Origin: Pontibacter beigongshangensis
GTDB lineage: Bacteria > Bacteroidota > Bacteroidia > Cytophagales > Hymenobacteraceae
Length of the DNA stretch: 64,000 bases
Direction: 5' to 3'
Assembly: GCF_014332515.1 (NCBI RefSeq)
Contig: NZ_VFSD01000017.1
Location: 1 to 64,000 of the forward strand
Part shown: in pieces, positions 1 through 64,000 of the stretch
Layout of the letters: every line of letters starts with the position of its first letter
Position numbering within the stretch: the first letter of the stretch is position 1
Translations under genes and position numbers: made by a program
The notes under the pieces: generated by a model
Told to the model about the DNA's origin: nothing
What the model saw: only the letters and a program-made list of their open reading frames with translations
Databases searched by the model: none

Positions 1-138
1 GTTAAGAGTGAAGAAATGTTTATTTTTAATAACCTGCGCCGGTCATTCATTCCCAAATCTGCTCATCTCCAAAGCTTCTAATTGAAAAATCAACCATTTA
101 GCTATCCCGCATTTAACAATCAACAACAAACAAGCAGC

Positions 139-188
139 AATTATTTGAATGAAAATAGCCCTCCGGAGCTTTAGCCGCTTCTGCTGCT
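139..188 (-). repeat. Dispersed intergenic element, copy 1
   Basis: Copy 1 of a family found 25 times here. Strand + is used for copies reading AGC-rich arm, CCTCCGGAGG palindrome, T-rich stretch, ATTNNAAT box, left to right; strand - for the reverse. This copy has an intact TCCGGA core, box ATTTGAAT and a GCT-rich tail. It lies just downstream of the PspC gene. Bases 61-138 hold the A/T-rich module (AATCAACCATTT, then AACAATCAACAACAAAC) that flanks several other copies. Confidence 0.85.
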
Positions 189-197
189 ATCATTAAA

Positions 198-2759
198 CTA
201 CATTCTTTTGATCTTGCCAGCGCCAGACACATCGGTGGACAAATAGCCAGGGGTGCCGCTGTAGGTGATGGAACTTCCGCCGGAGGCTTCGGCTTTTAGG
301 TGGCGGTTTGCGTGGATCTCTGCCTTGCTGGCACCGGATGCCTCTATGTCGATTTGTCCGGCTTTGCAACTGGCAGCGTTTAGCTTGCTGGCTCCAGATA
401 AATCGAGGTGTAACCGGTTTGCCTGTCCGGTTAGGGTGGTGCTGGAGGCTCCCGAAATGTCGAGGTTCACGCGGTTTGCCTGTAGATGGATCAACGATTT
501 GGTGGCTCCGGCTATGGCAAGGTCCAGCGTGTTGACCTCCAGCCTGCCGATATCTGCTTTCAAGGCGCCGCTTAACTCCAGCCTGCGTAAGTCAGGCACC
601 GTGATCAGAATAAGCACCGGATCGCTGTCTTCAAAGATATTGAAATATTTTTGACGTGGCTCAATAACCAATTCCCGGCGGCTGTTGGTCACCGTCAGTT
701 TCTCGAGGTCTTCCTCTTCGGCATGAATCTGCACGTCATAGTCACTGCCCTGCTTAATTTGAAGGTGGTAGTTTCCTGATATTTTAATTTTGTCGAAATC
801 TTTTTCGTTGTAAGTGCTCACGTGGCTGCTGTAGCGGTCCAGGGCCAGGAGCACACTTCCTGCGGCACCCGTTGTTTCTGAGGCGCTGGCCAGCGAATAG
901 TCAGCAGCATCTGCGGTGTTCAGGGTATCAGCATCGCAGGTGAGGCAGGCCAGGTAATCGCCTTTGGCCTGCCAGGTGTTACGCAGGATCTTGTCGCGGC
1001 TGTACTCAACCTCAAAGAGGGAACTGGGCAACATCCTCAGGAAACTCCTGGTTAACCGCAGGGGCTTGTCCTGCGGAATCAGCAATGTCAGGTTTAGCTC
1101 CTGATCGCGGAGGGCAGCCCCTTTTTTGAATTCATAGCTGTTGTCGAATCGCAGCACCGAGTCTCGCTGTACCACCGCGTAAGTTATCATCTGGGCGTTG
1201 CGCTTGGCGTCGGCTTCGTTTCTGCCTTTGGCTGTTACCCGCTGAATTACCTCCAGGTTATTTCCGGTGTGGCTCTTTATGCCTGCTATAGAGAGGTGCT
1301 GGTAGTCGAGGTTGGTATTGTAGGCGTCCAGCGTAAGGGTAGGATAGGCCGCAACATCAAACTGCTTCACAACTTCGTGTTCACCGGTGCGCATAAAGTT
1401 TTGGCTGTAGATTACAATCACGGCTACAAGCGAGAACAGGCTTATGAGCCACACCCCAAACAGCGACCAGCCTACTGTGGCGCGCAGCAGAAAGTGCTTC
1501 GAGAGCAGTCCTATGGCCAAGAGCATCAGAAAAATTGCTGGTATAAGGCCTACCAGAAAACCTGCCACCAGTCCGAGCCGGGGAAAGCCCTCCATGAGCA
1601 GGGAGGCCGGGTAAGCGCCTAACATAAAATTCTCGGGTTCATGTATCAGCCCCATCGACACGAACAACGAGGTAAACAGCGCAATGGCGATGCCGATGGA
1701 GATGACCAATAGAATAATGCCGGCCCCTACTCTGATCAGGCTGATCAGGAACAGGAAGATGGGGCCAAGCACCGAGCTTAAAAAGTGAACGAGCTGCGAC
1801 AGCAGATGGAACGGAAACAGGAGTACCTTGGCTGTAGTGCTGTCTTTGCTGAACTGGTCCTTCAGGTTCAGGTTGTCTTTTAGCGACTGCTCTATGCCCG
1901 ACAGCGTAACCGGGTTTCCCTGCATCTGCATCTTTTCGGTAAGGGTAGTTGCTTCCGGCACCACAATCCAGAGAATAATGTAGAGCATAATGCCTGCCCC
2001 GCCAATCAGGATCGAGAGCAGGAAAAGCACGCGTACCACTGTGGCATCTACACCGAAGAACAGGGCGATCCCGCTTGCCACGCCGCCCAGTTTTTTGTCT
2101 AGGGGGTCCCGGAAAAGCCGCTTCACGCTTACTTCGGGCAGGTTATAATTTACAGGCAGCGCAATCCAAAGCCCGATGTAAACAAAAAGTCCGCCCACCG
2201 AGAAGGTGAAATTGCTATTGTCCCAGAAAATGGTGCTGGTAAACGAAACGCCGAACACCAGCAAAATGAACAGCAGCCTGATCCAGATCGGGTCCACGTT
2301 CAGGTAGTTGGCAATGCCGGCAGCTACGCCACTGATCATTTTCCTGGACATGTCCCGGGTTAGCTTCTTTGGGCCGTGCATGGCCTGGTCGTAAAAAGAA
2401 GCGCCTGCCCCTGCCGTAGCGGCACCTCCTGTTTCGCCGGAGGCGGCATTATAGCCGCTACCGGTGCCATGGCTTTGGTGCTCTTCCTCCACCGGGTCGG
2501 CCTCAAAATCTGTCACATTACCCATCTGCGTAATCAGTGCTTCCACGTCCGCCAGCGAGATAACCTGCTTTAACGGCGTCAGGCGCGCCGAGAAAATCTC
2601 TGCAATCCGGGCTTCTATGTCGGCCACGATCTCGTCGTGCCCTTCGTAGTTGGAAAAGTATGTTTTTATGGAATCGAGGTAGCGGCTAAGCAGCTCGTAA
2701 CCGTCCTCTTCTATATGAAAGAGGACGCCCTGCAGGTTTATGCTTATGTTCTTTTTCAT
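198..2759 (-). CDS. PspC-domain membrane protein with C-terminal DUF2807 (GIN) domain
   Basis: Inner-membrane protein of 853 residues of the type common in Bacteroidota beside PadR regulators; the exact role is unknown, envelope stress being the usual guess from PspC of the phage-shock system. A conserved N-terminal segment (about 1-90) is followed by a Gly/Ala-rich linker and two PspC modules (about 128-200 and 212-270), each with a GGVASGIA-like motif before hydrophobic helices. More membrane segments lie at about 315-370 and 398-457. The C-terminal third (about 655-853) is a DUF2807 beta-helix domain with repeated DLSGAS-type turns, expected outside the cytoplasm. The start overlaps the PadR stop by four bases (ATGA), so the two genes are translationally coupled. 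Confidence 0.9.
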   Translation of the reverse strand: MKKNISINLQGVLFHIEEDGYELLSRYLDSIKTYFSNYEGHDEIVADIEARIAEIFSARLTPLKQVISLADVEALITQMGNVTDFEADPVEEEHQSHGTGSGYNAASGETGGAATAGAGASFYDQAMHGPKKLTRDMSRKMISGVAAGIANYLNVDPIWIRLLFILLVFGVSFTSTIFWDNSNFTFSVGGLFVYIGLWIALPVNYNLPEVSVKRLFRDPLDKKLGGVASGIALFFGVDATVVRVLFLLSILIGGAGIMLYIILWIVVPEATTLTEKMQMQGNPVTLSGIEQSLKDNLNLKDQFSKDSTTAKVLLFPFHLLSQLVHFLSSVLGPIFLFLISLIRVGAGIILLVISIGIAIALFTSLFVSMGLIHEPENFMLGAYPASLLMEGFPRLGLVAGFLVGLIPAIFLMLLAIGLLSKHFLLRATVGWSLFGVWLISLFSLVAVIVIYSQNFMRTGEHEVVKQFDVAAYPTLTLDAYNTNLDYQHLSIAGIKSHTGNNLEVIQRVTAKGRNEADAKRNAQMITYAVVQRDSVLRFDNSYEFKKGAALRDQELNLTLLIPQDKPLRLTRSFLRMLPSSLFEVEYSRDKILRNTWQAKGDYLACLTCDADTLNTADAADYSLASASETTGAAGSVLLALDRYSSHVSTYNEKDFDKIKISGNYHLQIKQGSDYDVQIHAEEEDLEKLTVTNSRRELVIEPRQKYFNIFEDSDPVLILITVPDLRRLELSGALKADIGRLEVNTLDLAIAGATKSLIHLQANRVNLDISGASSTTLTGQANRLHLDLSGASKLNAASCKAGQIDIEASGASKAEIHANRHLKAEASGGSSITYSGTPGYLSTDVSGAGKIKRM

Positions 2760-3100
2760 GATTCCTGTGTTTTCTTGTTTTGGATGATGTGTTCAGTTGA
2801 TGCTACCAGATCGCGCCATGTTTCCCGCAGCTGCTCCAGAAATGCGCGGCCGGTCTCGGTGAGGGTGTAATACTTGCGGGGTGGCCCGGAGGAGGACTCT
2901 ACCCAGTTGTAGTCCAGGAGGGAGGCATTTTTGAGGCGGGTAAGCAGTGGGTACAGTGTTCCTTCCACCACTATCATCCTGGCTGCTGTCAGCTCCTCCA
3001 GCATATCCGAGGCATAAACCTCCCCCCGAGAAATGATTTCCAGAATACAGAATTCCAGAATTCCCTTCCGCATCTGCACTTGTGTGTTCTCTACTTTCAT
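2756..3100 (-). CDS. PadR-family transcriptional regulator
   Basis: Small winged-helix DNA-binding repressor, about 114 residues from the preferred start. It has the PadR pattern: MRKGILEFCILEII, a recognition region ending in VEGTLYPLLTRL, and a wing with SGPPRKYYTLTETG. The open frame extends 54 bases further upstream, but that extension runs through the promoter at 3124-3154, so the start at 3100 (MKVENTQ) is chosen. It is the first gene of a two-gene unit with the PspC protein. PadR proteins usually repress their own operon; autoregulation is inferred here. Confidence 0.88.
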   Translation of the reverse strand: MKVENTQVQMRKGILEFCILEIISRGEVYASDMLEELTAARMIVVEGTLYPLLTRLKNASLLDYNWVESSSGPPRKYYTLTETGRAFLEQLRETWRDLVASTEHIIQNKKTQES

Positions 3101-3123
3101 GATGCTACTGGTTAATCGATTAG

Positions 3124-3154
3124 CAAATATAATGAAAGGTACTATGTAACGCAA
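3124..3154 (-). promoter_or_regulatory. Bacteroidota-type promoter of the padR-pspC unit
   Basis: On the minus strand TTG (3154-3152) is followed after 20 bases by TATATTTG (3131-3124), matching the TTG / TAnnTTTG consensus. The ATG at 3100 lies 23 bases after the -7 element. Confidence 0.6.
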
Positions 3155-3228
3155 GGTACTGTATGTAATTTTATTGAATTATTTTCACGTTCAGTGTTTT
3201 GTTAAAAAGGATTGTTCACATTAATGAG

Positions 3229-3236
3229 TAAATTTG
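3229..3236 (+). promoter_or_regulatory. Possible -7 element for the PorV-like gene
   Basis: TAAATTTG fits the TAnnTTTG consensus but no TTG sits at the usual distance upstream. It would give a leader of about 130 bases before the start at 3373. Confidence 0.25.
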
Positions 3237-3372
3237 CCTAAAATAAAGTCTGCCATTTGTCAACTAATTAGCCTTGGGAGGTGTTACAGTTGCAATTTTA
3301 GGATGATGAAGCCGTTTCAAATGTGATTCATTCCGCCCGGAAGCATAGAATACTAAACCTGTACCTGCCTAT

Positions 3373-4470
3373 ATGTTTAAATTTACCCTGAAGTGTTTTT
3401 TTGTAGTCTTGTGTGGCTGGAGCTGGACCTCTGCACAGGCACAAGTTTCTACTCCCAAGTACAGCAATGAATTCCTGAATATTGGTATCGGAGCCCGTGC
3501 CCTGGGTATGGGCAACGTGCAGGCTGCCCTTGCCGACGATGCCACGGCTGGCTACTGGAACCCGGCTGGCCTGTTGCGCATGCCCAACCGGTACAATGTT
3601 GCCCTGATGCACTCTGAGCTGTTTGCCGGAATTGCCAAAAACGACTATGCGAGCTTTGCCATGGGCCTCGATAGCACCAGCACCCTGGCCCTGTCAGTTA
3701 TCAGGCTGGGGGTAGATGACATTGCCGATACCAGGAGGTTGCAGAATGAGTTTGGCTACATCCAGTACGACAGTATCCGGTTTTTCTCGGTGGCTGATTA
3801 TGCCTTCCTGCTTTCGTACGCCAAAAAGAGCAACCTGATCCAGGGTTTGCAATTAGGAGCCAATGCCAAGGTCATTTATCGCAATGTGGGGGAGTTTGCC
3901 AATGCCTGGGGTTTTGGGCTGGATGCCGGCGCGCAGTTGCAGCGAGGCACCTGGCAGTTTGGCGTTATGGCCAAAGACATTACCACCACCTTTACCGCCT
4001 GGACCCATAATGTGGAGGCGCTGGAGGAGGCCTATCTGCAAACCGGCAACGACCTGCCTGAGAACACAGCCGAGCTTACACTGCCACGGGTGGTGCTGGG
4101 GGTAGGCAAAACCTTCAATTTCACCGATAAGCTAAGGGCTCTTGTAGCCACCGACATTGATTTTACCTTCGATGGCAAGCGCAATGTCCTGCTAAAGACT
4201 GATGTGGTGTCGGTAGATCCGCATGTGGGACTGGAGTTGGCTTACGCAAATACGGTTTTTATACGTGGAGGCATTAACAACTACCAGGAAACACGGAATT
4301 TTAATGGCGGAACTTCCTCACGGATGCAACCAAACTTCGGAGTAGGTCTTAAAACCAATGGTCTCAACATCGACCTCGCCCTTTCCAGAATAAATGACTC
4401 TGAGAGTAACACCGTTGCCGGGAGCAACATCTCATCTGTCATCGTATCGCTGGGCTATTCTTTTAATTAA
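3373..4470 (+). CDS. PorV/PorQ-family outer membrane protein (T9SS associated)
   Basis: Predicted outer-membrane beta-barrel of 365 residues in the PorV/PorQ family, related to FadL-like barrels. It begins with a signal peptide (about 1-23, ending AQAQ) and then has the family signature in pieces: GIGARALGMGN, ALADDATAGYWNPAGL. The C-terminus VSLGYSFN suits a barrel strand. In type IX secretion PorV works as a shuttle that presents substrates to the PorU sortase; PorQ-like paralogues are less well defined. The next gene, 24 bases downstream, is a PorU2-like protease, so the two are probably co-transcribed and act together. Whether this is the main PorV of the organism or a paralogue cannot be decided here. 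Confidence 0.85.
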   Translation: MFKFTLKCFFVVLCGWSWTSAQAQVSTPKYSNEFLNIGIGARALGMGNVQAALADDATAGYWNPAGLLRMPNRYNVALMHSELFAGIAKNDYASFAMGLDSTSTLALSVIRLGVDDIADTRRLQNEFGYIQYDSIRFFSVADYAFLLSYAKKSNLIQGLQLGANAKVIYRNVGEFANAWGFGLDAGAQLQRGTWQFGVMAKDITTTFTAWTHNVEALEEAYLQTGNDLPENTAELTLPRVVLGVGKTFNFTDKLRALVATDIDFTFDGKRNVLLKTDVVSVDPHVGLELAYANTVFIRGGINNYQETRNFNGGTSSRMQPNFGVGLKTNGLNIDLALSRINDSESNTVAGSNISSVIVSLGYSFN

Positions 4471-4494
4471 TCACAGTCAGGTATAACAGTCAAA

Positions 4495-7400
4495 ATGAGT
4501 GTTAATTTATTTGCTCAGCGGTTTTTAGCCGCGGCATTATTCTTTATTTGCGGGCTAGCGGACATTCCTGCCAGTGCACAGGCAGTGTATGGTAACGAGT
4601 GGATTAATTATTCCCAGCCATATTTCAAATTAAAAGTAGTTAATACCGGTTTGCACCGGCTGGATTTTAGGTTGCTGGACAGCCTGGGCTTATCTACCGT
4701 AGATCCGAGGCAGTTTCAGATCTTCAGGCGAGGTAAGGAGGTCTCCATCCATGTGGCCGGAGAAGAAACAGGCCAGTTAAATGCACAGAGTTTTATTGAG
4801 TTCTACGGAGAGCGGAATGATGGTGCCCTAGACCGGGAACTATACAAGAACCCGGCGCACCAGTTGCACCAATTGCATAGCCTTTACACAGATACAGCTG
4901 CCTATTTTTTAACCTATTCTCCGCAGGGGGGCAAGCGTATGCGTGTAGTTAACCCATCTGTTGACGGCCGGACGCCTGAGCCGTACCATTTGCAGAAGGT
5001 AACCTATGTAAATGCAGACAGGTACATTTTTAGTAAACCGTTTAATAATTATACCATGCCTTGGATGGATGTAGGAGAGGGCTACTCTTCACATTATTCC
5101 ATTAGTGCCAGAAACTATACCATAACGGGGGTTATAAATGTTGAACCAACGGGTCCAAAACCAATAGTGGAATATGGTACCGTCGGGGTGACGCATCTGC
5201 AGCAAAATTTTCATGTAAATGCACTTATAGGTACTGCTGCAAGGAGGTTAGGTACCTATAGCTACGAACCGTATTGGCCAGGTAAGGACAAGCAACAGCT
5301 GAATTTCGATGAAGTAAATGCGCAAGGGCGGGTTGTTTTACAGGTTCTGCCGGTTGCAGAACCCACCAAATATAACGCTATAAGCTTTGGTTATGCAAAA
5401 GTAATATTCCCGCAAAAATGTATTTTTACAGGGAATTCAATGTTTTTCTACACAGATTCTACAAGAACCGAGAACCCATTTTTTGAATTCTCTAATGTTC
5501 CCGGAAGTGTCGTGGCTTATGATGTGACAGATCCTTCCGATGTTTTACGCATAGAGGGGTATAGCCGGGGTACAAGTAAAGGCTTTGTTGTGCCAACTAG
5601 TTCAACATCGCATAAAGTTCTTTTAGCTAATACTACGCTTCCTTTTAAACCGGTAGGTAAACCAGAGCAAATAGGGTTTAGGCAAATTGTGCCCGATGCG
5701 CAAAATTATATTATCATCACAAATAAAAGGTTGATGAAACAAGTGTCCGGGACATCAGCAGCTGCTCCTGTGGAATTTGCCGCCTATAGAGCTTCACAGG
5801 CTGGTGGCGGCTATGATACATTGCTGATGCACATGGACCAGATTGTAGATCAGTTTCATTATGGAGAGTTTTCCTCCAATTCGGTCCGGCGCATGATGAA
5901 ATTTATGATGACGTCTGAGCGGCCAAAACATTTGTTCATTATAGGTAAAGGACTAAAATATGCTTCAGAGGAATATGACTGGACGTATTATAAAGGGAAA
6001 TTTGGTTACTACCATCCGGGCGCCCGGCATCCAAAGGTGCATGAGATGGATCTGGTGCCTACTGGTCTGGCTCCTGTTTCGGATGTTTTTTTTACAGCCG
6101 ATTTTCATAATTCCTCTTATGTGCCGCCGGTACCAACAGGTCGGTTGGCTGTAACCACGCCAGAAAGTATTATTCATTATCTTAATAAGGTAAAAGAGTA
6201 TGAAGCCCTCCCCGAAACGCTGCCATGGCGAAAAAACATATTGCAATTAGGTGGCGGAAAGCTCACAGGTGAGATCACACAGATATCCTCTTATCTTCGG
6301 AATTACGCGCAGATTGCGCAAGGCCCTCTTCTGGGTGCCAACGTGATAGAAAAATATCGCCAGAACGTGAGCGAGGTGGTAGAAACAATCAACGTGTCGG
6401 AGGAGGTTAACACAGGCCTATCGCTTATAACGTTTTTTGGGCACAGCTCTCCCGGAACAACCGACCTGGACATTGGGTTTGTGTCTAGTTCTGTATTAGG
6501 CTACCGAAATAAAGGTAAATACCCAATTATGATCATGAACGGATGTAATGCAGGAGATGCCTTTACTCCCGGAAATATTTCTTTTGGGGAAGATTGGTTA
6601 CATACCCCTGATAGGGGAGCCATCGCTTTTTTGGCGCACGCAGGGTTAGGATATCCGAACTTTCTTAACTTGTATACTTCCAATTTTTATTCTACTGCTT
6701 TTCAGAATCCTGAGTTTTATGGAAAATCACTTGGTCAGATACAGCAGGAAACCATAAGGAGAGTTGGTAGTGCCAGTACCAGCGACCTGGCCGTGGCCAT
6801 GATGACGCAATTTGTGCTGCAGGGCGACCCTGCCGTAAGGCCCTATTCGCCTCCCAAACCGGATTACCAGTTTGTGGATGGAGAAGTAGCGATACAAGCT
6901 GCAGATGGAGCTGTGCTGACTGCCGCAACTGAGGAGTTTATAATTGATTTAGGTGTGAATAACCTGGGCAAGGCTTTACCGGATTCCATCTACGTATCGG
7001 TAAAAAGAACCTTGTCTGATAATACCACCCTGCTGATCGATTCGATCAAGGTAAAGCCCATTTTAAAGAAAGACCGGATTCAGCTTGCCTTGGATAACAA
7101 GGACGTATCCGCTATGGGCATGAACTCGTTTGAAGTTACCCTGGATCCTGAAAATTTGATAGAGGAACTGGATAAAGAGAACAATGTGGTGCGGTTCCAG
7201 CACTTTTTTCCGCTCAGTGGCCTGCTGGTGCTAAGCCCGGAGGAATATGGTGTGGTAAACGCAAACAAAGTGAGGCTTACCATACAAGCAACCGATCAGG
7301 AAAATAAAGGCAAAGGATATTTCTTTGAAGCAGACACCACCAGAGCCTTTAACAGCAGCCTTAAACAGACACATACTGTTCAGAGCAGCATGCTGCCAAG

Positions 7401-9534
7401 CTGGGAGGTTACCTTGCCTAACATCGGCGGTGGCAGTGACAGTACTGTATTTTACTGGCGTGCCCGTTTTCAGCATTACGAAGCTGGTGAAGACACACTC
7501 TGGGCAGCCAGTTCGTTTCGGTATGTGCCTGGTAACTTTAAAGGCTGGTCGCAAAGCCATTTTGGGCAGTTTGATAAGGCTGTAACAACGGACATAGAGA
7601 ATAAAGGCGACGAAACACTTACCTGGGAGTTCAATCCCTTTCAATCGGTTATCGAAATAAGAACCGTAGGTGGCGATGTAAGATTTACCCCCCCTACTTA
7701 TGGGCTGTTTATGGATAATGCCTACGAGTTAAATTGTGGAAGCCCGCATACATCTGCTTTACCGCGCCTGTATTTTATCGTCTTCAGTGATATTACGCTG
7801 GAGAAGGTGGCTGATATACCAGGTCATGTGGGGTGTTCATCCACACCATATCTGTACGAATTTGGAGATTTAAGAACGGCTGCCAACCTGGCAAAAGTGG
7901 AAGCCTTCCTGAAAGCAGTTCCTGCGGGGTACCATGTAGCGGTGATGAGCATTAACAATGTGCCTTTCAGCACTTTCCCGGCCACGTTGCGGGCCGCGTT
8001 CAGAAGCTTAGGTTCTTCCCTGATCAATAACCTGCAGACGGGGCATCCGTTTGCTATGGTCGGGCGCAAAGGTGCTGCCCCTGGCACTATACAGGAGATG
8101 ACGGCTACAGAAGAAGACGAAACCCCAGCCACATCGCAAGCGGCTGTGTTGCGTGTCGTGTTAGAGTCGAGGAAGCCTGCCGGTACTATCACCTCATCCG
8201 TAATAGGCCCTGCCCAAAGCTGGGGCAGCGTTTTCAGCGACATCAAGCGTACAGATAGTGGCGACCAGTTTGAGCTTCGTATCAATGGTATTTCAACCTC
8301 CGGCGAACAGCAGCAGGTGGCGGTAAGTACTTCGGGCAGCTTGCTTGATCTTTCAGCTGTTAATGCGGCAGAATATCCTTATTTGCAGCTTTCTGTCTCT
8401 CTGGCCGACACGCTCTCCCGTACCGCACCGCAGCTCAAGCAGTGGATGGTGGAGTACGAAGGGGCTCCGGAGGGCGTTATCAGGCCAGACCTTGTAAAAG
8501 TAAGTGAGCAGATTCTGACTGAGCAGGCTAACAGAGGAACGATTGCGGTGCCGATGGCTTTCCAGAATGTGTCTGCTTATGCGTTCAAGGATTCGCTCAC
8601 GGTAGAGGTTACCGTAACAGGAGATGGCATTCAGCCCATCACTTCTAATCTTAAAATTGCGCCGCTCGAAAGCAACCAAACGGCTTACTTCAGCTATACC
8701 ATGAACACGCTGGCGCTGAGTGGCAACTACAAAGTGAGCCTGTATGTGAACCCGCGGCTGCAGTTGGAGCAGCAGTACTATAACAACATATTTGAGGTGC
8801 CGTTTAAAGTGAGCCCTAAACTGCAGCCCATCGTGAATGTGGCCTTCGACGGTATCCATATTCTGGACGGGGAGCTCGTGTCGCCAAGCCCGCTGATCAG
8901 CATCACGGTAAAAGACGAGAACAGGCACAACTACCTGCAGGACCCAGCAGGCATGTCGCTGGTGCTGGTGAACGAGGCTGGTGTGGAGACGGATGTGAAC
9001 CTGACGAGCAACCCGCAGGAGGTGCAGTATTTCCCGGCCGACGAGAAGAACGATTTCCGCCTGGAGTACAAACCTACCTTGCTGAGCAATGGCAAATATA
9101 CCATGGAGGTAAGGGCCCGCGATGTGGCCGGCAGACCATCAGGTATTTCGCCCTACCGGATAGGGTTTGAGGTGGTGAGGGAATCAAGTATCACCAATTT
9201 TTATCCGTTCCCGAACCCATTCTCCACCAAAACGAACTTTATCTTTACCTTAACAGGGGTAGAGATTCCGAGGGACCTTAAAATCCAGATCATGACGGTG
9301 ACAGGAAAGGTTGTGAAGGAGATCATGAAGGAGGAGCTGGGGCCTATCCGCATCGGCAACAACAAATCGGAGTATGCCTGGGACGGCACCGATACTTTTG
9401 GCGACAGGCTGGCTAATGGCGTGTACCTGTACCGGGTGGTAATGGGCCAGACAGAGGAAGAGATGAAGCATCGGGCCACCTCCGGCGATAAAGCCTTTAA
9501 GAACGGCTATGGCAAGCTTTATATCTTAAGGTGA
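4495..9534 (+). CDS. porU2: Putative type IX secretion sortase PorU2 (C25 gingipain-like protease)
   Basis: Very large (1679 residues) secreted C25-family cysteine protease. It has an N-terminal signal peptide (about 1-28), beta-rich N-terminal region, a gingipain domain around 430-800 with the catalytic pair His650 (FFGHSS) and Cys684 (MNGCNAG), long Ig/CARDB-like beta regions, and a C-terminal module (about 1565-1679) resembling a T9SS sorting or FlgD-like domain (FYPFPNPF, then NGVYLYRVVM). PorU is the sortase that removes C-terminal signals from T9SS cargo; PorU2 is a longer Cytophagales-type relative whose precise role is less established. Base composition drifts from about 40-42 % GC in lines sampled near 5.1-5.5 kb to 55-62 % near 8.9 kb. 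A strong terminator follows. Confidence 0.82.
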   Translation: MSVNLFAQRFLAAALFFICGLADIPASAQAVYGNEWINYSQPYFKLKVVNTGLHRLDFRLLDSLGLSTVDPRQFQIFRRGKEVSIHVAGEETGQLNAQSFIEFYGERNDGALDRELYKNPAHQLHQLHSLYTDTAAYFLTYSPQGGKRMRVVNPSVDGRTPEPYHLQKVTYVNADRYIFSKPFNNYTMPWMDVGEGYSSHYSISARNYTITGVINVEPTGPKPIVEYGTVGVTHLQQNFHVNALIGTAARRLGTYSYEPYWPGKDKQQLNFDEVNAQGRVVLQVLPVAEPTKYNAISFGYAKVIFPQKCIFTGNSMFFYTDSTRTENPFFEFSNVPGSVVAYDVTDPSDVLRIEGYSRGTSKGFVVPTSSTSHKVLLANTTLPFKPVGKPEQIGFRQIVPDAQNYIIITNKRLMKQVSGTSAAAPVEFAAYRASQAGGGYDTLLMHMDQIVDQFHYGEFSSNSVRRMMKFMMTSERPKHLFIIGKGLKYASEEYDWTYYKGKFGYYHPGARHPKVHEMDLVPTGLAPVSDVFFTADFHNSSYVPPVPTGRLAVTTPESIIHYLNKVKEYEALPETLPWRKNILQLGGGKLTGEITQISSYLRNYAQIAQGPLLGANVIEKYRQNVSEVVETINVSEEVNTGLSLITFFGHSSPGTTDLDIGFVSSSVLGYRNKGKYPIMIMNGCNAGDAFTPGNISFGEDWLHTPDRGAIAFLAHAGLGYPNFLNLYTSNFYSTAFQNPEFYGKSLGQIQQETIRRVGSASTSDLAVAMMTQFVLQGDPAVRPYSPPKPDYQFVDGEVAIQAADGAVLTAATEEFIIDLGVNNLGKALPDSIYVSVKRTLSDNTTLLIDSIKVKPILKKDRIQLALDNKDVSAMGMNSFEVTLDPENLIEELDKENNVVRFQHFFPLSGLLVLSPEEYGVVNANKVRLTIQATDQENKGKGYFFEADTTRAFNSSLKQTHTVQSSMLPSWEVTLPNIGGGSDSTVFYWRARFQHYEAGEDTLWAASSFRYVPGNFKGWSQSHFGQFDKAVTTDIENKGDETLTWEFNPFQSVIEIRTVGGDVRFTPPTYGLFMDNAYELNCGSPHTSALPRLYFIVFSDITLEKVADIPGHVGCSSTPYLYEFGDLRTAANLAKVEAFLKAVPAGYHVAVMSINNVPFSTFPATLRAAFRSLGSSLINNLQTGHPFAMVGRKGAAPGTIQEMTATEEDETPATSQAAVLRVVLESRKPAGTITSSVIGPAQSWGSVFSDIKRTDSGDQFELRINGISTSGEQQQVAVSTSGSLLDLSAVNAAEYPYLQLSVSLADTLSRTAPQLKQWMVEYEGAPEGVIRPDLVKVSEQILTEQANRGTIAVPMAFQNVSAYAFKDSLTVEVTVTGDGIQPITSNLKIAPLESNQTAYFSYTMNTLALSGNYKVSLYVNPRLQLEQQYYNNIFEVPFKVSPKLQPIVNVAFDGIHILDGELVSPSPLISITVKDENRHNYLQDPAGMSLVLVNEAGVETDVNLTSNPQEVQYFPADEKNDFRLEYKPTLLSNGKYTMEVRARDVAGRPSGISPYRIGFEVVRESSITNFYPFPNPFSTKTNFIFTLTGVEIPRDLKIQIMTVTGKVVKEIMKEELGPIRIGNNKSEYAWDGTDTFGDRLANGVYLYRVVMGQTEEEMKHRATSGDKAFKNGYGKLYILR

Positions 9535-9557
9535 TTGCCTGCAGATTCAAGTAGCGA

Positions 9558-9591
9558 AAAGAGGCTGTTCCGTTGGGGCAGCCTCTTTTTT
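9558..9591 (+). terminator. Rho-independent terminator after porU2
   Basis: AAAGAGGCTG (9558-9567) pairs perfectly with CAGCCTCTTT (9579-9588), followed by T residues, 24 bases after the stop codon. Confidence 0.85.
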
Positions 9592-9628
9592 ATGATATAG
9601 ATGTAAAAGGCCCGTTTGTATAGGTCAG

Positions 9629-9699
<71 letters not shown>

Positions 9700-9822
9700 T
9701 TTTAATGTGCTAATAAATTAATGCACTGATGTGCTATTTCTCAATTTGGAGATTTAGAGATGAATTTCGGGCAGGCTTTGAAACACACAAAGGTTCTTTG
9801 TCCTTTTAAAACAGCCATTCAT

Positions 9823-10962
9823 TTACAGATGCAAGCCGACTCCCCATTCTATTACATAGGCACGTTTAGTGTGTGCTACCAACGCCACGTTTGCAGATAC
9901 GTTTTTGGTAAGCAGGTGCTTGAGGCTATAGCGCTGGTACGTGTTCGGGAACAGGCGGGTGGGCTGGTAGAGGTAATGACCAAACTGAAAAAGAAAGGAG
10001 GATCTGTCAAAAAACAGCTCATGCCCGACTGTTAGCCCGAACATTCTTGGATCCGATTCTTCTTCGGGCCACGGCAGTAAGGCATTGGGGTACTCCTTTG
10101 TCATGGCTACATCATGTAAGGCATCAGCCCCGAATAATAAACTATTGGTTTGAGAAACACGCTTACTGGCATATAGCGAAATGCTGTGGACCGTAGTCTT
10201 TACATCTTCGTACAAAACCTCCCGTCTGCCCATCGCTAGTTTAAGATTCAGGCGAATTCTTTTGTCTGGAGCAGAGGTGGTGCTATCGGTGTGAGGCAGA
10301 AGTTTTACTTCTCTGGGTTGATACCGCACCCCCAGGCCCACCAGCGGGAAGTTCATGCCGTTGTTGGGTTTGTTTAATCCGCCGTTAGAGAAATGCCTGA
10401 AAGACAGATGCGTGTTCAGAAACAGTTTGTCGCTGAGCTGGTATTCGTACCGGAAGCCACCTGTAAGGGCAAAGCAGAACTGACTGCCAATGGCCATATT
10501 CTGCTCATTTTCGCCGGTTATATAATGCCTGGTGGAGTATACAAGGCCGGAGCCGAGGTTAAACCGAAGATTTCCTCTTTCAGTCCGGAACAGCGAATTA
10601 TCTAATGAAACCGTAAGCGATGCCGCCTCTCCCAGTTCTTCGGGAACCCCATAATTATAATAGGCCAGCGCAAAGCCTATCTGCGGATGCCGGTACTTAC
10701 TTTCCCAGGGCCGCTTGCCAATGGTATGGCGGTTGGCATAAAGCTCCACGCTGAAGGGGTGAGTAAAATTAAGCGGGGAAAGGCCGCTCCGGTACCGGAA
10801 CAAGGCACCATAATACCCATTTGCACCAAACGACCAGGGGACTTTATCGGCAGGGGGAGTAGGCTGTGCCAGCAGTTCTGCAGAGGTAAGTGCAGCAAGT
10901 AAAAAAATGACACTGCAAATCCGAAGGGCCTTTTGTAAGGGAAGTGGTATTGAAAAAATCAC
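9823..10962 (-). CDS. Acyloxyacyl hydrolase / PagL-like lipid A 3-O-deacylase
   Basis: Outer-membrane enzyme of 379 residues. A hydrophobic signal segment (about 10-32, ending ELLAQ) precedes a beta-barrel of alternating aromatic strands. The segment RHFSNGGLNKPNNGMN carries His190 and Ser192 in the HxSN arrangement typical of PagL, whose His-Ser pair removes the 3-O acyl chain of lipid A. At 379 residues it is much longer than classical PagL (about 170) but within the size range of Bacteroidota members, with an extra barrel-like C-terminal part. It ends near a shared intergenic gap with porU2 and has no close partner upstream. Activity on lipid A is inferred from family membership. Confidence 0.8.
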   Translation of the reverse strand: MIFSIPLPLQKALRICSVIFLLAALTSAELLAQPTPPADKVPWSFGANGYYGALFRYRSGLSPLNFTHPFSVELYANRHTIGKRPWESKYRHPQIGFALAYYNYGVPEELGEAASLTVSLDNSLFRTERGNLRFNLGSGLVYSTRHYITGENEQNMAIGSQFCFALTGGFRYEYQLSDKLFLNTHLSFRHFSNGGLNKPNNGMNFPLVGLGVRYQPREVKLLPHTDSTTSAPDKRIRLNLKLAMGRREVLYEDVKTTVHSISLYASKRVSQTNSLLFGADALHDVAMTKEYPNALLPWPEEESDPRMFGLTVGHELFFDRSSFLFQFGHYLYQPTRLFPNTYQRYSLKHLLTKNVSANVALVAHTKRAYVIEWGVGLHL

Positions 10963-11326
10963 AGGAATAGACGCTTGTGCTAAAACTCCAGCTTAAGTAA
11001 CACAATTATTTCCTGTTCACCTAATTTGGGTGGAGCGCTATCCGGTAATGAGAAAAGCCACAGCACCTGCGTGATAGATCTGGCAGGGCCGGCAAACGAA
11101 TTATTTAAATGAAAACGCCCCTCTGTCAAGCTTCACTGCTCCTGATGCACCTGCTGCCGATATATTTTCTTGCCCGGAATCTCTGGAGTATGAAGCTTGG
11201 CAAAAGCTCCTGACCATTGTGCGGCAGCATCAGCAGTGCATCCTGCTGATGCTGGGACTTTTTGATTACAATAATTGCCCAGAAACTGAGAGGTCGTATC
11301 CGGCACGAAGCCATCTCCCCAAGTCC
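10963..11326. other. Intergenic region between pagL-like gene and folA
   Basis: No convincing gene. It contains element copy 3 (11099-11158). A 62-codon minus-strand frame at 11126-11314 overlaps the repeat and shows no recognisable domain. Confidence 0.6.
11099..11158 (-). repeat. Dispersed intergenic element, copy 3
   Basis: Box ATTTAAAT and the A-rich stretch are clear; the GC core is decayed (CGCCCCTCTGTC), with a loose GCTCCTGATGCACCTGCTGC tail. Located downstream of folA on the same strand. Confidence 0.75.
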
Positions 11327-11812
11327 CTATTTCCGGTGATACTCGGTAAAGCTGTAGGCGTATTTGTTCTTTTCATCAGGTTCGTGCCGCTCCTCAGCCA
11401 CCAGCTTCCATTCGCTTTCTTTCAGCTCCGGGAAAAATGCGTCTCCTTTAAAGGTATGGTGGATGCGGGTGAGGTAAATGGTGTCGGTGTAGGGCAGTGC
11501 CTGCCGGTAAATCTCGGCTCCGCCAATTATGCAGATCGTTTTATCCAGCTCCCGGCCTTGGTCTATGGCCTCCTGCACCGAGTGCACCACCAGGCAGCCT
11601 TCTGCCTTGTAATTGTGCTGGGTGGTAATGATGATGGAGGTGCGGCCCGGCAGGGGTTTGCCTATCGACTCATATGTTTTACGCCCCATAATAATGGGGT
11701 GCCCCATGGTGATGGCCTTGAAATGTTTAAGATCCGCGGGCAGGTGCCAGATGAGTTGGTTGTCTTTGCCGATTACATTCTGCTCGTCGGCTGCTACTAC
11801 TATGGCTATCAT
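11327..11812 (-). CDS. folA: Dihydrofolate reductase
   Basis: Cytoplasmic enzyme of 161 residues that reduces dihydrofolate to tetrahydrofolate with NADPH. The full DHFR pattern is present: AADEQNVIGKDNQLIWHLPADL near the N-terminus (substrate-binding acidic residue in the LPADL segment), IIMGRKTYESIGKPLPGR (NADPH binding) and IIGGAEIYRQALPY. It starts four bases after the fmt stop codon, so it is the third gene of the namZ-fmt-folA unit. Pairing folate reduction with formyl-transfer to initiator tRNA fits one-carbon metabolism. Confidence 0.97.
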   Translation of the reverse strand: MIAIVVAADEQNVIGKDNQLIWHLPADLKHFKAITMGHPIIMGRKTYESIGKPLPGRTSIIITTQHNYKAEGCLVVHSVQEAIDQGRELDKTICIIGGAEIYRQALPYTDTIYLTRIHHTFKGDAFFPELKESEWKLVAEERHEPDEKNKYAYSFTEYHRK

Positions 11813-11816
11813 CGTG

Positions 11817-12758
11817 CTACTCGGTAAAATTAAATCCTCTTAAGAAATCGGCCAGTTGCATGCGCTTCTTCCCCTCCATCTGCAGGTCGTGTATGGCAAG
11901 GGCGCCATCTGCCGTTTGTACATGCAGGAACGTTTTATTGTCGGTTCTGATCTGCCCGGGGGCCAGGTCATAGGCGGCATCCGGGAGAACTTCCGTTTTA
12001 AAGATCTTGAAGGTCTTGTCCTGCAGGCGGGTCCAGGCGGCGGGGTAGGGGGAGAGGCCCCGGATAAAGTTGCGGATCTGTACGGCCGGCTGGTTCCAGT
12101 TAATCTGGCAAGTTTCCTTGTAGATTTTGGGCGCATGCTTCATCTCTCCGGTGTGCTGCTGTGGCTGTGGCTGCACCTGCCCCTGCTCAATGGCCTGCAC
12201 TGTCCGGAGGGCGAGTTTGGCCCCCTCGTGCTTCAGCTTCTCATACACCGTCCCGAAATCGTCCTCCTCCAGCACAGGCACCCGCTCCTGGAACAGCAGA
12301 TCGCCGGTATCTATTTCGTGTTTCAGGAAGAACGAGGTGACGCCAGTTTCCTTTTCGCCGTTAATAATGGCCCAGTTAATGGGAGCCGCGCCGCGGTACT
12401 GGGGCAGCAGCGAGCCATGAATGTTAAAAGTGCCCAGCTCCGGCATAGCCCACACCACCTCCGGCAGCATCCGGAAGGCCACGATGATCTGCAGGTTAGC
12501 ACGGTAGCTCCGCAGCTCCTCCAGAAAATCCTCTGATTTAAGGTTCGTAGGTTGCAGCACCGGAATCTGTTGCGAAACGGCATACTCCTTCACCGGCGAC
12601 TGCTGCAGCTTCTGACCACGGCCGGCCGGTTTATCGGGCGCTGTAATCACGGCTACTATCTTGTACTTGTTCTCAACTAATATTTGCAGAGTAGGTACGG
12701 CAAAATCGGGCGTACCCATAAACACGATGCGTAAGTCCTGGGGCATAGTTTTATTCAA
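11817..12758 (-). CDS. fmt: Methionyl-tRNA formyltransferase
   Basis: 313-residue cytoplasmic enzyme that formylates initiator Met-tRNA using 10-formyltetrahydrofolate. Diagnostic segments: RIVFMGTPDFAVPTL at the N-terminus, VVAVITAPDKPAGRGQ-like stretch, and the active-site region NIHGSLLPQYRGAAPI followed by GETGVT-type sequence (here GEKETGVT) and EIDTGDLL. The C-terminal domain (about 210-313) is the OB-like tRNA-binding part. The start at 12758 overlaps the upstream gene by eight bases; an internal ATG at 12746 is an alternative. It lies in an operon with folA. Confidence 0.97.
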   Translation of the reverse strand: MNKTMPQDLRIVFMGTPDFAVPTLQILVENKYKIVAVITAPDKPAGRGQKLQQSPVKEYAVSQQIPVLQPTNLKSEDFLEELRSYRANLQIIVAFRMLPEVVWAMPELGTFNIHGSLLPQYRGAAPINWAIINGEKETGVTSFFLKHEIDTGDLLFQERVPVLEEDDFGTVYEKLKHEGAKLALRTVQAIEQGQVQPQPQQHTGEMKHAPKIYKETCQINWNQPAVQIRNFIRGLSPYPAAWTRLQDKTFKIFKTEVLPDAAYDLAPGQIRTDNKTFLHVQTADGALAIHDLQMEGKKRMQLADFLRGFNFTE

Positions 12759-14025
12759 AGTCTGGGTATAGTAAATAGCGTTTCCGCATGGTTTTGTATT
12801 TGGCCAGGTCTGCCTGCCAACTGGCTTCTATTTCGGCTTCGCTTTTACCTGCCTTAATCTGCTCCTGCAGCTTGGTGGTACCGGCAAGCTTATCGATAAA
12901 GTTTGAGGTCAGAAAGAACTTGTCCTGGTTTGTGGAGTTATGGTACATCTCCAGCAGGAAGGACAGGGTAAAGGGTTGTGCCTGCTCCGCACTGGTCAGG
13001 TCCAGGCCATAGCAGGTCTTGCCTTTGTGAGGCGGGTCCTGGGCACCAGGCATGGGTTTAGGCGTAAAAGAAAAGTCTTTGTTCTTGTAAAAGGGGCTGC
13101 CGATAACCTGAAATGGAGTGGAGGTGCCACGGCCCACACTCACGTTGGTGCCCTCAAACAGGCCCAATGATGGGTACAGCAGAATAGCCTGCGCATTGGG
13201 CAGGTTCGGCGATGGCCGCACCGGCAACTGGTAAGGCATTTTATGGTTGTAGTTGGCAACGGGAATAACCGTAAGCTGGCATTGCCGCTGCCCTCCCAGC
13301 CACTTTTCGCCGTTAATCATCTTGGCCAGCTCTCCTACCGTGAGTCCGTGCACGAGCGGAATCGGGTGCATGCCTACAAACGAGGTGGTTTCTTTCTTCA
13401 GCTCCAGCACCGGCCCGTCTACGTAGTGGCCGTTGGGGTTAGGGCGGTCCAGCACGAGCAGCGGTTTATTGTTCTCGGCACAGGCCTCCATCACGTAGTG
13501 CATGGTGCTGATGTAGGTGTAGAAGCGAACACCTACGTCCTGGATATCGAAAACAACCACATCTACGTTCTGTAGCTGCTCCGGCAGTGGCTTTTTGTTA
13601 CTACCATACAGCGAGATAATCGGGAGGCCGGTTTTGGTGTCTTTGGCATCTTTTATATGAGCTCCTGCATCGGCTTCGCCCCGGAAACCATGTTCGGGGG
13701 CAAAAATGGTGGTGATCCTGATGCCGTGGCTCAGCAGCGTATCGACCAGGTGCGTTTTTCCGATAACGGAGGTCTGGTTTACCACCAGCCCCACGCGCTT
13801 GCCCTGCAGTAGCTTCAGGTAGCGGCCTGTTTGTGCAGCGCCGGTCTGCAGCGGCTTTGGCTGTGGTGTTTGCGGCTCCTCTGCCCGGGGCTGTTCGGTT
13901 TCGTTGCCAGTGCCGGTGCTGTCGGTGTCTTGCCTGGGGGAGCAGTTCGTGAGGCCAAGCAGGAGCGAAGAATAAAGTATAACAAGTAGCTGTATCATCG
14001 TAATAGGGAAGAAGTCAAATTTCAT
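12751..14025 (-). CDS. DUF1343 protein, exo-beta-N-acetylmuramidase NamZ family, lipoprotein
   Basis: Likely periplasm-facing lipoprotein of the DUF1343 family; NamZ (GH171), the characterised member, releases N-acetylmuramic acid from the non-reducing end of peptidoglycan fragments. From the start at 14025 (MKFDFF) or 13998 (MIQLLV) there is a hydrophobic segment ending LTNCSP, a lipobox-like site, then a Pro/Gln/Glu-rich linker and the catalytic region: VGLVVNQTSVIGKTHLVD, FAPEHGFRGEADAGAHI, VVFDIQDVGVRFYTYISTM, LVLDRPNPNG. The frame opens further to 14199, but that would overlap the divergent gene at 14179 and place the hydrophobic segment internally. It is first in the operon with fmt and folA and suggests wall recycling. 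Confidence 0.85.
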   Translation of the reverse strand: MKFDFFPITMIQLLVILYSSLLLGLTNCSPRQDTDSTGTGNETEQPRAEEPQTPQPKPLQTGAAQTGRYLKLLQGKRVGLVVNQTSVIGKTHLVDTLLSHGIRITTIFAPEHGFRGEADAGAHIKDAKDTKTGLPIISLYGSNKKPLPEQLQNVDVVVFDIQDVGVRFYTYISTMHYVMEACAENNKPLLVLDRPNPNGHYVDGPVLELKKETTSFVGMHPIPLVHGLTVGELAKMINGEKWLGGQRQCQLTVIPVANYNHKMPYQLPVRPSPNLPNAQAILLYPSLGLFEGTNVSVGRGTSTPFQVIGSPFYKNKDFSFTPKPMPGAQDPPHKGKTCYGLDLTSAEQAQPFTLSFLLEMYHNSTNQDKFFLTSNFIDKLAGTTKLQEQIKAGKSEAEIEASWQADLAKYKTMRKRYLLYPDFE

Positions 14026-14178
14026 ACCTATATTTAGACCATATTTGAATTTCGTTTTTGATAGCGGGAAGTGGTCAGAAAGGGGTCTGGCGAAACAGTT
14101 TTTGAGCCTCATAGCAGCGCTATGGGGCGATAAAAGTGTGAAGCCAGGTTCCTTTATGGACATTTCGCAGCGCAAAGG

Positions 14179-15435
14179 ATGAATTTTAAATATGGTCAAT
14201 GGCTGTATAAAACAAGGTGCGTGAACATTTCCAAATACATATCCGATAAAATATCAGAAGTACAGGCCGGCTCTTTTACGTCGTCGGTCACAAAAATAGC
14301 AATTATAAGCATAGCCGCAGGCATCGCCATCATGATTGTGTCGTTTGCCATTCTGGAGGGTTTCCGGAACGAGATCCGGGCCAAGATTTTCAGCTTCGGG
14401 GCGCACCTGCAGATCAGCAAGTATGATACGAACAATTCTTATGAAGGGGCACCTATCAGCATTTACACCGGCATAAACTCCACCGACGATATTGCGGGTA
14501 TTGCAGGCATTCAGGCATTTGCCCGGAAAACCGCCATCATAAAAACCGAAAACGAAGTGCTGGGAGTGGTGCTGAAGGGGGTAGATAAGAACTACAACCT
14601 GCAATCGATGAGGCAGAACCTGGAGGAAGGTCAGTTGGTTTCGTTTACGGATACAGCTTCTTCTAAAGACGTGATGCTAAGCCGGCGCATCGCCAGCAAA
14701 CTCGACCTGAAGGTGGGTGATGAGGCCATTTTCTACTTTATCCAGAACCCGCCCCGCGCCCGAAAGCTGAAGGTGAGCGGCATTTTCAACACGGGTCTGG
14801 AAGAATTCGACGAAGTGTTTGTGATCGGGGACCTGCAGCTGGTGCGGGAGCTGAACAACTGGCCCGACACGCTGGTAGGTGGCGTTGAGATCATGCTCAA
14901 AGACTTCGACCAGATAGACCCGATCGCCAACCAGGTGTTTGACCAGATGAACTACGACCTGCAGCTCGAGAAGATTACCGACCGGCACGCACAGCTTTTC
15001 GATTGGCTGCAGCTCCTGCGCAAAAACGTGATTATCTTCCTGATCCTGATTATTTTTGTGGCGACCTTCAACATGGTATCCACGGTGTTTATCATGATCA
15101 TAGAGCGCATCAACATGATCGGCGTGCTCAAAGCTGTAGGAGCCACCGATGCGCAGATCAGGCAGGTATTCTACTTCAGAGGGCTGAAGCTGACGCTGAA
15201 GGGCTTGTTGTGGGGCAATGTAATCGGGCTGGGCTTTTGTGTGCTGCAATACTACTTTAAAATTATTCCCCTCGACCCCGAGAACTACTACATGAACACA
15301 GTGCCTATCAGCTGGAATTTCAGTGTCATCATTATTCTGAACGTGCTCACCCTGGTGCTCACCATGCTCGCCATCCTGATACCGGCCGCCATGGTCGCCC
15401 GCATTAAACCGGTAAAAGCCATTAAGTTTGATTAA
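14179..15435 (+). CDS. FtsX-like ABC transporter permease (LolC/LolE-type)
   Basis: Inner-membrane permease of 418 residues with the four-helix MacB/LolC layout: one helix near the N-terminus (about 38-60), a large periplasmic domain (about 65-270), then three helices (about 278-305, 325-360, 375-405). The N-terminal segment NISKYISDKI is characteristic of lipoprotein-releasing permeases. In Bacteroidota these proteins extract outer-membrane lipoproteins with an ATPase encoded elsewhere; no ATPase gene is adjacent here. The ATG at 14179 is given, but a GTG at 14221 preceded by AAGG would start exactly at the conserved VNISKY and is a good alternative. It is divergent from the muramidase gene. 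Confidence 0.88.
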   Translation: MNFKYGQWLYKTRCVNISKYISDKISEVQAGSFTSSVTKIAIISIAAGIAIMIVSFAILEGFRNEIRAKIFSFGAHLQISKYDTNNSYEGAPISIYTGINSTDDIAGIAGIQAFARKTAIIKTENEVLGVVLKGVDKNYNLQSMRQNLEEGQLVSFTDTASSKDVMLSRRIASKLDLKVGDEAIFYFIQNPPRARKLKVSGIFNTGLEEFDEVFVIGDLQLVRELNNWPDTLVGGVEIMLKDFDQIDPIANQVFDQMNYDLQLEKITDRHAQLFDWLQLLRKNVIIFLILIIFVATFNMVSTVFIMIIERINMIGVLKAVGATDAQIRQVFYFRGLKLTLKGLLWGNVIGLGFCVLQYYFKIIPLDPENYYMNTVPISWNFSVIIILNVLTLVLTMLAILIPAAMVARIKPVKAIKFD

Positions 15436-15463
15436 CAAGGGCAGGCATGCTCAAGGTTGTTTA

Positions 15464-15496
15464 GGCCTCAGGAGGGGCTTTTTCATTCAAATAATT
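15464..15496 (+). repeat. Dispersed intergenic element, copy 4
   Basis: Core GGCCTCAGGAGGGGC, T-rich stretch and box ATTCAAAT. First half of a direct pair with copy 5; the 130 bases between them hold the inverse of modules seen near copies 1, 8, 9 and 10 (GCTGATTAGTAAATGGTTGA; CCTCTTATCTCTTAACTTTA). Confidence 0.85.
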
Positions 15497-15625
15497 GCTG
15501 ATTAGTAAATGGTTGATTTGAAGATCTGGAGGTGTAAAAAGTGGGAATGAATTCTTCGGGCTTTTAAAGAACAATCAACTCATACCTCTTATCTCTTAAC
15601 TTTAGAAAGGTCCTGTGTCCATTTC

Positions 15626-15667
15626 AGCAGCTGAAAGCGCTGTAGGGCCTTTTTCATTGGAATAATT
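15626..15667 (+). repeat. Dispersed intergenic element, copy 5
   Basis: Short CAGCAGCTG arm, degenerate core GCGCTGTAGGGCC, five T residues and box ATTGGAAT. Second half of the direct pair with copy 4. Confidence 0.78.
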
Positions 15668-15717
15668 ACCCGTAACTAAGCCAGGAAGGAGGTAAGGTGA
15701 TTCAACGTTCAGCTTAC

Positions 15718-16416
15718 TTAAAGCAGGTGGCGGCACTGCAGGATCAGGTTTGGGTCGGGGCAGAGGGTACGGTATTTTTCTTTCTCGCCGCTAGTGGCTA
15801 CGCCTGGAAAGTCGCCGGAATAGCCTTGCATGCTGCTGATAAGCTGGAAGTGAAGGTGCGGGGGCCAGTCGCCGTTTTCGGGAAAGGGGCCAACTTCAGC
15901 TATTTTTTCGCCCCCGGCAAATGGCTTGCCGGGGTACAGGCCGTTAAGGGAACTGCGGCTCAGGTGGCCGTAGAGGGAATAAAAAGCCGCGCCATCCAGC
16001 TCGTGCTGCAGGATAATGGTGGGGCCATAGTCGCCAAAGTTTGCGTTATCCTGAAAGCTGTGCACTACAGCGGCAAGTGGAGCGTAAACAGCTGCCCCGA
16101 CCTCCAGCCAGATGTCTACGCCGAGGTGCAGGTTGCGGCTTTCGGCTGCTACATCAAAATGGTGGCTGCGGCTATAGATAAACCTGTCTTCGAGGTAGCC
16201 GCCAATGCCAACGGATACCCGCTTTTGTAGCAGCATCTGTTGCACGACTTCGTTAAAGGCTTGGATGTTGCGCAGGTCTACGCGCTGCAACGCTTGGTTG
16301 GCAGCTGTAAAATCCAGGCGGCACACGTCATCGCTGTTCAGATCTGTATCCAGTACCTGACAAAAGGCAGCACGATGCCGCCTTAGTACAGAACTGAGGT
16401 CCACGAAATATTCCAT
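15718..16416 (-). CDS. M23-family peptidoglycan metallopeptidase
   Basis: 232-residue LytM/M23 zinc peptidase. The zinc and catalytic motifs are present: HLGVDIW (HxxxD), YSLYGHLS, and PPHLHFQ (HxH). M23 enzymes cut peptide cross-links in peptidoglycan. The N-terminal 80 residues are not recognised and no signal peptide is evident, so the protein may be cytoplasmic or exported by an unusual route, or may act on another peptide. The gene is 41 bases downstream of the HNH-AP2 gene on the same strand, which may simply be read-through organisation. Its 3' end faces element copies 4 and 5. Confidence 0.82.
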   Translation of the reverse strand: MEYFVDLSSVLRRHRAAFCQVLDTDLNSDDVCRLDFTAANQALQRVDLRNIQAFNEVVQQMLLQKRVSVGIGGYLEDRFIYSRSHHFDVAAESRNLHLGVDIWLEVGAAVYAPLAAVVHSFQDNANFGDYGPTIILQHELDGAAFYSLYGHLSRSSLNGLYPGKPFAGGEKIAEVGPFPENGDWPPHLHFQLISSMQGYSGDFPGVATSGEKEKYRTLCPDPNLILQCRHLL

Positions 16417-16457
16417 AATAAATGAGGCAGGCGGATGGGAAGCCGCCTGTTGCGGAA

Positions 16458-17030
16458 TCAGCTTACTTCTTCTACCGCTTTAACCTCTTCAAATGCTTTG
16501 GTTAGTGTCTTAAGGCTCTTGGTTTTGCCAAAAAGCTCCTCCGACTTTTTGCTGTAAGCCAGCGCCGCCTCCTGCAGCGTCTCGAAAGTGCCCAGGTTGA
16601 TGCGTTGCTTGTTATAGTGGATAATGGCGCGATATTTCTGTGCTTCTTTGTGCACACCACGTACGCCCAGCTTGTTTTCGGTTTTGGAGGTATTGCGAAC
16701 AATTTTGCAGAGGGGTGCCCACTCCAGGTTGTCGCGGCGGCAATCGAGCTTGTTCCCGTTCTTGAAATGCACGTAGAGCCTGATGTTGCTCTCCTGTTTT
16801 TCGAGGAGCTGCTCCCCGATCAGTTTGTGCAGGTAGATGGTTTCGTTGCGGTATTTCCCGTTTTTCAGGGGCCAGTTCTTCTGAAAGAAAGCATAGCCGT
16901 TGGAGTGGATGCGTAAGTGCTTCAGGAATTCAATTTGCTGCAGATAAGCATTGTTTTGTATGTACTCGTAAGTGGTGTCATCTACCATTACGGTTTTTTC
17001 ACAGTTTTTGAGTGTTAGTTTATAAAGCAT
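16458..17030 (-). CDS. HNH-type nuclease-like protein with AP2 DNA-binding domain
   Basis: 190-residue protein joining an HNH_3-like module (about 60-110) and an AP2/ERF-type DNA-binding domain (about 118-170). The HNH part has VHFKNGNKLDCRRDNLEW, matching the His-x-Asn/Asp-Gly-Asn pattern of homing-endonuclease-like HNH proteins, with the His retained. The AP2 part shows GVRGVHKEAQKYRAIIHY and INLGTFETLQEAALAY, the three-strand-plus-helix layout of plant AP2 domains. Phage and intron homing endonucleases carry this combination; a host copy away from any intron or phage may be a domesticated regulator. No target or partner is visible. It is divergent from the ferredoxin reductase gene. Confidence 0.78.
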   Translation of the reverse strand: MLYKLTLKNCEKTVMVDDTTYEYIQNNAYLQQIEFLKHLRIHSNGYAFFQKNWPLKNGKYRNETIYLHKLIGEQLLEKQESNIRLYVHFKNGNKLDCRRDNLEWAPLCKIVRNTSKTENKLGVRGVHKEAQKYRAIIHYNKQRINLGTFETLQEAALAYSKKSEELFGKTKSLKTLTKAFEEVKAVEEVS

Positions 17031-17303
17031 CAGTAATTAATGGTTGAGGGTATTGAACGGAATATAATAGGCGTAAAACCGAACTCGGTAACTTATACTG
17101 AGATATGAAAATTTGCGCCGTAAAAATGCGAATATTTTTTATATCTCCATGCCGTACTTTCAGATAGATTCTGAATGTACGTGGGAACATCGGCAAAAGT
17201 TAATTTATTTTCTGCTATATAAGATCCTATTATATAATCGTAACTTTCGACCTTAAATTGTGTTAATATGCTAGAAAATTATTTAGCTTAAATTTTAAAT
17301 ATA

Positions 17304-18488
17304 ATGAGTAGCCCTTATCGTACTCTGAAAATAGCAGATATTACCCGCGAAACTTCAGATGCTGTTACTATACATCTGGAACATGTTGATAAACAATTGG
17401 TTGTATATAAGCCTGGCCAGTTTATTACCCTGATCCTGACTCTAAATGGTAAAGAAGTGCGTCGTTCGTATTCTCTTTGCAGTACGCCTCACGAAGGTGC
17501 CAGATTGTCTTTAACCGTGAAACGTGTGCCCGGTGGCGTCGTGTCCAACTACCTGATAGATAAGGCGCAGACAGGGCAGGAAGTAAAGGTGCTGGACCCG
17601 CTGGGCAAATTCTGTTTTACACCTCAGCCCGAAAGCAGGCGACAGCTCTTGCTGTTTGGCGCGGGCAGTGGCATTACTCCCCTCATGTCTATCCTGAAGG
17701 CGGCGCTGCAGGAGGAGCCAGGTAGCCTGGTAACCTTGTTGTACGGCAACCGCAACGAAGATAACGTAATTTTTAAACAACAGCTACAACAGTTGCAGGC
17801 AAAATTTTCTGACCGTTTGCACATCGAGTATATTTATAGTCAGCCACTTGGGCCCTGTCAGCATTGTGCCGCCAGGCGGGAGGAGTCACCTGCCAGAAAA
17901 GCCTCAGGCATTCTTGGTTTCCTGAAGCGGGCCGTGCAGGGTAGAGCGCAGCAGGTTTGTGAGCACCATGGGCGCATGAATAAAAGCAGCGTGCTTAAAA
18001 TTCTGGAACGTCTGCAACTTACCAAACCTGCCAATGCCTTATACTACATGTGTGGGCCGGCTGGCATGATGGAAGAAGTGCAGCAGGCGCTTAAGCTCCT
18101 CAAGGTGCCGACAGACCGTATTTTCAGGGAGAGTTTTGTAAGCGAAAAACTGGCAAGCCAAACCAAGGCACCGCCTGGCGCCGTAGATACAGACAGTGGT
18201 ACTGCAGCGATAATAACACAAACCGTTACTTTGATTTACGAAGGCGCCGAGTACAGGGTGGAGGTGCAGCCGGACCAGACCATACTAGAGGCTGCTCTGG
18301 CCCAGGATATTGACATGCCCTATTCTTGCCAGGCCGGCCTTTGTACTGCCTGCCGGGGCAAGTGCCTGCAGGGAAAAGTGCACATGGATGAGCGGGAAGG
18401 CCTTTCTGACGCAGAACTCGAGGAGGGCTATGTGCTGAATTGTGTCGGCCACCCGCTAACAAAAGACGTAATTATAGAAATTGGGTAA
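17304..18488 (+). CDS. Flavin-dependent NAD(P)H oxidoreductase with C-terminal 2Fe-2S ferredoxin domain (PaaE/Hmp-like)
   Basis: 394-residue electron-transfer protein. Order of domains: FAD-binding barrel (about 1-105, motif RRSYSLCS), NAD(P)-binding domain (about 108-275, motifs GAGSGITPLMSIL and YMCGPAGMM), and a plant-type ferredoxin domain (about 305-394) with the cluster Cys pattern YSCQAGLCTACRGKC and a final Cys in LNCVGHP. This layout is that of PaaE, the reductase of phenylacetyl-CoA epoxidase, but no paa genes are adjacent, so the partner oxygenase or desaturase is unknown. An insertion at about 183-232 within the NAD domain carries Cys185, Cys188, Cys219 and His222, which could bind a metal. 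Confidence 0.85.
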   Translation: MSSPYRTLKIADITRETSDAVTIHLEHVDKQLVVYKPGQFITLILTLNGKEVRRSYSLCSTPHEGARLSLTVKRVPGGVVSNYLIDKAQTGQEVKVLDPLGKFCFTPQPESRRQLLLFGAGSGITPLMSILKAALQEEPGSLVTLLYGNRNEDNVIFKQQLQQLQAKFSDRLHIEYIYSQPLGPCQHCAARREESPARKASGILGFLKRAVQGRAQQVCEHHGRMNKSSVLKILERLQLTKPANALYYMCGPAGMMEEVQQALKLLKVPTDRIFRESFVSEKLASQTKAPPGAVDTDSGTAAIITQTVTLIYEGAEYRVEVQPDQTILEAALAQDIDMPYSCQAGLCTACRGKCLQGKVHMDEREGLSDAELEEGYVLNCVGHPLTKDVIIEIG

Positions 18489-18598
18489 TTTAATTATCAA
18501 TTATAAGAATAAGGAGCTAACTGAGATTTGAAGGTTTCTATTTTTTTTGTACTTTGTGAAGTACTGCTTATATTAATAGCCATACAGCGAAAAAACCT

Positions 18599-20338
18599 AT
18601 GCAAACTACGGACCCTACCAATATTAGTACTAAAATTCTGAAGCGGAAACCCCGGCTCTATCTTTCCGAAAGCTTTTCAGTGGACAACTGGAATGCCATA
18701 GAGCCTTATTTTACAGAACTGGTTAGCCGTGACATAGATAGTGTTGAAGCGCTCGAAAAGTGGATGAGCGACCGCAGCGAACTGGAGAGCGTACTGACGG
18801 AGGACCTGGGCTGGCGTTACATCCGCATGACCTGCGATACCCGCAACGAGGAAGTAACCAAGGCGTTTCAATATTTTGTGTCAGAGATTGAGCCAAAGGT
18901 GGCCCCTTTTGATCATCAACTGAATCAGAAACTCATGAGCTCTCCTTATGTAAAGGAGCTCGACCAGGAACAGTACCGTATTTTCTTGCGGGGCGTGAAC
19001 AAAGCCCTGGAGATTTTCCGGGAAGAAAACATTCCGCTCCAGACCGACATCAGCACCAAGCAGCAGCAGTATGCCGCCATTACCGGCAGCATGACCGTAA
19101 CACTGGATGGCGAGGAACTTACCCTGCAGCGCGCCGCCGATCGCCTGAAACAGAACAACCGGGAGGTGCGGGAGGAAGCATGGCGGTCCATACAAAACCG
19201 CCGCATGCAGGACCGCCAGAAACTAGACGACCTGTTCGACGAGTTGCTGCGACTGCGCGACCAGGTAGCCCGCAATGCCGGATTCCCAAACTTCAGGGAT
19301 TACATGTTTGCGGCCATGGGGCGCTTTGACTACACGCCGCAGGACTGCTTCGACTTTCACGAGTCTGTAAAAGAAACCATTGTGCCGCTGCTTACCACGC
19401 AGGACCAGGAACGTAAACAGAAGCTTGGTCTGGCAGAGCTGCGGCCCTGGGATCTGGATGTGGACCCATCCGGAAGCGCACCGCTCGAACCGTTTAAATC
19501 GGGGGATGAGCTGCTGGATAAAACCATTCAGGTGTTTTACAAACTAGACACCTACCTGGGCGACTGCCTGGCTACCATGCGCGAAATGGGGCACCTGGAC
19601 CTGGAGTCGCGAAAAGGCAAAGCGCCTGGCGGCTACAACTACCCGCTCGACGAGATAGGAGTGCCTTTTATATTTATGAACGCCACCTCCAGCCTGCGCG
19701 ATGTGATAACCATCCTGCATGAGGGCGGTCACGCCGTGCATTCCTTCCTGACCCGGGGCCTTAGGCTAAATGCCTTCAAGCATCCGCCAAGTGAGGTGGC
19801 AGAGCTGGCCTCTATGTCCATGGAGCTTATTTCTATGGATTACTGGGACACCTTTTTTGAAAAGGAAGATGAACTGCGCCGCGCCAAAAAAACACACCTC
19901 GGAACGGTACTCGAAACGTTCCCCTGGGTGTCAACCGTCGATAAGTTTCAGCATTGGCTCTACGAAAACCCGCAACATACCCAGGAGGAGCGCCATCAGC
20001 AGTGGGTCAGCATATTCGAAACCTATAACCACCTGGAAGTAGGCTGGCAGGGGCTGGAGCAGTACAAACCATTTATCTGGCAAAAGCAGCTGCATATTTA
20101 CGAGGTGCCTTTTTATTACATAGAGTATGCCATGGCACAGCTTGGCGCCATTGCCGTCTGGAAAAACTTTAAGCAGAATCCGCAGGAAGGGCTCGCCGCT
20201 TACAAACGTGCCCTCAGCCTCGGCTACACCGTGTCGATTGCTGAAGTGTATGAAGCAGCCGGCATCAAGTTCGACTTCAGCACGGTTTATATCCAAAGCC
20301 TCGCCGATTTTGTGCGGGAAGAAATGGAGAAGCTTTAA
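18599..20338 (+). CDS. M3-family oligoendopeptidase (PepF-like)
   Basis: 579-residue cytoplasmic zinc metallopeptidase of the M3 (thimet/oligopeptidase F) family, expected to cut short peptides. The zinc motif HEGGH is at His374-His378, preceded by FIFMNATSSLRDVITIL and followed by the third-ligand region SEVAELASMSMELIS. Length and all-helical character match PepF-type members. No signal peptide. A TACTTTG sequence at 18551-18557, one base shorter than the usual -7 consensus, is a possible promoter. The gene ends before a very strong hairpin terminator shared with the convergent TPR gene. Confidence 0.93.
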   Translation: MQTTDPTNISTKILKRKPRLYLSESFSVDNWNAIEPYFTELVSRDIDSVEALEKWMSDRSELESVLTEDLGWRYIRMTCDTRNEEVTKAFQYFVSEIEPKVAPFDHQLNQKLMSSPYVKELDQEQYRIFLRGVNKALEIFREENIPLQTDISTKQQQYAAITGSMTVTLDGEELTLQRAADRLKQNNREVREEAWRSIQNRRMQDRQKLDDLFDELLRLRDQVARNAGFPNFRDYMFAAMGRFDYTPQDCFDFHESVKETIVPLLTTQDQERKQKLGLAELRPWDLDVDPSGSAPLEPFKSGDELLDKTIQVFYKLDTYLGDCLATMREMGHLDLESRKGKAPGGYNYPLDEIGVPFIFMNATSSLRDVITILHEGGHAVHSFLTRGLRLNAFKHPPSEVAELASMSMELISMDYWDTFFEKEDELRRAKKTHLGTVLETFPWVSTVDKFQHWLYENPQHTQEERHQQWVSIFETYNHLEVGWQGLEQYKPFIWQKQLHIYEVPFYYIEYAMAQLGAIAVWKNFKQNPQEGLAAYKRALSLGYTVSIAEVYEAAGIKFDFSTVYIQSLADFVREEMEKL

Positions 20339-20366
20339 CAGGAGTCGCAGAACTTTCTCTCGAATT

Positions 20367-20414
20367 TTAAAGCAGAAAAGCCAGTAGCGAAAGCTACTGG
20401 CTTTTCTGCTTTAA
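20367..20414. terminator. Bidirectional terminator, 22-bp perfect stem with GAAA loop
   Basis: TTAAAGCAGAAAAGCC... (20367-20388) is the exact reverse complement of 20393-20414, separated only by GAAA. It lies between the convergent M3 peptidase and TPR genes; A- and T-tracts within the stem suit termination from both sides. Confidence 0.88.
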
Positions 20415-20435
20415 TTCTGCTGATGCAGCCGCTAC

Positions 20436-20479
20436 AATTATTCTAATCAAAAAGCCCCTCCAGAGGCTCTGCTGCTGCT
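20436..20479 (-). repeat. Dispersed intergenic element, copy 6
   Basis: Box ATTCTAAT, core GCCCCTCCAGAGGC (centre CCGG changed to CCAG) and a GCTCTGCTGCTGC arm, followed by the GACACAAGACACA module. Downstream of the TPR gene on the same strand. Confidence 0.88.
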
Positions 20480-20615
20480 TTGAAAAAGACACAAGACACA
20501 TGACTTTTACTTCCTCGCTGGGCGTAGCCGGAAACTACATCCAGCATCTGTTTTTTTATATGCCTGCACTGGCCATTCATCTCCACATCAAATAATCAGC
20601 ACTTTAACCCGCTGC

Positions 20616-21236
20616 TTAGTTACAGTATTTCCTGATATAGGTATCTACGTCTTTCAGGCCAAGGCTTTTAGCTATGTTCCAGTCGGCGCAGGCGCCGGCT
20701 TTGTCGCCGAGGTTATATTTAGGGGCGCCCCTGTTATAATACGCTTCCGCATAGTCCTGCTTTAGCAGCACCGCTTTGGTATAATCTTCTATCGCGCCAC
20801 TGTAATCTTTCAGGCCATAGCGGGCGAGCCCGCGGTTGTTGTAAGATCTGGCATCTTTGGGGTTTCGCTCAAGGGCTTTGTTATAATCCAGTAGGGCGCC
20901 TCTGTAATCTTTTAGATTGTATTTGGTGAGACCGCGGCTTGTGAGGGCAGGCAGGTGATTCGGCTTTAACTTCAGGGCCTGGTTATAATCCTCGATGGCA
21001 TGGCGGTATTGCTGCACACGGTCCCTGGCTATGCCCCGGTTGGTAAGGGTTACCACATGCTCCGGCTCCTGCTTCAGCACTTCAGTATAGGCTTTTATGG
21101 CACCGGCAAAGTCGCCTTCCTTAAACTTCTGGTTGGCGCTGTTGAAATATTCTGTGGCGGTGCTTTGCGAAAAAACAGAAAAAGAGATAAACGAACTGAG
21201 CAGCAACAGAAAAAGATTTTTCATAAGAAAAGACAA
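20616..21236 (-). CDS. Secreted TPR-repeat protein
   Basis: 206-residue exported protein made of tetratricopeptide repeats. A signal peptide is visible (MKNLFLLLLSSFISFSVFSQ); an ATG at 21224 would begin exactly there and is an alternative start. About five TPR units follow, spaced 34 residues apart, with the motif pattern AxxxYNxALxxxPxxxxAxxxRGxxxxxL clearly repeated (NRGIARDRVQQYRHAIEDYN, SRGLTKYNLKDYRGALLDYN, NNRGLARYGLKDYSGAIEDY). Such proteins bind partner proteins in the periplasm; the partner is unknown. The gene is divergent from lpdA. Confidence 0.88.
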   Translation of the reverse strand: MSFLMKNLFLLLLSSFISFSVFSQSTATEYFNSANQKFKEGDFAGAIKAYTEVLKQEPEHVVTLTNRGIARDRVQQYRHAIEDYNQALKLKPNHLPALTSRGLTKYNLKDYRGALLDYNKALERNPKDARSYNNRGLARYGLKDYSGAIEDYTKAVLLKQDYAEAYYNRGAPKYNLGDKAGACADWNIAKSLGLKDVDTYIRKYCN

Positions 21237-21380
21237 CTTGTTGTATTTACGATGTAAATTTCAGCATAACAGCCGTAAGGACAAAGGTTTTTCTATGGTA
21301 TGGCGCTTTATCCGGGCGGTTGTGCAGGCACCAAGCAGAAATAGTGCTAAAAATGGCCAGGCTGCGGAAGCTAAAAGCGG

Positions 21381-21412
21381 TTTTGCGTTATTGGGATTAT
21401 CGTTTAATTTTG
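21381..21412 (+). promoter_or_regulatory. Bacteroidota-type promoter of lpdA
   Basis: TTTTG (21381-21385), 19 bases, then TAATTTTG (21405-21412). The ATG of lpdA follows 25 bases later. Confidence 0.65.
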
Positions 21413-21437
21413 CTCAATCACTTATATAAAAGACATT

Positions 21438-22832
21438 ATGGCATCAAAATACGATTTAGTAGTTATTGGTAGTGGTCCTGGTGGGTATGTGGCGGCTATC
21501 CGCGCCTCGCAGCTAGGTTTGAAAGTAGCCGTTATCGAGCGCGAGTCGCTGGGGGGCATCTGCCTGAACTGGGGCTGTATTCCTACCAAGGCCTTGCTGA
21601 AAAGCGCAAACGTATTCGAATACATTACCCATGCCGCTGACTACGGCATCAGCATAGGCGAAGCCTCTGTTGATTTTGGCGCAGTCATTAAGCGCAGCCG
21701 TGGTGTGGCCGAAGGCATGAGCAAAGGTATTCAGTTCCTGTTCCGCAAAAACAAGATCGATGCGATTATGGGAACCGGCAAGCTAGCCGGTAAAGGAAAA
21801 ATAGAAGTTACCAACGCAGAAGGTAAAAAAGAAATAGTGGAAGCCGGTAATATCATACTGGCAACCGGTGCGCGCTCCCGAGAGCTGCCAAACCTGCCGA
21901 TTGACGGCAAAAAAATTATCGGCTACCGCCAGGCCATGGCGCTGGAGAAACAGCCTAAGTCTATGATCGTGGTTGGCTCAGGAGCCATAGGCGTAGAGTT
22001 TGCCTACTTCTACAACAGCATCGGTACGAAGGTAACAGTAGTGGAGTATCTGCCGAACATTGTGCCGGTAGAAGACGAGGAAGTATCGAAGCAACTGGAG
22101 AAATCCTTTAAAAAAGCGGGCATTGCGGTAATGACCAATGCCAGCGTAGAGTCGGTAGATACCAGCGGCGAGGTTTGCAAAGCCAAAGTAAAAACAGCCA
22201 AAGGCGAAGAGACGCTGGAAGCGGAGATTGTGCTGTCGGCAGTAGGTATCCAGACGAACCTGGAGAACCTGGGCCTGGAAGAGCTGGGCATTAAAACGGA
22301 CAAAGGCCGTGTGCTGGTCGACGATTTTTACAAAACCAATGTAGACGGCATTTACGCTATCGGCGACATTGTGCCTGGCCCTGCACTGGCGCACGTGGCA
22401 TCTGCCGAGGGCATTATCTGCGTAGAGAAAATTGCCGGCCTTAAGCCGGAGCCTCTCAACTACAACAACATACCTGGCTGCACTTACTGCTCTCCTGAGG
22501 TAGCCTCGGTGGGGCTTACCGAGAAAGCTGCCCGTGACCAGGGGCTTGAGATTAAAATAGGCAAATTCCCGTTCTCTGCATCTGGTAAGGCAAGTGCCGC
22601 TGGTGCCAAAGACGGATTTGTGAAAGTGATATTCGATGCCAAGTATGGCGAGTTCCTGGGCGCGCACATGATCGGCGCCAATGTAACCGAAATGATTGCC
22701 GAGGTTGTGGTTGCCCGCAAGCTGGAAACTACCGGCCATGAGATCATCAAATCAGTACACCCGCACCCAACCATGAGCGAAGCCATTATGGAAGCGGCAG
22801 CGGCTGCCTACGACGAAGTGATCCACCTGTAG
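21438..22832 (+). CDS. lpdA: Dihydrolipoyl dehydrogenase
   Basis: 464-residue flavoprotein (E3) that reoxidises dihydrolipoamide of the pyruvate, 2-oxoglutarate and branched-chain dehydrogenase complexes with NAD. FAD motif GSGPGG near residue 11; redox-active disulfide Cys42-Cys47 in GGICLNWGCIPTK; NAD-binding GSGAIGVEF; second FAD segment YAIGDIVPGPALAHVA; C-terminal catalytic HPHPTMSEAIMEA with the His-Glu pair. The gene stands alone, with its own promoter and terminator; E1 and E2 subunits are elsewhere, as is common in Bacteroidota. Confidence 0.97.
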   Translation: MASKYDLVVIGSGPGGYVAAIRASQLGLKVAVIERESLGGICLNWGCIPTKALLKSANVFEYITHAADYGISIGEASVDFGAVIKRSRGVAEGMSKGIQFLFRKNKIDAIMGTGKLAGKGKIEVTNAEGKKEIVEAGNIILATGARSRELPNLPIDGKKIIGYRQAMALEKQPKSMIVVGSGAIGVEFAYFYNSIGTKVTVVEYLPNIVPVEDEEVSKQLEKSFKKAGIAVMTNASVESVDTSGEVCKAKVKTAKGEETLEAEIVLSAVGIQTNLENLGLEELGIKTDKGRVLVDDFYKTNVDGIYAIGDIVPGPALAHVASAEGIICVEKIAGLKPEPLNYNNIPGCTYCSPEVASVGLTEKAARDQGLEIKIGKFPFSASGKASAAGAKDGFVKVIFDAKYGEFLGAHMIGANVTEMIAEVVVARKLETTGHEIIKSVHPHPTMSEAIMEAAAAAYDEVIHL

Positions 22833-22851
22833 GATGTAGCGGTCACACAAG

Positions 22852-22889
22852 CAAAAAGCGGCGGGAAGATTTCTTTCTGCCGCTTTTTG
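22852..22889 (+). terminator. Rho-independent terminator after lpdA
   Basis: CAAAAAGCGGC (22852-22862) pairs with GCCGCTTTTTG (22879-22889), starting 20 bases after the stop codon. Confidence 0.85.
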
Positions 22890-23247
22890 TTTAAATGAAA
22901 AATGGATTTTCGCTGGTCCGTATTAAAACCACTCACTTCAACCGCACCTGTGTAAAACTCTCCTCTTCCAGAAATCGGCCCAGTGTCAAAAAAGATGGTT
23001 TCCAATACTTTGCTTTTCTGAGGCGTTCGCTGAGGAAAATATTCTGTCTGTTAACTTAATTTCAACCCAGACGCCTCCGGGTAATGCAGCACATACGTAT
23101 AAATACTTTAGCGAATATTTATTTTTATGAACTTAAAGTTATAAATTACCCGTTATTGTAATGCATGTGCCGTGATTTTTACCAGAAGATTTTACTTTTC
23201 CTTTTGGGCTGTTCCTGCCATTTCCCCCAATCAATCTTAATAAAACT
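22890..23247. other. Intergenic region before the desaturase gene
   Basis: A/T-rich, without a recognisable gene, repeat copy or structured RNA. TACTTTTC at 23193-23200 is a one-mismatch candidate -7 element. Confidence 0.4.
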
Positions 23248-24360
23248 ATGAGTCAAAAAGGCAAAATAAAATTTGTTAGCAAAGACAAGAGCCTGTTCTT
23301 CCCCACCTTACGAAAACGCGTAGACGCTTATTTTGAGGAGAACAATCTCTCCCGCAATGCAAACAATTCCATGATTATAAAAAGCGCAGTGCTTTTGCTG
23401 TGTTATATAGTGCCGTTTATCCTGCTGCTGGCCCTGCAGCCGTCGTTAGGCGTGAGCCTGATGCTTTGGTTTGTAATGGGGTTGGGTGTGGCTGGCATTG
23501 GTATGAGTATTATGCACGATGCCAATCACGGTGCCTACTCTAGCAGCAAGGCCGTAAACGCGGGCATGGGCTACACACTCAACCTGGTGGGCGGCTCCGC
23601 TTTTAACTGGAAACTGCAGCACAACATTCTGCACCACACCTACACCAACGTGGTGGAGATGGACGAGGACATTCAGGACAGGCTGGTGCTGCGCTTCTCG
23701 CCGCATACCAAGGTTAAGTTTTACCATAAGCTGCAGTGGGTTTACGCCTTCTTTTTTTACGGCCTGCTGACCTTGTATTGGGTAGTTGCCAAAGATTTTG
23801 TGCAGTACGCGCTTTTTAAAAGAAATGGGGTAAATGCCAATACAAAGGCACAAAACAGGGTGTTCCTGTTTAAGCTGATTTATACAAAGGCGATTTACTT
23901 TTTTATAGTGCTGGCCGTACCGGTTTTGTTTTTCAATATTCCGCTGGCAGAGGTGCTACTCGGGTTCTTTGTGATGCACTTTGTGGCAGGCATCGTGCTT
24001 ACGGTGGTCTTCCAGTTGGCGCATACGGTAGAGGGCACCACGCATCCGCGGCCCACGGAGGATGGTATTATAGAAAATGACTGGGCCATTCACCAGATGA
24101 ACACCACGGTTAATTTTGCAAGAAAAAGCAAGTTTATCTCCTGGTATGTGGGCGGGCTTAACTTTCAGATAGAGCACCACCTGTTCCCGAGGGTGTGCCA
24201 TGTGCACTACCCCGCCATTGCCCCGATCGTACAGCAAACAGCCGAAGAGTTTGGCATACCCTACCTGGAGAATGAAACCTTCGGGCGGGCGGTTCGCTCA
24301 CACATAGCCACGCTCCACCGCTTTGGCAAACTGCCAGCCTGGAACGAGGCCATCGGCTAA
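23248..24360 (+). CDS. Membrane fatty acid desaturase
   Basis: 370-residue integral membrane di-iron desaturase. The three histidine boxes are present: HDANH (about residue 90), HNILHH (about 125) and QIEHH (about 310), the last with Gln in place of the first His as in front-end desaturases, here without a fused cytochrome b5 domain. Hydrophobic segments lie around 46-90 and 170-250. It is expected to introduce a double bond into acyl chains of membrane lipids, with an electron donor such as ferredoxin or a flavin reductase; the reductase at 17304 is a conceivable but unproven donor. It probably helps keep membranes fluid in the cold, consistent with, but not proven by, the helicase gene nearby. 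Confidence 0.9.
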   Translation: MSQKGKIKFVSKDKSLFFPTLRKRVDAYFEENNLSRNANNSMIIKSAVLLLCYIVPFILLLALQPSLGVSLMLWFVMGLGVAGIGMSIMHDANHGAYSSSKAVNAGMGYTLNLVGGSAFNWKLQHNILHHTYTNVVEMDEDIQDRLVLRFSPHTKVKFYHKLQWVYAFFFYGLLTLYWVVAKDFVQYALFKRNGVNANTKAQNRVFLFKLIYTKAIYFFIVLAVPVLFFNIPLAEVLLGFFVMHFVAGIVLTVVFQLAHTVEGTTHPRPTEDGIIENDWAIHQMNTTVNFARKSKFISWYVGGLNFQIEHHLFPRVCHVHYPAIAPIVQQTAEEFGIPYLENETFGRAVRSHIATLHRFGKLPAWNEAIG

Positions 24361-24417
24361 GCTCAAAGATACAGTCCTGAACAAAGGAGCCCTGCATTAC
24401 GGGCGTGTCCTAGGAGC

Positions 24418-24448
24418 AATTATTTGAATGAAAAGGCCTTCCGGAGGC
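24418..24448 (-). repeat. Dispersed intergenic element, copy 7
   Basis: Box ATTTGAAT, A-rich stretch, core GGCCTTCCGGAGGC. Followed by the GACACAGGACTC module; forms a direct pair with copy 8 (155 bases apart). Confidence 0.85.
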
Positions 24449-24572
24449 TTGTTCAGGACAGAAGACACAGGACTCTTTATGAGTGAAAAGTTAAGATTCA
24501 ACTTGTGTTTTCCTGTTCATCTTCAAATTTCCTCATCAACAATCAGCAACAACCAATCAGCAACCAACACCA

Positions 24573-24616
24573 AATTATTCAAATGAAAATGCCCTTCCGG
24601 AGGTGTTTTTAGCTGC
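24573..24616 (-). repeat. Dispersed intergenic element, copy 8
   Basis: Box ATTCAAAT, core GCCCTTCCGGAGG. Preceded by AATCAGCAAC-type A/C-rich sequence (24530-24572) also found before copies 1 and 10. Confidence 0.85.
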
Positions 24617-24779
24617 ACAAGTCCGGGGCCCTGATACGCAGTCTGGTTATTTTCCGGGCACCTCGGCAGCGCCGAGAAATGCTGATCTTCCACCGACTTT
24701 ATAGTGCCCGAATAGGAAGCCGCAGACTGGCCGGATGTTTGGCCAAGTTGTTTTGTTAGGAAATGAATGTTATTTGCGC

Positions 24780-24787
24780 TACCTTTG
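24780..24787 (+). promoter_or_regulatory. Candidate -7 element of the DEAD-box helicase gene
   Basis: TACCTTTG matches TAnnTTTG exactly; the nearest TTTTG lies 24 bases upstream, longer than usual. Use of this site would give a leader of about 235-240 bases. Confidence 0.45.
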
Positions 24788-25030
24788 TTGCCACAATTAT
24801 TAGAGTTAGATTAGATACTATGCCTTTTGTACAATATCTCTCAACTCTTCGCTCTTAAGTCATAAACCAGAACTTTACTGCTGGTTTAAAGGTTGATGAA
24901 AGTATAAGTGAGTGTATACTTCTTGTCAACGCCAAACACAGGTAAGACTGACAAGCACGTTCACATCTATCACTTTAACTGATCCGCATAAAAAGAAGCA
25001 GGGTCAGCACGCATCAAGAAAAACCATTAC
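24788..25030 (+). other. Long untranslated leader of the DEAD-box helicase gene
   Basis: The 243 bases between the candidate promoter and the ATG contain no open frame of note and no dispersed element. Long leaders are usual for cold-inducible RNA helicase genes in other bacteria; a regulatory role here is inference. Confidence 0.4.
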
Positions 25031-26356
25031 ATGACATTTGAGAAATTAAATTTAATAGAGCCGATCTTAAGAGCTCTGCAAACAGAAGGTTATACACAAC
25101 CAACTCCCATTCAGGCACAAGCCATCCCTTACATACTGGAGCAAAGAGACATTTTGGGTTGCGCCCAGACAGGCACCGGCAAAACGGCTGCTTTCTCTAT
25201 CCCGATTCTGCAGTTACTGCATAGCCAGCCGCAGCAAAACGGGCCCAGAAAAATAAGATCCCTGATCCTGACTCCCACTCGTGAACTGGCCATACAAATC
25301 GGCGACAGCTTATTAGCCTACGGCAAGCACACCGGACTGAAGAGCACCGTCATATTTGGTGGCGTTCCACAACGTCCGCAGACCGACGCGCTACGGGCTG
25401 GCATTGATATACTGGTTGCCACACCAGGCCGCTTACTCGACCTGATGGCGCAGAAGTATGTGCAGCTGCAACACGTGCAGCTTTTCGTGCTCGACGAAGC
25501 CGACCGCATGCTGGACATGGGCTTTGTGAATGACGTAAAGAAAGTGCTGAAGGTGCTTCCTGAGAAAAAACAATCGCTGTTCTTCTCGGCCACCATGGCC
25601 CCTGAAATCACGAAGCTGGCCGATACCATTCTGGTAAACCCTGCCAAGGTGGAGGTTACGCCTGTGTCGTCTACGGCCAACACGATTAAGCAGTCAGTGT
25701 ATTACGTGAAGAAGGGAGATAAGAAGAACCTGTTGATTCACCTGCTGAAGGATGGCGAAATAGACCGGGCGCTGGTATTTACACGCACCAAGCACGGAGC
25801 AGACCGCGTGGCCAAAGACATGAGCAAAGCAGGCATACAGGCCGAGGCAATTCACGGCAACAAGTCGCAGAACGCCCGCGTGCGTGCCCTCAACAACTTT
25901 AAGAGCAGCTCCACCAGGGTACTGGTAGCAACTGATATTGCAGCCCGCGGCATTGACGTGGACGACCTGAGCCATGTGATCAACTTTGAGCTCCCCAATG
26001 AGCCGGAGACCTATGTGCACCGCATTGGCCGCACAGGCCGCGCCGGAGCCAGCGGTACAGCCCTTTCGTTTTGCGATGCCGAGGAGACGTCGTACCTGGT
26101 AAGCATTCAGAAACTTATTTCGAAGGCTGTTCCGGTAATCGACAACCACCCTTACCCCATGACAGCCAAAGACTTTGCCGAGGCGGCCAGTACCGTGAAG
26201 CAGCAAAAGCAGCGCGGTGGCGGCGGAGGCCGAAGACCAGCGAATGCCGGAAGCGGCAGAAGGGAAGGCGCAGCAGCGGGATCGCCCAGGCCGGCAGGTA
26301 ACAATGCAGGCGGCAACAGACGCTGGGATAACAAGCCAAGAACGAGGCAAGCGTAA
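25031..26356 (+). CDS. DEAD-box ATP-dependent RNA helicase (RhlE-like)
   Basis: 441-residue cytoplasmic RNA helicase. All core motifs are visible: Q motif with TPIQAQAIP, motif [60 protein letters not shown] and [11 protein letters not shown] basic Gly/Arg-rich tail (about 390-441) suits non-specific RNA binding. RhlE-type helicases act in ribosome assembly and RNA decay and are often induced by cold. The gene has a candidate distant promoter and a strong terminator, so it is a single-gene unit. Confidence 0.95.
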
Positions 26357-26373
26357 GCTGCTCGTACAAGAAT

Positions 26374-26417
26374 AAAAAAAACTCCTGCCGGTATAGTACT
26401 GGCAGGAGTTTTTTTTA
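26374..26417 (+). terminator. Rho-independent terminator after the helicase gene
   Basis: AACTCCTGCC (26380-26389) pairs with GGCAGGAGTT (26401-26410), with flanking A-tract and a run of nine T residues; 11-base loop. Confidence 0.9.
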
Positions 26418-26738
26418 TTTAAAAGGGAACCCTATCTTTAGCAGGAATTATAGGGAAAGAACAATTTTACACCATATATGGCCTGTGTTTGCACTTATAA
26501 TCAATAAATGTTATTTTGTTAAAATAAAGGCCCTGAAGTGATGCAGGATGATAAAATAGCGGTAAATATAAGTGCTGAAAATTAAATACTGCAAATGCCC
26601 TTACTAAATAAAAGAGCCAAAACTAGTAAGTTTGAGAGAGTGGTATTAAGTTTGCAGCCTGTTTTTTTACTATTACTGTTTAAAGTGTAGCGGGCCTGGT
26701 CAAAATTGCCATAGCTACAAATCAAATTAAAAATTATC
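26418..26738. other. A/T-rich intergenic region before the GNAT gene
   Basis: No gene or dispersed element. A small dyad TTATTTT-GTT-AAAATAA lies at about 26511-26527. No consensus promoter stands out. Confidence 0.4.
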
Positions 26739-27329
26739 ATGAAAGATATCATCATTTCACCTTGCACCAAAGGAGATCTGCCCGATCTGATCAATATAGC
26801 TATTACCTCTTACAACGAGCATTACACCTATCTGTGGCACGATGGCGGCATGCAATATGTAAAACAGCATTTTAATTATCATACCATCCTGCGCGAGTGG
26901 ACTGACCCTAAATCAGCCTTTTTTATGCTCTATTACCAGGGCAACCTGGTAGGTTTCCTGAAACTCATAAACGATAAGGTGCTGAAGGGGTACAACCAAG
27001 AGGAATGCCTGGAGCTGGAGCGGGTCTATATTATAAGGGCTGTTTCCGGTTCAGGGATAGGTGCTGAGGCGGTCAGGTTTACGCTGGATTATGCCCGCCA
27101 ACAAGGTAAGCGTATTGTCTGGCTTAAAGCCATGGATAGCAGCCCGGAAGTAATTCAGTTTTATGAGCGGTCCGGTTTCAGGAAATGTGCTACCTTTGTG
27201 CAGGATACACCAGAGATGAAAGAAGAGTTTCGGGGCATGCACGTCATGAAGCACGTTCTCTCCGAAGCGGGTGTCTCTGAATATACTGTTACAGCATCTG
27301 CAAATCAGGAAGAAGTAAGCCTTGCATAA
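26739..27329 (+). CDS. GNAT-family N-acetyltransferase
   Basis: 196-residue cytoplasmic acetyltransferase. The GNAT acetyl-CoA region is at about 95-125 (LERVYIIRAVSGSGIGAEAVRF, a variant of the usual Q/RxxGxG/A loop), followed by WLKAMDSSPEVIQFYERSGFRKC, the standard late helix with the Tyr that donates a proton in many members. The substrate is unknown. Its stop codon lies inside the first codons of the next gene (8-base overlap), so it is probably translated together with the YpdA-like reductase; a link to low-molecular-weight thiol metabolism is possible but unproven. Confidence 0.85.
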   Translation: MKDIIISPCTKGDLPDLINIAITSYNEHYTYLWHDGGMQYVKQHFNYHTILREWTDPKSAFFMLYYQGNLVGFLKLINDKVLKGYNQEECLELERVYIIRAVSGSGIGAEAVRFTLDYARQQGKRIVWLKAMDSSPEVIQFYERSGFRKCATFVQDTPEMKEEFRGMHVMKHVLSEAGVSEYTVTASANQEEVSLA

Positions 27330-28302
27330 TAAACTGGATATCATCATTATCGGGGCCGGGCCTATCGGGCTGGCCGCTGGCATCGAAGCCAAACGAAAAG
27401 GTCTTCGCTATGTGATCCTGGACAAGGGTTGTCTGGTGAACTCTATTTTCAACTACCCCCTCAACATGACCTTTTTCTCCACGGCCGACCGGCTGGAGAT
27501 AGGCGGGATTCCGTTTACGTCGGTGAACGCAAAGCCCAGGCGGGCAGAGGCGCTGGAGTATTACCGCAGAGTAGCCGAAGCAGAGCAGCTTCATGTTAAC
27601 CTTTTTGAGGAGGTAACGGGCGTGGTAACCCAGGAAAACGGCGACTACCAGGTGCTTACCAGCAAGGGTGCCTACACCACCGTGCATATTATTGTAGCCA
27701 TTGGCTTTTATGGCATTCCTAACCTGCTGCACGTGCCGGGCGAGGAACTGCCTAAAGTAAGGCATTATTATTTCGACCCGCATTATTTCTACAAGCAAAA
27801 GGTGCTGGTGGTGGGTGCCAACAACTCCTCGGCCGACGTGGCGCTGGAAACCTGGCGCAAGGGAGCGGAAGTAACCATGGTGGTGCGCGAGCCTACCCTG
27901 GGCCGCATAAAATACTGGACAAAGCCCGATCTGGAAAACCGCATCGAAGAAGGCTCCATAAAAGCGTATTTCCAGGCTGGCATAACCGAGATTCGGGAGC
28001 ATGAGGTTGATATTGAGACGCTGGACGGGATTGTAACGATCAAGAACGATTTTGTAATGGCCATGACCGGCTATCAGCCCGATTTCTCGTTCCTGGAAAA
28101 AATAGGCGTGCAGCTCACCAACGACTATAAGCGCTACCCACTTTATAACCGCGAGACCATGGAGACGAACATGAAGAATGTTTTTCTGGCCGGCGTAATC
28201 TGCGGTGGCATGGATACACATGTCTGGTTTATTGAAAACTCACGCGAGCACGCTACTCTTATTGTAGACCACATTGCAGCAAAAGAAACGGCCGGCGCTT
28301 AG
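27322..28302 (+). CDS. YpdA-family flavin reductase (putative bacillithiol disulfide reductase)
   Basis: 326-residue FAD/NAD(P)-binding protein. FAD motif GAGPIGLAAGIEA at the N-terminus, NADPH-binding GANNSSADVALE at about 170, and a C-terminal FLAGVICGGMDTHVWFIEN segment typical of the YpdA (Bdr) family, which in Firmicutes reduces oxidised bacillithiol; Bacteroidota also make this thiol. The start used is TTG at 27322, giving an 8-base overlap with the GNAT gene; GGAAGAAG seven to fourteen bases upstream could serve as ribosome site. No ATG lies close to the conserved N-terminus. A terminator follows. Confidence 0.88.
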   Translation: MHNKLDIIIIGAGPIGLAAGIEAKRKGLRYVILDKGCLVNSIFNYPLNMTFFSTADRLEIGGIPFTSVNAKPRRAEALEYYRRVAEAEQLHVNLFEEVTGVVTQENGDYQVLTSKGAYTTVHIIVAIGFYGIPNLLHVPGEELPKVRHYYFDPHYFYKQKVLVVGANNSSADVALETWRKGAEVTMVVREPTLGRIKYWTKPDLENRIEEGSIKAYFQAGITEIREHEVDIETLDGIVTIKNDFVMAMTGYQPDFSFLEKIGVQLTNDYKRYPLYNRETMETNMKNVFLAGVICGGMDTHVWFIENSREHATLIVDHIAAKETAGA

Positions 28303-28328
28303 CAAAATATTTTCTGCCACAAATCAGG

Positions 28329-28366
28329 AAAAGCTTCTGAGGAAAAAACTTCCCGGAAGCTTTTTT
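28329..28366 (+). terminator. Rho-independent terminator after the YpdA-like gene
   Basis: AAAAGCTTC (28329-28337) pairs with GAAGCTTTT (28356-28364), followed by further T residues. Confidence 0.75.
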
Positions 28367-28385
28367 CTTTTATGATGCCGCTACC

Positions 28386-28430
28386 GATTATTTGAATGAA
28401 AAGCCCCCTCCGGAACTTTCAGCTGCTGCT
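28386..28430 (-). repeat. Dispersed intergenic element, copy 9
   Basis: Box ATTTGAAT, core GCCCCCTCCGGAAC and GCTGCTGCT arm, continued by the module GACACAGGGCTCTCC then GTTAAGAGTTATGAGTTGA. Direct pair with copy 10 about 205 bases on. Confidence 0.88.
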
Positions 28431-28590
28431 GAAATGGACACAGGGCTCTCCTGATGTTAAGAGTTATGAGTTGAGTATTGATTATTTTTTAAAAATCTGA
28501 AGAATTTATTTCCAAATTTTCACATCTCCAAATCATCAAATCAAAAATCGCCCGTTTAACAATTAGACCATGTAACAATCAGCAACCAGC

Positions 28591-28640
28591 AATTATTTGA
28601 ATGGAAAGCCCCCTCCGGAGGCGCAGGCCCTGCTGCAGCT
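28591..28640 (-). repeat. Dispersed intergenic element, copy 10
   Basis: Box ATTTGAAT, core GCCCCCTCCGGAGGC, arm CCTGCTGCAGCTG. Preceded by A/T- and A/C-rich modules (28500-28590). No gene was found from 28641 to 28812; the Rrf2 gene ends there. Confidence 0.88.
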
Positions 28641-28812
28641 GATGATCAACAGCTGAAATTCAGGGGGTATAAACAGGAGGCGCCCGAGGCAATAGCGAAG
28701 GCATAGCCGTTACACCATCTTCAGATATAATATTGGCAGTATAGTCTTTTGGTGAGATCGCCCTGTCCGGAACGTTGTAGGTTAGGAAGCTAATTTGCCG
28801 CCTTATAGCATT

Positions 28813-29250
28813 TTAGGGCAGGTTGTTGATAAAGGAGGTGCCCTGGTTCACTTCTGCAGCCAGTTGCCGGATGGTGGTTTTCTGGAACACCTCGCGCAGC
28901 AGGTCCCGGGCTGCCTTAAATTTATGATGCATAGGGCAGGGGTGGGTCTCAGAGCATTGGTTCAGGCCCAGGCCGCATTCCCGGAACACAGCCATGCCGT
29001 CTATTGCGTTTACGATATGGATGGCTGGCTGCTCCAGTTGGTAGTCTTCAACGAAAAAGCCGCCATAAGGGCCTTTTAGTGAGGTGATGATGCGGTGCTT
29101 GTTCAGGATCTGCAGTATTTTTGCTGTAAATGCTTCTGGCGCGTCTACCTCTCTTGCAATCTCCTTCACATTTAGTTTAATACCGGGTCCCGCTTTGGAG
29201 GCCACAAAAACGGTGGCCCTAATGCCATATTTACATGCTTTAGAGATCAT
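28813..29250 (-). CDS. Rrf2-family regulator with NsrR/IscR-type cysteine triad
   Basis: 145-residue winged-helix regulator. The DNA-binding domain is typical (KYGIRATVFVAS, IAREVDAPEAFTAKILQIL, LKGPYGGFF). The effector region holds Cys92, Cys99 and Cys105 (spacing x6, x5), the three-Cys pattern by which NsrR and IscR hold an Fe-S cluster that reacts with nitric oxide or reports iron-sulfur status. Genes for hemerythrin, cupin and truncated globin lie upstream on the same strand, which makes NO or oxygen sensing the best inference. Between it and hemerythrin are 244 bases with element copy 11, so it may have its own promoter. Confidence 0.9.
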   Translation of the reverse strand: MISKACKYGIRATVFVASKAGPGIKLNVKEIAREVDAPEAFTAKILQILNKHRIITSLKGPYGGFFVEDYQLEQPAIHIVNAIDGMAVFRECGLGLNQCSETHPCPMHHKFKAARDLLREVFQKTTIRQLAAEVNQGTSFINNLP

Positions 29251-29308
29251 CTTATTTGTTTGCCTGTTTCCTGTTGCTTACAGCCAGCCTCTGTCAGGTC
29301 AGAAATGA

Positions 29309-29340
29309 AATTATTTAAATAAAAACTGCCCTCCGAAGGC
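29309..29340 (-). repeat. Dispersed intergenic element, copy 11
   Basis: Box ATTTAAAT, core GCCCTCCGAAGGC (one change), followed by the GACACAGGACTTTTC module and A/T-rich sequence to about 29450. Located downstream of the hemerythrin gene. Confidence 0.82.
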
Positions 29341-29494
29341 TTTTTCTAAGACACAGGACTTTTCTTAAGTTAGGACTTAAAAACCAGGCAAAGATTTACG
29401 TTTCCCTGCTCATCTTCAAATCTTCAAATTCCCAGATCTTCCACTTAAGAAAATGCACAAGTACCTATCAGTATAGGCATCCTGGTACTGCCAC

Positions 29495-29986
29495 TTAGCT
29501 TTTGTTTCTCACCCAGAACTCATCCGGGAAGTCGTCTGGGAGGGGATTGCTATGGGAGGCCTCCAGCGCGGCGCCAATACGGATGAGTTCCTGCTGATCG
29601 AGCACTTGCTCCAGATGCGGAAAGAGCTCTCTCTCTTCGTAGCGGATATGCCGGTCTACTGTGTCTGCCAGCTGGTGGAGCTGCTCGGGGGTGGGGGCGG
29701 TGGCAGGAGCGGTTATCTGGCTTATGAGCAACCGTATGTCGGTGTGCTGCTGCAAGGCCTCCTGGCACATGGCATCCTGCACCTTCAGGAACAGGTGCTC
29801 TTCCTCCTCGGCAAAGTGCTGCTCCAGGTGGTTGCTCCAGAAATACGCCACATAAGCTTTTATCCGGGCAGTGTCGGTGTCCTTTCTCAGGCCCTGCCTT
29901 ATTTTCCAGCAGAACAGCAGGCCGGTATGATGCTCCCGCGATAGCACCACAATATGCGGACTTCTTTTAATCGGTTTCTTTTCCAT
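29495..29986 (-). CDS. Hemerythrin-domain protein
   Basis: 163-residue cytoplasmic four-helix protein with hemerythrin-type metal ligands: His in REHHTGLLF, HLEQHFAEEEEHLF (His/Glu cluster), QHTDIRLLI and HIRYEERELFPHLE. Such proteins bind a di-iron centre and handle oxygen or nitric oxide, or help repair Fe-S clusters. It lies 37 bases downstream of the cupin gene and is probably the third gene of the unit started at the truncated haemoglobin, next to an NsrR-like regulator; a role in NO or oxygen stress fits. Confidence 0.9.
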   Translation of the reverse strand: MEKKPIKRSPHIVVLSREHHTGLLFCWKIRQGLRKDTDTARIKAYVAYFWSNHLEQHFAEEEEHLFLKVQDAMCQEALQQHTDIRLLISQITAPATAPTPEQLHQLADTVDRHIRYEERELFPHLEQVLDQQELIRIGAALEASHSNPLPDDFPDEFWVRNKS

Positions 29987-30023
29987 AAAACGTAGGGTGA
30001 GGAATGGTGAGGTGAGCGGGTTG

Positions 30024-30272
30024 CTAAAAAACGATGAAAGCTTTGAAATCTTCAGAGGCAGCTACACTGTGCGGTTCCCGGGCTGGGATGTGCAGCGTAT
30101 CGCCGGAAGCCAGCACAGTGTCGCCACTCTTAAAGGTAATGTTCGCCTGACCCTGCTCCACCATGATAAAGGCATCTGACGTGACGAAATGACGCGGCAT
30201 GACCTCGCCGGAGGCTAACACAAGCTTTAGCACCTTGTAGGACGGGTTGCCATATATTTCCTTCATTTCCAT
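30024..30272 (-). CDS. Small cupin-domain protein
   Basis: 82-residue single-domain cupin. The second cupin motif region GDTLHIPAREPHSVAA is clear; the first is reduced (MPRHFVTSDAFIMVEQGQANITF) and retains a His but not the usual full HxH set, so metal binding is uncertain. Its function is unknown. It sits between the truncated haemoglobin (72 bases upstream) and hemerythrin (37 bases downstream) genes on the same strand, suggesting co-expression in the same stress response. Confidence 0.82.
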   Translation of the reverse strand: MEMKEIYGNPSYKVLKLVLASGEVMPRHFVTSDAFIMVEQGQANITFKSGDTVLASGDTLHIPAREPHSVAASEDFKAFIVF

Positions 30273-30344
30273 ATAATTCTTAATTTTTTAAGAAGCTTTT
30301 ATTTTCAGCGGTCTGCCTTTACCAGTTTTAGCCTGGCAAGCTGT

Positions 30345-30740
30345 TTACACAAGCGCCATAATATCTTTGTCTCTGGCGTTTTCAATCCGCTCTTCGAACG
30401 TGGTGGCCATTACCACTGCCTTATTCTTGGCCTCCTCTGCCACTGATCCTTCAAAGAAAGTATCAATGGTAGCATGTAGGAGATGCAGCCACCTCTCAAT
30501 ATGCTCTTTACTTATCAGCTCGGTGGCATGTTTGGCAAACGGGTTGCCTGAGTATCCTTTTTCCCCGAACAGGGCGGCATTCCAGAAGGAATACATTTTC
30601 TCCAGGTGCGTTACCCAGTAGGTGTTTAGTTCGTAAAGAAAAATGGGGGCCAGCAACTCGTCATTACGCACGAGCCTGTAAAACTCATTTACCATCAGTT
30701 TTATGTCCTCCAGTTCGGTTATATCTGGTTTCGTTACCAT
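30345..30740 (-). CDS. Group III truncated haemoglobin
   Basis: 131-residue globin with the short 2-over-2 fold. Family marks are the N-terminal ELEDIKLMVNEFYRLVRND segment, FYRL/Phe residues of helix B, YWVTHLEKMYSFWNAALFG, and the proximal-histidine region NPFAKHATELISKEHIERWLHLLHATID, typical of group III globins. Proposed roles for this class include NO detoxification and oxygen or peroxide chemistry; none is proven in this species. It is first in the unit with cupin and hemerythrin and has a good promoter. Confidence 0.92.
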   Translation of the reverse strand: MVTKPDITELEDIKLMVNEFYRLVRNDELLAPIFLYELNTYWVTHLEKMYSFWNAALFGEKGYSGNPFAKHATELISKEHIERWLHLLHATIDTFFEGSVAEEAKNKAVVMATTFEERIENARDKDIMALV

Positions 30741-30833
30741 GTCATTCAGCTTTTTTTAGTCCTTCTAATGCCGTGTTCTTTGAGCACACGTTGCTTAGTT
30801 TCTATACGTAGTACATCCATTGAAGGTATAGCA

Positions 30834-30865
30834 CAAATGTATAAACTAAAAACAAAAAAGACAAA
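30834..30865 (-). promoter_or_regulatory. Promoter of the globin-cupin-hemerythrin unit
   Basis: On the minus strand TTTG (30865-30862), 20 bases, then TACATTTG (30841-30834). The globin start lies 93 bases downstream. Confidence 0.6.
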
Positions 30866-30873
30866 GCGGTCTT
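30858..30873. promoter_or_regulatory. Candidate operator AAGAC-N6-GTCTT
   Basis: A 5-bp inverted repeat with a 6-base spacer overlaps the -33 element of the globin promoter, a good position for repression. Chance occurrence in A-rich DNA is possible. Confidence 0.3.
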
Positions 30874-31012
30874 AAATATAATTTTAACAAGTTTACAACT
30901 TGAGCCGCTATTTTATGAATTATATTGTTGATTTTGCAAGAAAATTACCGTTTTAAAATATATATTGTAAATATTAATAAAAAAATATACATCGCTTATA
31001 ATAAGACACACC

Positions 31013-31657
31013 ATGAGAATAGCCATTGTAGGAGCCAGCGGCCATATAGGCTCCCATATTACCAAAGAAGCTTTGAGCAGAGGGCATCAGGTGACGGCCA
31101 TTGTGCGCAAACCAGAGAACCTGACCATCGAGAACGAGAGCCTGGTGGTAACCCAGGGCGACTTGTTGCAGCCCGAACAAATTGCCACGATCATTAAGGG
31201 GCACAACGCGGTAGTGGTGGCCTATAGCCCGGGCTGGGGACCAGGCACAAAGTACAACCTGCATGTGCAGGCAGCCAGGGACGCTATCATGGCTGCCAAA
31301 AAGGCTGGGGTTAAACGACTGATCAATGTGGGGGGCGCCGGAAGTTTATACGCAGCACCTGGGCTGCAGCTCGTAGATGGCCCTGCGTTCCCGGCCGACT
31401 GGCGCGAAGGAGCCTCTGCCCAGCGCGACTCGCTGGAGGTGTACAGGCAGGAGAAAGACCTGGACTGGACCTTCTTCAGCCCCGCCATCATGATAGGCCC
31501 CGGAGAGCGCACCGGCAAGTTCAGGATAGGCACCGAGAACCCTGTTACCGACGAAAAAGGAGAGAGCTCCATTTCGTACGATGATTATGCCGTGGCGCTG
31601 CTGGACGAACTGGAGAACCCCCGGTTTATCCGGCAACGCTTTACGGTAGGGTACTGA
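31013..31657 (+). CDS. NAD(P)-dependent oxidoreductase, NmrA/YwnB-like SDR
   Basis: 214-residue cytoplasmic Rossmann-fold protein of the atypical short-chain dehydrogenase family. Cofactor motif GASGHIGSHI begins at residue 7; NVGGAGSLY and the SPAIMIGPGERTGKFR region match NAD(P)H-binding NmrA-like proteins. The YxxxK catalytic pair of classical SDRs is not evident, so it may be a redox sensor rather than an enzyme. It is divergent from the globin unit, sharing a 272-base intergenic region, and could be co-regulated with it. Confidence 0.85.
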   Translation: MRIAIVGASGHIGSHITKEALSRGHQVTAIVRKPENLTIENESLVVTQGDLLQPEQIATIIKGHNAVVVAYSPGWGPGTKYNLHVQAARDAIMAAKKAGVKRLINVGGAGSLYAAPGLQLVDGPAFPADWREGASAQRDSLEVYRQEKDLDWTFFSPAIMIGPGERTGKFRIGTENPVTDEKGESSISYDDYAVALLDELENPRFIRQRFTVGY

Positions 31658-31708
31658 CGCCGCTTATTTCCTGTAGCCACACATGGCGCAGGAGCCGGAA
31701 CAGCAAAA

Positions 31709-31739
31709 GCTCCGGAGGGTTGTTTTCATTCAAATAATC
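31709..31739 (+). repeat. Dispersed intergenic element, copy 12
   Basis: Core GCTCCGGAGGG, T-rich stretch, box ATTCAAAT; a weak arm GGAGCCGGAACAGC lies upstream. Follows the oxidoreductase gene. Confidence 0.85.
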
Positions 31740-31830
31740 GGGCAATACGCTACTCTGCTGATGGCCTTGCGGCTGAGTAGGATGGCCAGGAAAATCTCTT
31801 ATCCTTTCCTGGCTATCATTAACTCGCCAC

Positions 31831-31883
31831 AAACAAAAAGCCACCAGGGTGTAGTCTTGCTACTACCTGGTGGCTTTTTGTTT
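31831..31883. terminator. Bidirectional terminator, 18-bp perfect stem
   Basis: 31831-31848 (starting AAACAAAAAGCC) is the exact reverse complement of 31866-31883, with a 17-base loop. It separates the convergent oxidoreductase and DMT transporter genes. Confidence 0.88.
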
Positions 31884-31897
31884 GGCTGTTGCCTGCC

Positions 31898-32815
31898 TCA
31901 GGTGGCTGGTGCCTCCTCAGATTTGTGCTGACCCGGTTGGTTGTTTCTGCTGACCAGGTACACCCCTCCGAAAATCATTAGGGCGTACAGCGCTTTCTGC
32001 ACTGTAAACACATCTTTCCCAAACCAAACGGCAATGAGTATGGCCAGCACAGGCTGCAGGTAAATGTAGATGCCTACCAGCGAAGGGTTTGCATACGCCA
32101 GCGCCCAGGCATTGAGCAGGTACGTAATAACCGTTACCCCGATAATCATGAACAGGATGGCAGCCCAGATTTCTGCCGGGAAAGTGCTGTACTCGGGGGT
32201 GAGCGCCTGGTTAAAGCCGAAAGGGAGCACTATAACGGCACCCACCAGAAAAATGCGGCTCACAACGGTAATGGCCTTGTACTTGGCCATAAGCGGCTTT
32301 ACGAGCACCAGGTACATGCCAAAGCTTGTCGCGTTCAGGATAATAAGCACATCGCCGAGCCAGTTGCCGGGTACGTCAGCGCTCTGTGAACCGCTGATAA
32401 GCAGGAGCGCGCCCAGGCAGGCCACCACAATGCCGCTAATCTTGCGCGATCCGACACGCTCTTTCAGCAGCAGTGCCGAAAAGATCAGCACCGTAACCGG
32501 GCTTATCACCATAAGGAGAGCGGCATTTATGGGCGCGGTAAGGTTTAGTCCGCCAAAAAAGCAGAGCTGGTTTATGGCGATGCCCGTTACCCCGCAGGCT
32601 ATCGAGCGCATGTTATCGGCCCAGCCGGTAATTTTCTCCTTCACCACCAACTTCGAGAGCAGCCCAAAGAAAATGGCCGCCGACACTACTCTAATCACGA
32701 TCAGCCCATAAGGGCCCACATACTCGGGCATCACTTCTTTGGCTATGCTGTAGTTGCTGCCATAGATCAGGGCCACCAGAAAAAGTGCCCCATGCACCTG
32801 CACTTGCTTATTCAT
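31898..32815 (-). CDS. EamA/DMT-family membrane transporter
   Basis: About 305-residue inner-membrane protein with ten predicted helices in two EamA repeats (first helix ALFLVALIYGSNYSIAKE, repeat boundary near GLGDVLIILNATSFGMYLVLVKP). The family exports metabolites or amino acids; the substrate is unknown. The frame runs on to 32920 but those 35 codons cross element copy 13, so the ATG at 32815 (MNKQVQ) is chosen. TACCTTTG (32827-32820) ends only four bases before this ATG, suggesting a very short leader or leaderless transcript. Confidence 0.88.
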   Translation of the reverse strand: MNKQVQVHGALFLVALIYGSNYSIAKEVMPEYVGPYGLIVIRVVSAAIFFGLLSKLVVKEKITGWADNMRSIACGVTGIAINQLCFFGGLNLTAPINAALLMVISPVTVLIFSALLLKERVGSRKISGIVVACLGALLLISGSQSADVPGNWLGDVLIILNATSFGMYLVLVKPLMAKYKAITVVSRIFLVGAVIVLPFGFNQALTPEYSTFPAEIWAAILFMIIGVTVITYLLNAWALAYANPSLVGIYIYLQPVLAILIAVWFGKDVFTVQKALYALMIFGGVYLVSRNNQPGQHKSEEAPAT

Positions 32816-32819
32816 GGTG

Positions 32820-32827
32820 CAAAGGTA
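32820..32827 (-). promoter_or_regulatory. Candidate -7 element directly before the DMT gene
   Basis: TACCTTTG on the minus strand, four bases from the ATG; no good TTG at the normal spacing (TTCG is nearest). Confidence 0.3.
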
Positions 32828-32905
32828 CGGCAAATAAACATGTGTTCCGAACCAGCCTCCAAAGCGCTGCTTTGCCGGGGCTTTGGCAGTGTAGCGCGGA
32901 GCATA

Positions 32906-32967
32906 AATTATTCCAATCAAAAACGACCTCCGGAGCCCTTTAATGCTGCTACTGTTCCGGCTGCTGC
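32906..32967 (-). repeat. Dispersed intergenic element, copy 13
   Basis: Box ATTCCAAT followed by AATCAAAAA, core GACCTCCGGAGCC and arm GCTGCTACTGTTCCGGCTGC. Downstream of the serine hydrolase gene on the same strand. Confidence 0.85.
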
Positions 32968-33010
32968 AAGACAGGTTTTACGGCAGGTGCTTAAAACACT
33001 ATATAGGTTT

Positions 33011-34303
33011 TTAACGCTGGTTAGATCTTGTAATGGCCTGGTACACCATCACCTTAAACTTGTCGCTTAGGTCGTTGTAGCTGTTGGGGTACTTTTGTGT
33101 GTAGATGAGCGCTACAATTCCCTCTTCAGGATCGGCCCAGTAGGTGGTGCCAAAAATGCCGCCCCACTCAAAAGCGCCTTCCGGAACAGGCAAACGGGCA
33201 GCGGTGCGGTCGGTGGCCACAGAGAAGCCCAGGCCAAACTTATTGATGCCCTGGTTCAGGTCTCCGATCTGGTTTGTCGTCATCAGCCGTACGGTGGCCG
33301 GGCTCAGCAGGCGCCTGCCTTTGTACTCGCCGCCATTGAGCAGCATCTGCAGAAAAATGGCATAGTCGTACACGGTAGATGACAGTCCAGCTCCGCCTGA
33401 AAAGTAGGTGCCGTTTTCTTTCGGGAAATCGGGCGTAAGGCCGGCACGCATGGGCGTAAGCTGCAGCTGCTTCTCCTTGTTTTCGGTATAGAGCCGCACC
33501 AGCCTGTTTTGCTTGTCGGCAGGCAGGTAAAAAAAGGTGTCGTTCATGCCGAGCGGCTCAAAAATGCGGGTTCTGAAAAACTGGTCCAGTGGCTGCCCCG
33601 ATACCACCTCTATCAGGTAGCCCAGCAGGTCGGTGTTGAGGCCATAGGTAAAGCGCTCTCCGGGTTGGTGCACCAGGGGCTGTTTGGCAAGTGCCAGCAT
33701 GGCATCGGATAGTTTGCCCTCCGGTGTACCTATGCCGCTCGGGATCTGGTGCTTGGCATAAATGGCTACCGCATTTTTTTGGCCAATGCCGGCGTAACTG
33801 ATGCCGGAGGTATGCGTGAGCAGCTGCCGGACCGTGATTTCCTGTTTGGCCGGTACCGTGGTATAAGTGGTGTCTTCGGGGTTGTACTGATCAAGCACCT
33901 GCGGGTTCCGGAAAGACGGGATGTACTTCGAGATGGGGTCGTCGAGTAGCAGGCGACCTTCTTCAAACAGCAGCATCACACCTACGCTGGTTATGGCTTT
34001 GGTCTGGGAGGCGATCCTGAAAATATCGTCGCGGCGAAGTGCGGTCGCCTGCTCCACATCGCTGTAGCCTGTGCTCTTGTAGTGCACAATGGTACCGTTG
34101 CGAATAATCATGGTCACGGCGCCGGGTATGTGGCCCTTGTCTACATACTCCTGCACCACCCGGTTCAGCCGGTTCAGGCGCTCTGTGCTCATGCCAACCC
34201 TCTCTGGCTTGCCTTCCTTTAGAACAGGAAAAGCAGATTTCTGGGCAAAGGTTACCATAAAGCTTAAGCAAAGCAGGAGCGTCAGTAAGTGTTTGGGCAT
34301 CAT
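33011..34303 (-). CDS. Serine hydrolase of the beta-lactamase / penicillin-binding class C family
   Basis: About 430-residue exported serine hydrolase. A signal peptide (MMPKHLLTLLLCLSFMVTFAQ) follows the ATG at 34303, preferred over 34327 because it begins the hydrophobic region directly. Catalytic Ser-x-x-Lys lies in IASQTKAIT, the Tyr motif in TYGLNTDLLGY and the third motif near FEWGGIFGT. Class C-like members hydrolyse peptides, esters or D-amino-acid substrates; true beta-lactamase activity is not implied. It is located in the periplasm or at the cell surface. The next gene upstream is divergent. Confidence 0.88.
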   Translation of the reverse strand: MMPKHLLTLLLCLSFMVTFAQKSAFPVLKEGKPERVGMSTERLNRLNRVVQEYVDKGHIPGAVTMIIRNGTIVHYKSTGYSDVEQATALRRDDIFRIASQTKAITSVGVMLLFEEGRLLLDDPISKYIPSFRNPQVLDQYNPEDTTYTTVPAKQEITVRQLLTHTSGISYAGIGQKNAVAIYAKHQIPSGIGTPEGKLSDAMLALAKQPLVHQPGERFTYGLNTDLLGYLIEVVSGQPLDQFFRTRIFEPLGMNDTFFYLPADKQNRLVRLYTENKEKQLQLTPMRAGLTPDFPKENGTYFSGGAGLSSTVYDYAIFLQMLLNGGEYKGRRLLSPATVRLMTTNQIGDLNQGINKFGLGFSVATDRTAARLPVPEGAFEWGGIFGTTYWADPEEGIVALIYTQKYPNSYNDLSDKFKVMVYQAITRSNQR

Positions 34304-34374
34304 AATAAGTCGTTTATTTGCGGCCATAATTTAAGAAGAATATGGCGGATAGTATATAGATTAACCGAAAACCT

Positions 34375-34429
34375 GGAGCAGCAGCAGGAGTAGCAGCGCC
34401 TCCGGAGGGGCTTTTTGATTGGTATAATT
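34375..34429 (+). repeat. Dispersed intergenic element, copy 14
   Basis: AGCAGCAGCAGG arm, intact core GCGCCTCCGGAGGGGC, five T residues and box ATTGGTAT (one half-site base changed). Lies between divergent genes. Confidence 0.87.
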
Positions 34430-34805
34430 TGGTGGATGCTTGTTTGTGATCGATTGCTGAATAGCTTTATGGCAAGATCAGATATTTGAAGGCAAAAATC
34501 TGGCGAAAGGAAGTAAAATCAGTCATTATTTTTTCTTTTCCGGTCCGGATAAAGAAGTTGCCACCTGCAAATAGCTTCTTGTTTTCTGGCAGCAATTATT
34601 TTGATTTATATTCTAATTTACATTGTTCTGGTAATTTGCAACCTTTTCGGCAGGGCAAGGTATGTGAACAGGATTATATTTCTTCTGCTATATTTTTGAT
34701 AATGCGTATTTCGAGGGGTGACGGGCGCTGCTGCTTTTGGTGCGCCAGCAAGCCCCCGAAAAGTGAAAAGATGCCGTCTGAAGGACAAATGACAAAGAAT
34801 ACTAT
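34430..34805. other. Intergenic region upstream of the MBG adhesin gene
   Basis: A/T-rich. A 107-codon plus-strand frame (34486-34809) is present but has no recognisable domain and abnormal composition; not called as a gene. No perfect promoter was seen. Confidence 0.35.
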
Positions 34806-37673
34806 ATGAGAAAAAGCTTTACTCCTGATAATCTTCCTCTAAGAGACTTTTGCAGCGTTGCATTTCTATTGACCCTGGTTTTTGCCTTGCCTGGTTTGGC
34901 CAGGGGTATGGCGGCGGCACCATCGCCAGGCGCACCTTTTTCTACATCAACGGGCTCTTTAGGTTTTTTGGAGAATGGGGGCGAAAAACCATATCCTGAG
35001 ATTAGCGATTTCTTTGATTATAAACAGCCGTTTTCAAGCACCCCAGTCCGGCTCACGGCCTACTCCAACTCTTCGGGCACTATTACCTATAGCATATTGC
35101 CGGGCGGCACCGGAGAGGCAACCTTATCGGGCACAAACAACCAGATGCTGCAAACCGTGAAGCAGGGCACCGTACTGCTCCGTGCCACCGTAGCCGAGGA
35201 TTTTAAGTACCGCCAGGCTTACCGCGATATTATTGTTACCATCACAAAAGGTACCCAGTCCATCGCTTTTCCTGCCATTCCGGATAAGACATACGGCCTT
35301 GCGCCCTTTACAATTTCAGCTACAGGAGGAGGTTCAGGCAACCCGGTTGTTTTTTCTGTTACTTCCGGGCCGGCCACCGTGGCTGGCAATAAAGTAACAG
35401 TAACCGGTGCAGGCACTGTAAAGATCAGGGCCACACAGGCAGGAAACATCAATTTTGATGCGGCGCAGGCTGTGGAGCAAACGTTTGTAGTAAAGAAAGC
35501 CACCCCAAACCTCACGTTCAATAATATTACCAAAACCTTCGGTGATAACGCCTTTAACCTGGCAGCAACAGCAGATGTAGCCGGAACCATTAATTACAGT
35601 GTAGTGGCGGGAGGAACAGGAGAAGTGCAGTTGTCGGGCACAGGAAACAGAACCGTTACTATGGTAAAGGCTGGCACCGTAAAGCTCCGGGCAACCCTGG
35701 CCGAACAGGCAAATTACGCAGCTGCTTCTAAAGAGGCCGAACTGCTTATTCAGAAAGCTGCGGGCTCCATTACCCTATCTGACCTGACGCAGACTTACAC
35801 CGGCCAGCCCCGCACGGTAACAGCTTCCACTTCGCCGGCCGGCCTCAGTACCACCATCACCTACGATGGCAAAACGGCTGCCCCCACCACTGCCGGGACC
35901 TACGCCTTAGTGGCCACCATCTCTGACCCTAACTACAGCGGGCAGGCGAGCGGCGAACTTGTGGTCGGCAAGGCAACACAGCAAATCACCTTTCCGGCGC
36001 TGGCAGATAAAACCTATGGCGATGCCGCTTTCGAGCTATCGGCCAGCAGCACCGGAGCCAATACGGCCATCAGCTATACCATTGTGTCAGGGCCGGCGAC
36101 GGTGGCAGGAAATACACTGACCATAACGGGAGCCGGTGAAGTAAAGGTAAGGGCTGCCAAGGCCGGGAACGCAAACTACAATGCCGCCACACCTGTAGAG
36201 CGTAGTTTCTCCGTTGCCAGAAAACAGCTTACCGTTACAGCCGATAACAAGCAAAGGGCCTTCGGTGCCGCAAATCCTGCTTTTACCCTTACATACCGTG
36301 GTTTCGTGAACGGCGATAACGCTGTTGACCTTTCAAAGGTCCCAACTGCTACTACGGCTGCCACCAGCACAAGTCCTGTCGGGACTTATCCTATTGTGGT
36401 AGCCGGAGGCGAGGCTGCTAACTATGCCCTTAGCTATGAGCCGGGTGTGCTGACGGTGGTAAAGGCAATGGCCACCATCGCATTTTCCGGTTTGGAGCAG
36501 CTCTATACCGGCCAGCCCCGCACGGTTACAGCCACCACCACACCAGCCGGCCTCAGCACCACCATTACCTACAACGGCCAGGCGACAGCACCCGTAAACG
36601 CCGGGTCCTATCCTGTAGTCGCTACTATCACGGACCCAAATTACACAGGGCAGGCCACGGCAGAACTGGTTATCGGCAAAGCGCCCCAGCAACTCACTTT
36701 TGGGGCTCCGGCCAATAAGCAATATGGCGATGCTCCCTTTGCGCTATCGGCCTCAGGCACCGGAGCAGATACCGACATTCGCTTCAGCATCGTGTCGGGT
36801 CCTGCTACGCTCTCCGGCCATACCCTGACTATAACAGGTGCCGGAGTAGTAACCGTAAGCGCTACGAAAGCAGGGGACGCCAATTATAATGCAGCTCCGG
36901 CAGTAGAACGCAGCTTTACCGTCTCTAAGAAGGAACTCACAGCGCAGGCCGATGACAAGCAGCGGGTGTTTGGCCAGGAAAACCCGACACTCTCGTTAAC
37001 ATACAGCGGTTTTGTAATCGGCGATAAAGCCACAGATCTAAGCAAAGCACCATCTGCCACCACTACGGCCACCACAGCCAGCAGGGTAGGCACTTACCCG
37101 ATTTTGGTGGCAGGTGGAGAGGATGAAAACTACTCGTTTGCATATGTTCCAGGCACTCTGACCATCACCAAAGCCGCTGCTGTAATTACACTTTCTGGTT
37201 TGGAGCAACCCCATACAGGGGCACCAATACGGGTTTCGTATGCCACTACGCCTGCCGGCTTAGAGGTGCTGGTAACCTACAATGGCAGCACCCAAGCACC
37301 TGTGGCAGCTGGCGAGTATGCCGTGCTGGCCGTTATTACAAATGAAAATTATGCAGGTCAGGCTTCGGGCACCTTAAAGGTAATGACGCCTACTTCTGCG
37401 GTGGCTGCCATCCCCGCCACGCCGGAAGTGATGCTGTACCCTAACCCGACCACCAACGGGCAGGTAATCATTAGCGGAATAGGGGAGCGGCAGCCGGTGC
37501 AGGTGCTGGTGCATGACATTACCGGCCGTGTGGTGTGGCGGGGGCAGTTGCAACCAAATGCCACCGGCGACCTGACGCTGAACCTGGATGCTCAGCTTCG
37601 GCCCGGCCAGTATTTTGTTCAGCTTCGCACAAACAAAAACTACAGGCAGGTGCTGAAACTGGTGAAAGAGTGA
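34806..37673 (+). CDS. MBG-repeat surface adhesin with T9SS C-terminal sorting domain
   Basis: 955-residue secreted protein. A hydrophobic signal segment (about 14-36) precedes stacked beta-sandwich repeats of the MBG type. A composite block of roughly 235 residues recurs: a YTGQPRTVTAxTxPAGLSTTI unit (about 321-395, 555-630, and a diverged one at 790-860), a KTYGDAAFELSAS unit, and a KQLTVTADNKQRAFGAANP unit. The C-terminus (about 880-955) is a type A T9SS sorting domain: LYPNPTTNGQVII, then VHDITGRVVW and LRPGQYFVQL. The protein is likely anchored on the surface through type IX secretion and used in adhesion or gliding. The repeats are also similar at DNA level, so copy number may vary. Confidence 0.88.
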   Translation: MRKSFTPDNLPLRDFCSVAFLLTLVFALPGLARGMAAAPSPGAPFSTSTGSLGFLENGGEKPYPEISDFFDYKQPFSSTPVRLTAYSNSSGTITYSILPGGTGEATLSGTNNQMLQTVKQGTVLLRATVAEDFKYRQAYRDIIVTITKGTQSIAFPAIPDKTYGLAPFTISATGGGSGNPVVFSVTSGPATVAGNKVTVTGAGTVKIRATQAGNINFDAAQAVEQTFVVKKATPNLTFNNITKTFGDNAFNLAATADVAGTINYSVVAGGTGEVQLSGTGNRTVTMVKAGTVKLRATLAEQANYAAASKEAELLIQKAAGSITLSDLTQTYTGQPRTVTASTSPAGLSTTITYDGKTAAPTTAGTYALVATISDPNYSGQASGELVVGKATQQITFPALADKTYGDAAFELSASSTGANTAISYTIVSGPATVAGNTLTITGAGEVKVRAAKAGNANYNAATPVERSFSVARKQLTVTADNKQRAFGAANPAFTLTYRGFVNGDNAVDLSKVPTATTAATSTSPVGTYPIVVAGGEAANYALSYEPGVLTVVKAMATIAFSGLEQLYTGQPRTVTATTTPAGLSTTITYNGQATAPVNAGSYPVVATITDPNYTGQATAELVIGKAPQQLTFGAPANKQYGDAPFALSASGTGADTDIRFSIVSGPATLSGHTLTITGAGVVTVSATKAGDANYNAAPAVERSFTVSKKELTAQADDKQRVFGQENPTLSLTYSGFVIGDKATDLSKAPSATTTATTASRVGTYPILVAGGEDENYSFAYVPGTLTITKAAAVITLSGLEQPHTGAPIRVSYATTPAGLEVLVTYNGSTQAPVAAGEYAVLAVITNENYAGQASGTLKVMTPTSAVAAIPATPEVMLYPNPTTNGQVIISGIGERQPVQVLVHDITGRVVWRGQLQPNATGDLTLNLDAQLRPGQYFVQLRTNKNYRQVLKLVKE

Positions 37674-37675
37674 TC

Positions 37676-37731
37676 AATTATTCCAATCAGAAAGCCCCTC
37701 CAGCAGCATGACAGCTCCTGCTGCTGCTGCC
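37676..37731 (-). repeat. Dispersed intergenic element, copy 15
   Basis: Box ATTCCAAT with AATCAGAAA, core reduced to GCCCCTCCAGC, arm GCTCCTGCTGCTGCTGC. Begins three bases after the adhesin stop codon. Confidence 0.8.
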
Positions 37732-37801
37732 GATGGCAGGTTTGGTAGATCGCAGTTTCCCATTTCTGCTTCTCCTGAAAGGGAGTCCGCTCCATTTTGA
37801 T

Positions 37802-37809
37802 TAACTTTG
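37802..37809 (+). promoter_or_regulatory. Candidate -7 element of rarA
   Basis: TAACTTTG fits TAnnTTTG and overlaps the first in-frame ATG (37807), which supports the downstream ATG at 37828 as the true start. Confidence 0.45.
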
Positions 37810-37827
37810 GGGCTAATATTTTTGCTG

Positions 37828-39096
37828 ATGATTCAACCGAACACACCACTGGCCGAGCGCATGCGCCCCCACTCCCTCGACCAATATGCAGGGCAGCAGC
37901 ACCTGGTGGGGCCAAACGGCATCCTCAGGCGTTATATAGAAGGCGGGGTCATTCCGTCCATGATTCTGTGGGGGCCTCCCGGCGTAGGTAAAACCACTCT
38001 GGCCAATATCATCGCCAACCAGATGAAGCTGCCTTTTGTAGCCCTCAGCGCCATAAACTCCGGCGTGAAAGACATCCGCGAGGTAATTGAGCAGGCCCGC
38101 AAGCGGCACGGCACTGTCTTGTTTATAGACGAGATCCACCGGTTTAACAAATCGCAACAGGACGCGCTGCTGGGCGCCGTCGAAAAAGGCACCGTCACGC
38201 TGGTAGGCGCCACTACAGAGAATCCTTCTTTTGAAGTAATCTCGGCCCTTTTGTCGCGGTGCCAGGTGTACATACTCAAGCACTTGTCTAAAGACGAGCT
38301 GATTGCGCTGGTGAACAAAGCCCTGACCGAAGACGAATGGCTCCGTAACCTGAACGTGACGGTGCAGGAGTACGAGGCGCTGCTCACCATATCAGGGGGC
38401 GATGCCCGCAAGCTGCTCAACCTGCTCGAGATTGTGGCCGAGGGGGTAAAAGGCGAGCAGGTGGTGGTAACCAACGAGATGGTGCAGCAGGTGGCACAGC
38501 AGAACATCGTGATGTACGACAAGTCCGGTGAGATGCACTACGACCTGGTGTCGGCCTTTATTAAATCCATCCGGGGCAGCGACCCTAATGCGGCCGTGTA
38601 CTGGCTGGCCCGCATGATAGAGGGCGGCGAAGACCCCAAGTTTATTGCCCGGCGCCTGCTCATTTCCTCTTCAGAAGATATCGGGCTGGCTAACCCGAAT
38701 GCCCTGCTCATGGCTACTTCCTGTTTCCAGGCGGTGCAGATGATCGGGTATCCAGAGGCAGAGATTATCCTGTCGCAGGCAACGGTGTACCTGGCCACAT
38801 CGCCTAAAAGCAACGCTTCTTACAAGGCCATAAAACAGGCTAAGCAGCTGGTGCAGCAAACCGGCAACCTGCCCGTGCCCCTGCACCTGCGCAACGCCCC
38901 TACCAAGCTCATGCAGGAGATCGGTTATGGCAGCAACTACAAATACGCCCACGATTACAGCGGCAATTTTGTGGCCCAGGAGTTTATGCCCGATAGCGTT
39001 GTAAACAGAATACTCTACGATCCGGGGCAGAATGCCCGGGAAAATGACATGCGCAAGCAGCTGAAGTCGCAGTGGGGAAACAAGTACCGGTACTGA
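37828..39096 (+). CDS. rarA: Replication-associated recombination protein A (MgsA/RarA ATPase)
   Basis: About 422-residue AAA+ ATPase related to clamp loaders and RuvB, acting at stalled replication forks. It begins PLAERMRPHSLDQYAGQQHL, then Walker A GPPGVGKTTL, Walker B LFIDEIHRFNKSQQDALL, sensor GATTENPSF and the C-terminal tetramerisation region (about 260-422) with EDIGLANPNAL and the PKSNASYKAI signature. Start 37828 is chosen because the upstream ATG lies inside a -7 motif. The gene appears monocistronic. Confidence 0.95.
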   Translation: MIQPNTPLAERMRPHSLDQYAGQQHLVGPNGILRRYIEGGVIPSMILWGPPGVGKTTLANIIANQMKLPFVALSAINSGVKDIREVIEQARKRHGTVLFIDEIHRFNKSQQDALLGAVEKGTVTLVGATTENPSFEVISALLSRCQVYILKHLSKDELIALVNKALTEDEWLRNLNVTVQEYEALLTISGGDARKLLNLLEIVAEGVKGEQVVVTNEMVQQVAQQNIVMYDKSGEMHYDLVSAFIKSIRGSDPNAAVYWLARMIEGGEDPKFIARRLLISSSEDIGLANPNALLMATSCFQAVQMIGYPEAEIILSQATVYLATSPKSNASYKAIKQAKQLVQQTGNLPVPLHLRNAPTKLMQEIGYGSNYKYAHDYSGNFVAQEFMPDSVVNRILYDPGQNARENDMRKQLKSQWGNKYRY

Positions 39097-39230
39097 GAGC
39101 AGCGTTTTTGTGCCTGGCCCGGACATCAGCCCTCAGAAATAAAATATGTTTAACCATCAGTTCGTCTATAAAAAAGGCCTGTTGGTATAATAGTAGAAAA
39201 ACGCACGTACATCCGTTGAACTATTAGGAG

Positions 39231-39238
39231 TAAATTTG
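39231..39238 (+). promoter_or_regulatory. Candidate -7 element of sppA
   Basis: TAAATTTG, 61 bases before the ATG; a TTG lies only 12 bases upstream, so the -33 part is weak. Confidence 0.3.
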
Positions 39239-39299
39239 TTTATTGTAGTAAAAGGCCTGCACCGGCCATTCTATCGCTTACTAAAACCTTAAATAACGC

Positions 39300-41063
39300 A
39301 TGTTGAATTTTCTGAAGTATGTACTTGCCACTATACTGGGCCTGTTCATATTCTTTTTTGTGGGTATGCTGATCATGATCGGCATAGTAGCCGCCACCGC
39401 TTCCGAAGGTAAAGTAGAAATATCCGAGAACTCTGTGCTGGAATTGAAGCTGGATAGGAAAATTGCGGAAAGAGATCCGAACAACCCGCTTCAGGAGCTC
39501 GGTTTTTCATTTGGTTCCTTCTCCAGCACCGATGGCCTGGACCAGATAAAGGCCTCCATCCGCAAGGCTGCCCAGGATGAGAACATAAACGGTATTTTCC
39601 TGAACATGGGCTTTGTGGATGCCGGCATGGGCAAGCTGGAGGAAATCCGCAACGAACTGATCGAGTTTAAGAAGTCGGGCAAATACATTGTGTCTTACGG
39701 CGATGTCACCTCCGAAAAAGCCTATTACCTGGCTTCCGTAGCCGACAAGATTTACCTGAACCCGCTGGGCTCGCTGGAGTTCAATGGCATCAGCTCCGAA
39801 GTTTTTTTCTTTAAAGGCACCCTCGAGAAGCTCGGCATCGAGGCCCAGATCTTTAAGGTAGGTGATTTTAAAAGTGCCGTGGAGCCTTTCTTCCTCGAAA
39901 AAATGAGCGAGGCCAACCGCACCCAGATGAACTCCTTCCTGAACTCCATAAACGATTACCAGCTGCAGAACATTGCCCAGGCAAGAGGCAAGACCCTGGA
40001 GGAACTGAAAGATATATCGAACAACATGCTGGTGCGTGATGCCGAGGATGCCAGAAGGCTGGGCCTGATCACAGACGTGGGGTATCATGACGAAGCCATT
40101 TCCTATATGAAGGAGCAGGCAGGGCTGAAGGATGACGAGAAACTGAACCTGATCCAACTCAGCAAATACAAGAAGGCAGAAGGATCGGAGGAGAAATCTT
40201 CGTCGAAAAACAGGATTACCGTTATCTATGCGGAAGGCGACATAGTGGATGGCGAGGGCAAGGAGGACAACATCGGCAGCCACCGCTTTGCCGAGGCCAT
40301 ACGCACGGCCCGCCTCGACGAGCGCACCAAGGCGGTGGTGCTGCGCATCAGTTCTCCGGGCGGCAGCGCCCTTGCCTCCGATGTGATCTGGCGCGAGATA
40401 CAGCTCACCAAAAAAGTAAAACCCGTTATTGCCTCTATGTCTGATGTGGCTGCCTCCGGTGGCTACTACCTGGCCATGGGCTGCGATACTATTGTGGCGC
40501 ACCCCAACACCATTACCGGCAGCATCGGGGTGTTTGGCATTGTGCCCAACATGGAAGGCTTTTTTAAGAACAAGCTCGGCATTACCACCGACAGGGTGAG
40601 CACCGGCCAGTACTCCGATGTGCCGACCATCAGCCGCCCCATGACCGACTTTGAGAAGGAGGTGGTACAGCGCGAGATAAACAAGATTTACGAGGTGTTT
40701 ACCAGCAAAGCCGCTGAAGGGCGCAACATGACCCAGGACCAGCTGAAGGAGTTCGCCTCCGGCAGGGTATGGTCAGGCATCGAGGCCAAGGAGCGGAAAC
40801 TGGTAGATGTGCATGGCGGCCTGGAGAAAGCCATCGAGATTGCTGCTGCCCGGGCTGGCATAGAAGACGATTACCGCCTGCGGGAGCTGCCCCGCGCCAA
40901 ATCCCTGTTCGAAGGCCTGTTGGGCGATATGGGCTCACAGGTAAAAGAACGTGCCGTGAAAGCAGAGATGGGTGAACTTTACCCCATGTACCAGCTCTAC
41001 AAGAAAGTTGAGAACCTGCAGGGCATACAAGCCCGCATGCCCTACGAGCTCTCGATACAGTAA
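39300..41063 (+). CDS. sppA: Signal peptide peptidase SppA, 67K type
   Basis: 587-residue inner-membrane serine protease with two tandem S49 domains. An N-terminal transmembrane helix (about 8-36) anchors it. The first S49 half (about 50-290) contains the conserved Lys region VSYGDVTSEKAYYLAS that supplies the general base; the second half (about 310-540) contains SSPGGSALASDVIW and the nucleophile region MSDVAASGGYYLAM. SppA degrades cleaved signal peptides and other membrane-released peptides in the periplasm. A strong terminator follows 23 bases after the stop. Confidence 0.95.
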   Translation: MLNFLKYVLATILGLFIFFFVGMLIMIGIVAATASEGKVEISENSVLELKLDRKIAERDPNNPLQELGFSFGSFSSTDGLDQIKASIRKAAQDENINGIFLNMGFVDAGMGKLEEIRNELIEFKKSGKYIVSYGDVTSEKAYYLASVADKIYLNPLGSLEFNGISSEVFFFKGTLEKLGIEAQIFKVGDFKSAVEPFFLEKMSEANRTQMNSFLNSINDYQLQNIAQARGKTLEELKDISNNMLVRDAEDARRLGLITDVGYHDEAISYMKEQAGLKDDEKLNLIQLSKYKKAEGSEEKSSSKNRITVIYAEGDIVDGEGKEDNIGSHRFAEAIRTARLDERTKAVVLRISSPGGSALASDVIWREIQLTKKVKPVIASMSDVAASGGYYLAMGCDTIVAHPNTITGSIGVFGIVPNMEGFFKNKLGITTDRVSTGQYSDVPTISRPMTDFEKEVVQREINKIYEVFTSKAAEGRNMTQDQLKEFASGRVWSGIEAKERKLVDVHGGLEKAIEIAAARAGIEDDYRLRELPRAKSLFEGLLGDMGSQVKERAVKAEMGELYPMYQLYKKVENLQGIQARMPYELSIQ

Positions 41064-41086
41064 GCTGCAGAAACAGCCTGAAACAC

Positions 41087-41131
41087 CCAAAAGCCGCCCC
41101 CGGATTTGATTCCGGGAGCGGCTTTTGGTTT
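41087..41131 (+). terminator. Rho-independent terminator after sppA
   Basis: CCAAAAGCCGC (41087-41097) pairs with GCGGCTTTTGG (41118-41128); an inner CCCGG / CCGGG pair extends the stem, and T residues follow. Confidence 0.88.
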
Positions 41132-41215
41132 TGAATGAGTGAATGAATATTAAATGCGTGAATTTGTTAATTTTGAGTTCGAGACAGATAACCTGCCTTT
41201 CGAGGCTTTGTACTG

Positions 41216-41269
41216 TAGCAGCAACTGCGGCAGAATTTGCCTTGAAGGGCCTTTTTCATTATAATAATT
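41216..41269 (+). repeat. Dispersed intergenic element, copy 16
   Basis: Arm TAGCAGCAACTGCGGCAG, degenerate core GCCTTGAAGGGCC, five T residues, box ATTATAAT. Bases 41131-41170 carry a GAATGAGTGAATGAAT module and 41361-41405 its inverse counterpart, related to the ATTC repeat at 63.5 kb. Confidence 0.78.
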
Positions 41270-41417
41270 TGGAAGAGTGCCTTCTGAACAGATGAAGAGC
41301 AGCCAAAGCCAGCGCAACATCATCGTAAAAGCCACAGGTTAAAGCACTTATTCACCTTTTCAAAATTCACTCATTCTAAACGCACTCAATCATTCAATCA
41401 AAATTCAACATTAAAAA

Positions 41418-42230
41418 ATGCAGCAACTACAGGAATCAGCGGCTTTTATACAGCAACAGGTAGAAGGGTTTACACCTGAATTCGGGATCATACTGGGCAC
41501 CGGGCTTGGAGGGCTGGTAAAGGAGATAGAGGTACAGTACAGCCTTTCGTATGCAGATATCCCAAACTTCCCGGTTTCTACGGTAGAGAGCCACTCCGGC
41601 AGGCTGATTTTTGGAACCCTGGCCAAAAGAAACGTGGTGGTGATGCAGGGGCGGTTCCACTATTACGAGGGCTATACCATGAACCAGGTGGTGTTTCCGG
41701 TGCGGGTGATGAAGCTGCTGGGGGTGCAGAAGCTATTCGTGTCTAATGCGGCAGGCGGCCTGAACCCACAGTTCGAAACAAGCGACCTGATGGTGCTCAC
41801 CGACCATATTAACCTGCTGCCAGGCAACCCGCTGGTAGGCAGAAACCTGGAGGAGCTGGGCGTGCGCTTTCCCGACATGAGCGAGGTGTACGACGAAAAA
41901 ATGATCCGGCAGGCCATGGTCATAGCCGAAGATGCTGACTTCGATCTGCAGGAAGGCGTGTATGTGAGTGTGCCCGGCCCCATGCTGGAAACTAAGGCCG
42001 AATACCGCTACCTGTCTATGATCGGGGCCGATGCCGTGGGCATGTCTACGGTGCCGGAGGTGATTGCTGCCCGCCACATGGACCTGCCCGTGTTTGCCAT
42101 ATCCGTGATAACCGACATGTGCACCCCCGACAGAATAAAGAAAGTAGCGCTGGCCGATATCCTGGAGGCAGCCGCCAAAGCCGAGCCCCGCATGACCCTG
42201 CTGATCCGGGAGCTGATCAGGCAGCAGTAG
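41418..42230 (+). CDS. punA: Purine-nucleoside phosphorylase, PunA/XapA type
   Basis: 270-residue cytoplasmic enzyme that splits purine (deoxy)ribonucleosides with phosphate to base and sugar-1-phosphate. Family II motifs are present: ILGTGLGGL (phosphate-binding loop), VVMQGRFHYYEGY (RxHxYEG signature), VSNAAGGLNP, PGPMLETKAEYR and ADAVGMSTVPEV. Length matches trimeric phosphorylases. It functions in purine salvage; the nucleoside hydrolase at 62.4 kb may act in the same pathway. Confidence 0.93.
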   Translation: MQQLQESAAFIQQQVEGFTPEFGIILGTGLGGLVKEIEVQYSLSYADIPNFPVSTVESHSGRLIFGTLAKRNVVVMQGRFHYYEGYTMNQVVFPVRVMKLLGVQKLFVSNAAGGLNPQFETSDLMVLTDHINLLPGNPLVGRNLEELGVRFPDMSEVYDEKMIRQAMVIAEDADFDLQEGVYVSVPGPMLETKAEYRYLSMIGADAVGMSTVPEVIAARHMDLPVFAISVITDMCTPDRIKKVALADILEAAAKAEPRMTLLIRELIRQQ

Positions 42231-42265
42231 GCGCTGCGGGTGTTACCACTGCCAATTGGGTGCGG

Positions 42266-42297
42266 AATTATTCGAATGAAAAGGGCCCTCCAGAGGC
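42266..42297 (-). repeat. Dispersed intergenic element, copy 17
   Basis: Box ATTCGAAT, core GGCCCTCCAGAGGC. Followed by the GGACGAAAGACTCTTC module. Direct pair with copy 18 (174 bases apart). Confidence 0.86.
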
Positions 42298-42439
42298 AAA
42301 AAAGGACGAAAGACTCTTCTAAAGTTAAAAAATAAGAGGTATGCGTTAGTCGTTCATTAAAAATGTGAATAATTCATTTCCAAATTTTCAAATGGAAGAA
42401 TTCCCAAATTGAATAATTAGCACATCAGCACATTAAACT

Positions 42440-42480
42440 GATTATTCGAATGAAAAAGCCCCTCCGCAGGTGCTGCTGCA
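42440..42480 (-). repeat. Dispersed intergenic element, copy 18
   Basis: Box ATTCGAAT, core GCCCCTCCGCAGG, arm TGCTGCTGC. Preceded by a 37-base module (42402-42438) that is identical to 45703-45739. Confidence 0.87.
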
Positions 42481-42489
42481 TAATATCCG

Positions 42490-43299
42490 CTATTTGATGA
42501 TGATCATCTTCCGGTCGTACACCAGGTTCGTGAACACGCCAATGCCACCCTCCACGGTAGACTTTATGCGGGATGGCTGTGCAAACGGGTTGCCGTTTGA
42601 GCTTTTGGCATCTGAGGTCGAGCGCAGGAAGTCGTGGTATTTCTCCTCGATATGGTAAAGCGAGATAATGAGCGTATCGTTTTTGGCGTAGTTGTAGCCG
42701 CCTCCCAGGGTTACCAGCTGGCCGTTGGTCAGGCCGTCGTCGGTCACAATTTCGCGGGCCGATGCTCTTTCCACACTGTCGCGGTGCACTACATAGCGGT
42801 AGTAGTTGGCGCGGTCCGGATCGTCCTGGAAGGAAGTCAGCAGCAGTGCCTCCTCTCTGGTGTTAAAGCGCCATTCTATGGTATCGATAGGCACATGAGG
42901 CAGAATGGTGGTAACGGCAGTTACCTTGCGACCCCGGTCATCGCTCACTTCCAGGGTGTATACATCGCCGGGCCGGCCCCGCATAACCTCATCGGAGCGG
43001 TGGGTATAGTATTTGTTGTGCACCTGGTCTGCGTGAGGCTGGTAATGTAACTCTATGCGGCGGCCACGGAAAGTAATATAGGCTTTTGCATCGGGCACCA
43101 GCGGGACCTCCGGTTTGTCGAAGTAGCTGGAACTTTCGAGCACCGTTATGCGGTAGGGCTTACCATATTCCAGGTATCCTTCTACCACCAGTTCCGGCTC
43201 GTAAGGGGGCAACTCCACTTCTATGTCTTTTTGAAGGTCGCAGGCGGTTGCCAGCAGCGCCAGCAGCAGCATATAAGAAAAAAAGAGCCTCTGCTTCAT
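42490..43299 (-). CDS. DUF4249 lipoprotein
   Basis: 269-residue outer-membrane-associated lipoprotein of the DUF4249 family. The signal peptide ends in a lipobox (LLALLATAC), followed by DLQKDIEVELPPYEPELVVEGY, the conserved opening of the family, and a beta-rich body. Such proteins are regularly encoded beside TonB-dependent receptors in Bacteroidota, as here, and may cap or assist the barrel; the function is not established. Its ATG shares one base with the receptor stop codon (TGATG), which indicates translational coupling. Its 3' end faces element copies 17 and 18. Confidence 0.9.
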   Translation of the reverse strand: MKQRLFFSYMLLLALLATACDLQKDIEVELPPYEPELVVEGYLEYGKPYRITVLESSSYFDKPEVPLVPDAKAYITFRGRRIELHYQPHADQVHNKYYTHRSDEVMRGRPGDVYTLEVSDDRGRKVTAVTTILPHVPIDTIEWRFNTREEALLLTSFQDDPDRANYYRYVVHRDSVERASAREIVTDDGLTNGQLVTLGGGYNYAKNDTLIISLYHIEEKYHDFLRSTSDAKSSNGNPFAQPSRIKSTVEGGIGVFTNLVYDRKMIIIK

Positions 43300-45620
43300 C
43301 AGAATTTAAAGTTATAAGTAACAGAAGGAATAACCGGGAAAAGCGACACCTGCTTGGCCTTAAAAGCGACAGGCGTCTTATCATCCTCTTCATTTACCTG
43401 GTCGAAATACACAAAATACGGGTTGCGCCGGTTGTAGGCATTGTACACGCTGAAGGTGAGGTCAGACTCGCCGCGCCTCGGCCTCAGCTTCAGCACCATG
43501 CCCAGGTCCAGGCGGTGGTAGGCGGCCAGCCGGAAGCTGTTGCGCTCGGAGTAGATGGGAATAATGGAGGCGGAGCGGCCCTCTACATCCTGCATGGCAA
43601 AGCGGGCCACTGGCAGCGAGTAGGCGTTGCCAGTGCCGTACACAAAGGCGCCTGTCAGGCTGATGCGCTTGTTGAGCCGGTGCAGCAGCACCACGCTTAT
43701 ATCGTGGCGGCGGTCGTAGCGGTTCGGGAACTTGCGGCTGTCGTTTATGCCCTCGAACTGCCGGTAGGTCCAGGAGAGGGTGTAGCCGATCCAGCCGGTG
43801 GTTTTGCCCGTTATCTTCTCCAGGTACAGCTCATTGCCATAGCTTTCGCCCTTGCCAAACAAGAACTCGTTCTCCAGGCTGTCGTTTACAAAAAGGTTGG
43901 CGCCATCGCGGAAGTCGAGCTGGTTGTGCATCCATTTATAATAGACTTCGTTGGTGAGCAGGTATTTGCCTTTTCCTAATAGCTTGCTGGCTCCTACGGC
44001 TACCTGCTGCGATCGCTGCGGCTTCACGTTGGGGGAGGATGGGTACCACACATCTGTAGGCAGCGAGGCGCCGGAGTTGGCCACCAGATGGATATACTGC
44101 ATCATGCTGGCAAAGCTTGCCTTAAGCACCAGGGTCTCGGTGAGGTTGTATTTGGCCGAGGCGCGGGGCTCCAGGCCGAAATAGTTTTTGCCTTTGTTGC
44201 TGAACCCCGAAAACCGGAGGCCATAGTTCAGGGTCAGAAGGGAGTTCACTTCAAAATCGTCAGAAATGTAGGTGCCGAACTCCGTTGCCCTGAAACTGTT
44301 GCCGGCCGATACCGAAAACCTGTCGTCGCCCCCGCCGAAGTTGAGGCGGCCAATCGTAAAGCTGTGGCTGGTAGCCATGGCCCCTACCTTCAGGTGGTGC
44401 CTGTCGTTCAGGGTCAGGTTAAAGTCGGTTTTCAGGGTAAAGTCCTGTATATCGGACCGTAGGCGGAGGGAGAACTCTTCTATCTGGTTGGCTATGGTGT
44501 ACTGGTAATTGCTTGTGGAGACGGAGGTGGTTACAAAGGCCCCGGCGTTAAAGCGGTGGCGCCAGCGCAGCGAAGCCATGGAGTTGCCCCAGTCAAACCC
44601 TACTTTAAAGTTGTTGTCGCTGAAGTTAAAGAAGTCTCTGCCGAAATAGCTGCTGAAGGTCAGTTCGTCTTTGGAGGATAGCTGGTAGTTGAACTTCCCG
44701 TTGAGGTCGTAAAAATAATAGTCGGGGATGGGGCTGTAGTCGGCGCTGCCCTCATTGGCCTTGTTCAGCAGGCGGGTAAAGACATCGGAGTAGGTGCGGC
44801 GACCCGAGAGGATGAAAGAGGCCTTGTCTTTGGCCATAGGACCCTCCAGCGTAAGGCGGGAGGAAATAAGGCCCAGCCCTCCGGTGGCCGTAAATTTTTC
44901 GGGGTTGCCCTTGTTCAGCTCCACATCCACCACCGACGATAGCCTGCCGCCAAACTGCGCCGGGAATCCACCTTTATAAAGCTCTACACTCCGCACAGCA
45001 TCAGGGTTAAACACACTGAAGAAGCCGAACAGGTGGGCGGGGTTGTAGATCACGGCATCATCGAGCAGCACCAGGTTCTGGTCGGGGCCGCCGCCACGCA
45101 CATAAAGCCCCGAAGCACCCTCACCGCCAGACTGCACGCCCGGCTTGAGCTGCAGCGTTTTAATCAGGTCAACTTCTCCGAACAGGGCAGGCAGGAGTTT
45201 GGCTTCTGTGGAGGTAAGCAGCTCAACACTCATCCGGGGGGTGTTAAGTTTCTGGCGCAGGGTATTGGCCTCCACCACCACCTCCTGCAGCACATTGCCG
45301 GCATCCTGTAAACTGAAATTTATGGTTTGGCTGGAGCTATTGACCGTGATTTGCCGGGAAATTGTTTCGTAGCCGATAAAAGTAACCTGTAGCGTATAGT
45401 CGCCGGCCGGCAGCCCGAAGCTGTAAAAACCTTTGCCATCGGTAATGTCGCCGATGCCCAGTTGGGGAACTCCCACGGTTGCTCCAGGCAGTGGCTGCCC
45501 GTCAGAAGCCGTTTGCACCTGACCTTTAATGGTAGCTTTTACAACCTGCGCCCTAGTTACGGGACCCAGGAACAGTAGCATAAGCAGGAATAAAGAAGGC
45601 AGGTAAGAGGGCAGGCGCAT
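43299..45620 (-). CDS. TonB-dependent receptor with carboxypeptidase-like regulatory domain
   Basis: 773-residue outer-membrane transporter. A signal peptide (about 1-24) precedes a CarboxypepD_reg-like beta domain (about 30-115: GQVQTASDGQPLPGATVGV, GFYSFGLPAGDYTLQV), a plug domain (about 125-225: GASGLYVRGGGPDQNLVLLDDAVIYNP) and a 22-strand barrel ending SVTYNFKF. The ligand is unknown. It is not of SusC type in length or partner: it pairs with a DUF4249 lipoprotein rather than SusD. Energy comes from TonB-ExbBD encoded elsewhere. Confidence 0.92.
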   Translation of the reverse strand: MRLPSYLPSLFLLMLLFLGPVTRAQVVKATIKGQVQTASDGQPLPGATVGVPQLGIGDITDGKGFYSFGLPAGDYTLQVTFIGYETISRQITVNSSSQTINFSLQDAGNVLQEVVVEANTLRQKLNTPRMSVELLTSTEAKLLPALFGEVDLIKTLQLKPGVQSGGEGASGLYVRGGGPDQNLVLLDDAVIYNPAHLFGFFSVFNPDAVRSVELYKGGFPAQFGGRLSSVVDVELNKGNPEKFTATGGLGLISSRLTLEGPMAKDKASFILSGRRTYSDVFTRLLNKANEGSADYSPIPDYYFYDLNGKFNYQLSSKDELTFSSYFGRDFFNFSDNNFKVGFDWGNSMASLRWRHRFNAGAFVTTSVSTSNYQYTIANQIEEFSLRLRSDIQDFTLKTDFNLTLNDRHHLKVGAMATSHSFTIGRLNFGGGDDRFSVSAGNSFRATEFGTYISDDFEVNSLLTLNYGLRFSGFSNKGKNYFGLEPRASAKYNLTETLVLKASFASMMQYIHLVANSGASLPTDVWYPSSPNVKPQRSQQVAVGASKLLGKGKYLLTNEVYYKWMHNQLDFRDGANLFVNDSLENEFLFGKGESYGNELYLEKITGKTTGWIGYTLSWTYRQFEGINDSRKFPNRYDRRHDISVVLLHRLNKRISLTGAFVYGTGNAYSLPVARFAMQDVEGRSASIIPIYSERNSFRLAAYHRLDLGMVLKLRPRRGESDLTFSVYNAYNRRNPYFVYFDQVNEEDDKTPVAFKAKQVSLFPVIPSVTYNFKF

Positions 45621-45996
45621 GAAGGGGGGTAGTAAGTTAATAGTTAAAAGTTTCTTGTTTGCTCATTCATTTCCTTTTCCAAAAGCTTTCAGTGCTTCAC
45701 AATCCCAAATTGAATAATTAGCACATCAGCACATTAAACCAATAGCACATTAAACTAAATTATGCGAATCAAAATGGCCCTCCGGAGCAATTAGCTGCTC
45801 CTGTGGCTGCTGCATCTGGCAGAACTTTGTTAGAACAACGACAAGCATGCGGCCTGTTACCTTAGAACTATAATCAGGCCCCGCATCCGACAAGTTGTTT
45901 AAAGGTATAGATTTCTGTCTTAGTAACTGGCCAAGGAACTGATTGTTTATACCGAAGCAACATATTTTAACCTGACGGACAGCCAGGCGCTTGGCC
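45621..45996. other. Intergenic region with 37-base module and element copy 19
   Basis: Contains the module at 45703-45739, a second AGCACATTAAAC unit at 45744-45755, and copy 19. Nothing else is recognised up to the M61 gene end. Confidence 0.6.
45758..45812 (-). repeat. Dispersed intergenic element, copy 19
   Basis: Box ATGCGAAT (one half-site base changed), core GGCCCTCCGGAGC, arm GCTGCTCCTGTGGCTGCTGC. Downstream of the M61 peptidase gene on the same strand. Confidence 0.84.
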
Positions 45997-47850
45997 TTAC
46001 AAATTCAGCCAGGCCCTGAGCAGTTCCAGCTGAGGGCCTGTAGGAGCAGGGGCGGGCTCCAGGCGGTGCATCACAAAACTTTCTGTTGCGGTTACGCGGC
46101 CTTTGAGTTTCTTTTTCTTCAGCTTGCCGGCCTTGTTAGGCCGGGCCACCATAAACTCAATTTTGCTTCCGGGAGCGGCCTGCTGCAACTCAACACCGAT
46201 CACGTCGCGCACTGTTTCGGGAGTTATTTCCTTGCCGTTCATGGAGAGGAGCTGGTCACCGGGCCTGAACCCGATCTTTCGCCCGAATTCATCCATCTCG
46301 CCTGTCTCCGCCACCGTAATGCGACCGGTTTCCTGGTCCAGGCCAGGCACGAAGCCACCATAGGAGTTAACGGTTTGGGTGCCGTCGGGCTCGTAGTGGA
46401 TGCCTACTTTTGCAAATGTCTCCTGTAGTGGCAAGGGCTCCGGACCTTCTACATAACTCCTAAAGAACTCCCTGATCTCCGGATAAGTCAGCTCTGTAAT
46501 CTTATCAAACAAGGCATCGTCCTGAAAAGGCTGGTCTTTGCCGTAGGTCTTGGCCAGGTCCAGCATCAGGTTGCGCAGCCCGTATTGCCCCTCCGACAGC
46601 TCCCGCAGCCGCACATCCAGCGCCAGCCCGATCAGGGCCCCTTTCTGGTATACATTCGGGTACTGCTTTTCGTGTTCCTCCAGTACCCTGGCGCTCATTT
46701 CGGTAAAGGGTAGTGTGTCGTTGTAGGTGCTGGCCATGTAGATGTATTCGCGCACTTTGTCCATGTACTCTTCTAGGGAGATAAGCTTTTCGTAGATCTG
46801 CACATGGGAGGCAAAGTACTCCGTAACACCCTCGTACAGCCACAGGTGCTTCGACATTTTAGGGTCTATGAAGTCGAAGTTGCCGATCTCCTCAGAATGA
46901 ATGGCCAACGGGGTCACGATATGGAAAAACTCATGGGCCGCCACATCGCGCACGGTGGAGGTGAATTGTGCTTCGGGCATTTCGGGCAGGAAATAAACCG
47001 AGGAGTAAGAATGCTCGAGCGCTCCGTACGAACCGGACTTGCCCACTTTCTCCGGCACGTAGATCAGGAAGGCGTATTTGTCTACGGGCAGGGTGCCGCC
47101 CAGGTAGCTGCGCTGTGCCTCCAGTATGTCCTGCACGTTGGCAGCCACGGGCCCGGAAGTTACCTTGCCCGATGGGCTGTACACCGATACCAGGACCTCG
47201 GTATTGCCGAGCCGCAGCACGGTAGTGTCGGGCACGTTGTACATCAGGGGGTTATCGGCCAGATCCACGTAGTTGTCGACCAGGAACCTGTCGGAGGTGG
47301 CGGTGGTCGATACGGCCTGCAGGGGAGTGGAGCCGTAGAAACCCGACGGTTTGGTGATGTTGAGTTCATAGGGCACCTGCTTCATGTTGTCGAAGTAGCC
47401 GATAAAGCCGAAGGTGTTGAGCAGGAAGTTTTTGTTTTCTTCTATGTTGGTGCCGGCCGGTTCAAAAATCACGTCCTCGCGCTTCGGCGTGTCGAAGGTG
47501 TCGTCTATCCAGTAGGTTACTTTGTGCAGGGCGGTGGCATTGCTTATTTTCCAGCGGTTCTGGTCCAGTTGCTCCGTTTTGAGTTCCGTGCCATTCTTGT
47601 CGAACGCTTTGAATTCGGTTAAAAACTTGCCGAAATCGGAGATAGAGTAGGTGCCGGGTACGATCTTGGGCATGTTATACACAATATCCTGCTGGCTGAT
47701 AACCGGGGCGAGCATGCTTACCATTACTCTGTCGTTCTGCACCTTTGTCAGGTCGAGAGTAAAGCGGTATTGCCCGGGTTGTTGAGCCAAGGCAGTCAGT
47801 TGCAGGAACAGGCTCATCCCCAGGAGTATAAACGTTTTGCGAAGCGTCAT
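45997..47850 (-). CDS. M61-family glycyl aminopeptidase-like metallopeptidase with PDZ domain
   Basis: 617-residue exported zinc peptidase. A signal peptide (about 1-22, ending ALAQQ) is followed by an N-terminal beta domain, the gluzincin-type catalytic region with HEFFH at about residue 305 (VAAHEFFHIVTPL) and the downstream Glu in LWLYEGVTEYFASH, and a C-terminal PDZ domain (about 500-590: IGFRPGDQLLSMNGKEI). Members cleave glycine- or alanine-leading peptides in the periplasm. Upstream lies an unusually long gene-free region rich in repeats. Confidence 0.92.
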   Translation of the reverse strand: MTLRKTFILLGMSLFLQLTALAQQPGQYRFTLDLTKVQNDRVMVSMLAPVISQQDIVYNMPKIVPGTYSISDFGKFLTEFKAFDKNGTELKTEQLDQNRWKISNATALHKVTYWIDDTFDTPKREDVIFEPAGTNIEENKNFLLNTFGFIGYFDNMKQVPYELNITKPSGFYGSTPLQAVSTTATSDRFLVDNYVDLADNPLMYNVPDTTVLRLGNTEVLVSVYSPSGKVTSGPVAANVQDILEAQRSYLGGTLPVDKYAFLIYVPEKVGKSGSYGALEHSYSSVYFLPEMPEAQFTSTVRDVAAHEFFHIVTPLAIHSEEIGNFDFIDPKMSKHLWLYEGVTEYFASHVQIYEKLISLEEYMDKVREYIYMASTYNDTLPFTEMSARVLEEHEKQYPNVYQKGALIGLALDVRLRELSEGQYGLRNLMLDLAKTYGKDQPFQDDALFDKITELTYPEIREFFRSYVEGPEPLPLQETFAKVGIHYEPDGTQTVNSYGGFVPGLDQETGRITVAETGEMDEFGRKIGFRPGDQLLSMNGKEITPETVRDVIGVELQQAAPGSKIEFMVARPNKAGKLKKKKLKGRVTATESFVMHRLEPAPAPTGPQLELLRAWLNL

Positions 47851-48089
47851 GTGCAGGTTTTTTGGTTACGGATAATTAGCTAACGAAAAGGCGGCCATTT
47901 TGGGTATGCTGCTGGCAGGCTGCCGCGATTATGCAACTGCTGCGCATGTGCACACTTCGCCAGGTTATAAGGTAGTAATTTCGACTACGTACTTTCATAT
48001 TACAAATCTGTGAAGAAGGGGCTCTCTACAAAGGTTGTCGAACATCCCGAAGCATTTTTGGTAGGCAATCCTGTTGCCTAAGTCCATTT

Positions 48090-48143
48090 CAGCAGCAGCA
48101 AAAGCAGCAGAGCCTCCGGAGGACAAATTTCATTAGAATAATT
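48090..48143 (+). repeat. Dispersed intergenic element, copy 20
   Basis: Arm CAGCAGCAGCAAAAGCAGCAG, core GCCTCCGGAGG, box ATTAGAAT; continued by TTTAATGTGTTAATTTTTCA and further A/T-rich module to about 48195. Confidence 0.87.
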
Positions 48144-48183
48144 TAGTTTAATGTGTTAATTTTTCAATTTGTAAATTTGGAAA

Positions 48184-48440
48184 TAAGAAGATTTGGAAAT
48201 GAGTGACCTTGGCTATCGAAGAAATCCCAGTCTCTGGCGTGACGCGCCGGGGGAAGGGGGGCCTGCACCCCTGACAGGAGCGAACACAGCGCCGATGGCC
48301 AGCGGTGAGGCCTCGCTTATAGAGGGCCCCTTCCCCAGCCGTGAGCGCTCGGGGCCTAATCTATGCAATAAGATAGTTAAGAGGGCTTCGGATAAAGCAG
48401 CAGCTAAGACAGATGGAACCAATATTTACCAGAATAGCCA
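48184..48440 (+). repeat. Long structured repeat, full copy X
   Basis: Shares ordered blocks with 56600-56731: GAAGATTTGGAAATGA, GGCTATC, CCAGCCGTGAGCGCT, GCAGCAGCTAAGAC and CCAAT. It is G/C-rich and contains a perfect 10-bp inverted repeat (GGGGAAGGGG 48250-48259, CCCCTTCCCC 48327-48336) enclosing 67 bases. Small frames on both strands exist but the pairing and repeat nature favour a non-coding element. Confidence 0.6.
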
Positions 48441-48600
48441 CGCCCAAAATATGTAATGCACTCCAATTATTCGCGCCGCTTGAGCAAACTGCACGCCCTT
48501 GTTGTTTTGTAAGATAATTGGCTGCAGCAGGCAATCCAGAAGTTCACTCTTAGGGGACAGTGAACGGAAAGGTAATCTGCAAAGCTCTTTTGTTGTGTTA

Positions 48601-48673
48601 TAAGCAGCAGCAGGCAAGTAATCAATTTATCGCTGTCAGATCAGCTGCGGAGTGGCCTTTTCAGTAGAACAAT
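48601..48673 (+). repeat. Degenerate dispersed element
   Basis: AGCAGCAGCAGG arm at 48603-48614 and, after an insertion, CTGCGGAGTGGCCTTTTCAG with AGAACAATC in the place of the box. Probably a decayed copy; not counted among the 25. Confidence 0.4.
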
Positions 48674-48949
48674 CGCACTGTTCATACCTCAGGCCTAACC
48701 CAACCCGAAAAATAAATTGCCTGTTTCTGAAAACAATCTGCCTGCTCAGCTTTTCACGTATATAAGATATTATGCAAGCCTTACCGCCAGCCGGGTCACC
48801 ACGTCTTAAGAGGAACACGATTATCCTCTCAAGGAGCATGCCTGAAAGTAAAGCGGCAGGCCATAACCCGATGTTAGGCTGCTGCCTTTTTAATAAACCT
48901 ACTGCTGAGGCCTGACTAACCACATAATTTAACCGATGAACCCCTGTTT

Positions 48950-49510
48950 ATGAACTCAATGATAACCTTTATGCTGCTTACCATGGTGGCACTGCTTGGT
49001 TGCCAGTCTCCTGCTGATACCGGGCAGGAAGAGCCGGCACGAGCAAATGTGCGCTACACGGCAGCTACTGGCAACCAGCAAAGACCAGACAACCCCTACT
49101 ACTCCCGCACCGATACCGCCCGGCTCGAACTCGCTGATTCTACCTGGCGCAGAGTGCTGCCGGCCGATGTGTACCAGATAGCCCGCAGAAAAGGGACGGA
49201 GCGTGCTTTTACGGGCCAGTACTGGAACCACACCGGCCTTGGCACCTACTACTGCGGGGCCTGCGGCAACGCCCTTTTCCGCTCCGATGCCAAGTTCGCC
49301 AGCGACTGTGGCTGGCCCAGCTTTTTTGAGGTGCTCCGGAAAAATGGGGTCTCATACCAGGATGACCACTCATACGGTATGGAACGGATAGAAGTGCTCT
49401 GCGGCCGCTGCGATGCACACTTAGGGCACCTGTTTGATGATGGCCCGCCCCCCACCGGCAAACGCTACTGCATGAACTCCATCGTGCTCGATTTTGAACC
49501 GGGCTTATAA
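48950..49510 (+). CDS. msrB: Peptide-methionine (R)-S-oxide reductase, lipoprotein form
   Basis: 186-residue MsrB that reduces the R form of methionine sulfoxide. The N-terminus is a lipoprotein signal (MLLTMVALLGC), so the enzyme probably repairs envelope proteins on the periplasmic side. The catalytic domain (about 60-186) has zinc-type CxxC pairs in YYCGACGNALF and LCGRCDAHLGHLF, FASDCGWPSF, and the resolving-Cys region RYCMNSIVLDF, where the catalytic Cys is expected. The thioredoxin or membrane reductant that recharges it is not encoded next to it. Confidence 0.95.
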   Translation: MNSMITFMLLTMVALLGCQSPADTGQEEPARANVRYTAATGNQQRPDNPYYSRTDTARLELADSTWRRVLPADVYQIARRKGTERAFTGQYWNHTGLGTYYCGACGNALFRSDAKFASDCGWPSFFEVLRKNGVSYQDDHSYGMERIEVLCGRCDAHLGHLFDDGPPPTGKRYCMNSIVLDFEPGL

Positions 49511-50154
49511 CCGCTATTGTGCGAAATAGTTAAGGCTTAGGTAGCTTGCATGGCCGCCTGACAACAAGTTTAAAAATCTTATTTAAAATAACAATCGTTT
49601 GTTATAAATGTCAGATTAACATTATTAAATTATTTTCGTATTATTGCTCAGGTTTTGGGGAATGTATTTTGACTGAGATGGCAGAAAACATCTTTGTTGG
49701 TATGCTTGACTTTCTAATTAAAGCGCGTAGCTTAACAACTCCCTAGAACGAATAGCCTGTCTGTAACTTATGTCATATCAAGTCGATAACGTGCGATTGT
49801 TTAGGTGAGGACCAGGTTTGTGTTTTAGTAGCCTGATTATTTCAAGGCGAAGAAGAATCTAGCTGTAAGAATAGGTGTCAAAGATACATTTTACAGATTA
49901 AAATCGTTTTAATTTATCCCGTATTTAGCTGACGAAATTTCAAAATTAGCTTGCTTAATTTGAAAATACTAGCCTGATGCCGACGGGTTTTGTAAGTCTT
50001 GTAAATGATAAGATTGCCTGTTCTGGGAATAAAAAAACTGGGGCGGAAATGGTAGCTCAAAAGCCCTTTTTGTAAGCCAGACAGAAAACAAATAGACGTT
50101 TAAGACCTACTTTTTCTATTTAACGTACTAGACACAAACTACCACGGATCATAT
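49511..50154. other. A/T-rich region upstream of the glycan-utilisation locus
   Basis: About 640 bases without a credible gene, dispersed element or perfect promoter. A 66-codon frame (49546-49746) has no domain. TACTTTTT at 50108-50115 is a one-mismatch -7 candidate. A region of this size before susC is a likely place for control of the locus. Confidence 0.4.
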
Positions 50155-50268
50155 ATGATAAAAAAACTACTAACGCCCTTTTTCCTTCCACTTAAACAGC
50201 CTTTGCCCATCATGCTCTTTCTACAGTTTATGGTGGCTGAATCCTGCCATTTCCGGTTCGTTTTATAA
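50155..50268 (+). CDS. Possible 37-residue hydrophobic leader peptide upstream of susC
   Basis: A short frame ending 27 bases before susC encodes MIKKLLTPFFLPLKQPLP followed by the hydrophobic IMLFLQFMVAESCHF. It looks like a signal-peptide start: basic N-terminus and a hydrophobic core. It resembles, from memory, the N-termini of many longer Cytophagales SusC proteins that carry an STN domain, so it may be a relic of such a start or a translated leader. Expression is unknown. Confidence 0.35.
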   Translation: MIKKLLTPFFLPLKQPLPIMLFLQFMVAESCHFRFVL

Positions 50269-50295
50269 CTTAATTACCTACATGCCAAAAGCTTT

Positions 50296-53200
50296 ATGAA
50301 CAGAACTTTATCAAATCTCTTAACAGGTGTGGCAAGTACAACTGCAACCATTATGCTGGTTCAGTTCGCTTTGCACAGCACCGCTGCGGCTGCCGACAAC
50401 GACTACCTGCGTTCCCGGCACGCGATCAGCACAGACCTGAGGGTTGCCATAACGGTAACCGGCAAGGTAACAGACGAAAACGGTGCCGGCCTGCCCGGTG
50501 TAACGGTTGTCTTAAAAGGGACAACACAGGGTACTGTGACCGACCTGGACGGAAACTTCTCCCTGAACGTGCCTGACGGACAGGAAAACGGCACGCTGGT
50601 GTTCTCCTATGTAGGCTATACAGCGCAGGAGGTTCCTGTTAACAACCGCTCTTCTATTAATATCCAGATGGCACCGGATTCCAGAACTCTGGGTGAGGTG
50701 GTGGTGATCGGCTACCAGACCATCCGGAAAGAAGACCTGACCGGTGCTGCCTCCGTTATTGCTCCTGAGGAGTCTAACAAAGTAACGGCCGCTACTGTAG
50801 CAGAGTCTATTCAGGGCCTGGCGCCAGGTGTTACCGTGCGTAACTCCGGTCGTCCGGGTGCCGGTGCTGCCATCGATATTCGGGGTGTTGCCAGCTTTTC
50901 TAATACGAGCCCACTCTACGTAATCGACGGTATGATCGCAGATGCTTCTCCTACCATCAATCCAAACGACATTGAGTCCATCCAGATCCTGAAAGATGCC
51001 TCGGCGGCTGCCATTTACGGCTCCAGGGCCGGTAACGGTGTAATTATCATTACCACCAAAAGAGGAGCAGAGGGGCCTGCCAAAATAGGCGTTTCTATTA
51101 AGCAGGGTGTGCAGCAAATACCCAAGCTGTGGGATGTGATGAATGCCGAAGAATTTGCGACCACCCAACGCCAGCAGTTCCTTAATTCCGGCGATACCCC
51201 TCCCGGCAGCGTTTCGCTTACGCCGCCCCCTGCCACAGGCCCTAACAGCGTAAGGCACTGGACTGTTACAGACACCGACTGGCAGGACGAAACAACGCAG
51301 CTCGGAACGCTCTCAGATTATAACGTGACCTTATCTGGCGGTGGCGAGGCAGGTAACTACCTCATCTCCGGTTCTTATTTCACGAACGATGGAGTGGTAA
51401 AAGGAAATACCTTCGACCGGGCCAGTGTACGTATAAACACGCAAGGCAAAAAAGGCCGCTTTACCTTTGGCGAGAACCTGGTGCTGACCCACTCCTGGGA
51501 AGAGCGCCCGCTGCTGGTGAACCCTTTCTACGACATGCCACAACTGCTGCCGGTTATTCCGGTAAGGCATCCGAACTTAATAACGCCCGAAAACCCTGGT
51601 GGCTGGGGCTTAGGCGACCAGACGTTTGCTCCTATTTATGGCTGGAACTACCTGGCCATGAGAGAGCTTTTTGAGTCAACGCATAAGTACTCGAGGGTAG
51701 TAGGAAATGCCTATGCTGATGTGGAAATCCTGGACGGCTTAACGTATCGTTTTAACGCCGGTCTGGATGCAGGCTTCGATTTTCATCAGAACGTGCGCCG
51801 ACAGGGCAACTGGGTGCTGGCGCAGGCGTTTGAGCCTACGCACGTGTATCAGGACAGACAGAATTTTAACACTATTCTGTTAGAGCATACCCTTAATTTC
51901 AATAAAACTTTTGATCGCCATAATATTAATGGCGTGGTTGGGTATACGCAGCAGTACAGCCGCAGAGATAGAGTGGAGGCAAGACGTAATGAGCTGGTGA
52001 ACTTCGGCGGCGAGTACCTGACCACCATCGGGTCTGCCATCGGCGACCAGACATCTGAAGGCGGCGTAATTGAAAATTACCGCATTTTAGGTACACTAGG
52101 CCGCCTAAACTATACATACGACAACAAATACCTGTTAACCCTGACTGGCCGTTACGACCAGGACTCACGGTTTGGTGCCGATAACCGCAGCAAATTCTTC
52201 CCTTCCATAGCACTTGGCTGGAGAATAAGTGATGAGAATTTCTTTAACGCAGACTGGGTGTCCGACCTAAAACTCAGAGCCTCGTACGGACAGTTAGGTA
52301 TTGCGGCAGCGCTGGGGGCCTGGGAATATATTGGCGTAATAAACAATAACCCACGAGCAGTTTTTGGGCCAAATAACGATGTGATTACTGTAGGTGCCTA
52401 TCAGGCAAGCCTGGTGAACCAAGACCTGCGCTGGGAAACCAGAACATCACAAAATATAGGCTTTGATGCTTCCTTGTTTAATAATAAAGTAGTGCTATCT
52501 GCCGAATATTATTATTCTCTGTCAGAAGATGTGCTGGTTGATCTGCCGATTCCTTTCTATACAGGAAACCTGGGGGGCAACCCCTTTGTGAACGCAGCCT
52601 CTATCAGTAACCGGGGGTTCGAGTTCTCTGCCACTTACCGCAGCCAGGAGAATGCCTTTAAATGGGACGCGTCGGCCAACTTCACCACTATTAAGAATAA
52701 AGTAGAAGATGTTGGTAACAGGGGAGAAGGAATAGACTATATCGTGGCCGGAAACACCCGTTCTCAAATAGGCCGGGGTATAGGCGAGTGGTATGTGCTC
52801 CGGACAGACGGCATCTTCCAGAGTGAAGAGGAGGTTAGAAACCATGTAAACTCAGATGGTACCATTATTCAGCCCTTCTCCAAGCCAGGCGACATCCGCT
52901 TTCAGGACCTGAACGATGATGGCCAGATCAACGACGACGACCGGACTTTTAGTGGGTCGCCCTGGCCAACTTTGCAGACAGGTGCTCAGTTTAACGCCGC
53001 ATACAGAGGCTTCACCTTTAACCTGCAACTGGTGGGCGTGTTTGGGCACACGGTCTACAACGACGTAAGAAGAATCCTCGATTCTTATGTAAACACCAAC
53101 TTCCGTCGCGACATCAGCCCCTGGACGCCTGAAAATACCAATACTTCCGACCCAAGACTGGCCCGGAATACAGAGGAAGGTGTCATTTTGAACAACAAAG

Positions 53201-53466
53201 GTGAAAGCGACCGCTGGCTGGAGAGTGCTTCTTATCTACGCATTCGTAACATCGAAATCGGCTATAACCTGCCAGCCTCATTCCTGAGCAGAATCCATAC
53301 AAACAATGCCCGTGTGTTTATCAGTGGCCAGAACCTGCTGACCTTTACCGGTTACAGCGGCCTTGACCCCGACGTAACAGGCGTAAGTATTCTGGAGAGA
53401 GGGATGGATGCCGGAAACTGGCCAGCCAGCCGTGTATATTCTGTTGGGTTGAATTTTGAGTTTTAA
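50296..53466 (+). CDS. SusC/RagA-family TonB-linked outer membrane transporter
   Basis: 1056-residue outer-membrane transporter for oligosaccharides. After a signal peptide (about 1-33) come a carboxypeptidase-like regulatory domain (about 53-135: VTGKVTDENGAGLPGVTVVLKG), the TonB-box/plug region (about 140-255: GEVVVIGYQTIRKEDLTG, PLYVIDGM, ILKDASAAAIYGSRAGNGVIIITTK, the SusC signature) and a barrel ending RVYSVGLNFEF. It pairs with the SusD lipoprotein 23 bases downstream to form the lidded transporter complex. No STN domain, anti-sigma factor or two-component regulator gene is adjacent. Confidence 0.97.
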   Translation: MNRTLSNLLTGVASTTATIMLVQFALHSTAAAADNDYLRSRHAISTDLRVAITVTGKVTDENGAGLPGVTVVLKGTTQGTVTDLDGNFSLNVPDGQENGTLVFSYVGYTAQEVPVNNRSSINIQMAPDSRTLGEVVVIGYQTIRKEDLTGAASVIAPEESNKVTAATVAESIQGLAPGVTVRNSGRPGAGAAIDIRGVASFSNTSPLYVIDGMIADASPTINPNDIESIQILKDASAAAIYGSRAGNGVIIITTKRGAEGPAKIGVSIKQGVQQIPKLWDVMNAEEFATTQRQQFLNSGDTPPGSVSLTPPPATGPNSVRHWTVTDTDWQDETTQLGTLSDYNVTLSGGGEAGNYLISGSYFTNDGVVKGNTFDRASVRINTQGKKGRFTFGENLVLTHSWEERPLLVNPFYDMPQLLPVIPVRHPNLITPENPGGWGLGDQTFAPIYGWNYLAMRELFESTHKYSRVVGNAYADVEILDGLTYRFNAGLDAGFDFHQNVRRQGNWVLAQAFEPTHVYQDRQNFNTILLEHTLNFNKTFDRHNINGVVGYTQQYSRRDRVEARRNELVNFGGEYLTTIGSAIGDQTSEGGVIENYRILGTLGRLNYTYDNKYLLTLTGRYDQDSRFGADNRSKFFPSIALGWRISDENFFNADWVSDLKLRASYGQLGIAAALGAWEYIGVINNNPRAVFGPNNDVITVGAYQASLVNQDLRWETRTSQNIGFDASLFNNKVVLSAEYYYSLSEDVLVDLPIPFYTGNLGGNPFVNAASISNRGFEFSATYRSQENAFKWDASANFTTIKNKVEDVGNRGEGIDYIVAGNTRSQIGRGIGEWYVLRTDGIFQSEEEVRNHVNSDGTIIQPFSKPGDIRFQDLNDDGQINDDDRTFSGSPWPTLQTGAQFNAAYRGFTFNLQLVGVFGHTVYNDVRRILDSYVNTNFRRDISPWTPENTNTSDPRLARNTEEGVILNNKGESDRWLESASYLRIRNIEIGYNLPASFLSRIHTNNARVFISGQNLLTFTGYSGLDPDVTGVSILERGMDAGNWPASRVYSVGLNFEF

Positions 53467-53489
53467 GGATAATTGCAAAGGATTTCTTT

Positions 53490-55031
53490 ATGAAAAAGAT
53501 ACTATATCTATTTATGGCTGCCGGCATGTTCCTGGCCAGTTGCGACAACGACCTGGACATTCCGAACCCAAACAGCCCAACTGTAGACCAGTTCTGGCAA
53601 AATAGCACCGATGCGCAACAGGGCATAAATGCGATCTACAGTACCCTGCACCGCGGGCCGATTGTGCTGTGGCAATGGTTCTACTACACTGTTCGATCCG
53701 ATGAGGCCTTTAGCCGCAGCCCCCGGGTAGACATCCCCAACAACATGGATAAGTTCCTGATTACAAATTACAATTTTGGGGAGCTTAACTGGATATATGG
53801 CGATAACTACATCGGTATTTTCAGAGCCAACCAGGCGCTGGCCAATATTCCGGATATTGAAATGGATGAGACCTTAAAAGCCCGGTTATTAGGAGAGGCT
53901 AAGTTTTTCAGAGGCTACTTCTACTATAACCTGGCCAGCCTGTACGGAAACGTGCCGCTTATTTTGGAACCATCACGGCCAACCGACCTTCCGGAAAATG
54001 CCACCAGAGCAGAAGTTTGGGCACAGGCAGCCAGAGACCTCACAGAAGCTGCAGAGGTCTTGCCAACCAGCTATTCGGGCAATGACTTAGGCCGTGTTAC
54101 AAAAGGAGCCGCCTATGCATTGCTGGCGAAGGTGTACATGCAGCAGCGCAACTGGGATGCCGCACGGGTGCCGCTGGAGTGGCTCGTGACCGGCGAGGGC
54201 AAGGATGTGTATAACCTGGTGCCTGACTTCCGCCATAATTTCCTTTCAACAACCGAAAACAACGTAGAGTCGGTGTTCGAGTGGCAGTTTGCCACCAACG
54301 AGTCAGAGTTTACAGACAACGACGTACAGACGCCAAACCATAACTATGGCTCTCCGCTCGCTCAGTTTATTGCGCCGGCAAACGTTGGTTTCTCCGATGC
54401 TGAAATACACCGCTGGGTGCTGAATGAGTTTAACGAGCAAACTGCCAACGGTCAGAGAGATCCACGGGTGGCGGCTTCCTTTTTCTTCGATTTTATGGAT
54501 GAAAGAGGTCCTGCCTCCACTATGATTTACGGGCAGACCTTTGAGCAGCGGTATGGTGCCACAGACAACAGAGTCTGGTTACGCAAATTTTCTAATGATG
54601 CCGAGCCCGGACGTAACGGCGAAGGTTTCCGATCGGCCAACAATTACCGCTATATCCGGTATGCCGACGTGTTGCTGATGTATGCTGAAGTGCTGAACGA
54701 ACTTGGCAGAACGGCAGAGGCTTATCCGCATGTGGATCGTGTACGTCAAAGAGCTGGCTTGCGCACCCTCACCCAGGCTAAACCAGGCCTGAGCCAGGAG
54801 GCATTTCGCCTGCAGATAGAGCATGAGCGCGTAACCGAGCTGGCCGGCGAAGGCCACCGCTGGAACGACCTGGACCGCTGGGGCTATTTCGAAAATGAGG
54901 AAAAGCTGAAAGTGCTTATTCAACGGGACCCGGCCTTCAGCACGTTCAGGTTAGATCGCCACAGGATCCTGCCGCTGCCGCAACGAGACGTGGATATTAA
55001 CCCGAACTTAAAACAAAACCCGAATTACTAA
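53490..55031 (+). CDS. SusD/RagB-family glycan-binding lipoprotein
   Basis: 513-residue surface lipoprotein that acts as the lid of SusC. Lipobox MFLASC places the lipidated Cys at residue 18, followed by acidic DNDLD, a surface-export-like signal. SusD features: IYSTLHRGP, GEAKFFRGYFYYNLASLYGNVPLI (TPR-like helix pair), YALLAKVYMQQRNWDAA, YRYIRYADVLLMYAEVLNE, and the C-terminal GHRWNDLDRWG and HRILPLPQRDVDINPNLKQNP. The glycan bound cannot be read from the sequence; neighbours suggest arabinose- or xylose-containing chains. A strong terminator follows, so the downstream enzymes may be separately transcribed. Confidence 0.97.
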   Translation: MKKILYLFMAAGMFLASCDNDLDIPNPNSPTVDQFWQNSTDAQQGINAIYSTLHRGPIVLWQWFYYTVRSDEAFSRSPRVDIPNNMDKFLITNYNFGELNWIYGDNYIGIFRANQALANIPDIEMDETLKARLLGEAKFFRGYFYYNLASLYGNVPLILEPSRPTDLPENATRAEVWAQAARDLTEAAEVLPTSYSGNDLGRVTKGAAYALLAKVYMQQRNWDAARVPLEWLVTGEGKDVYNLVPDFRHNFLSTTENNVESVFEWQFATNESEFTDNDVQTPNHNYGSPLAQFIAPANVGFSDAEIHRWVLNEFNEQTANGQRDPRVAASFFFDFMDERGPASTMIYGQTFEQRYGATDNRVWLRKFSNDAEPGRNGEGFRSANNYRYIRYADVLLMYAEVLNELGRTAEAYPHVDRVRQRAGLRTLTQAKPGLSQEAFRLQIEHERVTELAGEGHRWNDLDRWGYFENEEKLKVLIQRDPAFSTFRLDRHRILPLPQRDVDINPNLKQNPNY

Positions 55032-55046
55032 TTTAAGGTGCTTCCT

Positions 55047-55098
55047 GTCAGGGCCCGCTTTATGTCTGAAAAGGCATGGCAGGGCCCTGACTTTTTTT
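55047..55098 (+). terminator. Rho-independent terminator after susD
   Basis: GTCAGGGCCC (55047-55056) pairs with GGGCCCTGAC (55082-55091), followed by seven T residues. Confidence 0.88.
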
Positions 55099-55188
55099 GA
55101 TCCTTTGGCAAACCATGTTCAGAGGCGTCCGGATGGCAGATAAAAGTGGAGCCAGCACTTCGGGATAATGAAAAGCCAACCCGGCACG

Positions 55189-55233
55189 GAGCAGCAGCAG
55201 AACCTCCGGAGGGCCATTTTTATTAGAATAATC
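55189..55233 (+). repeat. Dispersed intergenic element, copy 21
   Basis: Arm GAGCAGCAGCAG, core CCTCCGGAGGG, T-rich stretch, box ATTAGAAT. Between susD and the first GH43 gene. Confidence 0.87.
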
Positions 55234-55318
55234 CGTATACAGGAAACATCTGGTGTAGGCACCGAACCCCTGGAAAAGTGCCGGGAGCAGCTGCACAGTT
55301 GCCCATAAAAAAGCGCAT

Positions 55319-56407
55319 ATGACATACATGCTTATGAGAACTCCCCAAATTTTATTTTTCGCATTGTATTGTTTCCTGCTGTGTAGCGGCGCAGGTTGCA
55401 AAAACGACTCAGACCCTGGCCAGAACACCACTACCCCGCCACCCGCCGGCCCCGAAACAACTTTTACCAACCCGCTGCTCCCCAGCGGCCCCGACCCCTG
55501 GGTGGCGCAGAAAGACAGCTTCTACTACTACACCCACACCTTAGGAAACCGCATTGCGCTGGCCAGGACCAGGCACATGTCGCAGCTCAGAGAGGCGCCG
55601 CTGCAAACCATCTGGACTCCTCCTGCGCAGTGGCTTTACTCCCGCAACCTGTGGGCCCCGGAACTGCACTTTGTCGATGGCAAGTGGTATGTCTATTTTG
55701 CCGCTGATGGAGGGCAGGACAAAGACCATCGGATGTACGTGCTGGAAAACGCCTCGGCAGACCCTACCACCGGCACCTGGGAGTTTAAAGGCAAGATTGC
55801 AGACTCCTCCGACAAATGGGCCATAGACGGAACCGTGCTGGAGCACAACGGGAAACAGTATTTTCTATGGTCGGGATGGCGCGGCGACAATGACCCCGGC
55901 GTACAGCAGCTCTACATAGCCCGCATGACCAACCCCTGGACCCTGGAAGGCGAAAGAGTGATGCTATCGGAGCCGGTGTACCCCTGGGAGCGGAATGGAC
56001 TGGTAAACGAGGGGCCGCAGGTGCTGAAGAACAAAGCTGGCCAGGTTTTCCTGATCTACTCCGCCAGCGGCTGCTGGACCGACGATTACGCCCTGGGGAT
56101 GCTGACCTTAAAAGAGGGCGGAGACCCCTTAAAGCCAGCCGACTGGACTAAAAAACCGAACCCTGTCTTTTCAAAAAGTCCGGCAGGCAATGCCTATGGT
56201 CCGGGCCACAACGGCTTCTTTACATCGCCTGACGGCACCGAAGACTGGATCATTTACCACGCCAACTCATCGCCGGGGCAGGGCTGCAGTGGTGGCCGCA
56301 GCCCCCGCATGCAAAAATTTACCTGGAACACGGACGGAACGCCAAATTTTGGGGAGCCTGTTTCCCTGAGTTCCCAAATTAGCCGGCCATCAGGAGAGGT
56401 GAAATAG
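55319..56407 (+). CDS. GH43-family glycoside hydrolase, lipoprotein
   Basis: 362-residue lipoprotein (hydrophobic segment ending LLCSGAGC; an ATG at 55334 is an alternative start). The five-bladed propeller of GH43 is recognised by its three acids: Asp in SGPDPWV (base), Asp in WAIDGTVLEH (pKa modulator) and Glu in LVNEGPQVL (acid). Context and motif SASGCWTDDYALGML resemble alpha-L-arabinofuranosidase-type members. Expected to remove arabinose side chains at the cell surface or in the periplasm. First of three GH43 enzymes in the locus. Confidence 0.9.
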   Translation: MTYMLMRTPQILFFALYCFLLCSGAGCKNDSDPGQNTTTPPPAGPETTFTNPLLPSGPDPWVAQKDSFYYYTHTLGNRIALARTRHMSQLREAPLQTIWTPPAQWLYSRNLWAPELHFVDGKWYVYFAADGGQDKDHRMYVLENASADPTTGTWEFKGKIADSSDKWAIDGTVLEHNGKQYFLWSGWRGDNDPGVQQLYIARMTNPWTLEGERVMLSEPVYPWERNGLVNEGPQVLKNKAGQVFLIYSASGCWTDDYALGMLTLKEGGDPLKPADWTKKPNPVFSKSPAGNAYGPGHNGFFTSPDGTEDWIIYHANSSPGQGCSGGRSPRMQKFTWNTDGTPNFGEPVSLSSQISRPSGEVK

Positions 56408-56497
56408 CGATAAGTGCAATTAGATTTTCTGAAGGTAAAGTTGGTGCTTTTCTGATTCTTTACCTGTTCCTGTTGTAAAAAAACGAAACACCGGCAG

Positions 56498-56530
56498 AGG
56501 CTCAGGAGGGCTGTTTTCATTAGAATAATT
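56498..56530 (+). repeat. Dispersed intergenic element, copy 22
   Basis: Core GGCTCAGGAGGGC, T-rich stretch, box ATTAGAAT, continued by TTTAATGTGCTGATGTACTA and A/T-rich module to about 56612, as at copy 20. Confidence 0.84.
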
Positions 56531-56599
56531 TAGTTTAATGTGCTGATGTACTAATTGTTCAAGTTGGAAGTTTTCAATTTAAAGATTTGAAGATGAGAA

Positions 56600-56731
56600 G
56601 ATTTGGAAATGAAGGACCTGAGCTGGCTATCTCACGAATCCCAGCCGTGAGCGCTAAGACTTTCACCATACAACAAGGTAGCATAAAGGCACCGAGTCCA
56701 GCAGCAGCTAAGACCGTTGGCACCAATAGGT
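56600..56731 (+). repeat. Long structured repeat, shortened copy Y
   Basis: Same block order as copy X but about 100 bases are missing between AATCCCAG and CCGTGAGCGCT, the join falling on CCAG, which flanks the missing segment in X. Suggests deletion between short direct repeats. Confidence 0.55.
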
Positions 56732-56782
56732 ATTGGAATATGCCTCTCCTTACATATGCAGGCACTAGAATAATTGCGGTTC

Positions 56783-56800
56783 AATTTTATATATAAAATT
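56783..56800. promoter_or_regulatory. 18-bp perfect A/T palindrome
   Basis: AATTTTATATATAAAATT is its own reverse complement and lies 240 bases upstream of the GH2 gene. It could be an operator or a chance A/T sequence. Confidence 0.25.
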
Positions 56801-57039
56801 AGAAGTGTATAGAATTATTCTGAAAGAGAAGGATAAAACAAAACTGTTTTGCGCTGTGGGCATTCTGAAATTTTTAAATTCTATAAATTCTTGGGGTAGG
56901 GGGCCTATAGAAAGGTTCTGCCAAAAAAATTTGCAAAAGCTCCCCTTGCTCCGAGATTGTTTTTTGAAATGGAACTGAGAGAGCTGCCAATAAAAGTTCA
57001 TCATACCCATACCAGCCACGTCAACATACCCATAAAAAC

Positions 57040-58899
57040 ATGAGAAAAAAACGCATCCTTTTCCTGTTTGTCCTGCTCTTGCAGGCAGGTTTACTTGCCG
57101 CCCAAGCTTCCAAGTGGCAGCCTGTGGCAGGGAAGATTATGAGCCCCTGGGCCGAAAAAGTAAATCCAGCCGACCCCTTGCCGGAGTACCCGCGTCCGCA
57201 GCTCGTGCGCGACAATAACTGGCAGAACCTCAATGGCCTTTGGGAGTACGCCATCCTGCCAAAGGCGCAGCAGGAAACCAGACCCACTGCCTTCGATGGC
57301 AACATCTTGGTGCCCTACCCGGTAGAGTCGGCGCTGTCGGGCGTTGGCAAAACAGTGGGAGCGGAGCAGGTGCTGTGGTACAGGCGGCTGGTGCAGGTGC
57401 CCGCCAAACTGCGTCGGCAGAAGGTGCTGCTGCATTTCGGAGCCGTAGACTGGCAGTGCGATGTGTATGTGAACGGCAAGAAGGCCGGCAGCCACCAGGG
57501 TGGCTACGACCCTTTCAGTTTTGATATCACGCCGCTGCTCAACAACACCAATCAGCAGGAAATTACCATCAGCGTCTGGGACCCCAGCGACGACGGCCCG
57601 CAACCACGCGGTAAGCAGGTAAAGAAACCGGAGTCTATCTGGTACACGCCTGTAACCGGCATCTGGCAGACGGTCTGGCTGGAGGCAGTGCCTCAGACGT
57701 ATATCGCCGCCACGCGCCAAACACCATCGGTAGATGCGGGCACTGTAACCATAACAGCAAACGTGCCGCAGGCGCAGGCAAATGATAAAATCAGGGTATC
57801 GGCCTGGGAAGGAAAGAAGAAGATAGCCGAGCAGGAGGTAGCAGCCAACGCCGAAGCCAATCTGAAACTCCCGAATCCAAAGCGCTGGTCTCCTGGTAAT
57901 CCACATTTATACGACCTGCAGGTGGCCCTGGTGCGAAACAACAAGGTGCTGGACCAGGTGAAGAGCTACTTTGCCATGCGCAAGATCAGCATGGAGCCCG
58001 ATGCCAACGGCATTCAGCGCATGCTGCTCAACAACGAGTTCGTGTTTCAATTCGGCCCGCTCGACCAGGGTTGGTGGCCCGATGGATTATACACAGCTCC
58101 CACAGAAGATGCCCTTTTGTTTGATATTGAAAAGACAAAGGAAATGGGCTTTAACATGATTCGGAAGCACGTAAAGGTGGAGCCTGCCCGCTGGTATTAC
58201 CACTGCGACCGCCTGGGCATGCTGGTGTGGCAGGACATGCCCAACGGCGACTGGGGCCAGTTCTGGGAGAACAACCCGGGTATTGAAGGTCGCGGCGGCG
58301 ACATGGAGCGCACCACGGAGTCAGAACAGATTTTCCGGACCGAGTGGGCCGAGATAATGGATGACCTGCACAACTTTCCGAGCATTGTGGTGTGGGTGCC
58401 GTTCAACGAAGCCTGGGGCCAGTTCAAAACTGTGGAGATAACTGAGTGGACGATGCAGCGCGACCCATCCAGGCTGGTGAACAGCGCCAGTGGCGGCAAC
58501 TTCCACCCGGTGGGCCATATCATAGACCTGCACAACTACCCCGACCCGGCCATGCCCCGTGCCGACCTCTTCGGGCAGAAGCAGATTTTGGCGCTGGGAG
58601 AATATGGCGGCCTGGGTTTGCCCATAGAAGGCCATACCTGGCAGGAAAAAGACAATTGGGGCTACCAGAGTTTTAAAAGTGCAGATGAGCTCTTTAAACG
58701 CTACAGCTCCTTTATCGACAGGCTGGAAGAACTCATCCCGAGAGGCTTGTCGGCAGCCATCTACACCCAGACCACCGATGTGGAAATAGAAACGAACGGC
58801 CTCATCACCTACGACCGTAAAGTAATAAAAGTGCCGGTAGAGAAGCTGAAGCAAGTCCATGCCAAACTCTACAACCCAAGTCTGGTGAAAATGAAGTAG
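57040..58899 (+). CDS. GH2-family glycoside hydrolase
   Basis: 619-residue exported enzyme. A type I signal peptide (about 1-24, ending LLAAQA) precedes a jelly-roll sugar-binding domain (about 45-215: NWQNLNGLWEYAI, VDWQCDVYVNGKKAGSHQGGYDPF), an Ig-like domain (about 225-315) and a TIM barrel. The acid/base Glu is in VWVPFNEAWGQF and the nucleophile Glu in ALGEYGGLG. Activity may be beta-galactosidase, beta-glucuronidase, alpha-L-arabinofuranosidase or similar; it cannot be fixed from sequence alone. In a locus with three GH43 enzymes it probably acts on a pentose-rich plant glycan. Confidence 0.93.
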   Translation: MRKKRILFLFVLLLQAGLLAAQASKWQPVAGKIMSPWAEKVNPADPLPEYPRPQLVRDNNWQNLNGLWEYAILPKAQQETRPTAFDGNILVPYPVESALSGVGKTVGAEQVLWYRRLVQVPAKLRRQKVLLHFGAVDWQCDVYVNGKKAGSHQGGYDPFSFDITPLLNNTNQQEITISVWDPSDDGPQPRGKQVKKPESIWYTPVTGIWQTVWLEAVPQTYIAATRQTPSVDAGTVTITANVPQAQANDKIRVSAWEGKKKIAEQEVAANAEANLKLPNPKRWSPGNPHLYDLQVALVRNNKVLDQVKSYFAMRKISMEPDANGIQRMLLNNEFVFQFGPLDQGWWPDGLYTAPTEDALLFDIEKTKEMGFNMIRKHVKVEPARWYYHCDRLGMLVWQDMPNGDWGQFWENNPGIEGRGGDMERTTESEQIFRTEWAEIMDDLHNFPSIVVWVPFNEAWGQFKTVEITEWTMQRDPSRLVNSASGGNFHPVGHIIDLHNYPDPAMPRADLFGQKQILALGEYGGLGLPIEGHTWQEKDNWGYQSFKSADELFKRYSSFIDRLEELIPRGLSAAIYTQTTDVEIETNGLITYDRKVIKVPVEKLKQVHAKLYNPSLVKMK

Positions 58900-59020
58900 C
58901 GGGAGGAGAGGGCTCGCTGTCAGTGTGGTTTGGACGAACAGGCATCAGCTTCTTCATGGGTTCCGTTTAGGTATGCCCAAATGGATGCTGACAAAATATG
59001 GCCATGAAAAGAGCCCAGGA

Positions 59021-59053
59021 AGCCTCTGGAGGGCCATTTTTATTTAAATAATT
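59021..59053 (+). repeat. Dispersed intergenic element, copy 23
   Basis: Core GCCTCTGGAGGGCC (centre CCGG changed to CTGG), T-rich stretch, box ATTTAAAT. Between the GH2 and second GH43 genes. Confidence 0.84.
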
Positions 59054-59141
59054 GCTCTCTTATACAACTGAATTTGCTGGCATGCACTTTACCTGTCTTG
59101 CTGCATCTAAACTTTAATTATAAAATTTAATTTCAGGAAAC

Positions 59142-60524
59142 ATGACATATCAGACTCCAAAGTGGCTGCTGTTGCTCCTAGCCTTTACTGCCTGTAATTC
59201 GGCCTCTGATCAGACCGCAGACGGTCAGCAGGCAGCGCAGCAGGAGCAGCGCTACACCGGCAACCCGATTCTGCCCGGCAATTTTGCGGACCCGCACATT
59301 CTGCAGCACCAGGACACGTTTTACATCTACGCCACCACCGGCGCCGAAGCCACCGTCTGGCGCTCTGCCGATTTCGTGAACTGGAAACTCACCAAGCTGA
59401 ACTGGCCCACCAGCATGCAGCAACCCGACATCTGGGCACCGGGCATTACCAAAGGAACAGATGGCAGGTTCTACCTCTACACCTCCACCAACCACAACAT
59501 TTATGCTGGCGTGGCTGACCATCCGCTGGGGCCATTTGCCAACCTGCTGGGTGGCGACAGCATCTTTATCAAAAACCGGCAGTGGTGGGAGAAGATGCAC
59601 AGCATCGATGCTGACCCCTTTGTAGACGACGATGGGCAGGCCTACCTCTACTGGGGCTCCGGCTTCGACTTTAAGGATGGCATTTGCGCCGTGGGCTTGC
59701 TCAACAACGACATGGCCTCTTTTAAAAAGCAGCCTGAACTTATTACGCCCGAAGGCTATTTTGAAGCCCCGCACATGATGAAGCGCAACGACATCTACTA
59801 CCTGATGTACTCCGATGGCCTCTACTACGACTCCACCTACAAAGTGCGCTACGCCATGTCCGACAAGCCCACCGGTCCGTTTAAGCAGGGCAAGAATAGC
59901 CCCATCCTCAAGGCCACGCCCGATGGCAAGATCAGTGGCCCGGGCCATCATTCTACCATCAAACTCAGAGATGAGTACTACATGGTGTACCACCGCCATG
60001 TGTACCCTTTTTACAAAGGCATCCGGCAGGTGTGTATCGATAAGATGGAGTTTGAAGAGGATGGGGCTATAAAACGGATGGTCGCCACACAGGAAGGAAT
60101 TCCGCTGGATTTTGCAAAGTCGAAGCCCGGCCGTCGGCAACTCCACCCGGTAGCCGTAGAGGCCTCTGGCACGGTAGGGCCGCTATACGATGCGGGCAGG
60201 GCCATCGATGAAAATAACGGCACCCTGTGGGCAGTCGATAAAAATGCGTCGAATGCCTGGCTGAGAGCCGATTTAGGCAAAGAAGAAACAGTGCGTGCGG
60301 TGTCGCCGGTGTTTGATGAGGTAATGGGCAATTACGATTATAGCATAGAAAGCTCAACCGACGGAGAGAACTGGAGCCCCTATGCCAAAGGCAACAATGC
60401 CACCGCCACGGAATGGCCCGTAGAGCACCAGAGAGAAGCAAAAGCCCGGTTTATCAGAATACAAATAACCAACAACATGCCGCACGCTGAACGGACAGGG
60501 CTGTGGGAGCTGAAGCTGTATTAA
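59142..60524 (+). CDS. GH43-family glycoside hydrolase with C-terminal discoidin-like domain, lipoprotein
   Basis: 460-residue lipoprotein (lipobox LLAFTAC). GH43 propeller at about 35-320 with acids in NFADPHIL, HSIDADPFV and YFEAPHMM. A C-terminal F5/8 type C (discoidin, CBM32-like) domain spans about 335-460 (WLRADLGKEETVRAV, FIRIQITNNM). Such domains bind sugars and hold the enzyme near the polymer. Probable activity: arabinofuranosidase or xylosidase. Its frame is separated from neighbours by element copies 23 and 24. Confidence 0.9.
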   Translation: MTYQTPKWLLLLLAFTACNSASDQTADGQQAAQQEQRYTGNPILPGNFADPHILQHQDTFYIYATTGAEATVWRSADFVNWKLTKLNWPTSMQQPDIWAPGITKGTDGRFYLYTSTNHNIYAGVADHPLGPFANLLGGDSIFIKNRQWWEKMHSIDADPFVDDDGQAYLYWGSGFDFKDGICAVGLLNNDMASFKKQPELITPEGYFEAPHMMKRNDIYYLMYSDGLYYDSTYKVRYAMSDKPTGPFKQGKNSPILKATPDGKISGPGHHSTIKLRDEYYMVYHRHVYPFYKGIRQVCIDKMEFEEDGAIKRMVATQEGIPLDFAKSKPGRRQLHPVAVEASGTVGPLYDAGRAIDENNGTLWAVDKNASNAWLRADLGKEETVRAVSPVFDEVMGNYDYSIESSTDGENWSPYAKGNNATATEWPVEHQREAKARFIRIQITNNMPHAERTGLWELKLY

Positions 60525-60574
60525 GTTAAAGTAGGCGCACAAAAAGCCTGAGCGCAAACCACGCGGCAGTTAGA

Positions 60575-60626
60575 AATTATTCTAATGAAAATGCCCTTCC
60601 GGAGGCCTTTGGTACTGCCGCTGCTC
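60575..60626 (-). repeat. Dispersed intergenic element, copy 24
   Basis: Box ATTCTAAT, core GCCCTTCCGGAGGC, arm GGTACTGCCGCTGCTCC. It is inverted relative to copies 21-23 although the surrounding genes run the same way. Confidence 0.86.
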
Positions 60627-60698
60627 CTAAGCTATCTTAAGCTATATAATGAGCGTCTGTAATCAAATATCTTATTTCCTGAACTTAACTCTCAACCC

Positions 60699-62312
60699 AT
60701 GAAAAAGCACTTTTTCATATTCCTTTACAGCTGTTTGCTGCTCTCCTGCAGCAGCAACAGGTCAGAAGAGGCAGTAGAAGACGCTACGGTTGCTGCCGCC
60801 TCAGGCACCACGTATACCAACCCCGTGCTTCCCGGCGATTATGCTGACCCCTCGGTGGTGCGGGTAGGAGACGACTACTGGGCCACCGCCACCTCCTCCG
60901 AATGGGCGCCGCTGTTCCCGCTGCTGCATTCCAAAGACCTGGTAAACTGGGAGACTGTAGGCCACGTGTTCCCGGAAAACCTGCCCGAGTGGGCCGAGGC
61001 GCATTTCTGGGCTCCGGAGATTGCCTACGAAAACGGGAAATACTACATCTATTACACCGCTAAAAAGAAAGGCGGCAACCTGTGTGTGGGCGTAGCCAGC
61101 GCCACCAGCGCTACCGGCCCCTATACCGATCACGGCCCCTTAATTTGCCAGGAAGTCGGCTCCATAGATGGTTTTGAGATAAGAGACGAGAAAGGCGATC
61201 TGTACCTGGTCTGGAAAGAAGACGGGAACAGCCGGGGCCTGCCAACGCCCATCTGGGCCCAGCAAATGAACGAGGAGCGCACCGCCCTCACCGGCCAGAT
61301 GTTCGAGATGTTTCGCAACGATCCCGACTCCTGGGAGGGAGGCCTGGTGGAAGGATCGGCCATTGTACGCAGAAACGGTTACTATTACCATTTCTATGCC
61401 GGCGATGCCTGCTGCGGCCGCGAGTGCACCTATGGTATAGGCGTGGCAAGGGCCAAAACTTTGCAGGGCCCCTGGGAGAAGCACCTCGAGAACCCGATTA
61501 TGCAGAAAAACGACGACTGGAAGTGCCCCGGCCATGGAACAGTGGTAACAGACGCCAGCGGACAGGATTATATGCTCTACCATGCCTACAGCACCAGCGC
61601 CTCGGTATACCCGGGCCGCCAGGGAATGCTGGATAAGATCTTGTGGGAAGAGAATGGATGGCCACGCTTCGAGACCAACTCACCCGCCATCAGTGCCTCG
61701 CTTGCGCATAAGGCGGCTGCCACTACTGCCACAGCCAGAGAGGTGCAGGAAGAATTCATGGAAGCCGAACTCTCGCAGCGGTGGCAGTGGCCGGTAGGGC
61801 AGAAGCCAACCTTTAGCCTTACGGCAGGTTCTGAGGGTACGCTTGCCCTCACAGCCTCTCCCGACAGAATTGGGGCAACACTGGCACAACGCACCTTGCA
61901 GGCCGATTATACAGCCACTACTGCCATTCAGAAAAGCTCCCTGCCTGCAGGCGTCATGGCAGGTTTAACAGCCATAGGCGATCAGGAAAATGCCGTGGGG
62001 GTGGCCTTGCGGAACGACGAGATCGTGCTCTGGTCTGTAAGAGGAGGCAAAGAGGAAACTGTGGCAAAAACAGCGGCTCCAAAAGCAGGTATTATTCAGC
62101 TCAGGCTCATAACCACCCAAGGAGATCAAATGACCTTTGCCTGGAGCACCGACGGTGCCACCTGGAACGACCTGCATGGCGGAAAGGCGGTAAACGCCGA
62201 CTACCTTCCACCCTGGGACAGAGGCGTGCGCGTGGGGCTTACTGCCAAAGGACCTGCCACTGCTACAGCCACCTTCAACTGGTTCAGGATGAGCGTGTCG
62301 GAGCAAGAGTAG
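60699..62312 (+). CDS. GH43-family beta-xylosidase-like enzyme with C-terminal lectin-like domain, lipoprotein
   Basis: 537-residue lipoprotein (lipobox LLLSC). GH43 propeller at about 40-335 with acids in GDYADPSVV, GSIDGFEIRD and LVEGSAIVRR. The C-terminal part (about 350-537) is a concanavalin A-like beta-sandwich typical of two-domain GH43 beta-xylosidases and exo-arabinanases (MAGLTAIGDQENAVGVAL, VRVGLTAKGPATATATFNWFRM). It is the last enzyme of the locus and ends in a strong inverted repeat. Confidence 0.9.
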   Translation: MKKHFFIFLYSCLLLSCSSNRSEEAVEDATVAAASGTTYTNPVLPGDYADPSVVRVGDDYWATATSSEWAPLFPLLHSKDLVNWETVGHVFPENLPEWAEAHFWAPEIAYENGKYYIYYTAKKKGGNLCVGVASATSATGPYTDHGPLICQEVGSIDGFEIRDEKGDLYLVWKEDGNSRGLPTPIWAQQMNEERTALTGQMFEMFRNDPDSWEGGLVEGSAIVRRNGYYYHFYAGDACCGRECTYGIGVARAKTLQGPWEKHLENPIMQKNDDWKCPGHGTVVTDASGQDYMLYHAYSTSASVYPGRQGMLDKILWEENGWPRFETNSPAISASLAHKAAATTATAREVQEEFMEAELSQRWQWPVGQKPTFSLTAGSEGTLALTASPDRIGATLAQRTLQADYTATTAIQKSSLPAGVMAGLTAIGDQENAVGVALRNDEIVLWSVRGGKEETVAKTAAPKAGIIQLRLITTQGDQMTFAWSTDGATWNDLHGGKAVNADYLPPWDRGVRVGLTAKGPATATATFNWFRMSVSEQE

Positions 62313-62316
62313 ACTC

Positions 62317-62362
62317 GCCGGGTTGAGCAGGTTGCTTACAAGGTGCACCTGCTCAACCCGGC
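62317..62362. terminator. Inverted repeat between convergent GH43 and nucleoside hydrolase genes
   Basis: A 16-bp perfect stem: 62317-62332 (GCCGGGTTGAGCAGGT) pairs with 62347-62362; 14-base loop, no long T-tract. A bidirectional terminator is likely from its position. Confidence 0.65.
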
Positions 62363-62369
62363 CGGGCTT

Positions 62370-63335
62370 TCAGTGTCCGCGGTCGGAGGTCAGTTTCTCA
62401 AACAGAAAGGTGTAAAAAAACGCCTTGTCTACGTTTGTGGCTACCTGCACCCACTGCCCCGTGCCGGGAGCACGGAAAACCTTTCCTGCCGATGGCCCGG
62501 CCGTTACAACATCCAGCTCCATTTCCTGCAGCGTAAAAGCCTCCGGAATAGCCAGGTAGCTGGAGGTGAGCACATCCCACATAAAGTAGGTGTAGTCGTA
62601 AGAAGGAATCGTGTCGATGGTGGTGGCCCAGAACTGACCAGCCAGGTGCGCATAAAAAGCCGAAGCCTGTGCCGCCAGCTTTCTCAGGAACTCGAACGTT
62701 ACCGGCACATGGTTAGCAGTATCCAGTGGCACGATGGTGAGCGGTATGCCAGCCTTAAAGAGCTTGCCGGCAGAAGCCGGGTCCCAGAAAACATTCCATT
62801 CCGCGGTGCCGTCGTGGTTGTAGGTGCGCACATTGCCATGCACGTCTATGGCGCCGCCCATCCATACAATCTCCTTTATTTTGGTTTTGATCCCGGGATG
62901 TTTCTCAAACGCCAGTACCAGGTTGGAGCAGGGACCTGTCAGGAGCACTGTTACCGGCACAAGGGCAGCAGACAATTTACGGACGAAAAAATCACAGCTG
63001 TTCTCGGCGTGCTCAAGCTTCTGCGGGCAAGCCACATTAATCAGATCAGGGAGGGCATTGAGCATTTTAGGTTTGGCACGCCAGTCGGCCGGGAAGGCGT
63101 TAATGCCATGGTAATGGCCCACGCTTACTTCTATGTGCTTCTTATCCGTAAGAGATAGAAGCTTATGCGTTGTTTCGAAGGCGGTTTCAGCGTAGCAATC
63201 GGCCGGTGTAATAGAGATGCCTGTCAGTTCTGCCTCATCCAGCAGCAGGAGCAGGAGCAGCGAAAGGAAATCGTCAACACCGCCATCATGATCGAACAGG
63301 ACAGGCCTGGGAAGTTGCGCAGTTGTTTGGTTCAT
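62370..63335 (-). CDS. Inosine/uridine-preferring nucleoside hydrolase family protein
   Basis: About 321-residue enzyme that hydrolyses N-glycosidic bonds of ribonucleosides. The calcium-binding motif DHDGGVDD (DxDxGxDD) is near the N-terminus after the start at 63335 (MNQTTA; the frame extends five codons further). VLLTGPCSNLV and VWMGGAIDVHGN match the family, as does the late NHVPVTFEF region. No signal peptide is seen. It probably serves nucleoside salvage and is convergent with the glycan locus, so not obviously part of it. Confidence 0.9.
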   Translation of the reverse strand: MNQTTAQLPRPVLFDHDGGVDDFLSLLLLLLLDEAELTGISITPADCYAETAFETTHKLLSLTDKKHIEVSVGHYHGINAFPADWRAKPKMLNALPDLINVACPQKLEHAENSCDFFVRKLSAALVPVTVLLTGPCSNLVLAFEKHPGIKTKIKEIVWMGGAIDVHGNVRTYNHDGTAEWNVFWDPASAGKLFKAGIPLTIVPLDTANHVPVTFEFLRKLAAQASAFYAHLAGQFWATTIDTIPSYDYTYFMWDVLTSSYLAIPEAFTLQEMELDVVTAGPSAGKVFRAPGTGQWVQVATNVDKAFFYTFLFEKLTSDRGH

Positions 63336-63400
63336 GCGGCAATATAGCACATGATCTTCGGGGAAGGAATCCAGGATAAAGGAGAGAAGCGTTTTAGCCC

Positions 63401-63454
63401 GATTATTCTAATGAAAAAGCCCCTCCGGAGGCACTGCTGCCCCTGCTGCTGCTG
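63401..63454 (-). repeat. Dispersed intergenic element, copy 25
   Basis: Box ATTCTAAT, A-rich stretch, intact core GCCCCTCCGGAGGC, arm ACTGCTGCCCCTGCTGCTGC. One of the best-preserved copies; downstream of trxA. Confidence 0.9.
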
Positions 63455-63496
63455 TCCAGAGCCACACCTTTATAAAAAGTAATTAGAAATTCACTC

Positions 63497-63520
63497 ATTC
63501 ATTCATTCATTCATTCATTC
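63497..63520. repeat. Tetranucleotide repeat (ATTC)6
   Basis: Six perfect ATTC units inside a longer CACTCATTC-like tract (63491-63528), 14 bases from the end of trxA. Related shorter tracts lie at about 41131-41150 and 41361-41400. Confidence 0.8.
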
Positions 63521-63533
63521 ACTCACTTAAAAT

Positions 63534-63860
63534 TCAAGCCTTCGCTATCGCCTGTTTTATCACCTGCGTCAGTTGGTGGCCCGGCACGGCACCGGCCTGT
63601 TTCCAGACGATCTGCCCGTTATGGAAAAGGATAAAAGTGGGCACACCCTGCACCCGGTACTGGCTGGCAGCGGCCTGGTTGTGGTCTACGTTCACTTTCA
63701 GCACCTTTAGCTTGCCCGAAAACTCTTTTGCCACCTGCTCCACAATAGGGTTCATGGTTTTGCAGGGGCCGCACCAATCAGCGTAAAAATCGACCAGCAC
63801 CGGCATGCCCGGGCTATTGATGAGTTCATTAAAGGATTTCTTTGCCATATTGCCCAACAT
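63534..63860 (-). CDS. trxA: Thioredoxin
   Basis: 108-residue cytoplasmic thioredoxin with the active site DWCGPCK (redox Cys pair), the cis-Pro region GVPTFILFHNG and normal length. It reduces disulfides in ribonucleotide reductase, methionine sulfoxide reductases and peroxiredoxins, and could supply electrons used by MsrB. The ATG at 63848 (MAKKSF) is an alternative to 63860. No gene is visible from 63861 to the window end. Confidence 0.96.
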   Translation of the reverse strand: MLGNMAKKSFNELINSPGMPVLVDFYADWCGPCKTMNPIVEQVAKEFSGKLKVLKVNVDHNQAAASQYRVQGVPTFILFHNGQIVWKQAGAVPGHQLTQVIKQAIAKA

Positions 63861-64000
63861 AAATTAAAAAATGCTACCCTTTCTGATACGGCAGCAACAC
63901 AAAAATGATCGCTCTCCGAGCGCCTCGAGCAGCTAAAACGGACAAATAGATGAAGCCTGCAGCGCGATTTTGAACGTGCGCATACCCTTAAAAATGAGAA

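What the first reader, a model, noticed from the sequence alone, without database searches (positions are those of the whole stretch)
139..63454. High-density family of 25 modular intergenic elements
The same element occurs at least 25 times in 64 kb, always between genes: an AGC/GCT-rich arm, a CCTCCGGAGG palindrome with outer GGGGC, a T-rich stretch and an ATTNNAAT box ending in AATAATT. Fifteen copies lie in one orientation and ten in the other. Fourteen retain the TCCGGA centre. One copy per 2.5 kb is dense for a REP- or MITE-like family, and no transposase of the RAYT or other type is encoded in the window. I do not recognise it as a described family.
Basis: seen in the sequence. Interest (0 to 1): 0.75.

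Follow-up and report, generated by a model that had tools for sequence, protein, structure and literature searches.

The report
Rewritten intergenic repeat family in Pontibacter
Two related Pontibacter bacteria carry an estimated 1,500 to 2,000 copies of a short DNA element between their genes; in the part compared, most element-bearing gaps are the same in both species, yet the front half of the element differs almost everywhere between the two genomes, an unusual case of a repeat that is both kept in place and rewritten.

Summary
In detail: 27 copies in the window (12 plus, 15 minus; 14 keep TCCGGA). The box TTTTNATTNNAATAATT occurs exactly 1,035 times in the genome, the reversed control once; I estimate about 2,000 copies. 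Of 50 genomes of the genus only this one and Pontibacter qinzhouensis (795 boxes) have it. It is not confined to the window, and I found no name for it.

New here: of 25 conserved gene gaps with an element in this genome, 18 also hold one in P. qinzhouensis, each with at least one copy in matching orientation, though fourfold sites are only 52% identical. The box is kept far better than neutral expectation. Yet arm and palindrome differ species-wide: the qinzhouensis form occurs 559 times there and once here; this genome's palindrome form 510 times here and 0 there. The one exception lies opposite a qinzhouensis copy.

So: an old, retained, REP-like extragenic family in concerted evolution, without RAYT link, target duplication, GTAG/CGTC tag or pair covariation. 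I read it as a protein-binding site at gene 3' ends; the trans-acting factor is unidentified.

The parts
139..169 (-). element core (palindrome, T tract, box)
   Evidence: 49.3 bits
9669..9699 (+). element core; long CAG tract 5' of it
   Evidence: 44.8 bits; gap shared with P. qinzhouensis, position offset 41 bp
11099..11129 (-). element core, weak palindrome
   Evidence: 29.2 bits; gap without element in P. qinzhouensis
11246..11276 (+). doubtful copy (box only)
   Evidence: 16.4 bits; gap without element in P. qinzhouensis
15466..15496 (+). element core, first of a same-strand pair
   Evidence: 47.5 bits; also scored terminator-like
15637..15667 (+). element core, second of the pair
   Evidence: 40.1 bits
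20436..20466 (-). element core between convergent genes
   Evidence: 51.3 bits; gap shared, offset 8 bp
24418..24448 (-). element core without AGC arm; palindrome looks shifted by one base
   Evidence: 20.7 bits; gap shared
24573..24603 (-). element core
   Evidence: 47.6 bits; gap shared
28386..28416 (-). element core
   Evidence: 40.5 bits
28591..28621 (-). element core
   Evidence: 40.0 bits; also scored terminator-like
29309..29339 (-). element core
   Evidence: 42.0 bits; also scored terminator-like
31709..31739 (+). element core
   Evidence: 42.0 bits
32906..32936 (-). element core, overlaps start of called gene 31898-32920
   Evidence: 41.3 bits; gap without element in P. qinzhouensis
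34399..34429 (+). element core with CAG tract
   Evidence: 41.4 bits
37676..37706 (-). element core
   Evidence: 36.9 bits; gap shared, offset 16 bp
41239..41269 (+). element core in the gap between the S49 peptidase (sppA-like) and phosphorylase genes
   Evidence: 31.7 bits; shared with P. qinzhouensis; no matrix hit in the 28 loci of other genomes of the genus around the same peptidase gene (three read)
42266..42296 (-). element core
   Evidence: 48.2 bits; the P. qinzhouensis gap is 15 bp and empty
42440..42470 (-). element core
   Evidence: 42.7 bits; the P. qinzhouensis gap is 15 bp and empty
45758..45788 (-). element core
   Evidence: 45.8 bits; gap shared, offset 17 bp
48113..48143 (+). 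element core with CAG tract
   Evidence: 43.5 bits
48644..48674 (+). decayed copy
   Evidence: 20.6 bits
55203..55233 (+). element core
   Evidence: 48.5 bits; gap without element in P. qinzhouensis
56500..56530 (+). element core
   Evidence: 47.1 bits; gap shared, but positions differ (offset 279 bp)
59023..59053 (+). element core
   Evidence: 48.0 bits; shared, offset 3 bp after masking
60575..60605 (-). element core
   Evidence: 50.0 bits; shared, offset 6 bp
63401..63431 (-). element core with CAG tract
   Evidence: 49.7 bits; shared, offset 5 bp

Best explanation
It is a REP-like family of non-coding DNA elements. In P. qinzhouensis the full unit is 57 bp (ACCCTTGRC arm, A tracts, CCTTCNGAAGG palindrome, T tract, CATTNRAATAATT box). 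In this genome the palindrome is CCTCCGGAGGGGC and the arm an AGC/CAG tract. SUPPORTED HERE, on a sample of conserved gaps: the family was in most of its present gaps already in the common ancestor of the two species; box, gap and orientation have been kept while about half of the fourfold sites changed; and the two species differ genome-wide in arm and palindrome, one relic suggesting that this genome's lineage is the one that changed. INFERRED: the element is a double-stranded binding site for one trans-acting protein, with function or best tolerance at gene 3' ends and between convergent genes (DNA topology or boundary). INFERRED, weaker: the rewriting is homogenisation, a current master version being copied onto existing sites by a recombinase- or transposase-derived system after its specificity changed. 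Site-by-site selection for a changed protein is the closest rival and shares the rest of this statement.
For: Copy number and confinement. Sharing: of 52 conserved gene gaps of 80 bp or more, 18 hold it in both species, 7 only here, 5 only in P. qinzhouensis, 22 in neither (Fisher p 0.0002); orientation agreed in 9 of 9 gaps with one copy in each, and each of the 18 has at least one copy in matching orientation. With the cores replaced by random letters the flanks still put 12 of 23 copies within 10 bp of a partner; median position difference of 19 matched pairs 12 bp against 51 bp for random placement (p 0.0005). Constraint: 0.95 and 0.42 mismatches in 14 box positions for the 19 pairs against 4.17 expected (from the distance). 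Concerted difference: 559 to 1 and 510 to 0 in whole-genome counts; the 5 nearest neighbours are from the same species in 90 of 95 and 95 of 95 cases. Relic of the qinzhouensis form opposite a qinzhouensis copy. Both versions are palindromic; columns -11 and -6 are C and G in 160 of 223 copies here, T and A in 146 of 160 there. Gene-end preference: gaps of 300 bp or more are occupied 21 of 23 (convergent), 66 of 111 (tandem), 15 of 31 (divergent) here and 19 of 21, 52 of 70, 14 of 25 in P. qinzhouensis; gaps of 100-300 bp 15 of 31 against 1 of 29 (convergent against divergent) here and 13 of 18 against 1 of 24 there.
Against: No binding protein or enzyme was identified. Detection needs 14 bits, so strongly decayed copies at shared sites are missed and the constraint estimate is biased upward. 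Seven and five gaps hold the element in one species only, and in the part of the alignments that was shown I saw no precise empty site with clean borders. 11 of 23 positions do not agree within 10 bp, three by more than 100 bp. In this genome 60 of 223 copies have no recognisable arm, which is loose for a strict binding site. Three P. qinzhouensis copies have this genome's CTCCGGAGG one base nearer the box, with their own CCCTTG arm, so the palindromes are not wholly separate. The direction of change rests on one relic, and local gene flow could also explain it. No expression or binding data exist.
Confidence: 0.55

Rival explanations
1. A protein-binding site under plain selection: a global DNA-binding protein changed its preference and the sites followed by point mutation, with no copying mechanism.
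For: Gap, orientation and box conserved; palindromic symmetry in both versions; copies with only one of the two changed columns exist in this genome (-11,-6: CA 23, TG 16 of 223).
Against: It needs many substitutions at an estimated 2,000 sites each; one copy of the other full form is left by an exact pattern; the deviations at -11 and -6 can be ordinary transitions.
Confidence: 0.3
2. A selfish REP- or MITE-like family moved in trans by a RAYT or another transposase, with repeated independent insertion into the same hot spots in each species.
For: High copy number, intergenic, scarce in short divergent gaps; Y1_Tnp genes exist in both genomes; 11 of 23 positions in shared gaps do not coincide within 10 bp.
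Against: 4 of 11 RAYT-like loci have an element in a neighbouring gap, against 151 of 343 and 119 of 238 of all gaps of 100 bp or more (not matched for gap length); no tag, no target duplication, no inverted repeats at the consensus ends; matching orientation and positions.
Confidence: 0.15
3. A bidirectional intrinsic transcription terminator.
For: Palindrome followed by a T tract and preceded by A; same strand as tandem genes 75 to 60 here and 65 to 29 in P. qinzhouensis; preference for convergent gaps; 3 of the 10 copies in 14000-33999 were scored terminator-like (where 34 sites were found against 23.6 in shuffles).
Against: Mean best stem only 4.8 pairs against 3.9 shuffled; no excess of paired changes; a canonical hairpin terminator stands separately in the same gap after the sppA-like gene; the conserved box lies beyond the T tract.
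Confidence: 0.08
4. DNA uptake sequence with species dialects.
For: A conserved core with species-specific flanks at orthologous sites recalls uptake-sequence dialects (recalled; PMC3630211 seen only as a search listing with the start of its abstract).
Against: 2 of 212 copies lie inside genes; 31-57 bp is far longer than uptake words (recalled); almost no intermediate scores (217 sites at 8 bits or more, 209 at 20 bits or more).
Confidence: 0.05

Closest known systems
REP / REPIN elements with RAYT transposases
   Same: Short, palindrome-bearing, extragenic, many copies; different REP classes flank orthologous RAYT genes in related strains (passages of PMC3686654); preference for gene 3' ends (recalled)
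   Different: No GTAG or CGTC tag, no RAYT link, a conserved AT box beyond the palindrome, and a species-wide difference in sequence at shared sites
BIMEs (mosaics of REPs, recalled)
   Same: Gene-end location; proposed topological role
   Different: Not arranged as alternating REP motifs; gyrase binding not tested
MITEs
   Same: Short non-autonomous repeats in gaps
   Different: No inverted repeats at the consensus ends and no target duplication
DNA uptake sequence dialects of Neisseriaceae (search listing only)
   Same: Conserved core with species-specific flanks at very many sites (recalled)
   Different: Intergenic; much longer

Membership tests
REP (GTAG/CGTC class) | 20-40 bp palindromic extragenic repeat at high copy number (abstract passage of PMC3733652) | tested here: met
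   31-bp core, an estimated 2,000 copies, 2 of 212 inside genes; the palindrome shows no pair covariation within a species
REP (GTAG/CGTC class) | GTAG or CGTC tetranucleotide at one end (PMC3733652, passages) | tested here: not met
   No such conserved run in either matrix
REP (GTAG/CGTC class) | RAYT gene flanked by the repeat | tested here: not met
   4 of 11 RAYT-like loci have a copy in a neighbouring gap, no more than gaps of 100 bp or more in general
MITE | Terminal inverted repeats | tested here: not met
   Consensus ends ACCC... and ...AATT are not complementary in the P. qinzhouensis matrix
MITE | Target-site duplication | tested here: not met
   Best of 20 border choices: 10% 2-bp matches against 6% shuffled in P. 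qinzhouensis, 4.4% or less for 3-5 bp; no clear excess here either, where the 5' border is not sharp
Intrinsic terminator | Stable stem kept by paired changes, then T tract | tested here: not met
   Weak stems, no excess of paired changes; 3 of 10 copies pass a loose terminator scan
Intrinsic terminator | RNA 3' ends map to it | not testable with these tools
   No transcript data
DNA uptake sequence | Short word in coding and non-coding DNA | tested here: not met
   2 of 212 inside genes
Described RNA family | Rfam match | tested here: not met
   No match in the window at gathering scores

The most novel reading that the evidence does not exclude
A genome-wide population of about 2,000 vertically inherited intergenic sites is rewritten in place: a dedicated trans-acting system replaces the arm and palindrome of nearly every copy with a new version, using the conserved 17-bp box as address, so that orthologous sites keep place and orientation but change sequence between sister species.
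Probability: 0.35. Interest if true: 0.88.

Novelty: new variant of a known kind. Interest (0 to 1): 0.62.

Why it matters
Bacterial extragenic repeats are usually read as selfish debris or young bursts. Here many of the same gaps keep the element across a deep species split while one module is frozen and the others are exchanged throughout the genome. That makes a long-standing question (are such repeats functional sites or replicators?) directly testable, because the two species offer an estimated 2,000 and 1,500 copies in two versions, one relic, and a frozen box that should help to identify the binding protein. It also warns that two repeat families with different consensus sequences can be one orthologous set.

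Tried and rejected
RAYT as the mover: rejected on flank counts. Pairs up to 230 bp apart as one composite transposon: 29 same-strand pairs here and 19 in P. qinzhouensis were printed in full; the inner sequences differ and are built of other intergenic repeats, so I treat the two copies as neighbours. Terminator, MITE and uptake-sequence readings: see rivals. Orthology with the AGC-rich family of genome G033: only 3 comparable gaps, 1 with both families; not shown. Faster-than-neutral change of the arm: not claimed, because the 3' flank outside the element is about as dissimilar (0.289 against 0.281). Rfam: nothing in the window. Other genera of the family (100 genomes) and a sample of the phylum: chance-level counts. 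Hits in four other organisms and one viral contig show no such palindrome 5' of the box. One search used a pattern one base out of register for this genome's form; one search is the corrected one, and the three P. qinzhouensis matches are told under evidence against. In the comparison of gaps I left out gaps under 80 bp (23, none with an element) and gaps whose flanking genes were not adjacent orthologues of over 60% identity. Literature searches listed no paper that by title and abstract start describes this family; the library holds openly licensed papers only, and I read passages of two (PMC3686654, PMC3733652).
Full report
Checking the observation. The repeat is real and far beyond chance. 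The repeat finder groups it into direct families of 15 and 12 copies in opposite orientations. A weight matrix built from exact boxes scores 212 sites at 14 bits or more in 714 kb of this genome and none in the reversed sequence; 209 of them reach 20 bits. The window holds 27 copies. In the whole genome the exact box TTTTNATTNNAATAATT occurs 516 + 519 times, against 0 + 1 for the reversed pattern. The matrix finds about twice as many copies as the exact box, so I estimate about 2,000 copies here and about 1,500 in the sister species.

Distribution. Of 50 genomes of the genus only this one and G029 have the box (1,035 and 795); the other 48 have 0-3. In 100 genomes of other genera of the family counts are at most 7, at the level of the control. 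In 395 genomes of the phylum a longer pattern gives 888 here and at most 1 elsewhere (G029 was not in that sample). Single hits in four other organisms and one viral contig show no such palindrome. The matrix gave no hit of 10 bits or more in 204 kb read from G031, G032 and G033.

Anatomy. In this genome the conserved core is CCTCCGGAGGG[GC]C, a T tract, then [CG]ATTNRAATAATT; conservation stops sharply after AATT (69 exact-box copies). 5' of it, 150 of 223 copies have a CAG/AGC tract, against 11 of 223 at a control place. In P. qinzhouensis the unit is longer and tighter: ACCCTTGRC at -40 to -32, A tracts near -27 and -18, CCTTC(G/T)GAAGGCC, TTTT, CATTNRAATAATT (149 copies in 444 kb). The two bases inside ATTNNAAT are not free: AG, CA, GG, TG, TA and CG make up 215 of 223 here. 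Stems are short (mean best 4.8 pairs against 3.9 shuffled) and no pair of positions shows a clear excess of paired changes within a species (best z 2.0 and 2.4). I read this as a double-stranded protein site, not an RNA hairpin; that is inference. For the other side: 3 of the 10 copies in 14000-33999 were scored terminator-like by a loose scan.

Place in the genome. Of 212 copies, 2 lie wholly inside called genes, 203 in gaps, 7 were not classed. Occupancy rises with gap length and is highest between convergent genes. Gaps of 300 bp or more: convergent 21 of 23, tandem 66 of 111, divergent 15 of 31 here; 19 of 21, 52 of 70, 14 of 25 in P. qinzhouensis. Gaps of 100-300 bp: convergent 15 of 31 and divergent 1 of 29 here; 13 of 18 and 1 of 24 there. 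In tandem gaps the element points with the genes 75 to 60 here and 65 to 29 in P. qinzhouensis. Gene calls are from a simple script, not a standard annotator.

Shared by descent. I compared gaps whose two flanking genes are adjacent orthologues in both species. 23 short gaps (under 80 bp in both) had no element. Of 52 gaps of 80 bp or more, 18 hold the element in both species, 7 only here, 5 only in P. qinzhouensis, 22 in neither (Fisher p 0.0002). Where each species has one copy, orientation agrees in 9 of 9; each of the other 9 shared gaps has at least one copy in matching orientation. When cores are replaced by random letters, the alignment of the remaining DNA places 12 of 23 copies within 10 bp of a partner. 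For 19 matched pairs the median difference in distance to a gene end is 12 bp, against 51 bp for random placement (1 in 2,000). Against this: 11 of 23 do not agree within 10 bp, three are off by more than 100 bp, and the alignments of gaps with the element in one species only showed no clean empty site in the part that I saw.

Kept, not decaying. Fourfold sites between the two species are 52% identical over 13,492 sites (85 orthologues), a distance of 0.76. A neutral box would then carry 4.2 mismatches in 14 positions in each lineage; the 19 pairs carry 0.95 and 0.42, and 10 and 12 of 19 are perfect against 0.7% expected. The caveat is that very decayed copies are not detected.

Rewritten in concert. 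Orthologous copies are no more alike than the same copies paired at random (whole element 0.504 against 0.499, p 0.28; the palindrome alone 0.598 against 0.577, p 0.14), and the five nearest neighbours of a copy come from its own species in 90 of 95 and 95 of 95 cases. Species-diagnostic patterns over whole genomes: the qinzhouensis arm-plus-palindrome occurs 559 times there and once here; the palindrome of this genome, at its own distance from the box, 510 times here and 0 there. Three qinzhouensis copies have CTCCGGAGG one base nearer the box, with the CCCTTG arm. G032 and G033 have none of either. The single exception here (G000:C20:43422) lies in a region 77-87% identical to P. qinzhouensis, opposite a copy of the same form there. 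It looks like a relic, which suggests that the qinzhouensis form is the older one; local gene flow is the alternative. Columns -11 and -6 are C and G in 160 of 223 copies here and T and A in 146 of 160 there; they are not partners of one another in either version, but both versions are palindromic, with centres half a base apart.

What moves or maintains it. No transposase or integrase domain was seen in 40 of 42 called window genes. Y1_Tnp genes, which I call RAYT-like, are common in the genus (43 of 50 genomes; 6 matches here, 5 in P. qinzhouensis), but 4 of 11 loci have the element in a neighbouring gap, no more than the 151 of 343 and 119 of 238 gaps of 100 bp or more in general (not matched for length). 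There is no target-site duplication, and the consensus ends are not inverted repeats. A RAYT origin is therefore not supported, and the trans-acting factor is unknown.

Interpretation. The family was dispersed before the two species split, has since been held in most of the sampled gaps, and was then re-specified genome-wide in at least one lineage. A trans-acting DNA-binding protein is the simplest common cause. Whether the sites followed by copying from a master (novel) or by selection on point mutations cannot be told from two genomes. Comparison with known kinds: it works like a REP family in place and number, but fails the tag and RAYT tests of REPs (passages of PMC3733652 and PMC3686654), the end structure of MITEs, and the coding-region distribution of uptake sequences. 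I know of no description of it; the searches are listed under Tried and rejected.

Noticed in passing
genomes G028, G046, G031, G032, G020, G035 (stretches): Other genomes of the genus each have an over-represented short word with a TATA core, most of them in coding as well as intergenic DNA: G028 AACTATAG 93 in CDS against 9.4 expected (both strands); G046 and G031 CTATACCT; G032 and G020 TTATACTT; G035 TTATATAT, mainly intergenic. They resemble genome-wide words such as HIP1 or uptake sequences (recalled).
   Followed up: partly
genome G033, stretches: Its own long repeat GGAGCAGNGGCTGTGGTGGCAGGTGCAGCAGAA, 35 in 124 kb, 8 inside called genes.
   Followed up: partly
G000, G029 and G033 stretches: A GC-rich REP-like hairpin (CTCGCAGGAGCTGCGCACGCTGCGAG, up to 4 mismatches): 8 copies in 754 kb, 9 in 481 kb and 3 in 119 kb; none in the stretches of five other genomes; none within 600 bp of the 11 RAYT-like loci checked.
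   Followed up: partly
window 42402-42438 and 45703-45739: Identical 37-nt intergenic repeat, part of a drifting family (AATGTGCTAAT..., CAATTTGGAAAT...) that in several copies begins just 3' of the element.
   Followed up: no
L009 (G000:C1 near 166157): A copy whose palindrome is a canonical 9-bp hairpin (GGCCTTCCC...GGGAAGGCC) directly before the T tract and box.
   Followed up: no
L122 (G000:C12:191001-211000), copies at 17698 and 17742: Two copies tail to tail, 44 bp apart, share the same unusual palindrome CTCGGGAGGGGC, as if duplicated or converted.
   Followed up: no
window 16458-17030: Gene with a weak HNH endonuclease domain match.
   Followed up: no
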